Source: an uncultured Opitutaceae bacterium
GTDB taxonomy: Bacteria; Verrucomicrobiota; Verrucomicrobiia; Opitutales; Opitutaceae
Direction of reading: 5' to 3'
Assembly: GCA_951813085.1 (NCBI GenBank)
Contig: OX638348.1
Location: forward strand, 2,303,627 to 2,367,626
DNA length: 64,000 nt
Shown here piece by piece: positions 1-64,000 of the stretch. Made by a program: the position numbers and the translations under genes. Every line of letters starts with the position of its first letter. Positions within the stretch are counted from its first letter, which is position 1. The notes beneath the pieces are model-generated. The model saw only the letters and a program-made list of their open reading frames with translations, ran no database searches and was not told the DNA's origin.

Positions 1-61
1 AGCGACACTCGCTTCGCCGGAGAAACTGTTCTCAAAAAATCGCATACACCAACATTAGAAG

Positions 62-2537
62 ATGAAATTATCGCCCAAGCTCATAAGCTTTATCGTCGCG
101 TTGATCGCGACTCTAGTAATCACTCTGCTGACACTAGGCGGCGGTCGTGACGACCAAGCAGCCGCAAAGCAGATCCAAAAAACCATCAAGCTGCTCCAAA
201 GCTACATAGACAAGAATGATGAAGGCCCTGGCGGGAAACCTGATCGCCCGAATTATTTTCGCCGTATTGCAACCTTCCCCGTATTCACCAATACGGATAT
301 CGACGATGAAACCGTATCAGAGATCGTAGCGGCAACCGAAGACGGAATGACTCTCGTCTACACAGACAGCGAAAAGGAACTGATCGGATTTGTCGACATT
401 TCGGATCCTTATTACCCCGAACCAGATGGGGTCGTTGAATTGGACGGTGAACCAACCTCCGTAACCGTCGTCGGTGACTATGCGCTGGCGTGCATCAATA
501 CGAGCGAGGATTTCGTCGATACTAGCGGAGTACTGGTTGTAATTGATATTATCGGACGATCCATCGTTCATGAAATACCGCTCGGAGGACAACCTGATGC
601 CATTGCGGCTAGCCCGGACGGACGTTATGCGGGTATCATTATCGAGAACGAACGCGACGAGGACGATGGTCCTAACGACGGCGCCCCTCCCCAGCTTCCC
701 TCCGGGTTCGTAGTCATTGTCGATCTAGTCGGAGATCCCGAGACTTGGACGACACGGGAAGTCAGCCTGGTAGATGTCGCCGACAAGTTCCCTTCGGATG
801 CAGAACCTGAATACATCGACATCAATCACCGCAACATCGCTGCCATAAGCTTGCAGGAGAACAATCACATTGCCCTGATCAATCTCAGGACTGGAAAAGC
901 CGTAAAGGACTTCTCCGCAGGCACTGTGGATCTCAAGTATGTCGATACAGAAGAAAACGAGCTCATCGAACTCAACTCTAGTCTCTACGATGTCCCTCGT
1001 GAACCAGACGCTCTCACTTGGATAGGAAACGATCGTATCGCTACTGCTGATGAGGGCGATCTTGACGGGGGTAGCCGCGGTTTCACGATTTACAATCGAT
1101 ACGGAAATATCCGGCTTTACCTCCGGAAACAATGACGACCACTTGATGGCGATGATCGGACACTATCCCGAGGAGCGTTCGGAGAACAAAGGCAACGAGC
1201 CGGAAGGCATCGAGTACGCCAAGTACGGCCGCGACCACCTCCTCTTCGTGGGATCGGAGCGCTCGAGCATCGTTTCTGTCTACAAGCTGGGTGACCGTCG
1301 TAGGGAAAAGCCCTCCTTCATACAAGCGTTGCCCGCAGGCGTGGGTCCTGAAGGTCTCCTCGCCTTGCCAAACCGGAATTTGCTCGTAGTGGCAAGCGAG
1401 GTCGATGACAGAGGCGACAAGATTCGCTCGTCCATCTCGATATACAAGCGCGGATATCGCACGCCTACCTACCCGACCATCGCATCCAAAGAGCGACGCA
1501 ACGGCACTCCGATACCTTGGGCTGCCCTTTCCGCTCTTGCTGCTCATCCGCGCAAGTCCAAAGTCGCTTGGACAGTTTACGATAGTTTCTACAGAAAGAG
1601 CCGTATCTTCAAAATGGATATATCCGATAGTCCTGCGATTATCAACAGGGAGATCGTCATCAAAGACACTTACGGAAAGTTCGCGGAAGCGATCGAGGAA
1701 GCCAACGGTGATTTCGCAGACGCAGTAGACGGTATCTACGGAGAAAGCTTCGTCGGTATCAGCGCTGAGAGCCTATTTAACGACGACGACACGATCAATG
1801 TGGATCCGGAAGGACTTGCCAAGCGCGCCGGAAATGGGTTCTGGGTCGCTTCGGAAGGAGCGCGTACCGTCGGTGAAACCGACGACGGAGATCCCGTGCC
1901 CGTATCGAAATTGAACTGGCTCTTTCGTGTAAACAACAAGGGCCACATCATGGAAGTCGTGGCGCCGCCACTAGAAACGAACCTCAAGCAAATTCGATTT
2001 GGATTCGAAGGGGTGACATCGGTCGGCAGAGGAGCGAGAGAAGTCCTTTACGTATGCTTCCAGCGTGAATGGATGGGCGATCCCGAGGACCACGTTCGCA
2101 TCGGACGCTATGAAGTCGCTACGGGTGAATGGAGCTTCTTCTACTATCCAATCGACGAACGCGAGTCTCCCAATGGCGGCCGGGTCGGCCTATCCGAAAT
2201 AGTCGCTGTGTCAGACTACGGTTTCCTCGTAATCGAACGCGACAACCAGGGCGGACTCGACGCATTCATCAAGAAGATTTACTACTTCTCGATTCATGGT
2301 CATACGCCGCTGCCTGAGCCAGAAGACCTAACAGCAGAGCCAGAATTCCCAGTCGTTGAAAAGGAGCTCGTGCGCGACTTGATTCCTGATCTGCTGGCTG
2401 ACAACGGCGTCGTAATCGAAAAGGTGGAAGGCCTTGCCGCATTGGCGGACGGTCGACTTGCCATCGTCACCGACAACGACGGCGTTGACGACTCTTCGGG
2501 AGAAACTCAATTCATCATACTGGAAGAGGAAAAATAG
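62..2537 (+). pseudogene. Esterase-like phytase family / choice-of-anchor I protein, split by a frameshift
   Basis: Two overlapping open frames, 62-1135 and 1050-2537, together make one protein of about 820 residues. The first part starts with a signal peptide or anchor (hydrophobic residues 8-25) and carries beta-propeller-like repeats of the choice-of-anchor I type, ending in the family motif EGDLDGGSRGF. The second part resumes with GHYPEERSENKGNEPEG and ends in a phytase-like propeller (residues GFEGV, EGLAALADGR). The match breaks at about 1105-1125, where a one-base insertion would explain the shift. Members of this family are exported, mostly uncharacterised, and often linked to phosphate-ester or surface functions. 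A real frameshift, a sequencing error or recoding would all give this picture. Downstream is a clear terminator, so the locus was a single transcription unit. Confidence 0.75.
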
Positions 2538-2560
2538 ATCTTCCTCCAAAATTGACGCGA

Positions 2561-2590
2561 ACGCCGATCGGGAAGCCGGTCGGCGTTTTT
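2561..2590 (+). terminator. Rho-independent terminator after the phytase-like gene
   Basis: A 9-bp stem (ACGCCGATC at 2561-2569 with GGTCGGCGT at 2578-2586, one G-T pair) and an 8-nt loop are followed by TTTTT. It begins 23 bases after the stop codon at 2537. It also lies just past the convergent SMP-30 gene, which ends at 2604. Confidence 0.8.
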
Positions 2591-2603
2591 GTTTCGCGTT
2601 TTG

Positions 2604-3491
2604 CTACTGCCCAAATCCCTTTACAATCTTGCGGCGCAGCAAGTCCTGGGCGAACGCCACGTAAAGCCATACCCCGTCTGGACTGATGCGGGCATAGTTG
2701 CATCGAGGCCGTCCCTCAGGCGAAGGCACGACAACCAAAGGACTCGAGCCCTCCTCTCCTGCTCGCGGCGCTACCTGAATCCCTAGAGCCGTTCCGATAA
2801 GTAAGCGCCCATCCCTCAAAGGCTGCATGCCATCCAGTCGTCCAAGACCGGTTGACGGAATTCCTACCCGGTACGTGACTTCTCCCGGCGCGTCGAGTGT
2901 ACCTTGATCCCTCACCATTACACCATGGATGTTTCCGGAATTGAACTCCGCCACGAGCAGTGTATTCTGGTCAAGCGATAGCGACAGTCCATTTGGCATC
3001 CATTCCGTGTCCATCGCTTTCACGAGCGATCCGGAACTTGAGTCAATTCGCCAGATCGAATGGGTCGCTGGGTCGGTAAAGAATACGGTACCATCGTCAA
3101 GGATTGCGATATCGTTCGATGCCTCGCCACGCGCAACGGCCACTTTTTCCCAGGTAGCCGTATCCCAAGCATAGATACAATTCGCGCCGCGAGCGCACCC
3201 GTAGAGCCGACCATCGGGTCCAAAAGCGATCCCATTGGCCCGTCCCGTATTGTCGTCTAGCAAGACCTTTTCCCCCGAATCCGCCTCGACCTTGAACAGC
3301 AACGAACGCGGAACATCGGTAAAATAAAAATTGCCCTCGCTGTCCCAGGCCATCCCCTCCGCGAATCGGTGACCGGTGGAAACGACTTCCCATTCAGAAT
3401 CCGTCTCGAAGATCAAATCTTCCCCTCGGAACGTATTTGGGAACGCGATTAGGGGCGCAAAAACGAATGCAATTCGATACAGGGAGTTCAC
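2604..3491 (-). CDS. SMP-30/gluconolactonase/LRE family protein
   Basis: Six-bladed beta-propeller of the SMP-30 family, which includes lactonases acting on sugar lactones. Family features are seen in order: FAEGMAWD with the metal-binding Glu, GRANGIAFGPDGRLYG, ASNDIAILDDGTVFFTDP, MPNGLSLS and RLDGM. The GTG at 3491 is preferred because it gives a short signal peptide (NSLYRIAFVFAPLIAF) and a protein of about 295 residues, the usual family size. An in-frame ATG at 3629 would add a 46-residue hydrophobic extension and remove all promoter space before the divergent sulfotransferase-like gene. The natural substrate cannot be told. A second SMP-30 gene lies at 6986-8032 but is a different subfamily. 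Confidence 0.8.
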   Translation of the reverse strand: MNSLYRIAFVFAPLIAFPNTFRGEDLIFETDSEWEVVSTGHRFAEGMAWDSEGNFYFTDVPRSLLFKVEADSGEKVLLDDNTGRANGIAFGPDGRLYGCARGANCIYAWDTATWEKVAVARGEASNDIAILDDGTVFFTDPATHSIWRIDSSSGSLVKAMDTEWMPNGLSLSLDQNTLLVAEFNSGNIHGVMVRDQGTLDAPGEVTYRVGIPSTGLGRLDGMQPLRDGRLLIGTALGIQVAPRAGEEGSSPLVVVPSPEGRPRCNYARISPDGVWLYVAFAQDLLRRKIVKGFGQ

Positions 3492-3652
3492 TCTATCAAT
3501 CAATAGGCTGACGACGGAGATACCAAGCAGAATTTCTAGAACTATCCATCCCGCAAGCTCGCCTCTTAAAAACTGAAAAATGCCGTGACAATCTGGGGAA
3601 TCTGTATTTCCAACAAAGACCCCCTCCATTGTTCCGGTTAGGGATGTACCGC

Positions 3653-4366
3653 ATGCAAGAATTAAAGGAAGATGATTTGAGCCAGATCGATGCTCTATTT
3701 TTCGTGACGATCCCCCGCTCCGCGTACCACCTACTCGCCAAGCGAATCAATTTCTACTTCAACGATGCGCTGCGCGCTGACGAAGCGTCGCGCTATACCT
3801 ACAAACATTTGAGGGAGGCTGAAACGCGCCCCTGCCAACTCATCGGTACCCACGACTTTGGACTCAATCGAAAGTGGCCATCACGCCTCTTTCGAACGAC
3901 CCCTTGCCTTGAGGGAAGAAAGTATTTGATCCAGATTCGAAACCCAATTCCCGGCTCCATCTCCCATTTTCGCCTCGAAGAGAAGAACGGCCTCAAGCGC
4001 AAAGGAACCGAAAAGGAGTGGATCGAGCACTCGACTCGTCATTTCGCGTTTGTACGGCGTTTCATTAGGCGCTGGATCGTAGAGCCACCCTACTCTACCG
4101 GAATGGCCATAAGCTACGAACAAATCACGAACGAACCCCTTTCTACTCTGCGTGACGCCTTGAGACTGATGGCTAAAGACGGCCTCGAACCCAACGAATC
4201 CAAGGTGCAAGCCTGTATTGATCGGTATCCATTCATTGATCCCCCGTCGTTGGAAGAATTTGAATACTACGACAAAGGGCATTTTCGACGCCTTCGAGAT
4301 TCCTTGAAAGAAACCATCGCAATTTTGGAACGCCCCGAATTCCAAATCAATCTCGATCTCCCTTAA
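3653..4366 (+). CDS. Sulfotransferase-like protein
   Basis: About 237 residues, cytoplasmic by sequence (no signal peptide). Residues 14-26 read ALFFVTIPRSAYH, matching the 5'-phosphosulfate-binding loop of PAPS-dependent sulfotransferases. A later RNPIPGSISHFR segment matches the 3'-phosphate-binding RxP...S motif. The usual PRSGT is changed to PRSAY, so this is a divergent member. The family moves a sulfuryl group from PAPS to hydroxyl or amino groups of carbohydrates, lipids or proteins. ATG 3653 has an AGGG nine bases upstream. ATG 3644 and TTG 3629 are alternatives. It is divergent from the SMP-30 gene and convergent with the DUF4159 gene. The acceptor is unknown. Confidence 0.65.
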   Translation: MQELKEDDLSQIDALFFVTIPRSAYHLLAKRINFYFNDALRADEASRYTYKHLREAETRPCQLIGTHDFGLNRKWPSRLFRTTPCLEGRKYLIQIRNPIPGSISHFRLEEKNGLKRKGTEKEWIEHSTRHFAFVRRFIRRWIVEPPYSTGMAISYEQITNEPLSTLRDALRLMAKDGLEPNESKVQACIDRYPFIDPPSLEEFEYYDKGHFRRLRDSLKETIAILERPEFQINLDLP

Positions 4367-4396
4367 TCCGGAAATCGAATACGCATTCGGACCCCG

Positions 4397-5206
4397 TCAG
4401 TGCGTCATCACATAAGTGATTATATTGATCCCCATCGGATACGAGCTACGCTCCGAGTACTGTCGAAAAAACGCTTCGTCTTCGCCCTCGCGCTCCCAAC
4501 CATCCACGAGATCATTGTTATGGCAAAGGAGCACCATCATGCGTCCTTTGTCATCGAAGATGCCGTAGAAGTGCGGATCCGGATCTTCAGCGACTCCTGG
4601 CATGGGATGGTACCGATAGCCTTGCCTCCAAATGTGTATCGGCACTACCTGCGGCTTTTCCTGAAAATCGTAGACGTTGTGGAATATCTCGTGCTCAAGC
4701 GGCAATTCCTGCGGCTCGTACTCCGGTAGAACGCGTTTCATCTGGTAGTAGAACAAGTCCCAATGCTGCGGGCCCCAAAACTCGTCGACCATCAGGAATC
4801 CGCCATTCCTCAGGTAGTCGCTGAGCGCCTCTACCTCCGCGTCCGTGAAATTGGCGGAGTACGGAGCGATCAGGAACAGGAATGGATACTCCTTGAGCTC
4901 AGGATCGGTTAACTCAACTACAACTGGATTTGGATTCACTTTCATCGAGGTCAGCTCCTGCAGCCGATATGAAATGTTCAAGTCCGCCTCCGGGTAATCG
5001 CCGTCCCAACCACGACGCCCATGAGGGATGTAGCGGACACGGGCAAACGTGAATACATCTTCCTCGAATTCCTTCTCGTTCTCCCACATAGGGAATTCGC
5101 TCCGGTCCACATAGCCGCGCCTCCCCCCACCAAAACGCTGAGCGCTCGCAATTTCGGACAGGACAAACAAGGAAAGAAAAAGATATAGCAGGGCGCGTAA
5201 CACCAA
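4397..5206 (-). CDS. DUF4159 domain-containing exported protein
   Basis: 269 residues with a signal peptide (LLYLFLSLFVLSEIASA) followed by a DUF4159 domain. The domain shows FTFARVRYIP, the WDGDYPEADLN segment, LRNGGFLMVDEFWG and a C-terminal GINIITYVMTH. DUF4159 has a glutamine-amidotransferase-like fold and is common in Planctomycetes, Verrucomicrobia and Bacteroidetes, but its biochemical role is unknown. The start is non-ATG: TTG at 5206 or GTG at 5203 both precede the signal peptide. It lies downstream of the Hcp-like gene, same strand, about 125 bases apart once that gene is read through its frameshift. Confidence 0.8.
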   Translation of the reverse strand: MVLRALLYLFLSLFVLSEIASAQRFGGGRRGYVDRSEFPMWENEKEFEEDVFTFARVRYIPHGRRGWDGDYPEADLNISYRLQELTSMKVNPNPVVVELTDPELKEYPFLFLIAPYSANFTDAEVEALSDYLRNGGFLMVDEFWGPQHWDLFYYQMKRVLPEYEPQELPLEHEIFHNVYDFQEKPQVVPIHIWRQGYRYHPMPGVAEDPDPHFYGIFDDKGRMMVLLCHNNDLVDGWEREGEDEAFFRQYSERSSYPMGINIITYVMTH

Positions 5207-5331
5207 TCAAACAGTCAAGGTAAGCATGACTGGGCGAATTGCCCTGCCATGCCAACGACAGCTAGGCCTTCACACGAGGAAGGTCAACTCTTCTAACGCA
5301 ATCTGACGGGTTACGATTTTCCGCCGCTCCG

Positions 5332-5861
5332 CTAGCGATTGGAACGCGTCGAATTGTGATTCGCGGGAATTGCTGGGGCGACCGCGCGAGATCGATTGGA
5401 GCGCGAAGAGTTATAATCCCCTGTCATAGCACGCTTAGGCGCTCGCTTGATCGACTTGTAGGTGAGCGTAAGCTCTTCCGTTTTGCTTTTTTGCGTACTG
5501 AAGTTACCACTACGCCTGATAGCACATAATCGACCCCATCTTGCGAAAGTCGAATCGTCGAAGGGAATTGCGGATTGCCGCTAGACTTGGCGAGAAGCGG
5601 TGACGCCTTGTCGATTCGCTTGGTTACGGTAACCGGCTTGTGCTGCCGTTTCCCCGTAGCCAATCCACTTGCCGCATCGCGCGTTCCTGAAGGCGCAGAC
5701 AATCCCGACACCGAGAGGATGTCTATCCACTCCTTGTGGTCCTTATCGACGGACTCGCCCTTAATTCCCTCGATCTTCATAAATGAAGCCGAATAGGCAG
5801 GGGCTAGCAAAGAGAAAGCCAATACAGCTATAGCGAAGGTTCGTATGTTCTTCATAGTCAT
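5332..5861 (-). pseudogene. Secreted Hcp-family (type VI tube-like) protein with a C-terminal frameshift
   Basis: The frame 5424-5861 encodes 145 residues: a signal peptide (MKNIRTFAIAVLAFSLLAPAYS) then Hcp-family features FMKIEGIKGESVDKDHKEW, VTVTKRIDKASPLLAKSSG and YVLSGVVVTSV. Its last 25 residues are not Hcp-like. Reading the other frame after the A6 run (TTTTTT at 5487-5492 on the plus strand) restores the typical tail KSKTEELTLTYKSIK and runs to a stop at 5332. One A is therefore missing, or ribosomes or polymerase slip here. Hcp proteins with an export signal occur in PVC bacteria outside T6SS loci. No other T6SS gene is in the window, so a secretion role is not supported. Confidence 0.75.
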
Positions 5862-6061
5862 TTGAGGTTAATCGTCCTGATCGACCGGCAAATTTAATCG
5901 AATACAGGCCAGGGTCAACCGCTCGACCGTAATTAAGCTGTAAAGTTGCTCCGACTCTGAGTATAGGTTTCCAATAACACAATGAGCTTCCCTGCTCCAT
6001 TCAACTCCATAACCGTCCAATATCGTCGACCGAATCGGAATTAACGCAAAACGCCTCAACT

Positions 6062-6979
6062 ATGCCTCTATCAAAACTCATAATTGGATACACATGGGCC
6101 ATTGGGGCCACGATCGCTCTCCACGCGCAAGAGCCTAGAGTCGAAACAAGCTACGCCCATTCCACGGACTCGTTCCCTATCGAGGGGACGCCAAAGGGCA
6201 CGGTTACCGAATATATCTGGGATAAAAGCGGCGTTTATCCCGGTACCATTCGACGCTACTACCTTTACGTACCCGCGCAGTACAACGCCTCTCAGCCTGC
6301 CGCCCTGATGGTATTTCAAGATGGACATGCCTATATCAAACCGGATGGCGACTTCAGAACCCCTACCGTTTTCGACAACCTTATCCATAAGAAAGAGATC
6401 CCAGTAACGATTGGCGTATTCGTAGATCCCGGACACACTACCGATGAGCTGCCTCCCGAACCTAGGTGGCGACCCCGTCCCGCAAATCGCAGCATAGAGT
6501 ACGACACATTAAGCGACACGTACGCGACCTTCCTGATCGACGAGATCCTAGCCGAGGTCGAATCAAGGTACGCTATTACTCAAGACCCAGATGGACGCGC
6601 CATAAGCGGCAGCAGCAGCGGGGGCGTTTGCGCCTTTACGGTCGCCTGGGAGCGTCCCGATTCGTTCCGGAAAGTTCTCAGCCACATCGGAAGCTTCGTC
6701 AATATTCGCGGTGGACACAACTATCCCGCTCTAATTCGAAAAGGGAGCGACAAGAAACCGCTCCGCGTCTTCCTTCAAGACGGTAGCGGCGACCTGGACA
6801 ATCAACACGGGAACTGGCCTCTGGGAAATAAGCAGATGTATGCAGCGCTCACATTCCGCGACTACGATGTCAAATTCGTATACGGTACCGGCGCTCACAA
6901 CGGCAATCACGGAGGCGCCATCTTTCCCGAGTCGCTTCGTTGGCTTTGGCGCGACTATCGCTTGCCGACCAATCGCTAG
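6062..6979 (+). CDS. Secreted alpha/beta-hydrolase esterase (enterochelin esterase/CE1-like)
   Basis: 305 residues with an N-terminal signal peptide (cut probably after IALHA-Q). The mature protein follows the Fes/esterase-D-like layout: RRYYLYVPAQY, VFQDGHAY, the nucleophile elbow G183-S-S185-S-G187, a late acid in QDGSGDLDN and the catalytic His in GTGAHNGNHGG. Such enzymes hydrolyse esters on glycans (acetyl or feruloyl) or on other small substrates. It sits alone on the plus strand, divergent from the Hcp-like gene and convergent with an SMP-30 gene only six bases away. The sulfatase-rich context suggests a polysaccharide de-esterification role, but that is inference. Confidence 0.8.
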   Translation: MPLSKLIIGYTWAIGATIALHAQEPRVETSYAHSTDSFPIEGTPKGTVTEYIWDKSGVYPGTIRRYYLYVPAQYNASQPAALMVFQDGHAYIKPDGDFRTPTVFDNLIHKKEIPVTIGVFVDPGHTTDELPPEPRWRPRPANRSIEYDTLSDTYATFLIDEILAEVESRYAITQDPDGRAISGSSSGGVCAFTVAWERPDSFRKVLSHIGSFVNIRGGHNYPALIRKGSDKKPLRVFLQDGSGDLDNQHGNWPLGNKQMYAALTFRDYDVKFVYGTGAHNGNHGGAIFPESLRWLWRDYRLPTNR

Positions 6980-6985
6980 GCTCGC

Positions 6986-8032
6986 TCAAGAGCCATGCGC
7001 CGCACGCGTACGGGTCTCGACGCAATAGAGCGAGGTGGTCGCCGTCATAAAGAGCGTATGGCCATCTGATCCGCCAAAGCAGACATTGGCGCAGCCTTCA
7101 GGAAGCAGAACGAGACCAATGCGCCGTCCGTTTGGATTAAATACATGTACTCCATTGACGCCTTCTACGCTATGCCCCGCGCTGGCCCACAAATTTCCGT
7201 ATTGATCAACTTGCTGCCCATCGGGACCCGCATCGACACCATTGAAGGTGACATCTGCGAACTTACGGCGATTCGTGAGTCGACGGCCGTCCTCAACATC
7301 AAAGACGTACAAGGGTCTCGGTCGATCTGGCCCCGTATCGGCGATATACATACGCTTAAAGTCTTCTGAAAAGCAAATGCCGTTGGGTTTGCCCATAGAG
7401 CTCTCGACCCTATCCACAGAACCGCTACTGGGATCGATGCGGTATACCGCTTCCTTAAGTTCTAGCTTTCCTTTGTTCCCGTAGCCCGGATCCGTAAACC
7501 AAACGCCTCCATCGGGATGCGTCACTACGTCATTGGGCGAATTGAGCGGTTTCCCATTCCAGCTGTCCGCCAGAACAGTTTCGTTTCCGTCTGATTCATA
7601 ACGAGCGACGCGCCGTCCTACCTGTTCACAGCATATAATGCGGCGCTGGGCGTCGAAACAGCTCCCGTTTGTCTGCCGCGAAGGTTCCCGATATATAGAA
7701 ACGGTTCGATCCGCCTCATTCCAGCTCCATTGCCGGTTATTGGGAATGTCGCTCCAGATAAGTCGCTTGTGAGTCTCATCCCAATTAGGCCCTTCAGACC
7801 AACGCCCACCTGTCTGCAGCCGCTCTATCACCGCTGACTTCGATATCAGCCGATCAAAACTTGGATCCAGACTCACTATCCGGCCGGAAGCATCGCTCAA
7901 AGGACCGAGAGGCAAGGAACTGGTCGACTGCCCCACAGCCGAGTACCGCGCCCCCAGCGATAGCGCTAACGCTTTTAAAAACCATCGACGTGAGCGATGA
8001 CCGGCGCCCGTTCGGATAGATACTGCTTTCAT
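6986..8032 (-). CDS. SMP-30/gluconolactonase family protein with a Tat signal
   Basis: 348 residues. The N-terminus carries a twin-arginine signal (SRRWFLK, residues 14-20), so it is exported folded. The propeller shows the SMP-30 metal-site elements: EGPNWDE, the NSPNDVV loop, GKPNGICFS and the FNGVDAGPDG aspartate. Proteins of this layout are Ca2+ or Zn2+ dependent lactonases, for example gluconolactonases opening sugar 1,5-lactones to aldonic acids. A lactone-opening enzyme in the periplasm would follow naturally from the PVC-type sugar dehydrogenases encoded nearby, though this link is inferred. ATG 8032 is a good start, directly before the Tat region. Confidence 0.85.
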   Translation of the reverse strand: MKAVSIRTGAGHRSRRWFLKALALSLGARYSAVGQSTSSLPLGPLSDASGRIVSLDPSFDRLISKSAVIERLQTGGRWSEGPNWDETHKRLIWSDIPNNRQWSWNEADRTVSIYREPSRQTNGSCFDAQRRIICCEQVGRRVARYESDGNETVLADSWNGKPLNSPNDVVTHPDGGVWFTDPGYGNKGKLELKEAVYRIDPSSGSVDRVESSMGKPNGICFSEDFKRMYIADTGPDRPRPLYVFDVEDGRRLTNRRKFADVTFNGVDAGPDGQQVDQYGNLWASAGHSVEGVNGVHVFNPNGRRIGLVLLPEGCANVCFGGSDGHTLFMTATTSLYCVETRTRAAHGS

Positions 8033-8103
8033 AAATTGCTCATAATAGTGATCGCTAAGGGAAATCCGTCAATCGTTGGTATCGTCACGTACGTGTCTAC
8101 CGA

Positions 8104-9339
8104 CTACTTCTTCTCAACAGATACGCCAAGGATTCTCTCCTTGCCTGATATCCCCACTTTATCAGCAATCGTCAGCCATAATCCGGAGTCCAGCTCAATG
8201 GCAGCGGAGTCCCTATGCCCAAGAATCGCGGCTAGCAAGTCATCCTGAAAACCGTCTACCTGCCCTCTATTGAGGAGCTTTTCCAGCTGATCGAGCGTGG
8301 TCCCAAGGCTCGCTTGATCGGAGGCGTTCAGGCAGGATCGCAGAAACGAGGTCGCAATATCGATCGCGTAGACCCCTTGAGGCCCATTAACGTAGTTCCT
8401 CAATAGATACAAATTAACGCCAATGAGGTGGCTATCTGGATCGCTCTTTAGAACGATCGAAAACGACTTGCCGCATATCGAACGTTCAGGACGATATTCA
8501 TTGGCATATTCGGTCGGCTTCAAGTCGAGCCGCCGAAAGAAGGGACTGCCCCTAGCTGCGTCTACGGACCATTTGAATTCTCCAAACGGGTATAGCGGCT
8601 CGCCTACGCAGCGTTCGTGAATCTCCAGAGCCGCTGCCTTCACTTCTAGGTCAGAATCGCTTTCGGCAGTTTTCTCCGCAAGAGCCCTCAATGCATGTAT
8701 CGAATATCCCGTTACCTCCAGACTGCGAAGGGCGCGATTGCGCCGTAAACTTTCCTCCTGGTTCAATTCGTTTAGCAAAGTGGGGAACGCTCTGTTTCGA
8801 AGTCTTTCCAATGCTGCGTAGCACGCGCCGCAGAGTTTCCGGTCCCAGCCCGAAAACCACACCTTGTTCAGCTCCAGAATTGAGCGATCACCGCCGATAC
8901 GCCCAAGCGCAGAAGCTGCGCCAAGACCAACCCCGCGCGGCTGAATCCGCATCAGCCCTATGAGCGCGCCTATCGCTTCTTCAGCGCCTTCTCCCATAAT
9001 CCCGAGTACCTCGCAAAGCGCTTCAACAATGAGATTCCATTCGTGAGTCATTTCTAAATCTGGGCTACCGAGGGACTCCGGGGCTTTATCGAGAATTTTC
9101 ATCAACAGCGGGAGGTGAGGCGCTAAGTCCCTCGCAAATCCTCGCTTTAACTCTCGGATCTCCAAATTGCGATCGCTCTTTGAGAGAGAAGGATCGTAGG
9201 CACGTTCGCAAATGCCATGGAATAGCAACCTCTCGAGCTGACCCTGATCGCTGTCTGCGGCGGCGATGGCCACTCGGATAGGATCTCCCACGGAATAGCC
9301 TGCTGAATACTGCGCGATGATTTCAGACAGCGTTTTCAT
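8104..9339 (-). CDS. HEAT-repeat protein of unknown function
   Basis: 411 residues with no signal peptide or membrane segment. Residues about 70-245 are helical repeats of HEAT type (LIVEALCEVLGIMGEGAEEAIGAL, GLGAASALGRIGGDRSIL, RNRALRSLEVTGYS, LEVKAAALEIHERC). The C-terminal 165 residues match no family I recognise. HEAT arrays are protein-binding scaffolds and also occur in the neighbouring PVC dehydrogenases, but this protein lacks a heme site. It is transcribed in the same direction as the dehydrogenase upstream (9500-12399). The two are separated by 160 bases that contain a strong inverted repeat, so they are probably not one message. Confidence 0.6.
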   Translation of the reverse strand: MKTLSEIIAQYSAGYSVGDPIRVAIAAADSDQGQLERLLFHGICERAYDPSLSKSDRNLEIRELKRGFARDLAPHLPLLMKILDKAPESLGSPDLEMTHEWNLIVEALCEVLGIMGEGAEEAIGALIGLMRIQPRGVGLGAASALGRIGGDRSILELNKVWFSGWDRKLCGACYAALERLRNRAFPTLLNELNQEESLRRNRALRSLEVTGYSIHALRALAEKTAESDSDLEVKAAALEIHERCVGEPLYPFGEFKWSVDAARGSPFFRRLDLKPTEYANEYRPERSICGKSFSIVLKSDPDSHLIGVNLYLLRNYVNGPQGVYAIDIATSFLRSCLNASDQASLGTTLDQLEKLLNRGQVDGFQDDLLAAILGHRDSAAIELDSGLWLTIADKVGISGKERILGVSVEKK

Positions 9340-9448
9340 TCTATCTTTTCCCTAGTTTATACAGGAACTGAACATTGCCGGATTCCTTCCCAGGAATCAA
9401 ATGCGATTAGGATTCATTCCTGTATCGAAAGGAATTAACTCGTTAGAA

Positions 9449-9497
9449 CCTATCCGAAAACCTGTCTTGGCGCCGCTGATGGCGGTTTTTGGATAGG
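9449..9497. terminator. Inverted repeat, probable terminator between the dehydrogenase and HEAT genes
   Basis: CCTATCCGAAAAC (9449-9461) pairs with GTTTTTGGATAGG (9485-9497) over 13 bp with one mismatch. A smaller CGCC/GGCG hairpin lies in the loop. It begins three bases beyond the stop of the minus-strand dehydrogenase gene, a typical terminator place. A second, weaker inverted pair (ACAGGAA near 9360, TTCCTGT near 9417) lies in the same spacer. Confidence 0.5.
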
Positions 9498-9499
9498 GT

Positions 9500-12399
9500 C
9501 TAGTCTACCAAAAACGAAACCAAGTCAGCAAGATCCTGAGCTGACAGGGCCATCGATCCCCCAGCGGGCATGATGGACTGACTCAGCTTTTGACGTGAAC
9601 GGATCGACTCCTGAGGAAGACGATGCTGCTGCCCGCCTAGATCCTTAAGAATCACGGTATTGCCATCGCCCACCACAAAGCCTGAGAGGGTGTGTCCTTC
9701 CACCGTCTCGATAACTACCGACTCGTATCCAAATGCAATCGCGGCTGAAGGATTGATAATGAAATCCAGGATCGCAATCCGATCAAATCGCTGCCCCACT
9801 TCTGTCAAGTCAGGTCCAATGTCGCGCCCTTCGGATCCATGCGTGTGACAAGTAGCGCACACGGCTCGCCCAAAATAGAGCTCGCGGCCTTTTTCGCTAT
9901 CCCCCACCAGATTCGCTATCTCGTTGATCGGTGGCAACCGCTCGCCCGTAGCGCTTTCCCGCGGGAAGTAGCGCGATGCCAGCGCACGGACTGACGCGTC
10001 CGGATTACTATGTATGTGATCTGACACTACGGGATAGAGAAATTTGGGAAGCTCATTGCGCCCCGCCAAGTGCATCACATAGGGACCGCCCACAGGGGAT
10101 TGGGCCATCGCAATCGCAATCTGCCGCACCTCATCGCTCAATTCCGTTGCGCCTCTGAGCTTGTTTCGACCTTGCGCCATTCGCTTCGCTTCTGCGGCAG
10201 CCGCTTCCGCTTCTGGGTCAACGGGGAGTCGGCTCTCCAAGCCGAACCCCTGCCATTCGTTGCCTGAACGCGCCGTGACCCACCACGCCGCGTACGAACG
10301 CAGATCCTCAGGGCCGCTTGTCGCCGCCGCCAGAACGGCTTCGCCGGCACCTCGAGTCGCAATAAACCCAAGCGCATCCAGCGCCTGGCGACGCTGGTCT
10401 TGGGTAAGCGACGTAGAAATCGCCCGCTGCTCAAGCGCCGTTACCGCTGATTCTGGATGCAGACGCCAACTCAAATCGGCGAAGTCGCGATTCCATCGCG
10501 CGGGATCGGCATCCGCCTTGTAACGCAGCATTTTCCAAACGGCCGCTTCGTTCCCTTCGCTCGCCGTTCCCAGCGCTTCCAGGTACCAGCGATCATTCGG
10601 CTCGAAGTGATCGTATAGCGTTGCAATCGCGTTCTTGGATTGGTCAAACGAGACATCGCGAAGCGAAAGCGCTACTTCTCTACGAACCGCGGGAGACGGA
10701 TCGCTCGCCATTCGGTTCGCCCGTCGGACAAGCCCCTCGGGATCGTGACGCCTTAAGGCGCGATACGCGACGATGCGTAGGTTGGGATCTACGTGAACCA
10801 GCATCTCATCGACGCGCGAGCGCGCTTTACGCACCAATGCAGCGGAAGCGCGCCCCGCGACTCCGATTTCCGCCAATGCGTAAAGCGCTCTCGCAGCGAA
10901 GCGTGAGTTCTGATGGCGGCTCATCGCGATCAACCCGTCCACTCCTTCGTCGGTCGGTTTTCCGGTCAGACTCTCATAGGCAGCGAATCGAATGGAGTGA
11001 GCTCGATTCTTTAGCGCGTCCAGCTGTCCCGATGCGCTTCCAAAATCGATGCGGCTTGGCTGCGGATTGGTTCCCTTCCTCGTTATGCGATAGATCGTTC
11101 CCTTTCCCTCCGTTTCGCGCATGCGGTGCCCTCCGACGAAGGAATCGAAAAAGTCGCTCACGTAAATCGCGCCATCCACCCCGACGAGGACATCCGATGG
11201 GCGAAACCATTTGCGCGCATCCTGCGGGTTCAGCGCTTCCGGCGGAAGATCTGGATTGGACGTAGAAAAGAGGGTTGATCGCTTAAGCTTAAATCCGGCT
11301 CCGTCAGGGATTGCCGAATACGCCCAAATCGAATTGCGACCCGCTTCGGCAGAGAAAAGCATGTTCTCATATTCCGATCCTAAAGCTCCATTCTCATAGT
11401 ATTCAATTCCCGTTGGCGACCCGGGACCATAAATATCTCCCGAAGGAATGACGCCCGGATCTTCCTGGCGCCAATGCGCTGTCGGCAAGGCTTGCCCTGG
11501 ACGATGATCGGCCCGCCAGCTTCGTTTTCCATCGGCGGATGAAAACCCGAGATTGCCGTACTCCATCACCCATGTGACGCGACAGGATATGGTATCGTCG
11601 TTGTCGTTTTGAAAAACATTGGCGAAGGAATCGAGGCACAGCTCGTACGGATTTCGAAAGTTGTGCCCCACCACGCGCATTTGCGTCCCATCAGGTCGAA
11701 TACGTAGCGCGAGTCCCCCGACGTACATGCGCCCATCATCGGATACCAATCCCGCCACATTGGATTGATTGGAGGGGGACCCCCTCGGTAGCTGCTACCG
11801 GATCGCAACGCCCAACCCGAACGGTCCGTGACGATATGCGGACCTGCATTACCCGTCGTAAAATACAGATCTCCATCTGGGCCGGCTTTAACGGTGTACA
11901 GGGAATGGTCGTGATCGAATCCGCCAAATCCGGTCAATAAGATTTCTTTGGTATCCACATTCGCATCAAAGCGGGCATTCCGGTTGAAGTCCGTATAGAC
12001 GATCACGTTGGGAGAGCAGGTAACGATCACGCGATTGTCGATTACGGAAATCCCCATAGGCGCAACAAGGTCCGCGTCTCGAACGAACAAATGCGATGCG
12101 TCGGCTTTGCCGTCGCCATCGGTATCCTCCAGCACCATAACCCGATCTCCTTGCTCGCGCCAAAGATTCATATCCTCCCGATTGCGGAAGGAACGATAGT
12201 TCACGGCTTCCGTTACCCAGAGGCGTCCCTGTGCATCCGTATCCATATTAGTTGGATTATTGAAGAGAGGAGACTCCGCCCAAACCGTCGCTTCAAGCCC
12301 TTCCGCGACGAAGAACTGGTCTACCGGAGTCGGATCGTTGGCAAAGAGAGGAACCGATGCTAGGAACGCGCAGAGTCGTAGAGTTGAGGGAGGGAACAT
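9500..12399 (-). pseudogene. PVC-type membrane-bound dehydrogenase with HEAT repeats and C-terminal cytochrome c, frameshifted
   Basis: Two frames, 11566-12399 (signal peptide, propeller start with NPTNMDTDAQGRLWVTEAVNY and DTDGDGKAD) and 9500-11758 (rest of the propeller, HEAT repeats, heme domain), form one protein of about 965 residues. The heme site is CATCH, about 120 residues before the end, followed by IGPDLTEVG and the distal SIMPAGG methionine region. The join lies near 11770-11784, beside runs of five G and five C. One missing base there would restore GGPPPINQSNVAGLV-type continuity. The family oxidises carbohydrates or alcohols and passes electrons to c-type heme in the periplasm. 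Substrate unknown. Either a decayed gene or a homopolymer sequencing error. Confidence 0.8.
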
Positions 12400-12410
12400 G
12401 GTGATGCAGG

Positions 12411-12593
12411 TTAAGCGGTCTTAGTCGCAATCAGGCTGACTCCGATAGAGATCGGGCATGGCCCAACGCATTCTTTACCCAATTCTCCCAAGGATTCGAC
12501 TATCGCTGGCGCGAATTTCATTGCAGCAATGACTCCAGCAAGAATCGCGATCGTTACAAAATAATTTGAACTTCCCTCTCGATTCTCATTCAA
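12411..12593 (-). CDS. Possible small membrane protein (60 residues)
   Basis: A short frame opens with TTG at 12593, preceded by GAGGGGAG four bases upstream, and ends just before the dehydrogenase gene. It has one hydrophobic segment (YFVTIAILAGVIAAMKFAP) and a C-terminal part with two Cys (ECVGPC). It is not recognised. It lies between divergent genes and could be spurious. The stronger alternative is that this 219-base gap only holds promoters for the sulfatase and the dehydrogenase. Confidence 0.25.
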   Translation of the reverse strand: MNENREGSSNYFVTIAILAGVIAAMKFAPAIVESLGELGKECVGPCPISIGVSLIATKTA

Positions 12594-12618
12594 TCGACTC
12601 CCCTCAACCCCCGTCCTT

Positions 12619-14076
12619 ATGAATCGATCCCGTCTCGTCACTTCCTCTGCTCTTCTGTCTGCGTTATGGCTACTCGTTGCCTGCGGGCCCGTTGAGAAAG
12701 CGCAGCCCAATTTCATCATCATCTTCATAGACGACCTGGGATACGCCGACATCGGCCCCTTTGGATCGGACCTCAACCGTACGCCCCATTTGGACCGAAT
12801 GGCAGCGGAAGGGATGAAGTTGAGCAGCTTTTATGTGGCGTCTTCAGTCTGTACGCCATCGCGAGCCGCCCTGCTTACCGGAAGCTATGCGCAACGGGTG
12901 GACATGGAACGCAACGCGTTGCCAGGCACGGGCAACAACATCGTCTTGTTTCCTGGTGATCCAAAGGGCTTGAACCCGAGCGAGATCACAATCGCCGAAG
13001 TCCTCCAAGATGCCGGCTACGCCACGGCCTGCATTGGGAAGTGGCATCTGGGCGATCAGAAGCAGTGGCTGCCGCGCGCCCATGGCTTCGATACCTACTT
13101 CGGAGTCCCCTATTCAAATGACATGGGCGTTCGCTCGCGCTGGAACTACCCGCCTCTTCCCCTCCTAAGAAACGAAGAGCTCATAGAGCAGGAGCCGGAT
13201 CAAGGCCTCCTGACAAAGCGGTACACCGAGGAGTCGCTCGCCTTTATCGAAGCGAACCAAGACCAGCCATTTTTCCTCTACCTCCCTCATACCATGGTCC
13301 ACCTGCCACGCTTCGCCAGCAGCGATTTCGAAGGAAAATCCAGCAATGGCCTTTATGGCGACATCGTGGAAGAATTGGACTGGTCCGTGGGCCAGATCCT
13401 CGATAAGCTCGTCGAGCTGGAAATTGACGAAAATACGGTCGTGCTCTTCTTCTCTGACAACGGAGGCACGCGCAGCACGGACACTTACCAAGTATCCAAT
13501 GTTCCTTTACGCGCCGGAAAAGGCAGCATGTTCGAAGGAGGTTTTCGTGTTTGCTCGCTAGCCTGGGCGCCGGGACGTATCCCGGCAGGAAGCGAATCAA
13601 GCCAAATCACGACCTCCATGGATCTCTTCCCCACGTTCGCAAATTGGGCAGGGGCTACGCTACCCGCCGATAACACGATCGACGGAAAGGATATATCCGC
13701 GGTCCTGGAAACCGGGGCGCCCACTCCCCACGACGCTTTCTTCTATCGGCGAGCGAATTTGCTGTACGCGGTTCGCAGCGGCCCCTGGAAACTGTTCGTG
13801 CGCGACTACCGTCAGGGAGGCTCCACGGTCCCTGCAGGAACGCTTTACAATCTCGAATTGAACATCGCTGAGGATGAGGACGTATCCGCCGATCATCCGA
13901 ACATCGTCGCGGACTTGGAAGCGCTCGCAGAGAAGTCGCGCCATGACCTCGGCGACGGACCCGAATATCCGGGAAACGGTATCCGAAAGGCGGCGTACGT
14001 ATCGCTGGAAGAAGCCACCACCCTCACGGAACGACCGCAACCTTGGTCAGAGGTGAAGCTTAAAGCCAACAACTGA
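12619..14076 (+). CDS. Sulfatase (lipoprotein), CTPSR type
   Basis: 485 residues. The N-terminus has a lipobox (LLVACG, Cys22), so the enzyme is probably membrane-anchored. Sulfatase landmarks: FIDDLGYADIG with metal-binding Asp pair, the formylglycine site C78-TPSR, GKWHLG and FFSDNGGTRSTD. The fold and motifs fit the arylsulfatase A/N-acetylgalactosamine-6-sulfatase side of family S1. It hydrolyses sulfate esters, and Cys78 must be converted to formylglycine. No FGE or anSME maturation gene is visible in the window. The next sulfatase follows 81 bases later on the same strand, so the two are likely cotranscribed. Confidence 0.9.
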   Translation: MNRSRLVTSSALLSALWLLVACGPVEKAQPNFIIIFIDDLGYADIGPFGSDLNRTPHLDRMAAEGMKLSSFYVASSVCTPSRAALLTGSYAQRVDMERNALPGTGNNIVLFPGDPKGLNPSEITIAEVLQDAGYATACIGKWHLGDQKQWLPRAHGFDTYFGVPYSNDMGVRSRWNYPPLPLLRNEELIEQEPDQGLLTKRYTEESLAFIEANQDQPFFLYLPHTMVHLPRFASSDFEGKSSNGLYGDIVEELDWSVGQILDKLVELEIDENTVVLFFSDNGGTRSTDTYQVSNVPLRAGKGSMFEGGFRVCSLAWAPGRIPAGSESSQITTSMDLFPTFANWAGATLPADNTIDGKDISAVLETGAPTPHDAFFYRRANLLYAVRSGPWKLFVRDYRQGGSTVPAGTLYNLELNIAEDEDVSADHPNIVADLEALAEKSRHDLGDGPEYPGNGIRKAAYVSLEEATTLTERPQPWSEVKLKANN

Positions 14077-14157
14077 GTGTCCCCAATCTCGTGGCAATCA
14101 AAGCCGATTCGCTATCCAGGCTTGAAAAGTCTGACTAGCCAGAGATGCTCGCATGCA

Positions 14158-15564
14158 ATGAAACGCTTTCTGCCCCTAATTGCCGCCATCGCGACGCTTA
14201 GCGTATTCTCTGCTGAGAAGAAGCCAAACGTCCTTCTCATCTGCGTAGACGATCTGCGACCGGAACTGGCGTGTTTTGGAGTCGATTACATTCAGTCGCC
14301 TCACATCGATTCCCTAGCAGCGCAAGGACGCGCCTTCGCGCGCCACTACGTGCAAGCCCCCACCTGCGGAGCCTCGCGCAACGCCCTTCTCATGGGTCGC
14401 TATGGCGGCGACGACAACAGCGCGCTTTTCGTTCGGTCCGAGGAACTCGGAGAGGACGGACTCGCTCACCCTCCCAGCATGCCCGCCTGGTTCCGCCAGC
14501 ACGGCTACCAGACCGTTTCGGTAGGCAAGGTCTCCCATCACCCCGGCGGACTCGGAGGCCCTGATTGGGACGACGCCGCTATCCTGGAGATGCCCAACGC
14601 CTGGGATCGCCACATTCTCAAGTCCGGCCCTTGGCAACATCCGCGCGGCTGGATGCACGGGCTCGCCAATGGCGAAATCCGCTTCGATGCGAACGATATG
14701 GATGTCATGCAGGCGCTGGACGGCCCGGACGCGATCTACCCTGACGGCACCAATACCGACGAAGCGATCAAGCAACTCGATAAGATCGCCAAGGACGATC
14801 AACCCTTCTTCCTCGCCTTCGGCATACTGCGTCCCCATCTCCCTTTCGGAGCTCCCGCCAAATACCTCGAGCTCTACAAGAACACCACTCTGCCAAAGAT
14901 AGTCCATCCGGAAAAGCCGACCGGCCGCACGACCTGGCACAGATCCGGGGAATTCTACAAGTACAACCGCTGGGGCAAGGACCCCAACACCGATGCAGAA
15001 TTCTCTATCGAAGTTAGAAAGCACTACGCGGCCTGCGTTTCCTACGCGGATGCCCAAGTGGGGAAGATCGTCGATCGCCTTGAAGCGCTCGGCTTGCGCG
15101 ACGACACCATCATCGTCCTATGGGGCGATCATGGCTGGCACTTGGGCGAGCATTCCATCTGGGGAAAGCACGCGCTATTCGAGGAATCGCTCCTTTCTCC
15201 TCTCATCGTCAGTTATCCAGGCATTCCCAATGCGGGCGCGATCACTGACGCTATTGTAGAATCCGTAGATATTTTTCCTACGCTGGCCGAACTCGCCCAT
15301 CTCCCCACACCCGACTACGCATCGGGTGTATCTGTGGTTCCCCTACTAAAAGAACCGGACGCGCAAGGACACAACGCTTACGGCTACTTCAAAGGCGGTC
15401 AAACTGTTCGCACTGATACCCATCGCCTCATCGTTCACGAGGATGGCTACCTCGAATTGTACGATCACACAACCCCTGAAGGCGAAACCAAGAATATCGC
15501 AGCAGCCCAGCCCGAGCTTGCTCAAACGCTCCTAGCGCGAATTAATTGGCGGCTGGGCAACTGA
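14158..15564 (+). CDS. Sulfatase, iduronate-2-sulfatase-like, CGASR type
   Basis: 468 residues from ATG 14158, which begins a signal peptide ([19 protein letters not shown]). The frame is open 27 codons further up, but that extension is not signal-like. Landmarks: [10 protein letters not shown], formylglycine site C70-GASR, GKVSHH, and [11 protein letters not shown] followed by WGKHALFE. The DDLRPEL/GWHLGEH pattern is that of iduronate-2-sulfatase-like enzymes. It probably acts in the periplasm on 2-O or related sulfates of a uronic or neutral sugar. The exact position is not predictable. It lies downstream of another sulfatase on the same strand. Confidence 0.9.
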
Positions 15565-15601
15565 ACGCGAGCGACCTCTAATCGCCTTCCTAGACAACCA
15601 T

Positions 15602-15730
15602 CTACCTCCAATAATCGCGGATTTCTCCGGAGAATTCATTGGGATCATAGTCAGGATTCAGCATTGCCAGCTGAGCGATCCGGTATAAGGGTATCGATGA
15701 TCTGAATATGCTTTGCCAATTGACAATGGC
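15602..15730 (-). pseudogene. Possible remnant of a sulfatase C-terminus
   Basis: Between the plus-strand sulfatase and the ThuA gene, a minus-strand frame of about 42 codons ends with QLAMLNPDYDPNEFSGE and a TAG at 15602. The LNPDYDP motif resembles the last residues of many arylsulfatases, including LNPDYSP in the enzyme at 24104-25702 here. No start or catalytic part is present. A chance match cannot be excluded. Confidence 0.3.
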
Positions 15731-15762
15731 TTATCGCGTTTTCCAGAAAACGTGTTCGCTGC

Positions 15763-16659
15763 TCACTTAGGTGGGCGAATCCGCTTGTCTGGATCCAAGT
15801 TCAAGAGCAACTCCGCATCGGATGGAGTCCGCGAATCCAAGCCATTTTCAGGCACGTCTACATTAGCGGTCCACAGGATCGCGTTGAGTACGACTTTCCT
15901 GTAGTTGTCGTCCTGCCAACTCTTGTGGAAGTGCCCACCGGTGAATCCAAAACCCCGCCCTCCATTGGGACGTTCGTAAGCCCAACCGACTGTCTGCTTC
16001 TCGCCCGCTGCGACTGAGGCGCGCACATGCGGATTGCCCCAGCGAGGACCATCGGGCCGGGTGAGCGTCTCCGGAGGCGCCACCGATGCGAGGATAGGCG
16101 TTACCCCTTTCATTCCATCGACGAATCTCATATGGTAGTACCACTCTTCGTGCAAGGTGAAGGGCTCCACGCCATTGGCGATGGGATGATCCGGAAAGTC
16201 GGCAAAATGCGGCGTCCAATGCGGATTGACCGACCAGTCGAGATCGCAAAAGCCGCCCATCCAGCTCAGGAATTTATCTCCAGCCTCTCCCTTCGTCGCT
16301 TCAGTGGCCCAGTGTATCATAACAACCCCTACGCCCCTATCCATTAACTCATCGAAGGTATCCAGATGCGGGTTCAGGACATGTCCCTGGTGACCCGTGC
16401 AAAATAGGACGACCGTCGCCGCGTCATCCAGTATGCCCACGTTTCGAGGGTAGCCAACGTCTCGAAGGACCACGCCTTCTACATCCAATCCTGACTCATT
16501 GAGCCGGCTAGCCAATAGAATATTCCCTGCTCGATGCTCATGCTCCAAATGGGCATGGCTTGGTTTCCCTGAGATGAAGACAACCTTGGCAGGTTTAGCG
16601 CCGATCGAGGAAACGAGTAGGAAGAACGAGAGAAGTAATGATAGGGGTAATGGTTTCAT
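15763..16659 (-). CDS. ThuA domain-containing exported protein
   Basis: 298 residues with a signal peptide (LLLSFFLLVSSIGA). The ThuA (trehalose-utilisation) fold is a glutamine-amidotransferase-like domain. Segments seen: KVVFISGKPSHAHLEHEHRAG, VVLFCTGHQGH, GVGVVMIHWATEA, WYYHMRF and GFGFTGGHFHKSW. ThuA-like proteins in PVC bacteria commonly accompany sugar-oxidising dehydrogenases, and catalytic evidence is thin. It is the last gene of the minus-strand block but is separated from the upstream dehydrogenase by 165 bases with a long inverted repeat, so it may have its own promoter. Confidence 0.85.
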   Translation of the reverse strand: MKPLPLSLLLSFFLLVSSIGAKPAKVVFISGKPSHAHLEHEHRAGNILLASRLNESGLDVEGVVLRDVGYPRNVGILDDAATVVLFCTGHQGHVLNPHLDTFDELMDRGVGVVMIHWATEATKGEAGDKFLSWMGGFCDLDWSVNPHWTPHFADFPDHPIANGVEPFTLHEEWYYHMRFVDGMKGVTPILASVAPPETLTRPDGPRWGNPHVRASVAAGEKQTVGWAYERPNGGRGFGFTGGHFHKSWQDDNYRKVVLNAILWTANVDVPENGLDSRTPSDAELLLNLDPDKRIRPPK

Positions 16660-16680
16660 GACGGGAATTCGTTTACTTGA

Positions 16681-16749
16681 GTAGCTCAGTGCCTTCAGCC
16701 TGAGCAGTTAATATGTAAACTCAGGCTGAAGCACTGAGCTACTTTTTTT
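16681..16749. repeat. Long palindromic element (terminator-like, possibly a dispersed repeat)
   Basis: The left arm 16681-16704 and right arm 16720-16742 pair almost perfectly (23 bp with one bulged C). The arms contain GTAGCTCAGTG and TTCAGCCTGAG. The plus strand continues with seven T, so as a terminator it would work for plus-strand transcription, although both flanking genes are on the minus strand. On the minus strand the stem alone could pause or protect RNA. The TAGCT...GCTTCAGCC core resembles the IS1595-type ends at 57441-58140, so a small mobile palindrome is possible. Confidence 0.7.
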
Positions 16750-16824
16750 AGATCTGCGGTTATGGCTTTGGCTTTTTTTGTTTAAGAATCTATAGCGACG
16801 TCCCTACAAATTACAGGCTATCAG

Positions 16825-19800
16825 CTAGTGCTCATCATGGGGCGGATGATCCGTTCGGAGGTAAGCGATCAGATCCCTAACTTGCCTGTCGTCCAGTGCG
16901 GACAGCAAGCCCTCTGGCATCATTGAAACGGGCAGCGTCTGACGCGATAGAATGTCGGACTTGGCGATGGTGACATTCTGGCCGATCATTCGCAAGGTCA
17001 CTTGATTGTCATCCTCGCTGGCAATATTTCCCGCATAGGAACGGCCATCCTGCAAATTGATCGTTACCAGTTGGTATCCCTCAGGAATTTCGCCGCTCGG
17101 ATCGATCATGTTCGTCAAGATGTACTCGAGGTCCGCCCGATTCGAACCCGTTATATCCGGTCCGATCTCTCCCCCTTCCCCGTATAGCTTATGGCAGGAA
17201 GCGCAGGTTTGCTCGTACAGAGCTTTACCGGCCACCAGATCGGCGTGAGAGACGTATTCATCCGTCAGTAGGATGCGATATCGGTCCATCGCGACCTGCT
17301 TATCTTTTGAAAGCGATTCGATCGAACCCCAGAAATCCGCAAATCGGGGACCGATGATTCGATTGAGTTGACGCGCGGCAACTGCGGATACGTCTCCTCG
17401 AGGAATCGTTCCTCTGTACAGGGCCTCGAACAATGCCAAGGCGCTGGTTCTTCGTGTCGCCAATGTTTGGATAGCGATCGATCTTTCCAAGCCTGAGAAA
17501 CTAGAATAGCGGCTGATAATCTCTGCAGGTACGCTGAGATCTTCGTAGGAGGCGATCGCTCTCAGAGCGGGCTCTCTGAGCGCCGCATCATCGAGAAAGC
17601 CAACGATCGCATCGAATGCGGGCGCGTAGACTTCTTGCCCAAAGCTCAAGAGGATGTCCTTTCTCTCCTCGAGATTTGCGCGCGCATCCTTAAGTTGAGC
17701 CAGTCGAGCTTTGCCCGCTTCCGCGCTCCCGAACAGTTGACCTAGCCGCAAGGCGAGACTCCGCGTTTTGCTGTCTTGAGATTGCATGAGAGTCTTCTCC
17801 AATGCCGCCCATCCTCTTGGGGCATTCAAGTAGCGCTGCCCCGCAAGTCCGTCGCGCAAGCCTTCGAGAAGCGGAATCCGAGCGCTGGGTGATTCCGCCT
17901 TGGCAATGGCCGCTATCACTTCAGAGACTTTTTCCGCTGCCACTGCACGTCTCGCGATGTAATTCGAAACCATCGGGATCTTGCTTTGCAATGCCTGCTT
18001 CAAAGCAACGTCAGTCGCGTTCTCTACATGCCCTTCAACGCCGAACCAGATCATCTTGGGCAGGTTGTGGTCGTCGACATCGCCTTCATGGCTCAGCAAG
18101 CCCTCGGCCACCTTCCACGCGCTCGCGCCGGGAATACGTTGCAACGCCGCCGCCAAATAAAGCCGGACAACCGGGGACGGATCTGACGCTGCCATGCTCA
18201 CGAATTTCTTAAGGGCCGCATTTCCAGGCTTAAAATCTTCGCAAAGCAATTGAATGGCCCAGGAGCGAATGTGGGCATCCTCGTCATCCAGCAAGCTTGT
18301 GAGCTGCTTCTGACTAATCCCATCAGTCACATGCAGCGCCCATAGCGACCGAAGCTGGCGACCCGTATCCGGTCCAGACTTGAATTGATCCCACAAAAGC
18401 CCATGGACGTTATTCGAAAGAGAGCCTTCCGTCGCTCGCTCATGCAGCAAGACACGAGCGCGACGCACGTACCAGTCATTGCGGTGGGCCTGCAGTTCAA
18501 CCAATTCGGCATCAGACAATTTTGCCAAATCCAAGCCCGATTTGCCCTTCGTCCCTTCGGCCGCGACGCGGAAAATTCGGCCTGTATCCTTCTGCATGGT
18601 ACTCATGCCGCAAATATCGGGATCATGCCAATCCAGGATGTAGACCGCTCCATCCGGACCGATCTCGATACTGAAGCCGACCCACATGCCATCATTGGCA
18701 AGCACCGTATCGTCCCCGTGCTTGCCCACGAAACCCGACCCTTTCGGCACCAGTATGTCCGACAAGAGCGCGTGCTCATGGATATTGGCCATGAAAATTC
18801 GATCGTGGTACTTTTCAGGAAACTCCTCCGCTAAGTAAATACGGGCGCCACCGTGAGCGGAACGATGCCGGTGGTCGGTGATCGTCCGAATATCTGAATA
18901 CACGTGCGGGTTGATGTGCTGACCACCCTGGCGGTGATAGATCCCGCCAGGTATCACATGCCAAAGATGAGGAATCACGCAAGCGGTGATGAATATTTGG
19001 CCATTGTCGTCGAAATCCATCCCCCAAGGATTGCTGAATCCATGGGCCACTACTTCAAAGCGGTCCTTGATTGGGTGGTAGCGCCAGAGGCCGCCATCGA
19101 TCTCCACAGGGTCTTGGACCTTCTGATTCACAGGGAACGCTTCTCCATGCCTATAGATGCGCCCTTCTCCAACCGGCTTCCCAACCATCGAAGGAGTTGC
19201 AAAGCCTTGGCATCCATAAAGCCATCCATCCGGGCCCCAGATAAAGCTGTTGAGGGTTTCGTGACGGTCTCTGATGCCCCACCCGGTCAACCGAATTTCA
19301 ATGTCGTCCACATCGGCCTTGTCATCTCCATCGCGATCCGGAACGAAAAGCAAATTTGGCGGCGCCCCGAGCCATAGCCCATCAAATCCCCAGGCGATAG
19401 CGGCTGGAAACGGAATTCCTTCCATGAATAATTTCCGCGTATCCATTTTTCCGTCACCGTCTTCATCTTCAAGGATAAGAATGCGACTGTTCCCATCAGC
19501 GGAAAATCCCGTCTTTCTGGTTTCGTAGTCACGGTTTTCCGCCACCCAAAGCCGTCCTCGGTCATCCCAGCAAAATGCCATCGGCTGCGTAATCGCTGGT
19601 TCGGACGCGAAAAGATTCACTTCCAATCCGTCTGCCACAGTCATCTTCTCAACCGCCTCATCAGGCGATAGAAAGGCGGCTTGCTTGGACTCATTTCTCG
19701 CTGCGACCCATTCCGCGCTGTTGTATCGTTGACCGCCATAGGCGAGCCAATCGCCATTCAACTCAACGTCGTTCAATTCACCCGTGTAAACGACGAATTG

Positions 19801-20607
19801 ATGGCGAAATACTTCGGTATCCCCCGCAGGAATTTTCCAATCACCGAGGCGTGATCTCGCCGGCCCGGCTCCCATTTGCCTGTCGACTCTCCAGGGCATC
19901 GGATGGGTCGGATTCTCCGGGTGATCGAATATAGCGATATGCCCCCAGTCATCGCGGCCCTCGATCTCCATACCAATATCAACCCAAGTGGCCCGCTGCC
20001 CCTCCGCGCGATTGTTTCGTTGGCGAGAGCTGTTAACAACTTCTCCTTCATTTCCTGTTTTCCACGGCATGCGCACAAAGAGCCCACCATAGTTGTATTC
20101 AGAAACCGTTACTTCGGTATGCGCTTTGCCGGACCATAGAAGGTCCATGAGATAGCGTTCACCTGTATCCCGAACAGACCAGACCTGCGATTCCTCCAGC
20201 AGAGCGGTGCCGGATTCGTCCAGCAGATGATAAACGGTCTCCCACTGAACGACTTCCCCCATTTCCGCTAGAATTTTCGATTCGACTCGCTGCCAGTATC
20301 CATCCGATGGGTTGTGGAAATAGTCGCGTCCATTAAGCCGCGTGAATCCCCAATAGATCCCGGTCTGGTGCTTGTGGTGGCCGGGACTGTACTCGGTCAG
20401 AACTCCCTTTCCGTCCGGGGCCACTATCGGGTGCAGATAAGGTCGATGGTCGGCTCGTGCGTGCTGCACGATAATCGGCTCCGATGACCCATCGCGAAAT
20501 ACGGAAATCGTTTGATCTTCCTCGTTCTCTACAAGTTTCAGAGGATCTGCAAAAAGCGCGCAACAACCAATTGTAATGTATCCAATAAAAGCAGCGTAAT
20601 TTTTCAT
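16825..20607 (-). CDS. DUF6807 (PmoA-like) - PVC dehydrogenase - HEAT - cytochrome c fusion
   Basis: 1260 residues with a signal peptide. Residues about 25-310 form a DUF6807/PmoA-like beta-sandwich (SPGHHKHQTGIYWGF, DLLWSGKAHTEVTVSEYNYGGLFVRMP, DHPENPTHPMPW). Residues about 325-680 are the PVC-type dehydrogenase propeller (GRLWVAENRDYE, DEDGDGKMDT, HETLNSFIWGPDGWLYGCQG, HRSAHGGARIYLAEEFP). HEAT repeats fill about 700-1100. The heme site is C1135-ASCH, with EIGPDITGSNRADLEYIL and SMMPEG behind it. It should be a periplasmic enzyme oxidising a carbohydrate with electron transfer to its own heme. It is 27 bases behind the related split dehydrogenase and belongs to the sulfatase operon. Confidence 0.85.
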   Translation of the reverse strand: MKNYAAFIGYITIGCCALFADPLKLVENEEDQTISVFRDGSSEPIIVQHARADHRPYLHPIVAPDGKGVLTEYSPGHHKHQTGIYWGFTRLNGRDYFHNPSDGYWQRVESKILAEMGEVVQWETVYHLLDESGTALLEESQVWSVRDTGERYLMDLLWSGKAHTEVTVSEYNYGGLFVRMPWKTGNEGEVVNSSRQRNNRAEGQRATWVDIGMEIEGRDDWGHIAIFDHPENPTHPMPWRVDRQMGAGPARSRLGDWKIPAGDTEVFRHQFVVYTGELNDVELNGDWLAYGGQRYNSAEWVAARNESKQAAFLSPDEAVEKMTVADGLEVNLFASEPAITQPMAFCWDDRGRLWVAENRDYETRKTGFSADGNSRILILEDEDGDGKMDTRKLFMEGIPFPAAIAWGFDGLWLGAPPNLLFVPDRDGDDKADVDDIEIRLTGWGIRDRHETLNSFIWGPDGWLYGCQGFATPSMVGKPVGEGRIYRHGEAFPVNQKVQDPVEIDGGLWRYHPIKDRFEVVAHGFSNPWGMDFDDNGQIFITACVIPHLWHVIPGGIYHRQGGQHINPHVYSDIRTITDHRHRSAHGGARIYLAEEFPEKYHDRIFMANIHEHALLSDILVPKGSGFVGKHGDDTVLANDGMWVGFSIEIGPDGAVYILDWHDPDICGMSTMQKDTGRIFRVAAEGTKGKSGLDLAKLSDAELVELQAHRNDWYVRRARVLLHERATEGSLSNNVHGLLWDQFKSGPDTGRQLRSLWALHVTDGISQKQLTSLLDDEDAHIRSWAIQLLCEDFKPGNAALKKFVSMAASDPSPVVRLYLAAALQRIPGASAWKVAEGLLSHEGDVDDHNLPKMIWFGVEGHVENATDVALKQALQSKIPMVSNYIARRAVAAEKVSEVIAAIAKAESPSARIPLLEGLRDGLAGQRYLNAPRGWAALEKTLMQSQDSKTRSLALRLGQLFGSAEAGKARLAQLKDARANLEERKDILLSFGQEVYAPAFDAIVGFLDDAALREPALRAIASYEDLSVPAEIISRYSSFSGLERSIAIQTLATRRTSALALFEALYRGTIPRGDVSAVAARQLNRIIGPRFADFWGSIESLSKDKQVAMDRYRILLTDEYVSHADLVAGKALYEQTCASCHKLYGEGGEIGPDITGSNRADLEYILTNMIDPSGEIPEGYQLVTINLQDGRSYAGNIASEDDNQVTLRMIGQNVTIAKSDILSRQTLPVSMMPEGLLSALDDRQVRDLIAYLRTDHPPHDEH

Positions 20608-20634
20608 TGTTCTATAGTGTTCCTAAATTTTTCT

Positions 20635-22884
20635 CTATTCGCTAACCAATTCAACGTTACCCCAGTACCCGAATTGATTGTCCGAGCCATTGGTGGCATT
20701 CTCGAGCACGATCTCAACCATCGTACCCGCATATTCAGTCAAGTCGACCTCGCTATCCAGCCACTCATCCTGAACCGTCTTATGGCTAACCTCCTGCTCC
20801 AATAGAACCTTTCGTCCCACCACGACCCGCATCTTCCAATCCCCATGAAGATGATAGCTCGTCCGAAGCTTAAGCGTCGTTGTCTTCGCGCTCGGTATGG
20901 AAACATTGCGAATCAAGCGGCTTCTACTGAATCTACCTCCAGCCTGCATTTTCAACGCTACTTCATTGCGAAAGCTTTCCAATAATTCCACGGGTGTTCT
21001 GTCATTATAGCGAAAGCCCGGGGCTACTTTTTCAACCAGCCCATTCACGTCCGGTTTCACGGTTACCTCAGTTTCAAGCATTCGTCTCGGGGCAAATTCC
21101 TGAAGATTCGTTGCTCCGGAATTGATCGCTAGCTCTAGCGCCCGATCAGCATTGCCCGGAACCATTGGCTCAAGCGCGAACCAAAGCATTCTCGGAATAT
21201 TCGCATCCTCTCGGTCCTCTTCCCGGCTCGCCAGAGCCTCCAGAATCGGCCAACGATCATCGAATTCCATCCGCTGCAACACGGAAGCCAAATAGAGACG
21301 TACTACCGATGAAGAGTCGTTTTCCGCCATTTGCTTAAATTTCATAAGAGTATTCGCGGTAAAACTACGATCTTCCCCAAGGAGTTGAATGGCCCAGGAA
21401 CGACAATACTCGTCCTCATAATCCAGCAGGTAATGCAAACGGCTCTCCCCGTCAGCTCCTCCAAAATAGTTGGTCACCCAGGCTGCCCAAATCATGCGCA
21501 GTCGCTTCCCGGAATTGGGGGCATCGAAAAACTGCTGGACGATTTTTTCGTGAACGGAGCGCTTGTCCAGCTCTCCAGCGGCTGCTCTCTCTTGCAAAAT
21601 CGTCCGAGCGTGACGCACATACCAGTCGTTGGAGTGCTTTTGCATTTCGACCAATTCGAGATCCGAGAGCTCCCTAAGATTTGGTTGAGCGATTTTCGGA
21701 GCATCCTCCGGTAGAATTCGATAGACGCGTCCACTATTGGGGAAGTTAATCGCGTTTCCGCAAATGTCGGTATCGTGCCAATCTAGAATATACACGCCTC
21801 CTTCGGGGCCGATTTCCACACTGAATCCGACCCAAGCAAGATCGTTGATCGGCAAGAAGTCATCGCCATGGCTCCCGATGTACCCTGAACCCGATCGATT
21901 CATAATATCAGTCAGCACTTCATGCTGATGAATATTGCACATGAAGAGCCGGTCCCGATACTTCGCTGGAAATGTATCCGCTAAATAAAAACGCGCGCCC
22001 CCATGGGCTGACTTGTGCGTGTGATCGCGGATCGTCTTGATGTCGTCATATACATAGGGATTTACATGGGCACGGGCCTGCTTATGATAGACCCCGCCTT
22101 GAGACACGTGAAAGAGATGCGGGATCACGCAACAAGTCGCGAAACCATGTCCGAAGTCATTGAAGTCAAATCCCCAAGGATTGGATAGTCCACGCGCGAA
22201 TATCTCAAATTCATGCTTAGTTGGGTGGTAGCGCCAGATGCCCGCATCGATAAACTGACGATCCTCGTCGCTTGCGCCAGGCTTTCCTACGTTTGAATGA
22301 GTGAACACTCCATGACATCCATACAACCAGCCATCCGGTCCCCAAATGAAACTATTCAAGGTTTCATGCCTATCGTTGATTCCCCATCCGTCCAACAGAA
22401 CCTGAGCCGGCACATCCGGCACATCGTCCCCATCCGCGTCTGGAATAAAGCTCAAGTTAGGGGGCGAGCCTAAATAGACACCTCCGAATCCCACAGCAAT
22501 ACCCGAGCTGAATGTAATATCATCCATAAAGATCTTCTTCTTATCGAAGACTCCATCTCCATCGGTATCCTCCAAGATCTTGATACGGCTTATATCCCCC
22601 GTGTTATGGGTCCGCCGGTTTATATAGTTAGTATTTTCAACGACCCACATCCGTCCTCGGTCATCGAAGCAAAATGCAATGGGTTCCTCGATATCGGGTT
22701 CCGCCGCAAAAATCGTAACATCGAAACCATCAGGAATATCCATTTTCGCTACCGCCTCAGTTGGCGTGAGAAAAGGCGCGTTGCTCGTCTTCGACTCTTG
22801 GGCAGAAACCGTATTGAATAAAGCCGCAAAAATTAAAAGGAAGACGCCACGATTCCCTATTCTAAAATTCATAAATTTCTTCAT
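20635..22884 (-). CDS. PVC-type dehydrogenase propeller protein without heme (partner of the upstream heme gene)
   Basis: 749 residues from ATG 22884 (TTG 22890 is less likely), with signal peptide GVFLLIFAALFNTVSA. Residues 30-440 are the PVC dehydrogenase propeller, closely similar to the 16825-20607 protein (HETLNSFIWGPDGWLYGCHG, YHKQARAHVNPYVYDDIK, YILDWHDTDICG). HEAT-like helices follow. The last 130 residues form a beta-rich module (DWKMRVVVGRKVLLEQEV, ENATNGSDNQFGYWGNVELVSE) that looks like a carbohydrate-binding NPCBM-type sandwich in place of cytochrome c. It starts two bases after the upstream gene's stop, so the two products are made together and probably act as one enzyme. Confidence 0.8.
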   Translation of the reverse strand: MKKFMNFRIGNRGVFLLIFAALFNTVSAQESKTSNAPFLTPTEAVAKMDIPDGFDVTIFAAEPDIEEPIAFCFDDRGRMWVVENTNYINRRTHNTGDISRIKILEDTDGDGVFDKKKIFMDDITFSSGIAVGFGGVYLGSPPNLSFIPDADGDDVPDVPAQVLLDGWGINDRHETLNSFIWGPDGWLYGCHGVFTHSNVGKPGASDEDRQFIDAGIWRYHPTKHEFEIFARGLSNPWGFDFNDFGHGFATCCVIPHLFHVSQGGVYHKQARAHVNPYVYDDIKTIRDHTHKSAHGGARFYLADTFPAKYRDRLFMCNIHQHEVLTDIMNRSGSGYIGSHGDDFLPINDLAWVGFSVEIGPEGGVYILDWHDTDICGNAINFPNSGRVYRILPEDAPKIAQPNLRELSDLELVEMQKHSNDWYVRHARTILQERAAAGELDKRSVHEKIVQQFFDAPNSGKRLRMIWAAWVTNYFGGADGESRLHYLLDYEDEYCRSWAIQLLGEDRSFTANTLMKFKQMAENDSSSVVRLYLASVLQRMEFDDRWPILEALASREEDREDANIPRMLWFALEPMVPGNADRALELAINSGATNLQEFAPRRMLETEVTVKPDVNGLVEKVAPGFRYNDRTPVELLESFRNEVALKMQAGGRFSRSRLIRNVSIPSAKTTTLKLRTSYHLHGDWKMRVVVGRKVLLEQEVSHKTVQDEWLDSEVDLTEYAGTMVEIVLENATNGSDNQFGYWGNVELVSE

Positions 22885-22886
22885 AA

Positions 22887-24077
22887 TCAATTCATATCCT
22901 CCAAAGGCTCTTCTGTTCTTAAATACTGTATCAAGTTTACCACTTCGTTGTCTTTTAAAGTCATCAAAAGTCCTTCTGGCATCATCGAAATATCCGAAAC
23001 TACCCGAGACTTGATGTCCTGTTTCGCTACGATCTGCTTCTGTCCCACCGCATTCAGGACGATGCGGCGGCCGTCTTCCTCCGCAATCGCGCCCACAAGC
23101 GTTTGACCATCGTGGGTTGTAACCGTCACCATTTTGTAGCTGTCCGGGATATCGTCGCTGGGATCTAGAATATTCAAAAGGATGTAGTCTAGATTCGCTC
23201 GATTCGAACCCGTAAGATCAGGGCCAATCTCGCCACCACTACCATACATTATGTGACAGGCGGCGCAGGTTCGGTCATATACCGCTTTCCCTTGAATCGG
23301 ATCCGCATCGGCCATCGTCTCGGGCGTAAGCAAGTTCCGATACTTTTCGAACAAAGCGCTCTTATCGCCCGAGAGAACCGCAATGTCACCATAGACTTCT
23401 GAAAAATCTGAGCCGAGCATCGACTCCAAAGTCCGAGCCGCGTAGCTCGGGATTTCGCTTTTCGCAATAGCCCCACTTCGCAGGGTGCCAAGCAATTCCT
23501 CCGCATACTCGATACGCGTGGCCAGAGTTTCGATAACCACGCGACGGTCGGACGCATCGAACGCTTCATATCGATTGAGCAGCAACTGGGCAGCGCCTGG
23601 CTGGGGCATTACCCCGAATCCTCGAATCGCTGATGTTCTTAGATGTCGATCATCGAGAAGCGTTTCTAGTCCCGTCGCCAATTTTTCACTACGCTGCACT
23701 AGCAACGATCTAAACGCTCTTTCACGCTCGTCTACATTCGCAGCCGTATTTCGAACTGTACTCAATGCTTCAAGCGCCGCGCTCTCATCGCCGAAAATCT
23801 GCGATAGCTCCTGGAACAATCGCTTAACTTCGACATTCTCGCTCGTAGCTAATCGTTCACGCACGTCACCCCAAGCCGCAGGCGGTTCCACATCCCTACG
23901 TCCCTCCAAGCTCTTGAGCAAACCGCGCATCAGCGATATCTGAACATTTTCATTGTTCGAGTTCGCAATCGCATTTGCCAACTTCTGCAGGGCGTTCGAC
24001 TCGCTAGCGCCGCCCATAAGCGAGCACCATAAAAAGGTCCCCAGAAAGGCTAAGCTCAATTTTTGAAAATTCCGCAT
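22887..24077 (-). CDS. HEAT-repeat cytochrome c protein, heme half of a split PVC dehydrogenase
   Basis: 396 residues, signal peptide (SLAFLGTFLWCSLMGGA). Residues about 30-250 are HEAT-like helices aligning with the C-terminal half of the 16825-20607 fusion (LLKSLEGRRDVEPPAAWGDVRE, RRVVIETLATR). The heme domain starts at C271-AACH with GEIGPDLTGSNRANLDYILLNILDPS and MMPEGLL. It has no propeller of its own. It lies directly upstream of the propeller gene with a TGA-TT-ATG junction, so the domain order in the RNA is reversed compared with the one-piece paralog. Its role is probably electron acceptance from the partner dehydrogenase. Confidence 0.8.
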   Translation of the reverse strand: MRNFQKLSLAFLGTFLWCSLMGGASESNALQKLANAIANSNNENVQISLMRGLLKSLEGRRDVEPPAAWGDVRERLATSENVEVKRLFQELSQIFGDESAALEALSTVRNTAANVDERERAFRSLLVQRSEKLATGLETLLDDRHLRTSAIRGFGVMPQPGAAQLLLNRYEAFDASDRRVVIETLATRIEYAEELLGTLRSGAIAKSEIPSYAARTLESMLGSDFSEVYGDIAVLSGDKSALFEKYRNLLTPETMADADPIQGKAVYDRTCAACHIMYGSGGEIGPDLTGSNRANLDYILLNILDPSDDIPDSYKMVTVTTHDGQTLVGAIAEEDGRRIVLNAVGQKQIVAKQDIKSRVVSDISMMPEGLLMTLKDNEVVNLIQYLRTEEPLEDMN

Positions 24078-24103
24078 TCGCGTCTACTCGTATAAGAATC
24101 GAT

Positions 24104-25702
24104 TTATATGCCTGCATCCGGCGAATAATCCGGATTGAGCCTATTCATTTGAGCATCTACCTCTTTTCGCCATTCGCGTAGCATTCCTCGGAGCTCCGAT
24201 ACCTTTTCAGGCATAGCGTCTGCCAGGTTGTTCTGCTCGCCGATGTCCTCTCTCAAATTAAAGAGCTGCACATTGTAATTCTCATAGTACTCCAGGAGCT
24301 TATAGTCACCGCTACGAATGGCCCCGGCGGGAGGCTGCATGCCGTGGTTGCTGTAGTGCGGAAAATGCCAATAGATGGCATCTCGATCCAATGAATTCGC
24401 CCCTTTCAAAAGGGGAACGATGCTGACGCCATCCTTGTGCTGTTCTTCGACAAGAGGAAGCCCCGCCATTTCTAAGAGTGTAGGGTAAAAGTCAGTACTG
24501 ATGATGGGCTCGTCTGATTCCGTTCCCTGATCTCCCTGACCCGGCCATTTGACAATGCAAGGAACGCGAATGCCGCCTTCATAGAGCCAGCCCTTCGCTC
24601 CGCGTAGTGGAAGAACGGATGTTGAAAAGGCTACATCCAGCTGTTCTTCGGAAACCGTACGATTGGGGAAGTGCACATTCATCCCAGCCATTCCGCCGTT
24701 GTCCGCAAAGAAGATCACGATGGTGTTGTCGTCTATACCCAATTCCTCCAGCTTAGCGAGAATGCGGCCGAGACTGTCATCGATCGCTTCAACCATTCCC
24801 GCGAAATGAGTGTTGTCCTGATACTGCTTGATTTTGACGGTTCGTTCGGGCAGCACACCGTAGCCCGACCAGGCTTCCTTCTTGATTGCCTCATCAAGAT
24901 ACTCCCGACTGAGCGGCTCATCCACATCGGGGTTTCCTTCAAGGATATACGGCGTATCTCCTTTAACCGGATTGGCTTTTAGCTTTTTCTCGTACTTCTC
25001 CACCAAATCGAGTCTGCCGTGAATCGGATCGTGCACCGCAAAGTGAGCTAAGTAGAGGAAGAATGGGTCGTCCTTATTCTTATCGATAAAGCCCAAAGCT
25101 TCGTCCGTCAGACGGTCCGTAAGGTATTCACCCTCAGGAGCATCTTCGAGTCCTTCCAGCCCGTACGGCGCGTAAAAGGTGCGATTGGGCGCGCCACGAT
25201 TCCAATTACGCGGTATATGCCAATCGAATCCATGGGCATCCGGTTGCGCAGGCGCCACACCCAAATGCCATTTGCCTACTGCCGCCGTCTTGTATCCGTG
25301 TCCGCGCAACGTTTCCGCAATAGTGATCTCCTCGAAGGGCAACGCCTGAACAGTGGGAACATTAAGGTATTGCTGAAAGGGATAATCTAGACGCCCACTG
25401 ATCCAGTCGGTCATGTTGTTTCGCGCCGGGTACTTGCCCGTTAAAATACTGGCGCGAGTCGGCGAGCAAACATGACAGGCTGCGTAGGCGTTGGTAAACT
25501 TTACGCCATCATCCGCAAACTTATCGATATTCGGTGTTTCATAGAAAGAGCTCCCGAAGCTTCCGACATCCGTCCATCCGAGATCATCCACTAAAAAGAA
25601 TACGATATTGGGGTTCTTGGCCGAAACCGCTGCGCTAAGACCACAGGCGGCCAGAAAGAAGAATGATATATGCGGGAGAATTTTTGTATTCATGAAACTC
25701 AT
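24104..25702 (-). CDS. Sulfatase, CSPTR type
   Basis: 532 residues with a signal peptide. ATG 25702 is chosen because GAGG lies seven bases upstream, overlapping the end of the previous gene. Landmarks: FFLVDDLGWTDVGSFGSSFYETPNID, formylglycine site C79-SPTR, GKWHLGVAPAQPDAHGFD, FFADNGGMAGMN, GAKGWLYEGGIRVP. The Thr in CxPTR is an accepted variant of CxPSR. This is an arylsulfatase A-like S1 enzyme. It is the last sulfatase of the operon, four bases behind the preceding one and 26 bases before the heme gene. Confidence 0.9.
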   Translation of the reverse strand: MSFMNTKILPHISFFFLAACGLSAAVSAKNPNIVFFLVDDLGWTDVGSFGSSFYETPNIDKFADDGVKFTNAYAACHVCSPTRASILTGKYPARNNMTDWISGRLDYPFQQYLNVPTVQALPFEEITIAETLRGHGYKTAAVGKWHLGVAPAQPDAHGFDWHIPRNWNRGAPNRTFYAPYGLEGLEDAPEGEYLTDRLTDEALGFIDKNKDDPFFLYLAHFAVHDPIHGRLDLVEKYEKKLKANPVKGDTPYILEGNPDVDEPLSREYLDEAIKKEAWSGYGVLPERTVKIKQYQDNTHFAGMVEAIDDSLGRILAKLEELGIDDNTIVIFFADNGGMAGMNVHFPNRTVSEEQLDVAFSTSVLPLRGAKGWLYEGGIRVPCIVKWPGQGDQGTESDEPIISTDFYPTLLEMAGLPLVEEQHKDGVSIVPLLKGANSLDRDAIYWHFPHYSNHGMQPPAGAIRSGDYKLLEYYENYNVQLFNLREDIGEQNNLADAMPEKVSELRGMLREWRKEVDAQMNRLNPDYSPDAGI

Positions 25703-25706
25703 TCAG

Positions 25707-27116
25707 CTACCTCACATTTCGCGATGGAAGGTATCCTTTAAGCTCTGCCTTTATGGACTCGTATTTGGAGAAAGATGCCAGATTCACCCATTCGTTTGGA
25801 TCCGCCTCGTTATCGTACAATTCCTCGCCTCCGTCATTGTACCAGATATAGCGCCATTTATGCGTCTTAATCGCGTGGTTCTGGTATCCAAAAGTAGTTA
25901 AGACCGATCTATCCCACTCAGCTTCTGGATTCTTCAGCAAGGGAACCAAACTCTGGCCATCCAAGCCATCCCGCTCGGGCGCACCCGTCATTTCAACCAT
26001 GGTGGGATAAAGGTCGATCAAGCTTACGGGACGGTGACAAAGCTGGCCATTCGCGTATCCTCCAGGAGCGGCAATAATCATGGTCGTACGAGTGGTCACA
26101 TCCCAGAGCGCGTGCTTTCTCCAGTGCTGCTTCTCACCTAAGTGCCAACCGTGGTCCCCCCACAGGACAATGATGGTATTGTCTGCATGATCGCTGTTTT
26201 CCAATGCATCCAGCAAGCGACCGATATGGTGATCCACATAAGTAATGGTCGCCAGATAGCTTTGAACGGCTCGCTCCCATTGCCCATGTTTGGTGATCAT
26301 ATCGTGGTCTTCACCGTGCCTAGAAAAGTTGCTTCCATTAGAAATGGTGTGAACTTCTCTCGCGAATTTCTTTCCCCAATAGGGCAAGTCATCCCGGTCA
26401 TGGTCCAAGACTTCAGGAAGTATGATGCTTTCCCTGGGATGCATTTCGAAATACTTCCGAGGCGCGTACCAAGGCATATGCGGCTTTGTAAAACCGCAGG
26501 CTATAAAGAAGGGTTTGTCGTGGGACTTCTCTAATTCGGAGATCGCCCAATTGACGTTCTTAACGTCAAACAACTCGGAATCATCCACATCCAGTGGACC
26601 CCAGGGCGCCCACGCATCCTCAGCAAGGCCTTCGTCCCGTTCACCGATCTGTCTCCGATTCCTTGGGGGCATATTGTAATAATCCCAGGATGCCTCATCG
26701 TAGGGACCGCTTCCATGAAAGGTCTTCCCTCCCCCTTGAACCGAATAGCCTCCAGCCGATCGCAAGTACTGCATGAGGGTGGTCGCGTCGGGGACTTTAT
26801 CGCGCATCCTTTCACCGTTGCCGTAAACACCCGTATTGGAGGGCAACAAGCCAGAAAATAGGCTCACGCGCGAAGGGTTGCACAATGGGGCATTGCAATG
26901 GGCCTGCGTAAACGAAATTCCCATACGCGCCAGACGATCAATGTTAGGCGTCTTCGATTGGGGATGACCCCCCAAGTGCCCCACCCAATCGTTCAAGTCA
27001 TCAACGGGAATAAAGAGGATGTTCGGCTTCTCGTTCGAACCTTGACCCAACAGTGCAGTTAGGCCGAACCCGAAGAAAGCCAGCGATAGAGCCAAGCCCC
27101 TGATTGCTTGTTTCAT
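25707..27116 (-). CDS. Sulfatase, iduronate-2-sulfatase-like, CNPSR type
   Basis: 469 residues, signal peptide (LALSLAFFGFGLTALLG). Landmarks: FIPVDDLNDWVGHLGGHPQSKTPNIDRLA, formylglycine site C79-[42 protein letters not shown]. The DDLNDW and NPSR pattern is that of heparan/iduronate-2-sulfatase-like or choline-sulfatase-side S1 families common in marine degraders. It follows the previous sulfatase by 11 bases and is followed by the next after four, which supports cotranscription. The substrate is unknown. Confidence 0.9.
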   Translation of the reverse strand: MKQAIRGLALSLAFFGFGLTALLGQGSNEKPNILFIPVDDLNDWVGHLGGHPQSKTPNIDRLARMGISFTQAHCNAPLCNPSRVSLFSGLLPSNTGVYGNGERMRDKVPDATTLMQYLRSAGGYSVQGGGKTFHGSGPYDEASWDYYNMPPRNRRQIGERDEGLAEDAWAPWGPLDVDDSELFDVKNVNWAISELEKSHDKPFFIACGFTKPHMPWYAPRKYFEMHPRESIILPEVLDHDRDDLPYWGKKFAREVHTISNGSNFSRHGEDHDMITKHGQWERAVQSYLATITYVDHHIGRLLDALENSDHADNTIIVLWGDHGWHLGEKQHWRKHALWDVTTRTTMIIAAPGGYANGQLCHRPVSLIDLYPTMVEMTGAPERDGLDGQSLVPLLKNPEAEWDRSVLTTFGYQNHAIKTHKWRYIWYNDGGEELYDNEADPNEWVNLASFSKYESIKAELKGYLPSRNVR

Positions 27117-27127
27117 AGTAGCTTCGT

Positions 27128-28975
27128 TTATTTCTTAGTAACGTAAACGTAGTATGCGCTGAGGATGGTGCTTCCCGTTCCGCTCGGTCTGCCTCCAGAG
27201 CCCTTATCGGGCCCTCGAAACCAGGTGTGCAACGCGATGGGCCCCTTCTCGAGCTGAGCCGTGAAGGTGACTGAAGTTTCATCGGGTCCAACCGATTTCG
27301 TTTCTCCCTCGAATCCGTAAGCGCTCTTTTCACTAATGCTCAAGTGATGATAGTCGCTCAGGTAAAAGTGGGCCTGAGTAATCGGTATAGCGCCTTGACC
27401 ATTCTCCGATGGAGCGGTGAGAGGACGATCGATTTCCTTCGGCCATCGACGCAGCTCGAAATCGTATTCCCCGGCCTCAGCCACTTCCAACATCCAGTAG
27501 CCTGTTTTATGCTGTCCAACGCGAATCTGCCTTTGCTGATCAATAAATACGTCCAGCCATTCGCAGCCTGTTAAGCGCGACGGGTTTTCATGCTCGCTAC
27601 CAATAATCACCCGTTGGACGTCATTGGCGTTTGGCCCTACGTCGGCCCACCAATCATCCAGCTTGCCTCGCATCTTGGCCAGGACCTCTGGATACTTATC
27701 GATCACGTTGTTTTGCTGCAAGGGATCGGTCTCGAGATTGTAGAGCTCGCGATCTTCAAGCAATCGCCAGCGCTTCCAGAGTACCTCACCCAGATTCCGC
27801 TGCATGAGCGTCTGAGCGAACGGGGTTGGGTAATTAACGAAATTCGGCATGCGACTGTAGTTTATAACCAGCATCCGGTCTTCGGGAACGACCGCCTTTC
27901 CTTTCAAAATAGAGGCCAGGCTCATTCCGTCGAACTTGGCGTCATTGGGGATGTTGCAGAGATCGAGCAGCGTGGGCAGCATATCCTGAACTTGCGTGAG
28001 CCCATGGATATCCTGCGGTTCCAACAAACCGCCGTTCGGCCAACTGATGAAACAAGGAACGCGATGTCCTCCTTCCCACAATTCCGTTTTCCCACCGCGC
28101 ATTCCAGCGTTGTAGTAACGTGGACCATGGGTGCTGCCATTGTCGGTCTGAAAGATTACGATTGTGTCATCCTTAATCCCTTCATCGGCAAGAAACTTCA
28201 TCATCGCCCCCATGTTCTCATCGATGTTCAAAATCATGCCCAGGTAGTCGGCCAGACGGACTTTCATCGCGGGATCCATGTCATCGAACTCCGGTTGAGC
28301 GAGGATCTTCTTGATTGCAGCCTCATCCTTGTCCTTCGCAACCAGAGGACCGTGTGGCGTATTGGGCATGATGATGGAGAGGAACGGTTTTCCTTTTCGG
28401 GCAGCCTGCTTCATAAATGAGATGCTTTCTTCAAAGAAAACATCGGTGCAGTAGCCCTTGTACTTCTTCCACTTCCCATTGTTCACATAGGTGTCATCAA
28501 AGTAATCATTCCCCCAATAATCCGGGACGGATCCAATATGGGAGGAAGGAAACCAGCAGGTCTCATCAAACCCTCGGTCTTCTGGACGAAATGGATAGTT
28601 AGAACCCAAATGCCACTTGCCAAATAGGCCGGTCTCATATCCTGCATCGCCAAAGAAGTTAGCAATAATCGGCACATCCGGTCGCAACAATCCGCGCCCG
28701 CTGCTTACATTGATGCACCCATTGCGGGCCGCATCCAAACCGGTCATCAGCTGACCGCGCGTGGGCGCGCACATGGGAGAGACGTGGTAGTCTTCCAAAC
28801 GTAGACTCTCGCTATGCAGGTGATCGAGGTGCGGCGTCTTTAGGATCGGATTTCCGTTAACTGACAACTCCGGGTAGCCTTGGTCATCGGTCATGACGAT
28901 GATAATGTTGGGCTGCTTAGCCAGCGCCGCTGTAGCGACGAGGCTTACGATGATTAGGGAGACGAGTGATTTCAT
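27128..28975 (-). CDS. Sulfatase with an additional C-terminal beta domain, CAPTR type
   Basis: 615 residues from ATG 28975, which starts the signal peptide MKSLVSLIIVSLVATAALA. The open frame reaches 29014 but that part is not signal-like. Landmarks: IVMTDDQGYPELSVNGNPILKTPHLD, formylglycine site C69-APTR, GKWHLGSNYPFRPEDRGFDE, FQTDNGSTHGPR. The catalytic part ends near residue 460. About 150 further residues (DVFIDQQRQIRVGQHKTGYWMLE, GEYDFELRRWP) form a beta-rich domain, perhaps for glycan binding. It resembles arylsulfatases of the S1_16 kind, a tentative call. It begins 28 bases after the preceding sulfatase. Confidence 0.88.
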   Translation of the reverse strand: MKSLVSLIIVSLVATAALAKQPNIIIVMTDDQGYPELSVNGNPILKTPHLDHLHSESLRLEDYHVSPMCAPTRGQLMTGLDAARNGCINVSSGRGLLRPDVPIIANFFGDAGYETGLFGKWHLGSNYPFRPEDRGFDETCWFPSSHIGSVPDYWGNDYFDDTYVNNGKWKKYKGYCTDVFFEESISFMKQAARKGKPFLSIIMPNTPHGPLVAKDKDEAAIKKILAQPEFDDMDPAMKVRLADYLGMILNIDENMGAMMKFLADEGIKDDTIVIFQTDNGSTHGPRYYNAGMRGGKTELWEGGHRVPCFISWPNGGLLEPQDIHGLTQVQDMLPTLLDLCNIPNDAKFDGMSLASILKGKAVVPEDRMLVINYSRMPNFVNYPTPFAQTLMQRNLGEVLWKRWRLLEDRELYNLETDPLQQNNVIDKYPEVLAKMRGKLDDWWADVGPNANDVQRVIIGSEHENPSRLTGCEWLDVFIDQQRQIRVGQHKTGYWMLEVAEAGEYDFELRRWPKEIDRPLTAPSENGQGAIPITQAHFYLSDYHHLSISEKSAYGFEGETKSVGPDETSVTFTAQLEKGPIALHTWFRGPDKGSGGRPSGTGSTILSAYYVYVTKK

Positions 28976-29003
28976 ATTGGGTCGCAGGTTTCGGGGTAAG
29001 GCG

Positions 29004-30512
29004 CTAATTGACACGGTACTGAGTCTTTAGTTGCTCGAGTTCCGTTTTAAGCCGAGCTATAGTCTCAGCGTATTCAGGATTGCCATATACACTTTTCATT
29101 TCACTTGGATCACGCTGGTGATCGAAAAATTCCCATTCATCTACATCATCGTGTTTGTAGTGAATCAACTTATACCGTTTGTCGGCCACGCCTTCATGGG
29201 GTGGGACGCCATGGTTATAGTATCCTTCGCTCACGCTTCCTCCACGCTGCTCGCCGTAGTATTTGTAATAAAAGCTCTTTCGCCAGTTTTGGGGAGCGGC
29301 ACCCTTGAGCAAAGGAACCAGACTGCGGCCTTGGATCTCGCTCGGAATCGACGCTCCTGCCATTTCAAGAAACATGGGAGCGAAATCCAGATTAGAAACA
29401 ATATCGCTGCTGACTCGACCTTCCTGAGTGACACCGGGCCACCGAACCAAAAGCGGCGTCTTCAAGCACTCCTCATACATCCACCGCTTGTCATACCAGC
29501 CATGCTCCCCAAGAAAAAATCCCTGATCCGCCGCATAGATCACGATTGTATTTTCCGCCAAGCCACTCTCATCGAGATAGTCCAGTAAGCGACCCACATT
29601 TTCATCGATGCCTTTGCTCGTCAGGAGGAAATTCTTGATAAAGCGCTGGTATCGCCACTCTGCCCGTTCGTCGCCTTGAAGATTCGCCTTTTCGAAGGCA
29701 TCGTTGGCTTCATCGAAATGGCTACGGTACTGAGCAAGCTGCTCGCCCTGGATATTCCGATAGTCAATACTGAGATTGCTAAGCGGCATAACGTTTGCGA
29801 TACTGGTGTTGTGATTCCCAGGAGCGCGGCTACGACCAGTATAGTCGTCGAAAAAGTTGTCCGGCAGGGGGACAGTAACGTCATCGAGCTCACCGAGATG
29901 TCGAAGAGCCGGTTGAAACGGCCCATGGGTCGCCTTGAATTGGCTCATCAACATGAAGGGCTTGTCGGAATCCCGATTCTTTAGCCAATCCAGTGATCGG
30001 TCCACTACTACGTCCGTGTTGTAGCCTTCATACTCAGTGGGTTCCCCGTCGGTATAGAGCGTAGGATTGTAGTAGCGACCCTGCCCACGCATCACCTCAT
30101 GGTAGTCGAAGCCCGTTGGCACGGATTTCAAATGCCATTTGCCCACGATTGCCGTCTCGTATCCAGATTTTTGCAGCAGTTTAGGAAAGGTCACCTGTCC
30201 TCCATCGAAGGTATTGAAATTATCTATCTGCCCATTGAGGTGGGAGTACTTCCCAGTCAGGACTACCGCGCGCGAGGGCGCGCAAATCGAATTCGTCACC
30301 AGGCATCGGTCGAAGCGAATCCCTTCCGCGCCAATCCGATCAATGTTCGGCGTCGGCACCACTTTGGATAATGGATGACCATAAGAGGAGATCGTTTGCC
30401 ACGTATGGTCATCAGAGAAAATGAAGAGGATGTTTGGTTTATCCTTCGACTCCGCTGCAGAGATGAGGAAAGCAAATATCCAAAATACGGTTACAAATTT
30501 GATTTTACTCAT
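29004..30512 (-). CDS. Sulfatase, CAPSR type
   Basis: 502 residues from ATG 30512, start of a signal peptide (KFVTVFWIFAFLISAAES). Its ATG overlaps the TGA of the preceding sulfatase (ATGA), which implies coupled translation. Landmarks: FIFSDDHTWQTISSYGHPLSK, formylglycine site C77-APSR, GKWHLKSVPTGFD, YAADQGFFLGEHGWYDKRWMYEE. The DDH opening and GFFLGEHGWYDKRWMYEE motif match the sulfatase group that includes N-acetylglucosamine-6-sulfatase-like and related marine enzymes (S1_11-type, tentative). It is exported to the periplasm and needs formylglycine maturation. Confidence 0.9.
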   Translation of the reverse strand: MSKIKFVTVFWIFAFLISAAESKDKPNILFIFSDDHTWQTISSYGHPLSKVVPTPNIDRIGAEGIRFDRCLVTNSICAPSRAVVLTGKYSHLNGQIDNFNTFDGGQVTFPKLLQKSGYETAIVGKWHLKSVPTGFDYHEVMRGQGRYYNPTLYTDGEPTEYEGYNTDVVVDRSLDWLKNRDSDKPFMLMSQFKATHGPFQPALRHLGELDDVTVPLPDNFFDDYTGRSRAPGNHNTSIANVMPLSNLSIDYRNIQGEQLAQYRSHFDEANDAFEKANLQGDERAEWRYQRFIKNFLLTSKGIDENVGRLLDYLDESGLAENTIVIYAADQGFFLGEHGWYDKRWMYEECLKTPLLVRWPGVTQEGRVSSDIVSNLDFAPMFLEMAGASIPSEIQGRSLVPLLKGAAPQNWRKSFYYKYYGEQRGGSVSEGYYNHGVPPHEGVADKRYKLIHYKHDDVDEWEFFDHQRDPSEMKSVYGNPEYAETIARLKTELEQLKTQYRVN

Positions 30513-32011
30513 GGCCGATCGTCCACTTTCCAGTTCTTGTTCTTCCGATTTCCGTAGTGCGGGTAATAGTCCCACTCAATAGGACCTCCAACAACTCTTG
30601 GATCCTTCGTCTGCTCCAAATGGGCGAACAGGCGCTCGCGCAAGTCCGCTTGAATCGCCTCAAATCCTTTCGAACCCGCGACGTTGTTCATTTGATGCGG
30701 ATCGTCTTTCAATCGGTACAATTCCTCCGCAGGGCGCTTTCCGAACGCGAGGTGCGCCAATGCAGCGACTCCATGATCAAATTGGTGCTCGATCATATAG
30801 GTCTTAGTCGGAGAGGAGTCGTACTCGCCGAATGGTATCAACCGATTGCATACCTCGGGATCGGGTGAACCGGAAGGCCACCGAGTAGGTTCGAAATTGT
30901 AGACATAAAGGTAGTCCTCGGTCCGAATCGCGCGGCAAGGGTATCCTTTCCCACCGGCTCGCGCTCCACTGTGTCGCTCAAATCCAATGTAAGCGGCGTC
31001 CCAATCCGCTGACTGGGCACCTGCAAACAGATCCATGAGGCTACGACCGATCATCATGTCCGGAACGCTCACCCCCGCGGCCTCAAGAAACGTCGGCGCC
31101 AAGTCGCTGAGATTGACCGGGCTGTCTACCGATCGCCCTGGATTCTTGATTCCTTCCGGCCAGCGAATCGCTAGGGGAACACGTGCCCCGTCATCATATA
31201 CGGTCGCTTTGCCGCGCGGAAAGGGCATACCGTGATCACTGGTCACGACTACGATGGTATCATCCAGAATCCCGCGTTCTTCCAACACCGCCATGGCGCG
31301 CGCGACCATGGTGTCGAAGTGCTCGACCTCAACCAGGTAGTCGGCGATATCGCTTCGAATGATTTCATTGTCCGGAAAGATAGGCGGCACGACGATCTTG
31401 CCGAGATCCTTTCCTGTAGTAACACCTGCGCCATCTTGAAAAAAACGATGGGGTTCGCTCGTCCCCAACCAAAAGCAGAAGGAACCCTCCTCATCCACTT
31501 CGGATAAGAAATCCTCGAAATTTCCCGCATAGTCCGTATCGCGAATTCCTCGAAAAGGAGGCTGCAATTTTCGCTCTACATAAGCAGGTCCCGCCGGGTT
31601 TTCAGTTCGACCTCCCGGCTCCAGGCGGCCGGGTCCCCAGGCCTTGCCCGTAGTCCCGACTTTATAGCCTGCTTTCTGCAACTCTTCTGTATAGGTAGCG
31701 AATTTAGCCTGCAAGGTACTCCAGATATTGGCGGCTTCCTCGAGTCGCCAAATCGGCTGACCCGTTAGGATGGCGCTACGGGAAGGTCCGCAGGTCGGAG
31801 CGTCGCAAAACGAATTGACGAAGCGTAGTCCTTCAGCCGCTACACGATCAAAGGCGGGCGTACTCACTACCGGGTCGCCATTGGCACCGGTATGGGCCCA
31901 AGACTGGTCATCGGATATGCAAAAGAGAATATTGGGGCGAGCAATCGCGTTCTGAGTGAACGCCAAGAGCGTTACGCATAAAGAAAGTAAAACCGAATGG
32001 ATACGCTTCAT
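30509..32011 (-). CDS. Sulfatase, CGPSR type (paralog A)
   Basis: 500 residues, signal peptide (VLLSLCVTLLAFTQNAIA). Landmarks: FCISDDQSWAHTGANGD, formylglycine site C74-GPSR, GKAWGPGRLEPGG, TSDHGMPFPRGKATVYDDG. It is a clear paralog of the next upstream gene: long stretches are shared, such as the SAILTGQ segment, DIADYLVE, the TSDHGMPFPR region and EPTRWPSGSPD. The S-D-HGMPFPR type is typical of S1_8-like heparan N-sulfatase-side enzymes (tentative). Its ATG overlaps the TGA of the upstream paralog and its TGA overlaps the downstream ATG. Confidence 0.9.
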   Translation of the reverse strand: MKRIHSVLLSLCVTLLAFTQNAIARPNILFCISDDQSWAHTGANGDPVVSTPAFDRVAAEGLRFVNSFCDAPTCGPSRSAILTGQPIWRLEEAANIWSTLQAKFATYTEELQKAGYKVGTTGKAWGPGRLEPGGRTENPAGPAYVERKLQPPFRGIRDTDYAGNFEDFLSEVDEEGSFCFWLGTSEPHRFFQDGAGVTTGKDLGKIVVPPIFPDNEIIRSDIADYLVEVEHFDTMVARAMAVLEERGILDDTIVVVTSDHGMPFPRGKATVYDDGARVPLAIRWPEGIKNPGRSVDSPVNLSDLAPTFLEAAGVSVPDMMIGRSLMDLFAGAQSADWDAAYIGFERHSGARAGGKGYPCRAIRTEDYLYVYNFEPTRWPSGSPDPEVCNRLIPFGEYDSSPTKTYMIEHQFDHGVAALAHLAFGKRPAEELYRLKDDPHQMNNVAGSKGFEAIQADLRERLFAHLEQTKDPRVVGGPIEWDYYPHYGNRKNKNWKVDDRP

Positions 32012-33573
32012 TGTTCGCTCTCTGGTTTCTTGTCTACAGTCCAGCCCGTATTTCTAATTCGCCCGTAATAAGGATAATAATCCCAATCCACCGTTCCCCC
32101 TACGACGCGTGGATCCCTAGTCTTCTCCAATTGAGCGAATAGCTGCTCGCGAAGCTGGGCACGCGTTGACTCATACTCCCTAGTCCCTGCTACATTGACC
32201 ATTTGTTCCGGATCAGACTTCAGGTCATACAGCTCCTCGGCAGGGCGCATCCCAAACGAAAGATAAGCAAGGTCTGCGAGGCCGTGCGTATTTCTATTTT
32301 CCATCATGAACGTCTTGGTGGGGGATGAGTCAATTTCTCCATACGGTAATGCTCGAGCGCATACAGAGGCGTCCGGGGAACCCGAAGGCCACCGAGTCGG
32401 CTCAAAGTTGTAGATATAGAGATAGTCAGCCGTACGAATCGCTCGACAGGGGTAACCCTTCCCTCCCAAGCGGCAGCCATCGTGACGCTCCATGGCGATA
32501 TAGGCCGCCTCGCGGCCCTTCGGCTTCTTGCCTTCGAATACATCCATCAGACTCTGAGCGCTCATCATAGCGGGAGGCTTCAGTCCGGCGGCATCTAGGA
32601 ACGTGGGTGCCAGGTCGCTTAGGTTGACGAAGGAATCGACAACGCGTCCCGGGTTTTCAATCCCTTCCGGCCAACGGATCGCCAACGGAATTCGAGAGCC
32701 CAAATCATAGAGGCTCGCCTTGGCTCGCGGAAAAGGCATGCCATGGTCGCTGGTCAATACAACGATGGTATTGTCGAGCAGTCCCCGCTCTTCCAAGGTC
32801 GCGAGCGCTCGCCCTACCATAGTATCGAAGTGCTCGATCTCGACGAGGTAGTCCGCGATATCGCTGCGGACGATTTCATTGTCCGGAAAAACAGCCGGTA
32901 CGACAATCTTGCTGAGATCCTTTCCCGTCTTCAATCCCGCTTCCTCTTCGAAAGCGCGATGCGGCTCGCTGGTCCCCAACCAGAAGCAAAAAGACTCATC
33001 CTCATCCACCTCGGCCATGAAATCCTTAAAATTTCCGGCATAGTCCGTATTGCGCATCATTCGGAAAGGCGTCTCCAGCGTCCTCCCCTCGTAAAGGGGT
33101 CCCGCGGGATTTTCGGTCCGACCTCCTGCTTCGAGCCTACCTGGGCCCCACGCCTTTCCCGTCGCTCCCACCTTGTAGCCGAACTTCCGCAATTCGTCCG
33201 TATAAGTCGCGAATTTCGCCGGCAAGGTGCTATGAATATTGCCCGCTTCCTCAAGGCGCCAAATGGATTGGCCTGTTAGAATGGCGCTCCGCGAAGGCCC
33301 GCAGGTTGGGGCGTCGCAAAATGCATGGGTGAAGCGCAGGCCCTCGTTCGCTACACGATCGAAGGCAGGCGTTTTTATAACGGGATCTCCGTTTGCTCCC
33401 GTGTGCTGATAGGATTGGTCATCCGATATGCAGAACAGGATATTGGGGCGAGAAAATCCGTCTTGCGCCGATATAGTGAATACGATTGCGATAAGCGCCA
33501 AAGATGAAATCGATCTCTTGGCAATGCAGGCTATTGCAGCCGGACAAATTCGGAGCATTGGGGTAGGAATCAT
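32008..33573 (-). CDS. Sulfatase, CGPSR type (paralog B)
   Basis: 521 residues. The N-terminus (MIPTPMLRICPAAIACIAKR...LALIAIVFTISA) acts as a long signal peptide, and ATG at codon 6 is an alternative start. Landmarks: FCISDDQSYQHTGANGD, formylglycine site C91-GPSR, GKAWGPGRLEAGG, TSDHGMPFPRAKASLYDLG. It is a tandem duplicate of the next gene, diverged enough to suggest a split in substrate use. It is the first sulfatase of the operon, 36 bases after the Gfo/Idh gene. Confidence 0.9.
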   Translation of the reverse strand: MIPTPMLRICPAAIACIAKRSISSLALIAIVFTISAQDGFSRPNILFCISDDQSYQHTGANGDPVIKTPAFDRVANEGLRFTHAFCDAPTCGPSRSAILTGQSIWRLEEAGNIHSTLPAKFATYTDELRKFGYKVGATGKAWGPGRLEAGGRTENPAGPLYEGRTLETPFRMMRNTDYAGNFKDFMAEVDEDESFCFWLGTSEPHRAFEEEAGLKTGKDLSKIVVPAVFPDNEIVRSDIADYLVEIEHFDTMVGRALATLEERGLLDNTIVVLTSDHGMPFPRAKASLYDLGSRIPLAIRWPEGIENPGRVVDSFVNLSDLAPTFLDAAGLKPPAMMSAQSLMDVFEGKKPKGREAAYIAMERHDGCRLGGKGYPCRAIRTADYLYIYNFEPTRWPSGSPDASVCARALPYGEIDSSPTKTFMMENRNTHGLADLAYLSFGMRPAEELYDLKSDPEQMVNVAGTREYESTRAQLREQLFAQLEKTRDPRVVGGTVDWDYYPYYGRIRNTGWTVDKKPESEQ

Positions 33574-33609
33574 TGTGGGGTAGTTAATCGTGGAAGAAGT
33601 GAGTATAAC

Positions 33610-34740
33610 TTATTTCAATGTAAATTCGGGCATTTGCTTGAGGGCTCCTCCTTCCATCGCGGACTCATGGGCGAGGATACCGACGCAGGTAATATTGGCT
33701 GACTCTGGCGCATTCGGGTATGGGGCTCGCTTTTCAAGCAGCGCGCTGACGAATTCATGAACCAAATGCGGGTGAGATCCACCGTGGCCTCCACCCTGAG
33801 TGAAGGAAAGATGCTGATTGTCGTCGGAATCGTAGACGCCTCGACCCGTGAAGGGACGAATTTCCTCAGGCAATCGATTCGCGAAGTCCGGCACTTCCAC
33901 GCGTTCCGGAATCTCGGGCTCCGGTTTGCCAATCGTATGAATCACCGGATTCTCCCCTTCAACCAATGGCCACTCGTAGCTCTTCTTCGAACCGTAGGCG
34001 TCGAAACTCTCCCGGTACTGGCGAGCCGTGTTGTACAAAGATCGTATAATCCGGGCGGATACATCCGAATCCTTAAATGTCACCTGACACGACTCGATCG
34101 CGAACGGCGAACCGTGAATCCCAATCATCTCCTCTTGAATTCTACCCGACCCGAAGCAAGAAAGCGTCTCCGCCCGATTGCGCTGCAGGGCCAAAACCGG
34201 TCCCACGCAATGAGTCGCGTAGTGCATCGGCGGCAAACCGTCCCAATAGCTCGGCCATCCGTCCATATCCTGCTGGTGACTCGACTGCAAATACTGGATA
34301 CGTCCCAGTTCGCCGTTGTCGAACAGCTCCTTTACAAAGAGAAACTCACGGCTATAAACCACCGTCTCCATCATCATGTAGGTCAGATAGGTTTCCTCGC
34401 ACAGTTCGCAAATTTGACGGCACTCGTCGACCGTGGTCGCCATCGGAACCGTGCACGCCACGTGCTTGCCCGCCTTCAATGCCTGAATCGAATGCGGCGC
34501 GTGGCTGCCGATGGGCGTATTGATGTGCACCGCATCGACGTCCGGATTCGCGAGCAAATCCTCGTAGGAGGTGTAGCGCATCGACGGATCGATTCCGAAT
34601 TCGTCGCCAACCTTGTTTAACGAAACTTCGTTTCGCTGGCAAATCGCGACGATATTCGCGTTCGGGTGCTTCTGGTAGATGGGAATGAACTCAGCGCCAA
34701 AGCCGAGCCCAACAAGAGCAATATTTACAGTATCAGACAT
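33610..34740 (-). CDS. Gfo/Idh/MocA family oxidoreductase
   Basis: 376 residues, cytoplasmic. The Rossmann N-terminus reads VNIALVGLGFGAEFIPIYQ with the nucleotide-binding GLGFGAE loop, then VHINTPIGSHAPHSIQALKAGKHVACTVPMA, which carries Pro where the catalytic Lys (EKP) usually stands. The C-terminal half is the alpha/beta substrate domain. The family uses NAD(P) to oxidise or reduce sugars and cyclitols. The missing EKP lysine suggests altered chemistry or a different acid/base. It is the first gene of the operon, divergent from the PAS-AraC regulator. Confidence 0.85.
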   Translation of the reverse strand: MSDTVNIALVGLGFGAEFIPIYQKHPNANIVAICQRNEVSLNKVGDEFGIDPSMRYTSYEDLLANPDVDAVHINTPIGSHAPHSIQALKAGKHVACTVPMATTVDECRQICELCEETYLTYMMMETVVYSREFLFVKELFDNGELGRIQYLQSSHQQDMDGWPSYWDGLPPMHYATHCVGPVLALQRNRAETLSCFGSGRIQEEMIGIHGSPFAIESCQVTFKDSDVSARIIRSLYNTARQYRESFDAYGSKKSYEWPLVEGENPVIHTIGKPEPEIPERVEVPDFANRLPEEIRPFTGRGVYDSDDNQHLSFTQGGGHGGSHPHLVHEFVSALLEKRAPYPNAPESANITCVGILAHESAMEGGALKQMPEFTLK

Positions 34741-34891
34741 AAGAGAAGAAAAGGGCCATCAACAGGGCGGTCACTCGAGAAACGCTGTGGCTCCAAAACA
34801 AACGCCCTATTGGGTTTACGAACGTCGATTGTACAGATTGGACCGAGATACCGCTTGTATTATTTGGATTCTAAAATAGTACTTTTTCGTC

Positions 34892-35617
34892 ATGAAGCCG
34901 TTTGAGTTTCAACTCTCGCAGTTCCGCCACGGCGGTGAGTTCTACCGTCTCTTCGAACACATTCCGAATGTCATGTTCTTCGCCAAAGACCGGGAGCATC
35001 GCCTATTCATGGGGAACCAGCGGTTTTTGGAACACTGCGGAATCGCAACGATCGAGGACATATCCAAACGCTCCGACCAGGATATTTTCCCCAAATACAT
35101 GGCGGACAAATTCGCAGTCGACGACAACGCGGTTTTCCGCTCAGGAAAGCCGCTTCTCAATCTCGTCGAGCTCTTTCCCTCTAGAGACGGCCTTCCCGAG
35201 TGGTTCATCACCAACAAATACCCAATCTTCGACGCCCATGGCTCGGTAGCTGCACTCTGCGGATTGATCCAGAACTACGAACGCTCCTTCGACGACCCGG
35301 CGGACCCCATGTCCAAAGTCGTCAGCCTCATCAAAGACAACTTCGACCAGACGATCCACATCCCCGACCTTTCCCAACAAGCGGGTCTTTCCCAGAGGCA
35401 ACTCGAACGACTCTTCAAAAAGCGATTCAGCATCAGCCCGCGCGAATACATTTTACGACTGCGCGTTCTCATCGCCGCCGACTTCCTGAGGACCACGCAG
35501 AAGAGCATCACCGACATCGCCCTCGAATGCGGCTTCTACGACCACAGTTCCTTCACGCGCCAGTTCAAGCGCCACATGGGCACCCTCCCCCTGAAGTACC
35601 GCAAGCGAAGCGGATAA
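34892..35617 (+). CDS. AraC-family regulator with an N-terminal PAS domain
   Basis: 241 residues, cytoplasmic. Residues about 10-125 form a PAS sensor domain (FEHIPNVMFFAKDREHRLFMGNQRFLEHCG, PIFDAHGSVAALCGLIQ). Residues about 140-240 carry two helix-turn-helix units of AraC type (HIPDLSQQAGLSQRQLERLFKKRF, ITDIALECGFYDHSSFTRQFKRHMG). PAS in place of the usual cupin-like arm suggests sensing of a small ligand or redox state. It is divergent from the Gfo/Idh-sulfatase operon across about 150 bases, so it probably controls that operon and itself. A convergent terminator separates it from the TonB receptor. Confidence 0.88.
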   Translation: MKPFEFQLSQFRHGGEFYRLFEHIPNVMFFAKDREHRLFMGNQRFLEHCGIATIEDISKRSDQDIFPKYMADKFAVDDNAVFRSGKPLLNLVELFPSRDGLPEWFITNKYPIFDAHGSVAALCGLIQNYERSFDDPADPMSKVVSLIKDNFDQTIHIPDLSQQAGLSQRQLERLFKKRFSISPREYILRLRVLIAADFLRTTQKSITDIALECGFYDHSSFTRQFKRHMGTLPLKYRKRSG

Positions 35618-35622
35618 CAAAA

Positions 35623-35649
35623 AGCCCGGACGCTGAAAACGCCCGGGCT
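35623..35649. terminator. Convergent terminator between the AraC gene and the TonB receptor
   Basis: AGCCCGG (35623-35629) pairs with CCGGGCT (35643-35649). On the minus strand the stem is followed by five T, so it ends the receptor transcript. It also lies six bases past the AraC stop codon and could serve both directions. Confidence 0.75.
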
Positions 35650-35678
35650 CGAAAATAAATCGCAGCTTCGCTCGATTT

Positions 35679-38600
35679 CTAGAAATTGAAAGTCGAACGC
35701 AAACGGAAGGTGCGCCCTTCTCTCCACATCACTGAACGCGGGCTGCCGTTGGGCTGCACGACCGTCGTGATGATGTCCCCGTCGCCGAGCGCGTTTGCCA
35801 AGTTCAGCTGCACTTTCCAGTCTACCTTGTCATCGAAAATCTTGGTCTGGTAGCCCAGCCAAAGATCGAGGCGTTCGGTCGATTGGTCGGTGTACGGGCT
35901 CGTCAAATCAGGCAAAGCCAAAGACTGCCCGTCGATCGTCTGCAAGGTGATGGGATAGCCCACTGCTTTGCTGTCTTCCCAACGGAAAGCGCCGCCCGCG
36001 TGCCAGCCGCCCATAATGGAATCCTCTTCGAAACGGTAGTTCGTGGCCAAATTCCACCGCCATTCGCGGAGCTCGCCAACGAGCTGCCCTTCACGAGCGA
36101 GCGAACTGTTGAGCTGGTTGAGCAGCGTACCGTAAATTCGGATATTGGAGGGCTGGTCCGACTCGTCCGCGATCAAGAATGAAGCTGGATTGTTCGGGTT
36201 CGTCCACTCGTCGATACGATAGGTCAAGTACTCGATTGTCGCCGGCGCAATATTGCTCGTCGTCGCCTCTTGCTGCGAAATATTGAGCGAGATGCGCCAG
36301 TTGCTCGTGGGGTTGTAAATCATGTCGATTTCCTTGCCCTTAGACGCCGTGCTTTGTGTATCCTGTAAACTGAAGCTGGTCGCGGTTTGCTCGACACTCT
36401 GACCGCTAGCGGTGCTGGCGCCATCGACGATCCGCCAATCGGTCAGCTCCTTGTAGAAGTCCGGCGGTCCGATATAACCCGCGGCATCGCGCGCTTCCTG
36501 CGTATTGTAGCGGATGATACGTCGATCGGCTTCGAACAGGAATCCTGGGTAGCCGAAAGACACATTGCCCGCAACCGTCTCGTACCAGTTGAACTTCATG
36601 AAAAACTTGTTCTCAAAAAGCCCGATACTGAACCCTTCGTCGGTCGTCGTTCCCTGCGGAGGCGATATCAGGTTACCGAATACATCGATACGAGGCGCCG
36701 AAATTTGGAAATTCTCGGACTCGCCCCAGTGGAACGATAGATCCATTCCTTCCGGAAGCGGAATCGCTTCGGGAACGTGCAGCACGCCGCCAAAAGGTCT
36801 CGGTCGTCGCCTCGAAAGGAGTTCCCGAAGAAACTGCGTTCAACTGGCGTGACGACAAATCGATCAAGTTGCGGGCATCCCTCACGGACGTACCGCCGAA
36901 CGAAGTCACTTCATCCGTTCTGCGACCCCAAGTTCCAACGAGCCATTCCTGGTCGAAGAAGTAGGCCTGTGGTGCACGTAGGCTTCCGAATCGGTCACCT
37001 GTCGGTTCAGGGACTCGCTGTAGATTTGGTTGTAGAAGGTCGCGTCGTCGCGCACGTCGCCAATGGTCACCGGCATCGTCGCCCACGCCCCGTCACTGCC
37101 TTCGCCTCCGGCCGCTTCATCGAAATACCAACCGGTAGTCGAGTCAGTGCGGATTACGCTGGTGATACCCGGGAAGTTCGCCCCGATGTGCGTTCCGGCG
37201 TTGGCTACACTTGGGCCGACATAGAACTGCGAACGCGCTTGAGCTCCGCCCGAGTTGAAATTGGTCGATCCATTCTGGGAAGCAGCCAAGTAGGCCGCGT
37301 CCACCATATTGCGTCCGTTGATCGTGCCTCGGTCGATTTCGTACTCTTGACCGAATACGGTACCCGTGTGGCGACCGAACCATTTCAGGATTTGGCCATC
37401 AGTCTCTTTCAAATTGAGCTCGTAGAATGCGGTGCCGCGCTTAACGTTGCGGTCGATGTTATTCTGCTGGCGCTGATTTCCCGATGCCACATAAGGACGT
37501 CCAAAATTCGGATTCGCCCCGCCCCAATTCAAGGTCGTGTTGATATCCAGAGTGATAAAATAGCCGCGGCCTCCGCCGAGCAAATCAAACCAGCTCCGCT
37601 CCATTCCTTCTTCCATATAGGAGAACTCGAAACCGTAGGAGCCGAGAGCGTAGTCCCAGGTCTGGTCGTAGCTCGCGTTGATCACATCGAAACGCTCGCG
37701 CTCGAACGCGTTCGGACCATCCAAGCGATGCTCCACCCAGTCGAATACCGAACGGTCGACAATCTCCTCGTCTTGGAAAAAGGAGCCGAACTCAATTCCG
37801 GAAGCGGCCGCCGTCGGAGATGGGTACCATTGGTTGCCCTTGGTCAATCCTACCGTGAATGCCCGGAATTGGCTGCCATCGCGAACCGTATTCTCCCAAG
37901 CGTAATTCAAACGGCTGCCAGTTGAGCCATCCGCTTCGTAAACCACTGCGGGCTGAAAAAACCATGCTCAGGGAGCCCGAATAATATCGCGGTCAATCGT
38001 GCCAAACTCATCGTCGAACGGACTGTGCGTCACCTGGTTGAAGGCAGGATCCCACCAGCGGGTAATCCCTCCGTCTCCCGGTGCGTTCGGCCGTGGACGG
38101 CGAGCGTCGATTTCGCCGTCTTCGTAGCTCACTCGCAAGTTAGCGTTTTGGAATGGCTTGAACAAAGCTGCGATCGTCAGACGCTGGTCGTCCTCCAAGG
38201 AAAAGTCCTGACGCCATTTCTGCCGGTCTTTCAAACCAGCGACGCGGATGCCCAGCTTGTCTTCGACCAGCACGCGCTCCACGTCGAAGTTGAATCGGTA
38301 GCTGCCAAACGAAGCGATCGTGAACTCGACCGTGTTGCGCGTCGCCAAGTTCGACGAAATCGTAGTGTTGTCAATGATACCGCCCGGCGCGCCCAATCCA
38401 AACAGGATCGAGTTCGGTCCCCGGTTGACGGTGACACGATCCACATTGTAGGAATCGAAACCAATACTCGTAGGCATGTAGTTGCGCGACGCATCGGCGC
38501 TCGCCAAACCGCGGATACGGTTATTGTTCTCCGGATTCCGGTTTACGCCCTCCAAGACGACCGTACCTGCGGTGTTTCCGCCTGAAAACGTTCCATCGGC

Positions 38601-39316
38601 TCCCGAGGTTTCTATATTGCCCAAAAAGGGAAGCAAGTTTGTCGCGTCCGTGACATTCAAGTCCTCCATAAACTCCTTGGTCGCAACCGTAATCGAGTTC
38701 GGCAAATCGCCTAGCTCGGTCTTGAGTCGCGTACCGGCGAGCGTTGACGTGGCATAGTAGCCCGTCTCCGCCGCCGCGCTGACCGCGAATGGAGAAAGCG
38801 TGAAGACTTTTTCGCTATCCACATCGTCCTGTCCAACTGCCACGGTCCTACCGATGCAGCTATCGTCGCCAGCCCCTTGAAAAGGCTGCCGATCAATTTC
38901 TTGTCCGTATTGTTCTTTTTATTCATTCTTAGTTCGTTGCTAGTAGTATTAGATTCTTCCCCTCCCTTCGGGACCGCGCTCTCGCTGCCCTTTCGCTTAA
39001 CTACCCCGAAAGCCATGCCATTGCGCACCGGCACCGCTACTAAAGACGTACCTTCCGGCATCAGGTCCAACGCCTCCTGCACGGTGTACAACCCCTTGAC
39101 TGGATTGGTGATATCGGTGGAGGAGGCCCCGACCGAAATGAGGATCTCCACCTCCGCCTGCAGCGCCGCTACCTTCAATGTATCCACCGCGTCCCCTGCT
39201 TCTAGATTGAACTCGCGGACCGTCATGTCGGCATACGCCTCCCCGTTCCACGCGAGCAATACAATTAGCCCAATGAGGATTTGCCAAACGTTGCGTATGC
39301 AACGACTGAGCATCAT
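35679..39316 (-). pseudogene. STN domain plus TonB-dependent receptor, broken by three frameshifts and an in-frame stop
   Basis: Pieces in order: 38711-39316 (signal peptide, STN domain), 37968-38843 (plug: FTLSPFAVSA, VTVNRGPNSILFGLGAPGG), 36906-37946 (barrel), 36673-37086 (short bridging frame, DQEWLVGTWGRRTDEVTS), 35679-36785 (barrel end, terminal Phe in RSTFNF). Shifts lie near 38845, 36970 and 36792 (an A4 run on the plus strand). A TGA at 37968-37970 interrupts the frame between DIIRAP and AWFFQPAVVYEADG. The plug begins at an internal ATG (38926) followed by its own signal-like KKLIGSLFKGLATIAASVG, so STN and receptor may have been separate genes. Receptors of this type import siderophores or glycans across the outer membrane. 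As sequenced it is non-functional. Confidence 0.85.
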
Positions 39317-39459
39317 TAAAATATAGCTGAGGTAGTTTGTATAAGGGCATAAGAGCGATCGCTCGCCCCTATGACACTTTAGATATCGAAATTAACTAAA
39401 TAAGTTCTTTGTCACCAAATTCTCAATATTCACACAGATTCCCCAAAGGTTCATTCGTG

Positions 39460-40515
39460 CTACTTGCCTTCCATAAGGATAATTTTCGAAACACCGTCGC
39501 GCTCGATATGAACACCTTCGGTTACCACTAGCATCTCCGTGAAAAGATCGAGGTTGTTCGGATTCAGAGTGCCGGTGACCAGTATCTCCTCGAGCGCCTT
39601 GTCCCCAATAACCAATTGCGTGTGATTGCGACGATTGAATTCCAATATGGCGTCCGCGAGAGGCGTTTCCGTAAAATCGAGCACCAAGCTCTTCCAGGAG
39701 AGACGTCGCTCCAACGCGTCTATCGGGATCTCCTCTACAATCGGAGGTAAGTTGCCCGATCGAAAAGCGACCACCGATCGCTGTCCCGCGCGAACAGAAC
39801 GGACAGACGGCTCGGTCTCGACAATCAGACCCTCCCGCGTCGTTGCGATCGACGGGTTCATCAATACGCGGCCCTCTGTGACGATTACCTCGACCTCTTC
39901 CGACTTAAGCAGCACATTGAACGCAGTGCCCACCGCTTGCACGACCGCTCCGCGAGCCCGAACCACGAACGGCCTCGTCGTGTCCTTTGCCACAGTGAAA
40001 TGAGCTTCACCCGACAGCAAGTCGATCATTCGCTTGTCCTCGGTATACCGCACCGTGACCTGCGCCCCTCGATTCAGTTCAACCGCCGAGCCGTCTTCCA
40101 GCACATGGTGCTCGTAAAATCGAGCGCTTTCCCCGGCCGCCAGCATCACGCTTGCGTTTTCCAATGACCGTTCTCCCTGACTGGTGACAAAAAACACAAT
40201 CGCCAGTGCAGCCGCGATTCCCGAAATCGCCGCTATCCAAATTCGCTTGGCCCGCTTTCTCGAAACCGCGAGTAGATCCGGATTCGGAACTGAGCTGTGC
40301 TCCGGTCTCCAATCCGCCAATACGTCCATTTCCGTCCAGACTTTCTGTCGGCGGCTGTACGCGTCCGAATGGCGAGGGCTCTCCGCCAGCCAGTTGAAAA
40401 AAGCGTCCTGCTCTTCCGCCGAAAAGCCCTCGTCCTTTTTCGCCACCCAGTCAGAGGCCTCCTGATTGATGCGTTCCTCGTCAAAGGAACGAAAATTCTC
40501 TTTTCCCGTGCTCAT
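39460..40515 (-). CDS. FecR-family anti-sigma/signal transducer
   Basis: 351 residues from ATG 40515. The open frame extends to 40974, but that part is only a shadow of the sigma gene. N-terminal DUF4880 region (INQEASDWVAKKDEGFSAEEQDAFFNWLAESPRH), one membrane segment (IWIAAISGIAAALAIVFFV), a periplasmic FecR domain (DGSAVELNRGAQVTVRY, GEAHFTVAKDTTRPFVV, VGTAFNV) and a C-terminal STN-like part (VTGTLNPNNLDLFTEML). It receives the signal from the TonB receptor and controls the ECF sigma factor. Its ATG overlaps the sigma gene's TGA (ATGA), so translation is coupled. Confidence 0.9.
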   Translation of the reverse strand: MSTGKENFRSFDEERINQEASDWVAKKDEGFSAEEQDAFFNWLAESPRHSDAYSRRQKVWTEMDVLADWRPEHSSVPNPDLLAVSRKRAKRIWIAAISGIAAALAIVFFVTSQGERSLENASVMLAAGESARFYEHHVLEDGSAVELNRGAQVTVRYTEDKRMIDLLSGEAHFTVAKDTTRPFVVRARGAVVQAVGTAFNVLLKSEEVEVIVTEGRVLMNPSIATTREGLIVETEPSVRSVRAGQRSVVAFRSGNLPPIVEEIPIDALERRLSWKSLVLDFTETPLADAILEFNRRNHTQLVIGDKALEEILVTGTLNPNNLDLFTEMLVVTEGVHIERDGVSKIILMEGK

Positions 40516-41048
40516 AAAATCCCTGTCTCGCAAAAGCGCCCGACATAGTCGGCGCACTTGTTTACTCCAATCGATATCTGCGCATTCACCGTGCGCGGCG
40601 AAATATCCAATTCCCGCGCAATGTCCTTCTGCGACATCCCGTAGACCTTCCGCAACGTGAAGATCTGGCGGCAACGGTCCGGCAGCGACTGAATCGCTTT
40701 GGTCAAAACTTCCAGCTCCTGATTGCGAGCCACTGTCTCGTGAACTCCCGCTCGCTCGTCCAGAACTGCGCAATCCTCCAAACGAGACATTGTGTCTTCG
40801 CCTCGCACCTTCGCAAACCGCACCGAGTTCAAGGCCAGATTCCGAGCCGTAGCGAACAGGAAAGCTTTGGGCGACTGAATCGGCGTCTCCTTCCTCGCAT
40901 TCAAGACCCTCAAATACGACTCCTGCACAATATCGTCGATATCCACTCCCGTTGGGTGACGACTCTGCAGCCACGCCCGCAACATCGCTTCATGCGGTTC
41001 CAAATGTTCTGCGAACCAACATCCTTCCTCTCTATTCTCCGGGGGCAT
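40512..41048 (-). CDS. ECF-family RNA polymerase sigma factor (FecI-like)
   Basis: 178 residues. Sigma region 2 is seen in DIDDIVQESYLRVLNA and FLFATARNLALNSVR. Region 4 is the helix-turn-helix YGMSQKDIARELDISPRTVNAQISIGVNKCADYV. It directs transcription of the FecR and receptor genes after surface signalling. It starts the sigma-fecR-receptor unit, divergent from the DUF3500 gene with 147 bases between them. The broken receptor downstream means the circuit may no longer sense its ligand. Confidence 0.92.
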   Translation of the reverse strand: MPPENREEGCWFAEHLEPHEAMLRAWLQSRHPTGVDIDDIVQESYLRVLNARKETPIQSPKAFLFATARNLALNSVRFAKVRGEDTMSRLEDCAVLDERAGVHETVARNQELEVLTKAIQSLPDRCRQIFTLRKVYGMSQKDIARELDISPRTVNAQISIGVNKCADYVGRFCETGIL

Positions 41049-41195
41049 TATTTACGAATTACAGGCTATCTCCGCACACCTGACACCCACAACCCCCAAA
41101 ATGACTAAAAAATGATTACAACTTTCCAATCGCTCATTTCTCCCTCCCCGCGCTTGCCTTTCCAATCCGCATTCGCATCCTCGCTAAACGATCCC

Positions 41196-42227
41196 ATGAT
41201 TAGACTAAAAAACTACCCCTTGCTCATCCTTCTCGCCCTCGCGACGCCCTTGTCCACATTCGCCGCGGTCGACTCCGTCACGCGCGATATGGAAAACGCC
41301 GCCAATGCCTTCATCGACTCGCTCACCAAAGAGCTTAAAGCCCGCGCCACGTTTCCCATGGAAGTCGAAGGCGAACGCACCAACTGGCACTTCGTTCCGA
41401 TCACCGGCGAACGCAAAGGGGTCGACCTCAAAGACCTCGACGCCGCTCAAGAGGCGAAACTGAACGCCCTGCTCTCCGCCGGGCTCAGCGCCACCGGCCA
41501 GGAGAAAGTCGAAGTGATTAAGAGCCTCGAATCCGTGCTCTTCATGCTCGAGAATTCCGACCACCGCGACCCCGAGCTCTACTATATCTCGATCTTCGGA
41601 AAACCCGCCTCCGAAGGCGCCTGGGGCTGGCGTTTCGAAGGGCACCACCTCTCACTGAACTACACGGTGGTCGATGGGAAACTACTCTCGACCACCCCCA
41701 GCTTCTGGGCATCCAATCCCGCTAAAGTCCTTTCTGGACCCAAAAAAGGACTACGCGCGCTCAAAGAAGAGGAAGACGCCGCTCGGGCGCTCCTGAAATC
41801 CCTATCCACCTCCCAGAAAGCCAAAGCTGTCGTTGCCGACAAAGCGCCGAAGGATATCTACACAGGAGATGATCCCAAGGTCTACCCGTTCAGCGATTAC
41901 GGCATCAAAGCTTCCGAATTTTCATCCAAGCAAGTCGCCGGACTCGAGCGCCTGATCAACGCTTATCTGGACAACATGCCGACAGCCGTAGCCGAGGACC
42001 GCTGGAAGAAGATCAAGAAGGAGGGTATTGATACCATCACCTTTACATGGGCAGGTGGAGAAGAGGTCGGCGACGCTCACTACTACCGCGTGCAAAGTCC
42101 GACTTTTCTAATTGAATACGACAATATCCAAAACGGCGCCAACCACATCCACGCCGTTTGGCGCGAATTCAATGGCGACTTTGGCCGCGACATCCTCTGG
42201 GAACATCACAACGCCCATAGCCACTAG
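41196..42227 (+). CDS. DUF3500 domain-containing exported protein
   Basis: 343 residues from ATG 41196, which opens a signal peptide (LKNYPLLILLALATPLSTFA). The frame extends upstream to 41112, but that part is not signal-like. DUF3500 pattern: ERTNWHFVPITGERKGVDLKDLDAAQEAKLN, DPELYYISIFGKPASEGAWGWRFEGHHLSLNYTVVDG, and a C-terminal GANHIHAVWREFNGDFGRDIL. The family is secreted and widespread in bacteria with no known reaction, and the conserved His and Trp suggest metal or ligand binding. It is convergent with an AraC gene 14 bases downstream. Confidence 0.88.
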   Translation: MIRLKNYPLLILLALATPLSTFAAVDSVTRDMENAANAFIDSLTKELKARATFPMEVEGERTNWHFVPITGERKGVDLKDLDAAQEAKLNALLSAGLSATGQEKVEVIKSLESVLFMLENSDHRDPELYYISIFGKPASEGAWGWRFEGHHLSLNYTVVDGKLLSTTPSFWASNPAKVLSGPKKGLRALKEEEDAARALLKSLSTSQKAKAVVADKAPKDIYTGDDPKVYPFSDYGIKASEFSSKQVAGLERLINAYLDNMPTAVAEDRWKKIKKEGIDTITFTWAGGEEVGDAHYYRVQSPTFLIEYDNIQNGANHIHAVWREFNGDFGRDILWEHHNAHSH

Positions 42228-42241
42228 GCTTACGGAATGCG

Positions 42242-43114
42242 TTAGCGATACTGCGATGGGCTCCAGCCTACCCACTTCTTGAAGAGAGTGGAAAACGTAA
42301 AGGGGTTCTCGTACCCCACCCGCCTGGCAATCGTCTCGATCTTGTCGTCGCACGAGCTCAAGAGCGTTTTCGCTCTCTGAATCCTAAGGAAAGTCAAGTG
42401 CTGCATGGGACTGCGTCCATAGCGCTTGCGGCAAAGCCGACGCAGATGCTCCTCGCTTACATGCGCGAAATCCGCCAACTCGCGAAGATTCCATTTTCTC
42501 TCCAACTCCGGCTCCACGCGGTTCCAGAGCGCCCATAGCCGATCGTCATCGTCGTGAGGTTGAGCGAATCGCAGCGTATATTGGTGCACCAGCTCAACCC
42601 AGTGTCCGAGAACACCCGGATTTCCAACGCCATTAGATTCCGAATACAGTCCTTCTATTGACGCCTTCAAAGGGGCTGGATCATAGGTCCGCAATACAGG
42701 AGAATTTTGCGAAACGATGGGTTTTCGCTCTCGCGATTCCAAATACCGTACCCAACAAAATTCCCAGGCCTTTGCTTTCTGGCAACGAAACGCATTCTGG
42801 ACAAAAGGGGGCAGCAAACAGGCCTCGCCTGCCCGAAGCGTTTTCCATGCTCCATCCACACGAACGCTCCCCTCGCCCCCAAAGCAGGCCATCCTGTAGG
42901 AACCCGATTGATCCGCTCGGACTATTTCAAACGGATAGCGTCCTCTCAATATTCCAACATGCGCAATGTGGTGGGTCTTTAGCAGCGAACACACCGGGCT
43001 GCCCTTCATCCAATCGCGATCTTCGGCGGAATTAGATCGAACTAGGAAATACTCCGAATCGCCCAAGATCTGGACATCCCCTTTCTCCAAGAAACTGGGT
43101 TCAGTTGTCGTCAT
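42242..43114 (-). CDS. AraC-family transcriptional regulator
   Basis: 290 residues from ATG 43114, which has GGAAGG about eight bases upstream. The N-terminal half is a cupin-like sensing arm (WKTLRAGEACLLPPFVQNAFRC). The C-terminal 100 residues carry the AraC double helix-turn-helix (NLRELADFAHVSEEHLRRLCRKRYGRSP, IETIARRVGYENPFTFSTLFKKWVGWSPSQYR). It is divergent from the Tm-1/cupin/PEP-hydrolase cluster across about 210 bases and probably regulates it. Its effector is unknown. Confidence 0.9.
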   Translation of the reverse strand: MTTTEPSFLEKGDVQILGDSEYFLVRSNSAEDRDWMKGSPVCSLLKTHHIAHVGILRGRYPFEIVRADQSGSYRMACFGGEGSVRVDGAWKTLRAGEACLLPPFVQNAFRCQKAKAWEFCWVRYLESRERKPIVSQNSPVLRTYDPAPLKASIEGLYSESNGVGNPGVLGHWVELVHQYTLRFAQPHDDDDRLWALWNRVEPELERKWNLRELADFAHVSEEHLRRLCRKRYGRSPMQHLTFLRIQRAKTLLSSCDDKIETIARRVGYENPFTFSTLFKKWVGWSPSQYR

Positions 43115-43325
43115 TATAAAGCCTTCCAAATGTAGGACTTCCGATAGTATTCCCAATATCTAAGCTAATTATTAATGCACATCCCTGTGTCGATGTTGAT
43201 TTTCGATATGCGCTTGTTGACTAAAAACCATTGCAGATCAATTCGCATCGCCGCATAAACGGAACTTGCTCGGCGAGTCTCGCTATGGAGCGGACCTTAA
43301 TTATTACTCACCCTCCTTTCTTCCA

Positions 43326-44528
43326 ATGCCCACCATCGCAGTTCTAGGAACGCTTGATTCCAAAGCCGAAGAACATGGATACGTCGCTGAGACGATACGC
43401 GCTCGCGGCTTCGAGACGCTGCTCATTGACGTGGGCACGGGTCAAGACCCAAAAATATCCCCCGACGTCACCCGGCAGGAGGTAGCTCGGGCAGCCGGAA
43501 TCGATTTGGACGAGCTTATGCAACGCCAAGATCGCGGCGAGTGCGTCGTGGCAATGTCGGAGGCCGCGCCCATTCTCCTCTCTAGACTGGTTGAGGAGGG
43601 TAAAATCGACGGAGTGATTTCGCTGGGCGGGGGTGGCGGCACCGCTATTTCAACCGCAGCCATGCGAGCGCTTCCCATTGGCTTTCCAAAAGTCATGGTG
43701 TCTACTCTAGCGAGTGGCAACATAGCGCCATATGTAGGCGTAAAGGACATCGCCATGATTCCCGCTATTCTCGACGTGAATGGCTTAAATCGCATCTCCA
43801 AGCTCATTTTCAGTCGAGCCGCGGGCGCCATTTGCGGAATGGTCGACGCCTCTGTCGATAGCTCCAATGAAAAGCCAGTCATTGTCGCTAGCATGTTCGG
43901 CAATACGACGAAGTGCGTGAACGAAGCGAAACGCATTCTCGAGGATGCCGGATACGAAGTCCTAGTATTCGCGGCTACCGGAAGCGGAGGCCGAGCCATG
44001 GAGGGCTTAATTGAAAGCGGAATGGTTATGGGTATCCTAGATATCACTACCACTGAATGGGCTGACGAAATCGTCGGCGGCGTCCTCAATGCGAGTCCCG
44101 AACGACTCGATGCAATGGCAAAAATGAAGCTTCCTGCCGTCATCGCCCCTGGCTGTGTTGACATGGTCAATTTCGGATCTCGGGAAACGGTGCCCGAAGC
44201 ATTCGCTGATCGTAATTTTTATATCCACAATCCGCAGGTCACGCTCATGAGGACCAACACCGCCGAGTGCGCTGCCATCGGAAAGATTCTCGCAGAAAAA
44301 GCAAACGCGAACAACGCCCCTGTCGCCATCCTCAATCCCCTCAAAGCAGTCAGCGAAATCAATGGCGAAGGAAAACCCTTCCACGATTCAGAAGCCGACG
44401 ACGCCCTCTTCAACGCGATCCGGGAAAATGCTCAAGTGGAAGTCATCGACCACGACCTAGAAATAAACGACCCCCAATTCGCTAGCGCCGCAGCCCAAAA
44501 ATTACTGGAACTCCTAAAGAGAACTTGA
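43326..44528 (+). CDS. Tm-1-like ATP-binding domain protein (UPF0261)
   Basis: 400 residues from ATG 43326. The open frame reaches 43266, but MPTIAVLGTLDSKAEEHGYVAE is the typical family N-terminus. Further features: GVISLGGGGGTAISTAAMRALPIGFPKVMVSTLASG, DINGLNR-like segment DVNGLNRI and SMFGNTTKCVNEAKRILE. In plants this domain is the N-terminal half of Tm-1 and is fused to a TIM-barrel domain. Here that second half is the separate gene at 45163, with a cupin between. The bacterial function is unknown. Likely first gene of a four-gene unit. Confidence 0.9.
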   Translation: MPTIAVLGTLDSKAEEHGYVAETIRARGFETLLIDVGTGQDPKISPDVTRQEVARAAGIDLDELMQRQDRGECVVAMSEAAPILLSRLVEEGKIDGVISLGGGGGTAISTAAMRALPIGFPKVMVSTLASGNIAPYVGVKDIAMIPAILDVNGLNRISKLIFSRAAGAICGMVDASVDSSNEKPVIVASMFGNTTKCVNEAKRILEDAGYEVLVFAATGSGGRAMEGLIESGMVMGILDITTTEWADEIVGGVLNASPERLDAMAKMKLPAVIAPGCVDMVNFGSRETVPEAFADRNFYIHNPQVTLMRTNTAECAAIGKILAEKANANNAPVAILNPLKAVSEINGEGKPFHDSEADDALFNAIRENAQVEVIDHDLEINDPQFASAAAQKLLELLKRT

Positions 44529-44595
44529 CCCACGAATCACTCGAATTTTCACGAATACGGTTTTAGGATTCGTGAAAATTCGAGTGATTCGTGGG
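44529..44595. repeat. Perfect 28-bp palindrome, copy 1
   Basis: Arms 44529-44556 and 44568-44595 are exact reverse complements around an 11-base loop. The arm begins CCCACGAATCACTCG. It sits directly after the Tm-1-like stop codon and before the cupin start. A related palindrome follows at 45048-45116. This looks like a REP-type element, and its RNA hairpin could protect or attenuate the message. Confidence 0.9.
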
Positions 44596-44608
44596 CAAAA
44601 TTAAAATT

Positions 44609-45040
44609 ATGCCCGAAACTCAAAGACGCTTCATGCAAGCTGCCGATGTCACCCAGGAGAAAGATCCCTGGGCAACCGTCGAATGGCTTTCCAACAAAGA
44701 ACTCGTCGGCGCGAAAGAACTCCTAATGGTTCGCGCCACCATCGATGCCGGACGCTCGCATCCCTTCCACACGCATCCCACCCGCGAAGAAATTATCTAT
44801 GTAGTTTCCGGACAAGCGGAACAGTGGGTGGAAGATGAATACAGGATTCTGAAAGCAGGCGAAATGGCCCTCATTCCTCAAGGAGCCGTTCACGGCACCT
44901 ACAACCCATTCGATGAGGATGTCACATTCCTAGCCATTCTATCCCCCCTCAGCGCGGACGAGCCCAACATCGTCGACGTCTCCACCGAAGCCCCCTGGAA
45001 CACAATCCGCCAGACCCAAAATCGTCCCGAAACTCAGTAA
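44609..45040 (+). CDS. Cupin domain-containing protein
   Basis: 143 residues from ATG 44609. A GTG at 44591 would start inside the palindrome and is unlikely. The cupin motif 1 is GRSHPFHTHPTREEIIYVVSG and motif 2 is EMALIPQGAVHGTYNP, giving the His/Glu metal site. Small cupins bind metal and often isomerise or sense sugars and organic acids. It lies between the Tm-1-like and PEP-hydrolase genes, separated from both by palindromic repeats, so it probably serves the same pathway. Confidence 0.88.
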   Translation: MPETQRRFMQAADVTQEKDPWATVEWLSNKELVGAKELLMVRATIDAGRSHPFHTHPTREEIIYVVSGQAEQWVEDEYRILKAGEMALIPQGAVHGTYNPFDEDVTFLAILSPLSADEPNIVDVSTEAPWNTIRQTQNRPETQ

Positions 45041-45047
45041 GACCTTC

Positions 45048-45116
45048 GCCCACGAATCGCTCGTATCTACACGAATACAGACATCAAATTCGTTTAGATA
45101 CGAGCGATTCGTAGGC
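45048..45116. repeat. Near-perfect 29-bp palindrome, copy 2
   Basis: Arms 45048-45076 and 45088-45116 pair with two mismatches around an 11-base loop. The arm starts GCCCACGAATCGCTCG, which matches copy 1 except for a few bases. It lies between the cupin stop and the PEP-hydrolase start. Two copies in consecutive spacers point to a mobile or regulatory palindrome family. Confidence 0.88.
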
Positions 45117-45162
45117 AGACTAAATTTACAATCTTCATTCTTAATTCTTAACTTTACATACA

Positions 45163-46035
45163 ATGCCAAACCCATGGACAGGAAAAGGAAACCCGTATAC
45201 GCGCCAGGAAGTGCGCGATCGGCTGCAAGCAACGCTCGACCGCGGAGAGGCGATCATCGCCGCGGGAGCCGGAACGGGCATTAGCGCCAAGTTCATCGAA
45301 AAAGGAGGTGGCGATCTTTTGATCATCTACAATTCCGGCCGTTTCCGCATGTCCGGCCATGGATCGACTGCGGGCATGATGGCCTACGGCGACGCCAATG
45401 CAGTCGCCATGGAAATTGGTGAATTCGAAGTGCTCCCGACTGTGGAGGAGATTCCCGTGATTTGCGGCGTCCATGGATCCGATCCTCGTCGACGCATGTG
45501 GCATTGGCTATTGAAAGTAAAGGAAATAGGGTTTTCCGGTATCAATAATTTCCCTACGCATTGCATTGTAGACGGACATTTTAGAAACGTACTGGAGGAA
45601 ACCGGCATGCCCTTCCAGAAGGAAGTCGAAATGGTCGAAATCGCTTCAAAAATGGATCTCTTCAGCATCGTTTATGTAGCTAAACCTGACGAAGCGGCCG
45701 CCATGGCAACCGCAGGAGCCGATGCAGTCATCGCCCACGTCGGCACGACTGTGGGCGGTTCCATCGGCGTCACCGGGGCAGTCTGCTCCATGGAAGACGC
45801 AGCCGGGCGTTGCCAAGCGATCTTTGATGCGGCCCGAGAGGTCAATCCGAACATATTCCTTCTATCTCACGGCGGACCCATCAATACGCCTGAAGACGCC
45901 ACCCGGATCAACCAAATGACGGATGCTCAGGGATTCGTCGGAGCGTCTAGCCTCGAACGAATGGGGGTCGAAGAATCGCTCACTGCTCTCACCCGCAAGT
46001 TTAAGCAGATTCCTATTGAACGTAAATCTACCTGA
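45163..46035 (+). CDS. Phosphoenolpyruvate hydrolase family / Tm-1 C-terminal TIM-barrel protein
   Basis: 290 residues, cytoplasmic. Family features: GEAIIAAGAGTGISAKFIEKGGGDLLIIYNSGRFRMSGHGS, IPVICGVHGSDPRR, GFSGINNFPTHCIVDG, FLLSHGGPINTPEDA. This PF09370-type TIM barrel is the second half of plant Tm-1 and is related to phosphoenolpyruvate-using enzymes of the PEP mutase side. The reaction in bacteria is not settled. It follows the Tm-1-like and cupin genes and is followed by the large ThuA-dehydrogenase gene after about 110 bases. Confidence 0.88.
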   Translation: MPNPWTGKGNPYTRQEVRDRLQATLDRGEAIIAAGAGTGISAKFIEKGGGDLLIIYNSGRFRMSGHGSTAGMMAYGDANAVAMEIGEFEVLPTVEEIPVICGVHGSDPRRRMWHWLLKVKEIGFSGINNFPTHCIVDGHFRNVLEETGMPFQKEVEMVEIASKMDLFSIVYVAKPDEAAAMATAGADAVIAHVGTTVGGSIGVTGAVCSMEDAAGRCQAIFDAAREVNPNIFLLSHGGPINTPEDATRINQMTDAQGFVGASSLERMGVEESLTALTRKFKQIPIERKST

Positions 46036-46144
46036 CAAAATCATACGAGATTGTCTTGGACGCTTGCGCCTCCAACGCATTGTCGTTCATATGCTATAGC
46101 AGCTCCAGCAGACCTTGATGCCTTCTACCCCACCCTTTCCGATC

Positions 46145-49100
46145 ATGAAAATACACCTCTCCCTACTGCTCGCTACCCTTTTCGCAGCGCTCAGCGTTCA
46201 AGCGGCCGACCCAATTCGGGTGTTTATCCGGGCTGGAGAAAAAACCCACGCTCCAGGCGCTCACGAGCATCCGCAATTTTTGAAAAATTGGACCACTCTG
46301 CTGGAAGAACGCGGCGCCGTTTGCCGCGGTGGCCTCGACTTCCCAACGAAAGCCCAACTCGCAGAAACCGATGTGCTCATCCTCAACGCGAAGGAAGCCG
46401 GAAATATCGAGGGTGAAGATAGGAGCAATTTGACTGCCTATCTAAAGCGAGGAGGAGGCATTGTAGTCATTCATGCAGGAGCCGTATCCCGCGATCCGGA
46501 TTGGTATAAGGACATTGTAGGTGGATCATGGAGACACGGGACGACCAAATTCCTGGAGGCGCCCATGAGTCTCTATTTCACCAACATTCCTAATCCCATC
46601 ACCAAGGACGTATCCAATTTTGATCTAGAAGACGAGATCTACTACGACATGGATATCCATCCAAATGCGACCGTACTCGCAACTGCCTACACCCCAAAAG
46701 CAATCGACACTAAGGGAAGAGGAAATCAGGCCGCCCAGCAACGCGCTGCTGAATACGTCGCTAAGAAAAAAGGCGTGAACATCTATGATATCCAGCCGCA
46801 GATCTGGACTTACGAAAATCAGATTGGCGATGGCGAAACATATCGGTCTTTCGTACATATCCCAGGCCATTGGAACAAGAATTTCGAGCATACAGGCGTT
46901 AAGGCTATGCTTTTGCGAGGGATCGCATGGGCAGCGAAAAGAGACGATGTGGACATACTCTGCAAGGCGGACGAGCTCGGTGAGAATCTTCGCTATGTCG
47001 AAGGAGGCGTTCCACATCCCGAGAAGCTGACCGACTATCTGAACGTCCATCCTGAATTCGAAATCTCCTTGGTAGCCTCGGAGCCGCTCATCAATAATCC
47101 CATGAATATCGATTGGGATGAGAAGGGTCGCCTTTGGGTCGCGGAAACGCCGGAATATCCAAATGGCCTTCGCACGTTGAATGTACCTGCCTGGATGGAC
47201 TCGGGCTCGCTTAAGCCGGGTGTATATGATCGCGATCCGCTTGACAGGATCAGCATACTTTCGGACACCGATGGCGACGGGGTTATGGATTCCAAGAAAG
47301 TCTTCGCGGACAAGCTCGAGCTCGTAAACAGTTTCGTCTTCTACAAGAATGGCGTTATCGCTGCCAGCGCTCCAGACATTTGGTTCCTCGAGGACACGGA
47401 CGGTGACGACGTTGCCGACAAGCGGACAAAGCTCTACACCAATCTAGGGATTCGCGATACCCATGCCGTTATAAACAACCTGCACTACGCTGCGGATGGC
47501 TGGGTGTATGCATCTCATGGATACTCTTCTTCCGATAATGTTACTTCTGGAGATGGAAAAATCGATTTCGGTTCCAGCGACAATGGTATCGTTCGGTTTC
47601 GTCCTGATGGAAGCGCCTACGAGCAATACGCCAATCGCAACGGCAATACCTGGGGCATTGATACCACCATGGCGGGAGAAGTATTCTACACGCAACCCAC
47701 CACCGGCAATCCGCTTGTACACGTCGTAGTCCCCGAGCCAATACTCGCCAAAGGCAAGCTGCCCGGCGTCAGAGGAACCGTCGGCCTACTCCCCGGCGAA
47801 CGCACTTATCCCTCAATGCAATGGGAACAGCAAGCCTACGTGCAAATCGATCAAGTCGGGCGGTTCACTGCAGGAGCCGGCACGATCATTTACGAAGGAG
47901 GCGCTTGGCCCGAAAAATGGAATCATGCCTACTTCACGAGCGAACCTACCTTGAACATCATCAGCCAATTCAATGTGGCTAAGGATGGAACGAGCTATCG
48001 AGCGACACGAGAAGCTGGCCGTGAACAAACGGAATTCATCACCAGCGAGAATCTCTGGTTTCGACCCATTGAGGTCACGGTTGGCCCCGATGGAGCGATG
48101 TACCTCGTCGACTTTTGCAATCAAGCCATCATCCACAACGATACTCGGGGACCTGTCCACGGACCCGCCAATGCCGCCGTGCGACCTGACCGCGACCATT
48201 ACTACGGGCGTATTTGGAAAGTGCAGCACAAGAATGCGAAATCCGTTGGTCCTGCCGCCCTGAACAGTGGCGACGTCGTCGCGCTCAAGAAAGCAGCCCA
48301 AAGCGAAAACGAGCAGATTCGTAGCACGGCTCAGCGGTTGCTACGCGACAACCATGGGGCTCCTACCGAGTTTGTCGGCAGCGATGCCGTAAGGGCCCAT
48401 GAGATTGCAAGCAAGGAAAGCGATCCTGCAAAAATAGTCGCCCAAGCAAAAGCTGCATCCGACGACTGGACCTTGTCCGCCCTCGTCGCTGCCTCTTCGG
48501 ATCGAGCGATACCCATTATTGAGGCTGCGCTGGATACGGACCCTAATGAAACCTTGGTTGCCTTCACGAGCGCTCTTGCCCCCGCTGCTCTTGCTCAAGG
48601 GGACGCGACATCCAATGCGGCGAGGCTATTGAAATCCTGCGGAAGCGCGAGCGACCAAGCGGCTCCTATCAAGGGCGCAGTCCTAAGAGCGCTCGCGGAA
48701 AACGTCCAAGATCCGCCAACCTTCAATGCCACCTTGAGACGGGCGCTCGTCTCGTTGCTGAATGACGACCAGTCCCGGGTACTTGCCCTGCCGATGGCCA
48801 TTCGCTGGGACAAGAATGGGGCCCTTTCTAAGCAAACGAGCGGCATTACAACGGCCTTGATCGCGAGCTTAGCCAATAGCGCTCTATCCGATGACCGACG
48901 CGCCAATATCGCAAGAAGCTTAGCGAGTATTCAAACTTCGAATCCTAGCATACTAAAAACCATCTCAAGCATTATCGATGGATCCAGCAGTGAATCACTC
49001 AAGCGACAACTCATTAGCGCTATTGGCTCCGTTGAGGGGGACGCCTTGGGCAAAGCCCTTTTGGATCAATTTACTAAGCTCGAAGGCGCTTTGAAACTTC

Positions 49101-50488
49101 ATACCTTCGATCAAATTGTGAAACGGCCCGCCTGGACTCAAGCGTTGCTCAAGCTGCTGGATCAAGGTGATCTCTCCCCTGCTGACCTCGGAGTCGGCAA
49201 CCTCGCCCGTCTCCGCACGCACCCAAATCGGAACACTGCACGGGCTTCCCAGCGCTTGCTCGACCGAATTGCGCCCGTGAGCTCGGAAAAGGATGAGCTC
49301 ATTGCGCGATTGATACCTGAGGTAGAAAAACCAGGGGATATCGAAAACGGTAAAGTTCTATTCGGAGCCTGCGTGGTTTGTCACAAACTGGGTGATTCAG
49401 GAGTGGCGATTGGGCCAGCATTGGACGGCATGGCATCGCATGGGGCAGCTGAGCTCCTCGGACAGATCATCGATCCCAATCGCCAGGTGGAACAAAACTA
49501 CTGGGCCCACAATATCACTACAAAGAGCGGGGAAACCTTTGTTGGTGTCATTTCGACCGAGAATGATGCATCCATTACGCTGGCAACCCAAGCCGGCGTA
49601 AAGGAGATCGCAAAGTCCGATATCTCAGCGCGTGAAAACACCAAGCGCAGCCTGATGCCAGAGGGGTTCGAAGCGTTGGGTGCCGCTGGACTCCGCGATC
49701 TACTCGCCTACATCGTCGCTCAAGCAGGGCCCGAAGCAGCAGCACCTGCTCCTGCCCAACCAAAGAAGCCCGCTCCAATTCTCAATCGTCGCGTAATCCC
49801 TCCACCCATTCCAGCCACTCCCGTACAATGGGAAGCGGGAAAGACTTCAGTACTCATCATTGGTGGCGGAAGCGCGCACAAGTTTCACGAATTCTTCGGA
49901 AAGTCTGATACCAAGACTCTGGAAGAAGCGGGCCTCACCGTTCACTATACCGAGGACAATACCCAAGCCACCCAAGAGCTCGCCAACGCAGATGTCGCCA
50001 TCATTAGCGTCAATCGCAAGGATTTCGACATCCCTGCCTATCGCAAAGCGCTCATGGACCGCGTCGATTCAGGCAAAGGAGTGATCATGCTGCATCCAGG
50101 AACTTGGTACGGATACAGGGAATGGCCCGAACTCAATATGAAGATCGTCGGAGGCGGCACACGTGGCCATGACAAGCTGGGACCCATGGGAGTGCGAGTC
50201 GTCAACAAACGCCACCCTATCATGAAGGGGGTTTCCTCTGAATTTGAGCTCGTCGACGAGCTCTATATGATGAATGCAGGCGGCGCTCCCAAGGAAGCCG
50301 CCAAGATTCGCGTGCTCGCGGAATCGAGCGTTAGCGTAAAATCTGGCAAACGGCATCCCGTAGTCTGGACTACGCAACACCCGAAGGCACGAATCGTAGG
50401 CATTACGCTTGGTCACGACGAACGAGCCCACGACCATCCCGACTATCGGAAAATCCTAGCCAACGCGGCCAAATGGGTCGCCCGTTAA
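46145..50488 (+). CDS. ThuA - PVC dehydrogenase - HEAT - cytochrome c - ThuA fusion protein
   Basis: 1447 residues from ATG 46145 (signal peptide MKIHLSLLLATLFAALSVQA). Residues about 22-250 are a ThuA domain (HAPGAHEHPQFLKNW, GGGIVVIHAGAVSRDPDWYKDIVGGSW). Residues about 290-690 are the PVC dehydrogenase propeller (DWDEKGRLWVAETPEYPNG, DTDGDGVMDSKK). Helical repeats follow to about 1040. The heme site is C1076-VVCH with IGPALDGMASHG and SLMPEGFEALG. After a Pro/Ala linker (about 1190-1235), a second ThuA domain closes the protein (GVIMLHPGTWYGYREWPE, GHDERAHDHPDY). It should be periplasmic. It is likely coexpressed with the Tm-1 cluster upstream and convergent with the protease gene. Confidence 0.88.
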   Translation: MKIHLSLLLATLFAALSVQAADPIRVFIRAGEKTHAPGAHEHPQFLKNWTTLLEERGAVCRGGLDFPTKAQLAETDVLILNAKEAGNIEGEDRSNLTAYLKRGGGIVVIHAGAVSRDPDWYKDIVGGSWRHGTTKFLEAPMSLYFTNIPNPITKDVSNFDLEDEIYYDMDIHPNATVLATAYTPKAIDTKGRGNQAAQQRAAEYVAKKKGVNIYDIQPQIWTYENQIGDGETYRSFVHIPGHWNKNFEHTGVKAMLLRGIAWAAKRDDVDILCKADELGENLRYVEGGVPHPEKLTDYLNVHPEFEISLVASEPLINNPMNIDWDEKGRLWVAETPEYPNGLRTLNVPAWMDSGSLKPGVYDRDPLDRISILSDTDGDGVMDSKKVFADKLELVNSFVFYKNGVIAASAPDIWFLEDTDGDDVADKRTKLYTNLGIRDTHAVINNLHYAADGWVYASHGYSSSDNVTSGDGKIDFGSSDNGIVRFRPDGSAYEQYANRNGNTWGIDTTMAGEVFYTQPTTGNPLVHVVVPEPILAKGKLPGVRGTVGLLPGERTYPSMQWEQQAYVQIDQVGRFTAGAGTIIYEGGAWPEKWNHAYFTSEPTLNIISQFNVAKDGTSYRATREAGREQTEFITSENLWFRPIEVTVGPDGAMYLVDFCNQAIIHNDTRGPVHGPANAAVRPDRDHYYGRIWKVQHKNAKSVGPAALNSGDVVALKKAAQSENEQIRSTAQRLLRDNHGAPTEFVGSDAVRAHEIASKESDPAKIVAQAKAASDDWTLSALVAASSDRAIPIIEAALDTDPNETLVAFTSALAPAALAQGDATSNAARLLKSCGSASDQAAPIKGAVLRALAENVQDPPTFNATLRRALVSLLNDDQSRVLALPMAIRWDKNGALSKQTSGITTALIASLANSALSDDRRANIARSLASIQTSNPSILKTISSIIDGSSSESLKRQLISAIGSVEGDALGKALLDQFTKLEGALKLHTFDQIVKRPAWTQALLKLLDQGDLSPADLGVGNLARLRTHPNRNTARASQRLLDRIAPVSSEKDELIARLIPEVEKPGDIENGKVLFGACVVCHKLGDSGVAIGPALDGMASHGAAELLGQIIDPNRQVEQNYWAHNITTKSGETFVGVISTENDASITLATQAGVKEIAKSDISARENTKRSLMPEGFEALGAAGLRDLLAYIVAQAGPEAAAPAPAQPKKPAPILNRRVIPPPIPATPVQWEAGKTSVLIIGGGSAHKFHEFFGKSDTKTLEEAGLTVHYTEDNTQATQELANADVAIISVNRKDFDIPAYRKALMDRVDSGKGVIMLHPGTWYGYREWPELNMKIVGGGTRGHDKLGPMGVRVVNKRHPIMKGVSSEFELVDELYMMNAGGAPKEAAKIRVLAESSVSVKSGKRHPVVWTTQHPKARIVGITLGHDERAHDHPDYRKILANAAKWVAR

Positions 50489-50498
50489 GACCGGGCTA

Positions 50499-51620
50499 TC
50501 ATTCAGAAACCGCAACGACCTCAACTAATCCGGAACGTTCTTCACCGTCTCTTAGGAAGACGAGATCTACGGAGTCACCAGGACTTATTTCATCGAAGGC
50601 ATTGTACATGTCGTCGTAGTTGCTGATTGGATTCCCATCGATCGATACGATGATGTCGCCTAATATGATACGTCCGTATTGGTCACGCGAGGTCCCTCGC
50701 ATACCGAACTTTTCAGCGGGGGAGTTCGGATACACCTCTTGAACCACAACTCCATCAACTCCGATTGATTGGGTAATTCGGTCAGGGAATATCGATATGC
50801 CAACGCCAGACTGAACAGATCTTCCGTATTGAATTATTTGATTCACGATTCGATCGATGGTATTCGAAGGTACAGCGAATCCAATGCCAGTAGTATTTCT
50901 CAAGATAAGGGTGTTCATCCCGATCAGCTGTCCACGGCTATCCAGCAACGGCCCTCCAGAGTTTCCAAGGTTGATAGCGGCATCGGTTTGAATCATATCG
51001 CGAATCGTAATGCCCTCCACTATCGAATTCATGCTACGGCCCAGAGCGGAGACACTCCCAACCGTCAAGGTATGATCCAATCCATGTGGATTCCCTATCG
51101 CGATCGCCTTCTGTCCCACTCGCGCTTCAGCGGAATTCGCCACCTTGTCGCCAAACGGAACTACGTTCGTTCGCTTCAAATCAATCTTTAGCACTGCCAA
51201 ATCCTTGCGCGGCTCTACCCCGATGGTTTGAGCATTGTAGGTTTTGCCATCGATCAGGGTCACAGCTACGCGGTTGGCTCCTTGAACGACATGGTAGTTT
51301 GTCACGATATGACCGGCTCGATCCCATAAGAACCCCGATCCCGCTTCAACCTCCAGTACGTTGAATGAAAAATAGGATTCGCGCCTTTTTTGTAGGTTGT
51401 GAACAAATACAACTGCGGGCGAGGCTTCTTGAAATACGCTAATGGTGTTGCGCTCATACTCCAATAGATCGCTTGGGACATCATTCAATCGAGATCCAGC
51501 CGTCATCCCCTCATCCGTTTTAGCAAAGAATGCCTTGTAAATAACGCTGAACGCAAATAGCGCGAACGCGGCCACGACGAACGTATAGATAAATCTCAAG
51601 AAGCTATTGCTTTGAACCAT
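50499..51620 (-). CDS. DegS/HtrA-like trypsin-type serine protease with PDZ
   Basis: 373 residues from ATG 51620. One N-terminal membrane anchor (FLRFIYTFVVAAFALFAFSVIY) points to a periplasmic domain. The catalytic triad is visible: His110 (GHIVTNYHVV), Asp140 (KDLAVLKID), Ser221 (NLGNSGGPLLD). A single C-terminal PDZ domain follows (VVQEVYPNSPAEKFGMRGT, GDIIVSIDGNPISNYDDMYNAFDEI). DegS-like proteases cut regulators or misfolded proteins in envelope stress. It is convergent with the fusion gene at 50488 and divergent from the Fur-family gene. Confidence 0.92.
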   Translation of the reverse strand: MVQSNSFLRFIYTFVVAAFALFAFSVIYKAFFAKTDEGMTAGSRLNDVPSDLLEYERNTISVFQEASPAVVFVHNLQKRRESYFSFNVLEVEAGSGFLWDRAGHIVTNYHVVQGANRVAVTLIDGKTYNAQTIGVEPRKDLAVLKIDLKRTNVVPFGDKVANSAEARVGQKAIAIGNPHGLDHTLTVGSVSALGRSMNSIVEGITIRDMIQTDAAINLGNSGGPLLDSRGQLIGMNTLILRNTTGIGFAVPSNTIDRIVNQIIQYGRSVQSGVGISIFPDRITQSIGVDGVVVQEVYPNSPAEKFGMRGTSRDQYGRIILGDIIVSIDGNPISNYDDMYNAFDEISPGDSVDLVFLRDGEERSGLVEVVAVSE

Positions 51621-51837
51621 TTCGCTGGAATCTCTTTCTAGGGACAGATTACAAAACCTATTTGGACACAAGATCAAGACATGGTGATCCATGGAATCGG
51701 ATGAAAGCCTCGAGCGCTAGCGGATTCCGTCCGAGGCATGCTCCATCGACATCTAGTTTTTCGGGCGCTCCCCTACAAATCAAGGTTGCGATAAAGCATT
51801 GTGCTTCTTCAGCGAAAGGGTCAGGATCGTGGTTAGA

Positions 51838-52263
51838 ATGCCTTCATCTAATCACAGATTCGATACTGCCATCTCCAGCCTGAAAAAGGAAAAACTGCGC
51901 ATTACGGAACCGCGAAAAGCGCTTCTCCAACTTCTAGTAGAAGTTTCTAAGCCCTTGTCAGCTGAGGAGTTGCATGAAAATCTCGGATCAGATCACTTCG
52001 ATCTGGTAACCGTCTACCGAAACCTTGAGGCCTTTGAAAATGCAGGGATCGCTAACCGGATACCCACGGAGTCGGGCAAGTCGCTGTACGAGCTAAACGC
52101 GGAGCAGCACCATTATCACCACATTATCTGTCGCAAATGCCACCACACGGAGAAGCTGGATTCCTGCGAAGTGATGAAGCTTGAAACGCTCGCTAAGGAC
52201 CTCGGCTATTCCGAAATTACCCATGTTCTAGAGCTTTATGGAGTTTGCGAGAATTGCCGCTAG
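51838..52263 (+). CDS. Fur-family transcriptional regulator
   Basis: 141 residues from ATG 51838. ATG-like 51799 gives an extra 13 residues without family similarity. The winged helix reads LRITEPRKALLQLLVEVSKPLSAEELHENL and DLVTVYRNLEAFENAGIANRI. Metal-binding features: HHYHHIICRKCHH and a C-terminal CENC, giving the four-Cys structural zinc site. It represses metal or peroxide response genes. Which of Fur, Zur or PerR it is cannot be told from the sequence. It is divergent from the HtrA-like gene and eight bases from the end of the type II secretion remnant. Confidence 0.9.
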   Translation: MPSSNHRFDTAISSLKKEKLRITEPRKALLQLLVEVSKPLSAEELHENLGSDHFDLVTVYRNLEAFENAGIANRIPTESGKSLYELNAEQHHYHHIICRKCHHTEKLDSCEVMKLETLAKDLGYSEITHVLELYGVCENCR

Positions 52264-52271
52264 CTCGATCT

Positions 52272-53180
52272 CTAGTTCATCATGTTCGTAATTCCGTCAA
52301 AATAGCCCTTGTAGAAGCTAACTACTTTGAACGCCACAAAGCCAGCGACGACAAGGAACATAAGTTGCGGATACACCAGCGTAGCCAGGAACAAGCGTTT
52401 CCTCGCCAATCCTGAGTAGGTTCCGCGGCCCGACCGATATTCTCGTCGAGGGGCCCCGTTCTTTCACCTATAGCGTAATGCTGCCTCAATTCCTTCGGAA
52501 AGCCTCCACGATCAGTGAGGGCGCCGCTCGCAGGGTTTCCCGCCCGAATCGCTGCGATTGAGTTCACTCCCTCCTTATCAAGTCGGGAGCTATCGGCAGA
52601 ATCGAGCGCCCATTGCCAGCATAAATCTACCTGGACACCCCGATTTCAAGCAGGCCGCAAACGTCCTGCAAAAACGAGAAAGGTCTCGATTTCTTGAATA
52701 CGATCGTATAATCGGGACGAGCGCCTCAACCCGTTTCTTGAACCTTGGGAACAGTCTAAACAAGATTCCAAATGCCAACAAGGACGCCCAAAGAGGCACA
52801 ACTATCAATCCTACGCTGACCAAGTAGGCTTCAACATTTCCATCCATCAAGTAGTTCGCCGGGAATATCAGGGACCCCAAATGCAAAATTCCCAGAGGAT
52901 ACAAGGCGGCTAGCGTGACGCGACTTTTGAAGCTCGCGCTTTCCTTCCTCACTTCGCCCAATTCCTTGAACGCATGCGGTAAATTGCCCGATCGTTCCGC
53001 GGCGCCTAAAATTGAAAGTTCACCTGCTTGAAGGAACGGGCACAAATCCCGCAACGCCGATTCCCAGTTAGATCCCCCTTCTAACCGGCCTTTGAGCGAC
53101 TCGCGTACCATTCGCGGGATTCCGTCGGACAAGCCAACTGCCTCGGAAGCGCCGAAACCCGACCCAAGCGATTCCGGCAA
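52272..53180 (-). pseudogene. Type II secretion/pilus F-domain (GspF/PilC-like) protein, frameshifted
   Basis: The frame 52590-53180 shows a T2SF domain (CPFLQAGELSILGAAERSGNLPHAFKELGEV, then a membrane stretch) and the start of a second (LSRFCRTFAACLKSG). The other frame continues as VDLCWQWALDSADSSRLDKEGVN and GFPKELRQHYAIGERTG after a shift near 52635. A second shift near 52430 restores the membrane end FLVVAGFVAFKVVSFYKGYFD, up to a TAG at 52272. Complete it would span about 300 residues, short for GspF, and no other secretion gene is near. It looks decayed. T2SF proteins are inner-membrane platform proteins of secretion or pilus machines. Confidence 0.7.
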
Positions 53181-53302
53181 ATCGAAAAATCAAGAAGAAA
53201 TACGTCTATCTGAAGGTCAGGCCATCGAATTGGACTTCGACGCTGATCGACCTAAACTTAAAACTCAATGTATAACTCAAGCGCATCGAACGCATAGGAA
53301 GC

Positions 53303-54034
53303 TTATTTCTGTCCATAGTAGGCGTTCGCTCCGTGCTTGCGCAAGTAGTGCTTGCCTAGCTGGGCTTGAGATAAAGGCATAGCCGAATCGTTGAGGATTC
53401 GAGTTTTCATCGCCATCTCCGCAATAATTTCCAAGGCGAAGGCTGTCTCTACCGCTTTGGAACCGCTAGATCCCCAAACAAAGGGGGCATGCCCATGGAA
53501 AAGGACGGCATTCACTAAGTTGGGATCCAAATCCTCGAATCGCTCAACTATGACATTGGCGGTTTCCCATTCGTAATGGCGTTCAATCTCACTAGCGGAT
53601 ATCGGCCGGGTCACAGGCACCTCGCCATAGAAATAGTCCGCGTGCGTCGTACCCATGCAGGGAATGGGGCGGCCCGCTTGGGCAAATGCGGTTGCATTTC
53701 TGGAGTGGGTATGAACCACTGCGCCGATGTCATCGAATGCTTGATACAGCCTCACGTGCGTAGGCGTATCCGAAGACGGCCTCAATGATCCTTCCACCAT
53801 TGCGCTTTTCAGGTCCATATTGAACTCCGCATCGGGCTGCGCATCGAGCTTGAGAACGCATATATCTTCTGGAGCTAGGGACTCGTACGACACTCCACTG
53901 GGCTTTATTGCGACAACTCTTCGATCGCGATCGACAATCGAAACGTTTCCGAAGGTTAGATCTACGATATTTCTGGCTGGAAGCGCTTTGTTCGCTTCGC
54001 AACACGACTCCTTCAATGCTTGGTACTCGCTCAT
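53303..54034 (-). CDS. araD: L-ribulose-5-phosphate 4-epimerase
   Basis: 243 residues, the family's usual length. It converts L-ribulose 5-phosphate to D-xylulose 5-phosphate. Class II aldolase/epimerase features: NIVDLTFGNVSIVDRDRRVVAIKPSGVSYE, the zinc-ligand HTHSRNATAFAQAG, CMGTTHADYFYGEVP and LFHGHAPFVWGSSG. It is the last gene of the araB-araA-araD unit, 20 bases after araA. The upstream part of the unit and the order are consistent with arabinose catabolism. Confidence 0.93.
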   Translation of the reverse strand: MSEYQALKESCCEANKALPARNIVDLTFGNVSIVDRDRRVVAIKPSGVSYESLAPEDICVLKLDAQPDAEFNMDLKSAMVEGSLRPSSDTPTHVRLYQAFDDIGAVVHTHSRNATAFAQAGRPIPCMGTTHADYFYGEVPVTRPISASEIERHYEWETANVIVERFEDLDPNLVNAVLFHGHAPFVWGSSGSKAVETAFALEIIAEMAMKTRILNDSAMPLSQAQLGKHYLRKHGANAYYGQK

Positions 54035-54054
54035 TTATCGTCTACTCAACTGGA

Positions 54055-55572
54055 TTAACCTGCGAACGAAAATCCTCGGTTCACGTGGTAAAACGATTCG
54101 TTCAATCGAAGTTCTTTCCTAAGTTCGCTTAGGCTAGAATCGGCGCCGATGTGAACCATCTCTATTCCCGCAATCGAAGCGAGATCTTCCATCGCCTCAG
54201 CGTCAAGGGACTTGCTGAAAACAGGGTGGTGCGAACCACCCGCATACATCCACGACGCGGCCGATGTCTTGAAGTCTGGTCGCGGCTCCCAAACGGCTCT
54301 TGCTACCGGTAGATTGGGAAGAGGCTCATCCGGCTCAACGACATCGACATCGTTCACTACGAGTCGAAACCGATTGCCGAGATCCACAATAACCGCATTG
54401 ATCGCGGGCCCTGGAGCCACGTCGAATACAAGCCTCACGGGATCTTCCTTCCCCCCTATTCCTAAGGGATGAATTTCTAGTTTTGGTTTTTCGGCTGCTA
54501 TTGTGGGGCATATTTCGAGCATATGCGATCCAAGCACCTTAGTTCCCTCTGGGTGGAGGTGATACGTATAGTCCTCCATAAACGAGGTTCCTTCATCAAG
54601 GTCCTCTCCCATGACTTTCATAAGGTATACCAATGCGGCCGTCTTCCAATCGCCTTCAGCGCCAAACCCATAGCCATCGCGCATCAATCGCTGCACCGAT
54701 AGCCCCGGCAGCTGCTTAAGGCCTCTCAAATCTTCAAACGTAGTTGTGAAAGCAGATGCATTGGTGTCCTTCAGGAAGGCTCGCAAGCCCAACTCGATTC
54801 GCGCTCCATCACGCAAGGATTCGCGGCGCTTGCCTCCTCTCTTAAGCGCTTCCACAAGTTCGTATTCATCTTCATATTCCGCGCATAATGCATCGACGTC
54901 CGAATCCATCTGCCCATTCACGAATTCAACGAGATCGCCGACTCCGTAACCATTGACCGAAAAACCGAATCGAGACTCCGCTCCTACCTTGTCTCCCTCA
55001 GTAACGGACACTTCGCGCATATTGTCTCCGATTCGGACTACTTTCGCTCCTTGAATCGAATGCCATCCTTTAGCCGCGCGCGTCCAGGCGCCAATCCTCT
55101 CGTGTACTTCTGAATCTTGCCAATGCCCTACAACGACTTTTCGCTCCAATCGCATTCTAGCGCACATGAAACCGAACTCGCGATCGCCATGCGCGGATTG
55201 ATGGAGGTTCATGTAGTCCATATCGATCGCATTCCACGGCAAGTCTCGGTGGAACTGCGTGTGAAGATGGAGCAATGGCTTATTCAGCAGGCTCAATCCA
55301 CCAATCCACATCTTCGCGGGCGAGAACGTATGGCACCAGACTACCAAGCCGATACACGACTGACTATCGTTCGCCTCCATGCAAATGGAGCGAATCGATT
55401 CCGGAGTCTCTCCGACTCTCTTGAAAACCACCTTTGCAGGAATCGAACGAGAATGGTTCAGGGCATTCGCGACCTCTTGGGAATTCGATGCCACCTGCGC
55501 CAGCGCGTCCGGACCATACAGGTGTTGCGACCCCGTCACCAGCCATAGTTCCAATTGAGTCCGATCTTTCAT
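54055..55572 (-). CDS. araA: L-arabinose isomerase
   Basis: 505 residues, the usual size. Opening [20 protein letters not shown], then [52 protein letters not shown], and metal-site regions [25 protein letters not shown] and HHPVFSKSL. It isomerises L-arabinose to L-ribulose using Mn2+. It lies between araB and araD, spaced 38 and 20 bases, so cotranscribed. Cytoplasmic. Confidence 0.95.
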
Positions 55573-55610
55573 TGCGTGACTATTTCAGTTGGACGATCGA
55601 AGCCCAATTC

Positions 55611-57290
55611 CTATTTCTTCCGCTCCCGATCCTTGATCGCCAATAAAGCTTTCATAACAGAGCCCATATCATCGCTTGAAACGCCTCCGAATGCGTCATG
55701 CAATTTCTTATACAGCTGAAAGAGCTCATCGTAAACCGCCTGAGCTTCAGGATTTGGCTGGTAGCTAACGTCTTTCAATCGCGTCATCTTTGCTTGAGCC
55801 GTTTCGAAATCGTCATACCCGCCGCGTTCAGACCCCGCCAGTACCGCCGCTGAAACGGCGGAGCCAAGAGCGCAGGTTTGAGAACTTCCGGAAATCAGCA
55901 TCTCGCGTCCCGTGATGTCCGCATAGATTTGCATCAACAAGGGATTCTTTTCCGCGATTCCTCCCGCGCAGACGACTCGTTTTACAGGAACGCCGTACTC
56001 TTCAACGCGCTCAAGTATCATTCGCGCTCCGAAGGCTGTGCCTTCGATTAGCGCTCGATATATTTCCGCCTGAGAGGTATGCAATGTTTGCCCGACAAGG
56101 AGCCCACCCAGCAATGGATCGACGAGAATTGTACGATTTCCATTATTCCAGTCCAAGGCCAGCAGTCCGATCGCTCCAGGTCCATGATTTGACGCCTCTT
56201 CAGTCAACGCTACATGCGTATCAGAATCTCCCTTACACACATTATTAACAAACCACGCGAATATATCTCCTACTGCGGATTGACCCGCTTCGATGCCATA
56301 GTAGCCCGGTAGAATGGCGCCTTTCACAATACCGCAGATTCCCGGGATATCAGCCACCTCTTTGTTCGCCTTTACAACGCCGCAATCGCAGGTCGACGTT
56401 CCGATCACCTTAACTAGCGTGCCTTCGTCAACACCCGCGCCAATCGCCCCGTAGTGCACATCGAATTCACCGATGGCAATGGCGATCCCCTCTGGCAGCC
56501 CCAGGCGGGGCGCCCATTCGGAGCAGAGCTCGCCCGCTGGCTCGCTGGCGTCATAGGCCTTTTCGTACAGCCGGTCCCTTAGGTCGGAAAGCTTCGGATC
56601 CAGGAGAGCCAAAAACCCCTTGTCAGGCAAGCCTCCCCAATCCTCAGCATAGAGCGCTTTGTGGCCCGCTGCGCAGATGCCGCGTTTCACAGCTCGAGGA
56701 TCGTTCACTCCCGCCAGCAATGACGGTACCCAATCGCAAAGCTCCACCCAGCTATAGGCGGCGTCGAACACTTCAGGAGCTACGTTCAGGCAGTGCCAGA
56801 GCTTCGCCCAAAACCATTCCGACGAATAGGTATTACCACATTTCGCTAAATACTGGGGACGATGGCCTCGACCCAATCCTGTAATCTCTGCCGCCTCGTC
56901 AACGCTCGTGTGATCTTTCCATAACCAGCATTCCGCAGCTAAATTCCCCTCAAACTCAGGCTTCATGGCCAAGGCTGCATTGGAGGCATCCACCGGTATC
57001 GGACTGGACCCTGTCGAATCGACTCCGATACCAACGACGTTCTCAACTGAGAATCCTGAATCCGCACTGGCAGCTTCCTCGAGCGCGCCGCGAACAGACG
57101 CCTCAAGCCCGGCTACATAGTCGCCTGGATGTTGCCTCGCTAAATTGTGGTCGCTCGGATCCAGCAATATCCCTGATTCTCCCGCGGGATAGTTGAAAAC
57201 GGATGTCCCTACCTCCGCTCCATCAGCGCACCGGACCACAATACTACGGACTGAGTTCGTTCCGTAATCGACTCCTATCGTATATGACAT
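55611..57290 (-). CDS. araB: Ribulokinase
   Basis: 559 residues from ATG 57290. The frame opens to 57380, but MSYTIGVDYGTNSVRSIVVR is the normal N-terminus. FGGY kinase features: DYGTNSVR phosphate loop, VGIGVDSTGSSPIPVD, AGHKALYAEDWGGLPDKGF, IGTSTCDCGVVK, and RVVCAGGIAEKNPLLMQIYADITGREM. It phosphorylates L-ribulose with ATP. First gene of araBAD. No araC/araR-type regulator or arabinose transporter is adjacent. An inverted-repeat terminator and IS remnant lie upstream. Confidence 0.94.
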   Translation of the reverse strand: MSYTIGVDYGTNSVRSIVVRCADGAEVGTSVFNYPAGESGILLDPSDHNLARQHPGDYVAGLEASVRGALEEAASADSGFSVENVVGIGVDSTGSSPIPVDASNAALAMKPEFEGNLAAECWLWKDHTSVDEAAEITGLGRGHRPQYLAKCGNTYSSEWFWAKLWHCLNVAPEVFDAAYSWVELCDWVPSLLAGVNDPRAVKRGICAAGHKALYAEDWGGLPDKGFLALLDPKLSDLRDRLYEKAYDASEPAGELCSEWAPRLGLPEGIAIAIGEFDVHYGAIGAGVDEGTLVKVIGTSTCDCGVVKANKEVADIPGICGIVKGAILPGYYGIEAGQSAVGDIFAWFVNNVCKGDSDTHVALTEEASNHGPGAIGLLALDWNNGNRTILVDPLLGGLLVGQTLHTSQAEIYRALIEGTAFGARMILERVEEYGVPVKRVVCAGGIAEKNPLLMQIYADITGREMLISGSSQTCALGSAVSAAVLAGSERGGYDDFETAQAKMTRLKDVSYQPNPEAQAVYDELFQLYKKLHDAFGGVSSDDMGSVMKALLAIKDRERKK

Positions 57291-57397
57291 GACCAATTCA
57301 AGTCTCCAAGATTGCGCTCCTTGTAGATCTCGCCCCCAGCGATGTAAAAACCTTTGTTTACTTGACAGTAATGCTACCAATAGCGCCGTGGATAAAA

Positions 57398-57428
57398 AAA
57401 AGAGCCAAGCGCTAGGCTTGGCTCTTTT
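57398..57428. terminator. Bidirectional terminator-like hairpin upstream of araB
   Basis: AAAAGAGCCAAGC (57398-57410) pairs with GCTTGGCTCTTTT (57416-57428), a perfect 13-bp stem with a five-base loop and A/T-rich ends on both sides. It lies between the araB start and the IS left end and would stop read-through in either direction. Confidence 0.75.
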
Positions 57429-57440
57429 CGCATTAAAATT

Positions 57441-58140
57441 GGGGCTGAAGCAGCTAACGTTTAATGCTTTGTCCGTTTGTACCGCTGTTTAGGCTGCTTG
57501 AGGAGCCGTTGATGGCTGCCTCCGTTGAAGCGCCATTCGCGCTCCTTTGAAAACCAGTGGAAGCTCTCCTTTCTGATGCCATTGGATCGACGCAGATGAC
57601 GCTTAGCCTGATTCCAGGAGCTTTCAATGCCATTCATGCGGTTCCCCTTGTCGGCGAAGGGCTCGGAGCGGTTGATGCGCATGGGGCGAAAGCCGCTCGC
57701 GTCCAGAGCGTTGCAGGCCTTGAGCGCATCGGTGTAGGCGATGCTGCCGGGCTGGGCCTTCTCCTCGATGATCGGCAGGAGCGTGGCTGCCGCGGCGGCG
57801 GGGATCATGGCCGTGCAGGCCTTCCCGCCCCTCTTGAGCGGGCCGAAGGCCGCGGCCCCGCAGGCCTTCGCGCCCGCCTCCGAAGTGGCTCTCGTCGGCC
57901 GCGACTTCCCCGCTAGGCCCGCAGCTGGGAAGCTTGCTGGACATGGGCATTCCCAAGCCCATGAGGAAACGGGGCGCAGCATTGGCCTGGGCGCCTGCCG
58001 CTTCGGCCGCGACCCTGGCCGTCGAACCCGCGGCGGAAAGCTCGATGGGCTCGCCTTGCCTGCGAGGAGGCAGGCGACCCTTTCTACTGCGCGCGTGAAG
58101 CAGCATGCGCCATATCGGCTCTCTTAGCTACTTCAGCCCC
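57441..58140. mobile_element. Decayed IS1595-type insertion sequence with terminal inverted repeats
   Basis: GGGGCTGAAGCAGCTAA (57441-57457) and the reverse complement of 58124-58140 (GGGGCTGAAGTAGCTAA) match at 16 of 17 bases and bound a transposase remnant. The element is only 700 bp, shorter than complete relatives, and its transposase lacks the N-terminal zinc region. The flanks (TTAAAATT and TAGAATTA) are not an exact 8-bp duplication. Its interior is clearly richer in G+C than the surroundings. Confidence 0.8.
57461..58106 (-). pseudogene. IS1595/ISXO2-like transposase remnant
   Basis: The frame 57461-57982 carries the C-terminal catalytic part: AFGPLKRGGKA, TAMIPAAAAATLLPIIEEK, GSIAYTDALKACNALDASGF, GNRMNGIESSWNQAKRHLRR and FHWFSKEREWRFNGGS. 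Upstream, a different frame (57624-58106) shows GEVAADESHFGG, the DDE-type catalytic start. A frameshift separates the two and the zinc-ribbon N-terminus is missing. It moves DNA by a DDE mechanism when intact. Inactive here. Confidence 0.85.
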
Positions 58141-58254
58141 TAGAATTAAGTTGGATCGCATTTTTATTCTTCCGAATCCGATTAGGATAGTTAATTTTGA
58201 ACGTTGATCCATTACGCTTGCTTCAAAAATGCGGATCTGTAAACAATAGTAGCC

Positions 58255-61184
58255 ATGTTCCTTCGCTTGTTGAGTTATTTTTTGACTAAACGGATGCCTC
58301 CCATCGAGGTGGAAATCCCTGTTTGGAAAGAGTTTCGTCCTTTTTTATCGGGTCATAAACATTTCGATATTCGCAACCTTAAGGTCGCGTCTGAAAAGGA
58401 GCTTGAAAGGGTTCAAAGGAATGTGGACAGAGCGCGAGCAGCGCAAAAGAAGGTGGAAGAAGCTACAGGTATAGAGGTTCCGATTAATCTCAATCAAGGC
58501 ACTGGTCTCAAAGCCCACGACATTGACATGTTTTTGGCTAGGAAAGAACGATCTACTTTATCTGGGGTAAAAGAAGCCCTCGATGAACAAAGTGAACAAG
58601 TTTATAAGGCTAGCGCCAAGACAATCGCTGATATTGCCGAAAGTGAGCCCGCCGGTATTGCTAGGGGTAAAGCTGTAGAGGCTTCTACTGCTGAGTTGGG
58701 GGCAAGGAGGGCGGCGCAGCAAGAGGCGGCTAGCCCCCTTTACGAACGAGCATTCCAGAAGCAGATACACGGGGTAACTGAACATATTGATTTATCGGCG
58801 CTTTCCAATGGAATTAAAAGCGCCATCGCCCGGCTTGCGCCGTTTGGCGACGATGTTATAGATGAAGCAAGAGAGCTCATGAAAAAAGCCGGAAAGCATA
58901 GTGACGAAATGCTTGCGAAAACGGGCTCAAGAACCGCCGAAGGCTCTCCCTTGGAGGAAGCCAGCGCGGAATTTCGAGGGGATATCCAAAGAAAGCTCGC
59001 CAAGTTGCGCAAGGAAAGCAAAGGCAAGCGCAGTGGAGAAAGCGAGATAGTCCAGACCTTGGACGATATCCTTAACCGTATTGAAAGAGCGGGTGGTAAT
59101 CTCAAACAGCTCCACTATGTCAAGCTTCATATTGACGAATTGCTGAAGAAAACAGGCACGGATGGCTCCTTGGAAAGCTCTACGAAGAAACAGCTAGCGA
59201 TAGTCCAAAAAAAGCTGGTAGAGGAGCTCCGCAAGCAATCCCCTGATTACGCGAAGGGGTGGATGAATATATCCGTATGCAAGCCTGGGTCGACGAGCTC
59301 AAGTATTCGGCGATCAGCACAACTGCGAAGCTGGAGGGTAAAGATGTTAGGAAGACAGGGGAGGCTTTCTTTGATCTGGAAACGTCGCCGGAAAGTGTCG
59401 CTAGAGCAAGGACCGCCATTCTTGCTCAAAAAGATGGAAGGGCCATTTGGGATCAAATGGTCAGGCAAGAGCTTGAGAGGCGGTTTAGCGGTTTCCAGGG
59501 GAAAGTTCAAGATCTAGGAAAAGGGGATGTCCCAAATTTCCCCAAGAAGCTTCGGGATGCAATTTTCGGAAAGACCGATAAGCAGCGCGATGTTTTGATG
59601 CGCGCGCTTGATGCGAATCATAGAGAGAAATTCATTGCGTTGGAGGAACTGCTTTACATAACAAAAGCAGGGAGGAAGGAGGAAGGCCCTGTTTGGAAAG
59701 AGTTTCGTTCTTTTTTATCGGGTCATAAACATTTCGATATTCGCAACCTTAAGGTCGCGTCTGAAGAGGAGCTTGCAAAGATTCAAAGGAATGTGGACAG
59801 AGCGCGAGCAGCGCAAAAGAAGGTGGAAGAAGCTACAGGTATAGAGGTTCCGGTTTATCGCGCTCAAGCCACTAGGAACGAAGCCGACCTCGCTCACCAG
59901 TTTTTGCTTGGGGAGACACTACCTACTAGGGTAGCAAAAGCCCTTGATGAACAAAGTAAAGCAGCTCATGATGCTAGCACCGAGATAATCGCTCGTTTTG
60001 CCGAAAGGAAGCCCACCGGGCTTGCTAGGCAGAACGTCAGAGATGCTTCAGTTGCTGCGATAGAGGCAAGGAGGGCGGCGCAGGAAAAGGCGTCTAGCCG
60101 CTATTACGAACGAGCATTCCAGAAGGCGAGAGACAGGCTAACTGAACCTATTTATTTATCGGCGCTTTCCAATAGAGCTAAAAGCACCCGCGACGAGCTT
60201 GCGCCGCTTGGCGACGATGTCATAGATGAGGCAAGAGAGCTCTTGGAAAAAGCTAGAAAGCATGGTGACGAAATGCTTGCGAAAACGGGCTCCAGAACCG
60301 CCAAAGGTTCTTCCTTGGAGGAATCCAGCCGGATATTTCGAAGGGATATCGAAAGAGAGCTCGCCAGGTTGCGCAAGGAAAGCAATGGCAAGGGCGCAAA
60401 GGCAAGTGAGACAGTCAAGAGCTTGGACGATATCCTTGCACATATTAAAGGAGCGGTTGGCGATCTCGAACGGCTCCACTATGTCAAGCTTCATATTGAC
60501 GACGTGCTGAAGAAAACAGGCACGGATAACTCCTTGGGAAGCACTGCCAAGAAACATCTAGCGATCGTCCAAAAAGAGCTGGTAGACGAGCTCGTCGAAC
60601 AATCCCCGGATTACAGGATGGGGAGGGATGAATTTATCCGTATGCAACGCCCGATCGACGAGCTCAAGTATTCGGCGATCGGCACAACTGCGAAGCTGGA
60701 GGATAAAGATGTTAGGAAGGCAGGGGAGGCTTTCTTTGATCCGGAGGAGCCAATCGAAAGTATCGATATGGCAAGGAACGTCATTCTTGAGCAAGAAAAT
60801 GGAAAGGCCATTTGGGACCAAATGGTCTGGCAAGAGCTTCATAGGCGGTATGGCGCTTTCGATGGGCATGTTCTAGATCTAGGAGAAGGGAGTGTCCCAA
60901 ATTTCCCCCAGAAGCTTCTGGATGCAATTTTCGGAAAAACCCAAAAACAGCGTGATGTTTTGATGCGCGCGCTTGATGCGGATCAGAGAAAAAAATTCAT
61001 TGCGTTGGAGGAACTGCTTTACATAACAAAAGCAGGGAGGAAGGCCCCGCTTGGAGTGATCATTAATGAGCTAGGGGTGCTTCTGGCAACGATAAGAGAA
61101 GCCAAATTCAACCGCAATCGCAATGCACGGGCTTTAGCGGATGTTATGTTCGCCCGCGATGGGCTGAACGTGCGTCCGAAATGA
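58255..61184 (+). pseudogene. Phage-like protein with a tandem ~457-residue duplication, frameshifted in copy 1
   Basis: Frames 58255-59517 and 59259-61184 join near 59256-59261 (a G4 run) into one protein of about 975 residues. It contains two copies of a 457-codon unit that begins PVWKEFR..FLSGHKHFDIRNLKVASE. The unit is helical and charged, with DEMLAKTGSRTA, a LHYVKLHIDELLKKTGTD segment, a QSPDY...DEYIRMQ segment and KQRDVLMRALDA. The K-x-LD...S-P-x-Y pattern resembles internal virion/ejection-like proteins of tailed phages, a tentative call. Codon use (more TTA, ATA) differs from neighbours, which suggests transfer. No other phage gene is seen. Confidence 0.65.
58321..61044 (+). repeat. 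Tandem direct repeat of about 1370 bp within the phage-like gene
   Basis: Copy 1 is 58321-59690 and copy 2 is 59691 to about 61044. The first 160 bases of the two copies differ at only about six sites, then a segment (after the IEVP codons) is strongly diverged, and similarity returns. The 1370-base offset is one short of 457 codons, which fits the single missing base in copy 1. Confidence 0.85.
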
Positions 61185-61280
61185 TATGCTTGACGATTCG
61201 AGGGCGGATTTTGGAGATCGCTAGACGAAAACGGTCCAATCGGCGACGCGTCAGGCCCTCTCTCGCGGATTAAGGTAACA

Positions 61281-61634
61281 TTGAGTTTCGTAGAGAAATT
61301 CTATGATCCAGAAAAAAATGTAGGGGTACTTTTCCTCAACGAAGAGTATATCGAGGACGCGCCGCTAAGGCCATACGGCGAGGAGATGTGTAGAGCGATG
61401 GTTGAAATAGTCCTGCAGGATCCGAATGGTGAACTCGAAAGGGAATTCGGACAAGGGATGCTGAAAGTGAGTCAATCTCGGAGCGGGTATTTCGGATTCA
61501 ATGTCCGTTTCGAAAGTGCCACCTTGGTGGAACGAACGGAATATCAGCAGGATTTCGAAAATTATCCCATCGACGAAATTACAACCATCGAAAGTTACGA
61601 AGTAAGTTCCCCTAATGGGGTGGATGCTTTCTGA
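61281..61634 (+). CDS. Hypothetical protein, 117 residues
   Basis: TTG start at 61281 preceded by AAGG. It is acidic and has no signal peptide or membrane segment. I recognise no family. The sequence is plausible as a folded beta-rich protein (GVLFLNEEYIEDAPL, SGYFGFNVRFESATLVE). It lies between the phage-like repeat gene and tRNA-Phe, so it may belong to the same inserted segment. Confidence 0.5.
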   Translation: MSFVEKFYDPEKNVGVLFLNEEYIEDAPLRPYGEEMCRAMVEIVLQDPNGELEREFGQGMLKVSQSRSGYFGFNVRFESATLVERTEYQQDFENYPIDEITTIESYEVSSPNGVDAF

Positions 61635-61865
61635 GTTGGTTGGTCTTCAGTATTGTTGGCGTGACTTCCGAATAGCATCGTTAGCCTAGCGGCGACCTAG
61701 CCAGGTTTCGCGTGATGGCCCTAACTCCTGCGGCCTCGGTGATTTAAGGTCATTTCACCGACAAATCGGCATATTAGAGGGAAACAATGCCCCATCGAAA
61801 ATCTATCCTTATCCTACCGTTTAGGCTAAGCTGAATTAACTATTTGAAATTCAGAAGGATATAAC

Positions 61866-61941
<76 letters not shown>

Positions 61942-62183
61942 GTTCCTATTCCGCGAGGCGGAATATCAAGAAGATCCCGGACAATAGAAGCGACGCCCCC
62001 TCCGTCAATGTTCATTTTAGCAAAATTTCTCAAGGAAGTTCAGCGTCTGCCGCGCGTGGCTTTCGAGAGCATCCTGGAATCGCAAGTTCTCTTTGCGCCA
62101 TACATCCCATGAAATCCTGCCATCAAAAAGGAAATTGACTTATGGCCGCAACAATCTGCTGATTCTTAGCCAACGACTCGACA

Positions 62184-63719
62184 ATGAACGATCTACTCTT
62201 TGTAAGACCCTTCGCCATTTGCCTGCTCGCCGCATTGGCAACCTCTCTGGGTACTGCGAGCCCGCGCGTAGAATCGAATTCAATTTCAATTCGCCACGAC
62301 ATGCTCTTGCTCCGCGACACCAAGTCCATCGAGAGCGCTTTGCTCACATGGCCCTGGCCTCTCGGAAGGCAACCCGTAGGAAAGAACGTCAGCGAACTGG
62401 CCGATGATGCCGCCAGTCGATTCCAAGATATCTATGACGACGAAAACGACATCGAGATACGGCCTGCGATCGTATCCATTTCAGGTGGATCAGACCGTCT
62501 TCCCTTCCGGTCATTCGGCTCCCAACCCAGAGAGGAATTCGAGTCGAGCCTAAGCGCCTCTTGGCTGGGTGATTGGGTCGCGGGCAATCTCAGCCTGACC
62601 TACGCCCATGATGCATCGGATGGAGACGATTTTCGGCTAGATGGCTCATATATCGGTATCGCCGCCGGGAATTGGGTCGCCGCTGTAGACCAAGTTGAGC
62701 GGTGGTGGGGACCTGGATGGGATGGCAGCCTTATCCTGTCAAACAGTGCCCGACCGGTGCCCGCCCTTTCATTGACTCGCATCTCACCGGATCCGTTTGA
62801 TTGGAAGTTGCTGAAGTGGATCGGTCCCTGGACGTTCACAACTTTCATGGGTCAATTGGACAATGTAGAACCCATCCGTGAGAACGGCATCAGAGTCGGT
62901 TCGGATGCGCGGTTATTTGGAATGCGAATCGACTTCTCGCCTTTCGGCTGGGATTGGATCGATATCGGACTCAACCGAAGCGCTCAATGGGCAGGCGAAG
63001 GCCGTCCTGGAAGTTTGAGTACATTTGGAAAGCTGTTGCTAGGCGAAGACAACTCGGTTCCGGGTTCAGAAACCGACCGAAGCAACGAGCCGGGCAATCA
63101 ACTCGCAGGCGTTGACTACCGATGGTCGATTGAAGAATGGGGCTTCAGCCACTATGGACAGCTTGCCGGTGAAGACGAAGAAACGTTTCTGCCTGACGCC
63201 AATATGCTCCTGTTCGGGATTGAGAAATGGGGGGACCTCAAGAACTTGAATTCAACCTATCGCATCTACTATGAATGGGCTGATACGCGAGCGGGTCACC
63301 TAGTAGCGGATCCGCGCAGAAATCGAGCCTTCAATGTCGCCTACAATCATGGAATTTACCATTCCGGATATCGCTCTAAAGGGAAAGCAATCGGTCACGC
63401 CATGGATGGCGACAGCCTTATGCGATCGATTGGGGCGTTCGTCGTGAACGAGAACGGAAATCTTCTCGGAGCAAAGACGAGAAACTACTCAATCAATCGT
63501 GATGGCGGTGGCCGGCACTCGATTACAACTGACGCGATCGACGGATGGTCGTTCGAAGTATTTGGTGAGATAACGTTGGAGTCTGGCCTCTTCGAAGCCT
63601 GGGAAAACCAAGACGTCCAATTGAACTTTGGCATTCACTATATCGACGAAAGCAATCGAAGAACGGGCGATTCCGACAGCGATGTAGGTGGTTATCTCGG
63701 CTTGACGAAACGCTTGTGA
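62184..63719 (+). CDS. Capsule assembly Wzi-family outer-membrane protein
   Basis: 511 residues, signal peptide (AICLLAALATSLGTASP). The Wzi barrel hallmark is AAVDQVERWWGPGWDGSLILSNSARPVPALSLTR, followed by alternating barrel strands such as FGMRIDFSPFGWDWIDIGLNRSAQW and SHYGQLAGEDE. The C-terminus LTKRL is unusual for a barrel end. Wzi-type proteins bind and anchor capsule polysaccharide at the surface. No capsule genes are visible nearby. It is convergent with the DUF1295 gene, 10 bases apart. Confidence 0.85.
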   Translation: MNDLLFVRPFAICLLAALATSLGTASPRVESNSISIRHDMLLLRDTKSIESALLTWPWPLGRQPVGKNVSELADDAASRFQDIYDDENDIEIRPAIVSISGGSDRLPFRSFGSQPREEFESSLSASWLGDWVAGNLSLTYAHDASDGDDFRLDGSYIGIAAGNWVAAVDQVERWWGPGWDGSLILSNSARPVPALSLTRISPDPFDWKLLKWIGPWTFTTFMGQLDNVEPIRENGIRVGSDARLFGMRIDFSPFGWDWIDIGLNRSAQWAGEGRPGSLSTFGKLLLGEDNSVPGSETDRSNEPGNQLAGVDYRWSIEEWGFSHYGQLAGEDEETFLPDANMLLFGIEKWGDLKNLNSTYRIYYEWADTRAGHLVADPRRNRAFNVAYNHGIYHSGYRSKGKAIGHAMDGDSLMRSIGAFVVNENGNLLGAKTRNYSINRDGGGRHSITTDAIDGWSFEVFGEITLESGLFEAWENQDVQLNFGIHYIDESNRRTGDSDSDVGGYLGLTKRL

Positions 63720-63729
63720 AGCAGAGGGC

Positions 63730-64000
63730 CTATCGCAGCAGGCGAGGAAATAAAATCGGAGTGCTCGATTTATAGGCTTCGTAGTCTTCCTGCCCTCCCC
63801 ATTTCTCATTGGCGCGTCTTTCAAGTAGTGGAATTCCACTTACCTTCATTAGAAGAATTGTCACGAAAAGCGGCGAGCTCAAGGTCCCCCACTGCCACCC
63901 TTCAAGCGCAGGTATCGCAACTATAGCAATTCCAATCCACAACACGATTTCCCCAAAATAGTTGGGATGCCGCGATAGCGACCAGAGCCCCGTTTGAATG
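63730..64000 (-). CDS. DUF1295 (steroid 5-alpha-reductase-like) protein, C-terminal part
   Basis: The frame runs off the window, leaving about 90 residues. It reads SRHPNYFGEIVLWIGIAIVAIPALEG, the DUF1295 signature, then a membrane segment and the ending GGQEDYEAYKSSTPILFPRLL. The family is a multi-span membrane enzyme of the isoprenylcysteine methyltransferase/steroid reductase fold. The precise role is unknown. The start is outside. Confidence 0.85.
   Translation of the reverse strand, partial: IQTGLWSLSRHPNYFGEIVLWIGIAIVAIPALEGWQWGTLSSPLFVTILLMKVSGIPLLERRANEKWGGQEDYEAYKSSTPILFPRLLR

Follow-up and report, generated by a model that had tools for sequence, protein, structure and literature searches.

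A sulfatase gene run with a split and order-swapped propeller-heme pair in an uncultured Opitutaceae bacterium: a possible oxidative route for sulfated sugars

Background

Which function may link six sulfatases to heme-binding redox proteins encoded in the same run of genes? This question is raised by a locus of an uncultured Opitutaceae bacterium, studied here within a window of 64,000 nucleotides (the whole stretch of DNA that was analysed), against the 4.85-Mb genome and 39 related loci (numbered with the prefix L).

Results and discussion

Gene content of the locus

Ten genes, all on the minus strand, occupy positions 16825 to 34740, and every ORF was found at its coordinates. Based on Pfam and NCBIfam profile matches, the domains were assigned as follows, the ten genes being given in the order of transcription:

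34892-35617, plus: divergent PAS-AraC regulator (AraC and PAS_4 domains)
33610-34740, minus: g10, Gfo/Idh/MocA oxidoreductase (PF01408, 85 bits; best PDB match DgpA 7xr9, 67 bits)
32008-33573, minus: g9, S1_8-like sulfatase (PF00884; CGPSR; best PDB match 9bb9 'S1_8A sulfatase', 162 bits)
30509-32011, minus: g8, sulfatase, close relative of g9 (PF00884; CGPSR)
29004-30575, minus, likely start at codon 22: g7, S1_11-like sulfatase (PF00884 and SGSH_C; CAPSR; best PDB match 5g2v GlcNAc-6-sulfatase, 457 bits)
27128-29014, minus: g6, sulfatase (Pfam; CAPTR; best PDB match 9hh3, an S1_19 entry, weak at 141 bits)
25707-27116, minus: g5, sulfatase (Pfam; CNPSR; best PDB match 6hhm arylsulfatase, 179 bits)
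24104-25702, minus: g4, S1_16-like sulfatase (Pfam; CSPTR; best PDB match 9fo1 k-carrageenan sulfatase S1_16, 464 bits)
22887-24077, minus: g3, electron-carrier half, HEAT-like region and TIGR02603 heme domain (124 bits, cut-off 68)
23253-23267, minus: g3 heme-binding motif CAACH, residue 271 (motif search)
20635-22890, minus: g2, propeller half, TIGR02604/DUF7133, HEAT and C-terminal beta domain (TIGR02604, 325 bits)
20635-21000, minus: g2 C-terminal domain (Foldseek of the whole model)
16825-20607, minus: g1, fusion of DUF6807, TIGR02604 propeller, HEAT and TIGR02603 heme domain (Pfam, NCBIfam)
17191-17205, minus: g1 heme-binding motif CASCH, residue 1135 (motif search)
16681-16742, no strand assigned: hairpin between g1 and the ThuA gene, followed by a T-run on the plus-strand side (folding)
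15763-16659, minus: ThuA-domain protein, possible eleventh member (PF06283, 67 bits)

All ORFs and domains of the ten-gene cluster described in a sequence-only reading of this DNA were retrieved, as was the divergent PAS-AraC gene placed at its head. The spacing given there (4-nt overlaps or gaps of 2 to 36 nt) was right as to the largest gap, 36 nt; the coordinates also give an overlap of 67 nt, which stems from the mechanical first start of g7 and shrinks to 4 nt when the ATG at codon 22 is used. The ten genes form an operon-like run and may be cotranscribed. The reported lack of glycoside hydrolases holds for the 40 ORFs of the window that were compared with Pfam, several of which had no Pfam match at all.

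Type I (S1) formylglycine sulfatases carry the maturation motif C/S-x-P/A-x-R. The six sulfatases combine PF00884 with an intact C-x-P-S/T-R motif, as expected of S1 members. A formylglycine maturation enzyme is encoded in the genome (FGE family PF03781, best match 272 bits), where matches to anSME (TIGR03942) were found below the cut-off only. An assignment of the substrate from the subfamilies of g4 (S1_16), g7 (S1_11) and g9 (S1_8) was abandoned, and no polymer is named, since several sugars are covered by these subfamilies (PMC10154612). Sulfatases are so common in this genome, with at least 150 matches among those listed from 258 candidates, that sulfatase runs by themselves are no surprise.

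Relatives of g10 (64% identical) occurred in L012, L022, L027 and L028, and AraC genes 34-37% identical to the regulator in L012, L027, L028, L075, L077, L079 and L080. No signal peptide was seen in g10 by eye, suggesting a cytoplasmic protein. It scored far under the cut-off with every one of the nine NCBIfam families listed for Gfo/Idh, including the glycoside 3-dehydrogenase families BT_2158_fam (50 bits, cut-off 750) and BT_2159_fam (31 bits, cut-off 650).

The ThuA gene, which was not part of the earlier ten-gene count, lies downstream of g1 on the same strand. Relatives of it (61-70% identical) were present in 11 of the 39 related loci, either near the g2 and g3 counterparts or fused with one of them. 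In the window, however, a strong hairpin separates it from g1: the minus strand of 16660-16824 folds at -55.9 kcal/mol (z -6.64), a value reached by none of 200 shuffles, and the stem pattern occurs only once in the genome.

A split and order-swapped redox pair

With curated cut-offs, g1 matches both TIGR02604 and TIGR02603, g2 the former only and g3 the latter only; g1 and g3 contain one CXXCH motif each, and g3 aligns with the C-terminal part of g1. The pair is split and its order swapped, the heme half (g3) being encoded before the propeller half (g2). This arrangement is widely kept, as the second half was found in 36 of the 39 related loci, upstream in 35 of these. In total, 18 TIGR02604 ORFs of the genome exceed the cut-off.

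The predicted structure of g2 (pLDDT 87.5) has the PQQ glucose dehydrogenase 1c9u as its first-ranked Foldseek match (E 5.5e-7, rmsd 7.2, 13% identity; TM 0.54 by target length, 0.34 by query length), by which a quinoprotein-type propeller fold is predicted for it. A tie at the sequence level to solved quinoproteins was sought in a PDB profile search and rejected, all six matches (repeat proteins and others) having E > 0.03. For the g1 model, the PQQ sugar dehydrogenase 3a9g was ranked ninth (E 2.9e-4), most of the better matches being helical-repeat proteins; the heme-propeller geometry was set aside because the heme region of this model is of low confidence. PqqE (TIGR02109) gave one match in the genome, of 64 bits against a cut-off of 381, and since 0 of 14 control genomes passed the cut-off, that search had no positive control. 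A full-text literature search by four family names led to a single paper. The g2/g3 machine is probably periplasmic and sugar-oxidising, with dehydrogenase chemistry and export as its likely attributes.

The C-terminal domain of g2 is probably carbohydrate-binding-module-like: CBM61, CBM36, CBM4 and a porphyran CBM are among the Foldseek matches of the complete model, and length and strand content would place them on this domain. It also occurs on g4-type sulfatases in L023, L025, L026 and L034.

Exchange of heme for copper

Six genomes, all of one genus, have a plastocyanin/azurin domain (PF00127) in place of the g3 heme domain; this match exceeded the cut-off in all three proteins scanned and, at the g3 position, in all six genomes. 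The ligand set of type-1 copper consists of His, Cys, His and Met. These residues are present in all seven aligned copper-type rows (L027 and L051 representing one contig), and the propeller partner is retained beside the copper-type half. The copper-type rows form one nested clade, as read from the tree itself; one row labelled 'fused' within the split clade (L038) is truncated at the end of its contig. Because a plastocyanin-like domain replaces the heme domain in these relatives, the g3 half is most likely an electron carrier; the exchange of heme for blue copper at one place of the operon can be taken as a natural experiment in favour of electron transfer.

Linkage to sulfatases and companion modules

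Relatives of the operon sulfatases (52-97% identity) accompany the pair in 13 of the 39 loci. When only loci of at least 15 kb are considered (n = 20), any sulfatase is found in 11 and an orthologous one in eight, so that synteny is kept in part of the relatives. The remaining nine gave no sulfatase match, indicating that the oxidase pair is not confined to substrates with sulfate and that the 'direct coupling' of sulfatases and redox proteins proposed earlier was too strong a term; what stands of it is the partial synteny, a fusion of a g6 relative with the heme half in L007, and the domain common to g2 and g4-type sulfatases. Among ten neighbours at loci without orthologous sulfatases (L002, L008, L009, L010, L016 and L019), no clear shared partner was apparent apart from the PQQ_2-type propellers of L002 and L019. 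Genome-wide, a listed sulfatase lies no more than 5 kb from the start of seven TIGR02604 genes out of 15 (3.3 expected; reached by 159 of 4000 circular shifts), a weak enrichment. This test drew on the 18 TIGR02604 ORFs kept of 37 matches (over cut-off, one per ORF, a frameshifted gene counted once, weaker ones dropped) and on 150 listed sulfatase matches of the 258 candidates, positioned by match start; the 15 include the 46115-50488 gene of the window, but neither g1 and g2 nor the frameshifted gene there.

Fusions add candidate partners. Among the 39 loci, the heme half is fused to ThuA in five, to DUF6807 in one (L035) and to a sulfatase in one (L007). Elsewhere in the same genome, one ORF joins a 3-keto-disaccharide hydrolase domain (3keto-disac_hyd, PF06439), a propeller below the TIGR02604 cut-off and TIGR02603 (L090), and another joins a PQQ quinoprotein, cytochrome c and 3keto-disac_hyd, with sulfatases nearby (L093); these are two of the 27 PF06439 matches, out of 30 in the genome, that exceed the cut-off. 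None of the ten operon proteins has this domain according to Pfam. Homology of DUF6807 to 3-keto-disaccharide hydrolase was rejected (hhalign probability 0.2%, with 10 and 4 sequences), as was a solved relative of DUF6807, the three best of eight matches up to E 5 being designed TIM barrels (E 0.002, 0.0046 and 0.13) taken as chance; a full-text search by name gave one paper, in which DUF6807 appears as a number only.

Comparison with known systems

The redox proteins share with the PVC-type TIGR02604/TIGR02603 proteins the propeller and heme domains, which are over the curated cut-offs. They differ in the two genes of reversed order, the additional domain at the C-terminus of the propeller half and the relatives that swap heme for copper. 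The same TIGR02604-HEAT-TIGR02603 architecture is found in Lac161_ORF7, which freed glucose from lactose, was called a 'novel beta-galactosidase' and may share an operon with a PF14100 gene (the accession of DUF6807); the likeness is one of architecture, and the passages on this protein read it as a hydrolase and do not mention sulfatases (PMC5342196). In the Caulobacter LacABC route, 3-oxidation of lactose precedes a proposed periplasmic DUF1080 hydrolase (PMC9007349). That order, periplasmic sugar oxidation and then proposed keto-glycoside cleavage, resembles the one considered here, PF06439 being common in this genome, whereas the dehydrogenase is another one, the present operon lacks DUF1080, and the Caulobacter account, in the passages concerned, is without sulfatases. 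Among solved structures, the fold of the g2 model is closest to that of soluble quinoprotein glucose dehydrogenase (1c9u), but g2 has no sequence-level match in the PDB profile search and its electron carrier is a protein of its own. Verrucomicrobial sulfatase loci (PMC8857213) and sulfatase-PSCyt neighbourhoods (PMC5615132) likewise show, in the relevant passages, clustered sulfatases of subfamilies including S1_7, S1_8, S1_16 and S1_19 and cytochrome genes near sulfatases, but the former centre on glycoside hydrolases and the PSCyt families bear other names than TIGR02604/TIGR02603.

Proposed mechanism and alternatives

The operon is best explained as a periplasmic system that desulfates, oxidises and cleaves sulfated sugars, a reading placed just on the probable side of even. 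Exported sulfatases would remove sulfate from short sugar chains, whereupon the propellers (g2 and the middle of g1) would oxidise the exposed sugar, perhaps at C3. Electrons would pass to a one-electron carrier on a HEAT scaffold, heme c in this operon and blue copper in part of the relatives. The glycosidic bond of the keto-sugar might then be cut by a companion module, which would be DUF6807 in this operon and, in related proteins, either ThuA or 3-keto-disaccharide hydrolase. The presumably cytoplasmic Gfo/Idh protein could reduce or further process the imported keto-sugar. The oxidative route suggested earlier gains from the 1c9u fold match and the redox-3-keto-disaccharide hydrolase fusions, and the exchange of the heme carrier for copper in relatives supports an oxidative opening of sulfated sugars. 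Points against the desulfate, oxidise and cleave explanation are the presence of any sulfatase in just 11 of the 20 longer loci, the lack of PqqE over the cut-off (in a search without positive control), the lack of 3keto-disac_hyd in the operon and of profile similarity between it and DUF6807, the low scores of the Gfo/Idh protein, and the poorly modelled heme region of g1.

Glucose dehydrogenase is a C1-oxidising enzyme. As it is the best fold match of g2, the propellers might act likewise on the reducing end of freed sugars, the lactones being opened by SMP-30/gluconolactonase-like proteins, such that electrons are harvested and no glycosidic bond is cleaved. An SGL-family gene (6986-8032, 181 bits) and a second, SGL/NHL gene (2604-3629) would suit this scheme, but both lie outside the operon and the fusions of the family are to 3keto-disac_hyd, ThuA and DUF6807; C1 oxidation is considered unlikely. 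That the redox module came by chance to lie, unrelated, within a sulfatase run is a little harder to believe: the abundance of sulfatases (at least 150 matches in 4.85 Mb), the weak proximity enrichment and the nine longer loci without sulfatase would all fit, whereas the operon-sulfatase relatives at the pair in 13 loci, the L007 fusion and the domain common to g2 and g4-type sulfatases would not. Quite improbable, finally, is a role of the propeller-heme proteins as hydrolases instead of dehydrogenases, in which the heme would serve structure or sensing. Purified Lac161_ORF7 did hydrolyse lactose, with a Km of 1.8 mM (PMC5342196), in a glucose oxidase/peroxidase assay that could have been disturbed by a heme protein; yet orthologues with blue copper in place of heme are difficult to account for if this half does not carry electrons, and the solved fold that g2 matches best belongs to a quinoprotein dehydrogenase.

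Conclusions

If the desulfate, oxidise and cleave reading is true, it would help to explain how sulfatase-rich bacteria manage to open such sugars with loci that yielded no glycoside hydrolase, and DUF6807 and ThuA would gain an assayable function. The fusions point to partners that can be tested. More tentatively, and as a possibility rather than an expectation, PVC bacteria may possess a large modular periplasmic oxidise-and-cleave family that replaces many glycoside hydrolases. It would combine a propeller of quinoprotein type with two exchangeable parts, an electron carrier (heme or blue copper) and a cleaving module (3-keto-disaccharide hydrolase, ThuA or DUF6807). In that case, DUF6807 and ThuA would have gone unrecognised as enzymes that cleave keto-glycosides, and the sulfatase operon would be one version of this family for sulfated glycans.

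Organization of the sulfatase-dehydrogenase gene run

An ORF check of the window confirmed ten closely spaced genes on the minus strand, flanked by a ThuA gene and a divergent AraC gene:

16825-34740, minus strand: in order of transcription, Gfo/Idh oxidoreductase (g10), six sulfatases (g9 to g4), g3, g2 and g1
22887-24077, minus strand: g3, TIGR02603 heme protein (heme half)
20635-22890, minus strand: g2, TIGR02604 propeller protein (propeller half)
16825-20607, minus strand: g1, DUF6807-propeller-HEAT-heme fusion, last in transcription
15763-16659, minus strand: ThuA gene
34892-35617, plus strand: AraC gene

The C-x-P-S/T-R motif was present in all six sulfatases and CXXCH once each in g1 and g3. 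All products but that of g10 displayed, by eye, a signal-peptide-like N-terminus, two of them only from a later start codon; on these translations, we presume a periplasmic system with one cytoplasmic oxidoreductase (g10). The grouping proposed by the sequence-only reading is hence real and tightly packed, with the domains as it described them. Its divergent regulator was retrieved as well, the AraC gene containing a PAS domain, and the glycoside hydrolase (GH) families that it reported as absent were indeed not found among the 40 window ORFs scanned. Sulfatase loci bearing GH genes are described in PMC8857213. PSCyt cytochrome genes are described as adjoining sulfatase genes and suggested to somewhat mirror glycoside hydrolases (PMC5615132). 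An account of this operon was not found in the literature on DUF6807, TIGR02604, sulfatase-cytochrome-ThuA and 3-ketoglycosides, most subscription journals being outside the coverage.

The ten genes are probably cotranscribed. Promoters and terminators inside the region showed no excess over shuffles (13 versus a mean of 14.7 and 20 versus 18.4), in a scan that was confined to loops of 3-8 and therefore missed a long hairpin that separates g1 from the ThuA gene. The stem pattern of this hairpin (z -6.64) occurs once in the genome (4.85 Mb, one contig); with its T-run on the plus-strand side, it would be no more than a possible operon end.

Elsewhere in the window, a further TIGR02604-type gene with a heme part (9500-12399) consists of two overlapping ORFs in different frames, which we read as a frameshift through decay or sequence error; two plus-strand sulfatases (12619-15564) adjoin it. 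A TonB-dependent-receptor-like gene (35679-38858), with a FecR-like gene (39460-40974) upstream, aligns in one frame and at full length to a 1110-aa relative (L081) and is fragmented into multiple ORFs, as though interrupted by in-frame stops. Genes for UPF0261, a PEP-hydrolase-like protein and a 1457-aa propeller-heme-ThuA protein are consecutive on the plus strand (43266-50488), as are those for a class II aldolase, L-arabinose isomerase and FGGY kinase in an araBAD-like arrangement (53303-57380).

A split putative oxidase pair with swapped order

In tblastn alignments, the middle part of g1 was matched by g2 and its C-terminal part by g3, and the C-terminal half (g3) is encoded ahead of the propeller half (g2), their order being swapped relative to g1. 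A single g2 scan of the species genome collection yielded 39 related loci, the closest named relatives being Opitutales MAGs (L001, L002, L004). The second half was present in 36 of these, upstream in 35 and downstream in one (L039). It was absent from L003 and L026, both of which start at a contig edge, within or right at the propeller gene, and from L029, within its 22 kb. Among L001-L037, the halves overlapped by 4 nt in 25 of the 33 loci with a listed upstream half, counted from mechanical first start codons. In L039 (Planctomycetota; 9929-13707), the propeller half comes first and the heme half second; this split is collinear and falls outside the swapped clade.

A quick tree built from 74 propellers placed the split rows in one clade of 49 (SH-aLRT 99), including one row truncated by a contig end. 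Adjoining this clade was L029, a DUF6807-propeller protein with the C-terminal domain of g2, followed by 13 rows of g1-type fusions, the deeper joins being unsure, as this tree carries SH-aLRT values only and some long branches meet. Within the taxonomic order of the window, g2 was matched at E <= 1e-100 in 30 of the 273 genomes searched, a count that covers the own genome and g1-type paralogues, indicating that the module is patchy.

Fusions and conserved neighbours

The heme half was fused to ThuA in five of the 39 loci (L005, L009, L012, L015, L022); single loci showed it fused to DUF6807 (L035) or to a g6-type sulfatase (L007). The propeller half was fused to ThuA in three (L020, L027, L028), and the genome set contained further examples. 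In L012, the propeller-half ORF (5744-8470) continues into a g4-type sulfatase up to the contig end, a possible propeller-sulfatase fusion. The last domain of g2 also occurs at the end of g4-type sulfatases (L023, L025, L026, L034); CBM61, CBM36, CBM4 and a porphyran-binding module were among the Foldseek matches of the g2 model and may fall on this domain, the tool printing no positions.

The order g7, g6, g5, g4, g3, g2, g1 is preserved in L004, which starts inside g7, and a genome of the same genus (G212) contains Gfo/Idh, two S1_8, S1_11, g6, g5, g3, g2 and a stand-alone DUF6807 gene, g4 being missing. In another family of the taxonomic order (f8), the g1 fusion lies beside the same sulfatase types with no adjacent split pair (L085, L086, L089, L073); for L073, the pair is on another contig of the same genome. 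Any sulfatase was found in 20 of the 39 loci, a sulfatase of >=50% identity in 13, Gfo/Idh of >=50% in 4, and ThuA or DUF6807 in 19, many contigs being short; for the 20 loci of >=15 kb, the counts were 11 (any sulfatase), 8 (>=50% identity), 3 (Gfo/Idh) and 12 (ThuA or DUF6807). The pair is thus broader than its sulfatase partnership, and the synteny considered by the sequence-only reading is kept in some relatives only.

The genome contains at least 150 sulfatase matches (from 258 candidates). Of 18 TIGR02604 ORFs, 9 had their start no more than 5 kb from one of the sulfatase matches listed, versus 3.9 in circular shifts (n = 4000; reached in 56), and 12 no more than 10 kb, versus 6.3 (80 of 4000). 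With g1, g2 and the frameshifted gene of the window removed, these values were 7 of 15 versus 3.3 (159 of 4000) and 9 of 15 versus 5.3 (216 of 4000), respectively. This genome-wide association is modest, and orthologous synteny and fusion are stronger evidence than proximity. Internal stop codons (TAA, TAG and TGA mixed) occurred in 7 of the 150 sulfatase matches listed, which points to decayed genes or to errors in the sequence.

Possible sulfatase targets

Best solved relatives of the sulfatases searched (g4, g5, g6, g7 and g9)
g4: 9fo1, S1_16, 464 bits
g5: 6hhm, 179 bits
g6: 9hh3, S1_19, 141 bits
g7: 5g2v, GlcNAc-6-sulfatase, 457 bits
g9: 9bb9, S1_8, 162 bits

The protein of structure 5g2v is presumably BT4656. 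According to PMC10154612, S1_16 of gut bacteria targets 4S-Gal/GalNAc, S1_11, to which BT4656 is assigned, targets 6S-GlcNAc (L-galactose in aquatic members), and one S1_8 enzyme targets N-sulfoglucosamine. As substrate, a sulfated glycan that contains galactose or hexosamine would fit, no particular polymer being named.

Probable oxidation and cleavage domains

The best solved match of the g2 model (mean pLDDT 87.5, pTM 0.77) was PQQ glucose dehydrogenase 1c9u (TM 0.54 by target, 0.34 by query), and PQQ sugar dehydrogenase 3a9g came ninth for the weaker g1 model (73.3); a g2 profile search by sequence did not reach quinoproteins. The heme end of g1 matched the diheme protein 7zs0 (Kustd1711; 53 bits) in sequence. 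PqqE was over cut-off in neither the own genome nor any of 14 controls, a search hence without positive control.

A purified TIGR02604-HEAT-TIGR02603 protein, whose putative operon includes a PF14100 gene, is described as releasing glucose from lactose (PMC5342196), and a lactose 3-dehydrogenase is described with a proposed periplasmic DUF1080 hydrolase (PMC9007349). Oxidation and keto-sugar-cleavage domains are joined in the present organism. One ORF (L093:13304-16099) combines a PF01011 PQQ quinoprotein, cytochrome c and a 3-keto-disaccharide hydrolase, with two sulfatase matches separating it from a TIGR02604 gene (L093:3928-7317), and another (L090:5059-8382) combines a 3-keto-disaccharide hydrolase, a TIGR02604 match below cut-off (78 bits versus 122) and TIGR02603. 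In the own genome, 27 of 30 PF06439 matches were over cut-off. A 3-keto-disaccharide hydrolase was not among the operon genes; the N-terminal place in g1 is occupied by DUF6807.

Replacement of heme by blue copper

The g3 counterpart has no CXXCH in L027, L028, L047-L051 and L054, and carries a C-x4-H-x4-M motif near its end instead. Plastocyanin/azurin (PF00127) was over cut-off in all three counterparts scanned with Pfam:

L027:8690-9832, copper-type g3 counterpart
L048:3852-4982, copper-type g3 counterpart
L050:2593-3735, copper-type g3 counterpart

In a genome search, each of the six copper genomes had PF00127 in the position of g3, and all seven aligned copper rows contained the copper ligands His, Cys, His and Met. 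The region before the junction was 45% identical between the copper and heme forms (202 columns, one pair); in L047, the counterpart is divided over two ORFs. The copper sample comprises six genomes of genus g19 and the record L028, L027 and L051 being one contig as judged by length (227,364 bases). Heme is kept at the g3 place in other genomes of this genus (G254, G027), and the copper rows nest as one clade within the heme rows of the propeller tree, indicating that, in this sample, heme preceded copper. Each of the six copper genomes retains 4 to 8 TIGR02603 matches, so that the exchange does not extend to the whole genome. The own genome contains two further proteins of this type with a copper domain (L091, L092), the latter with a weak TIGR02604 match (21 bits). 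We infer the exact chemistry and substrate of the operon. The exchange of carriers and the fusions strengthen the oxidative route for a sulfated sugar that the sequence-only reading had suggested.
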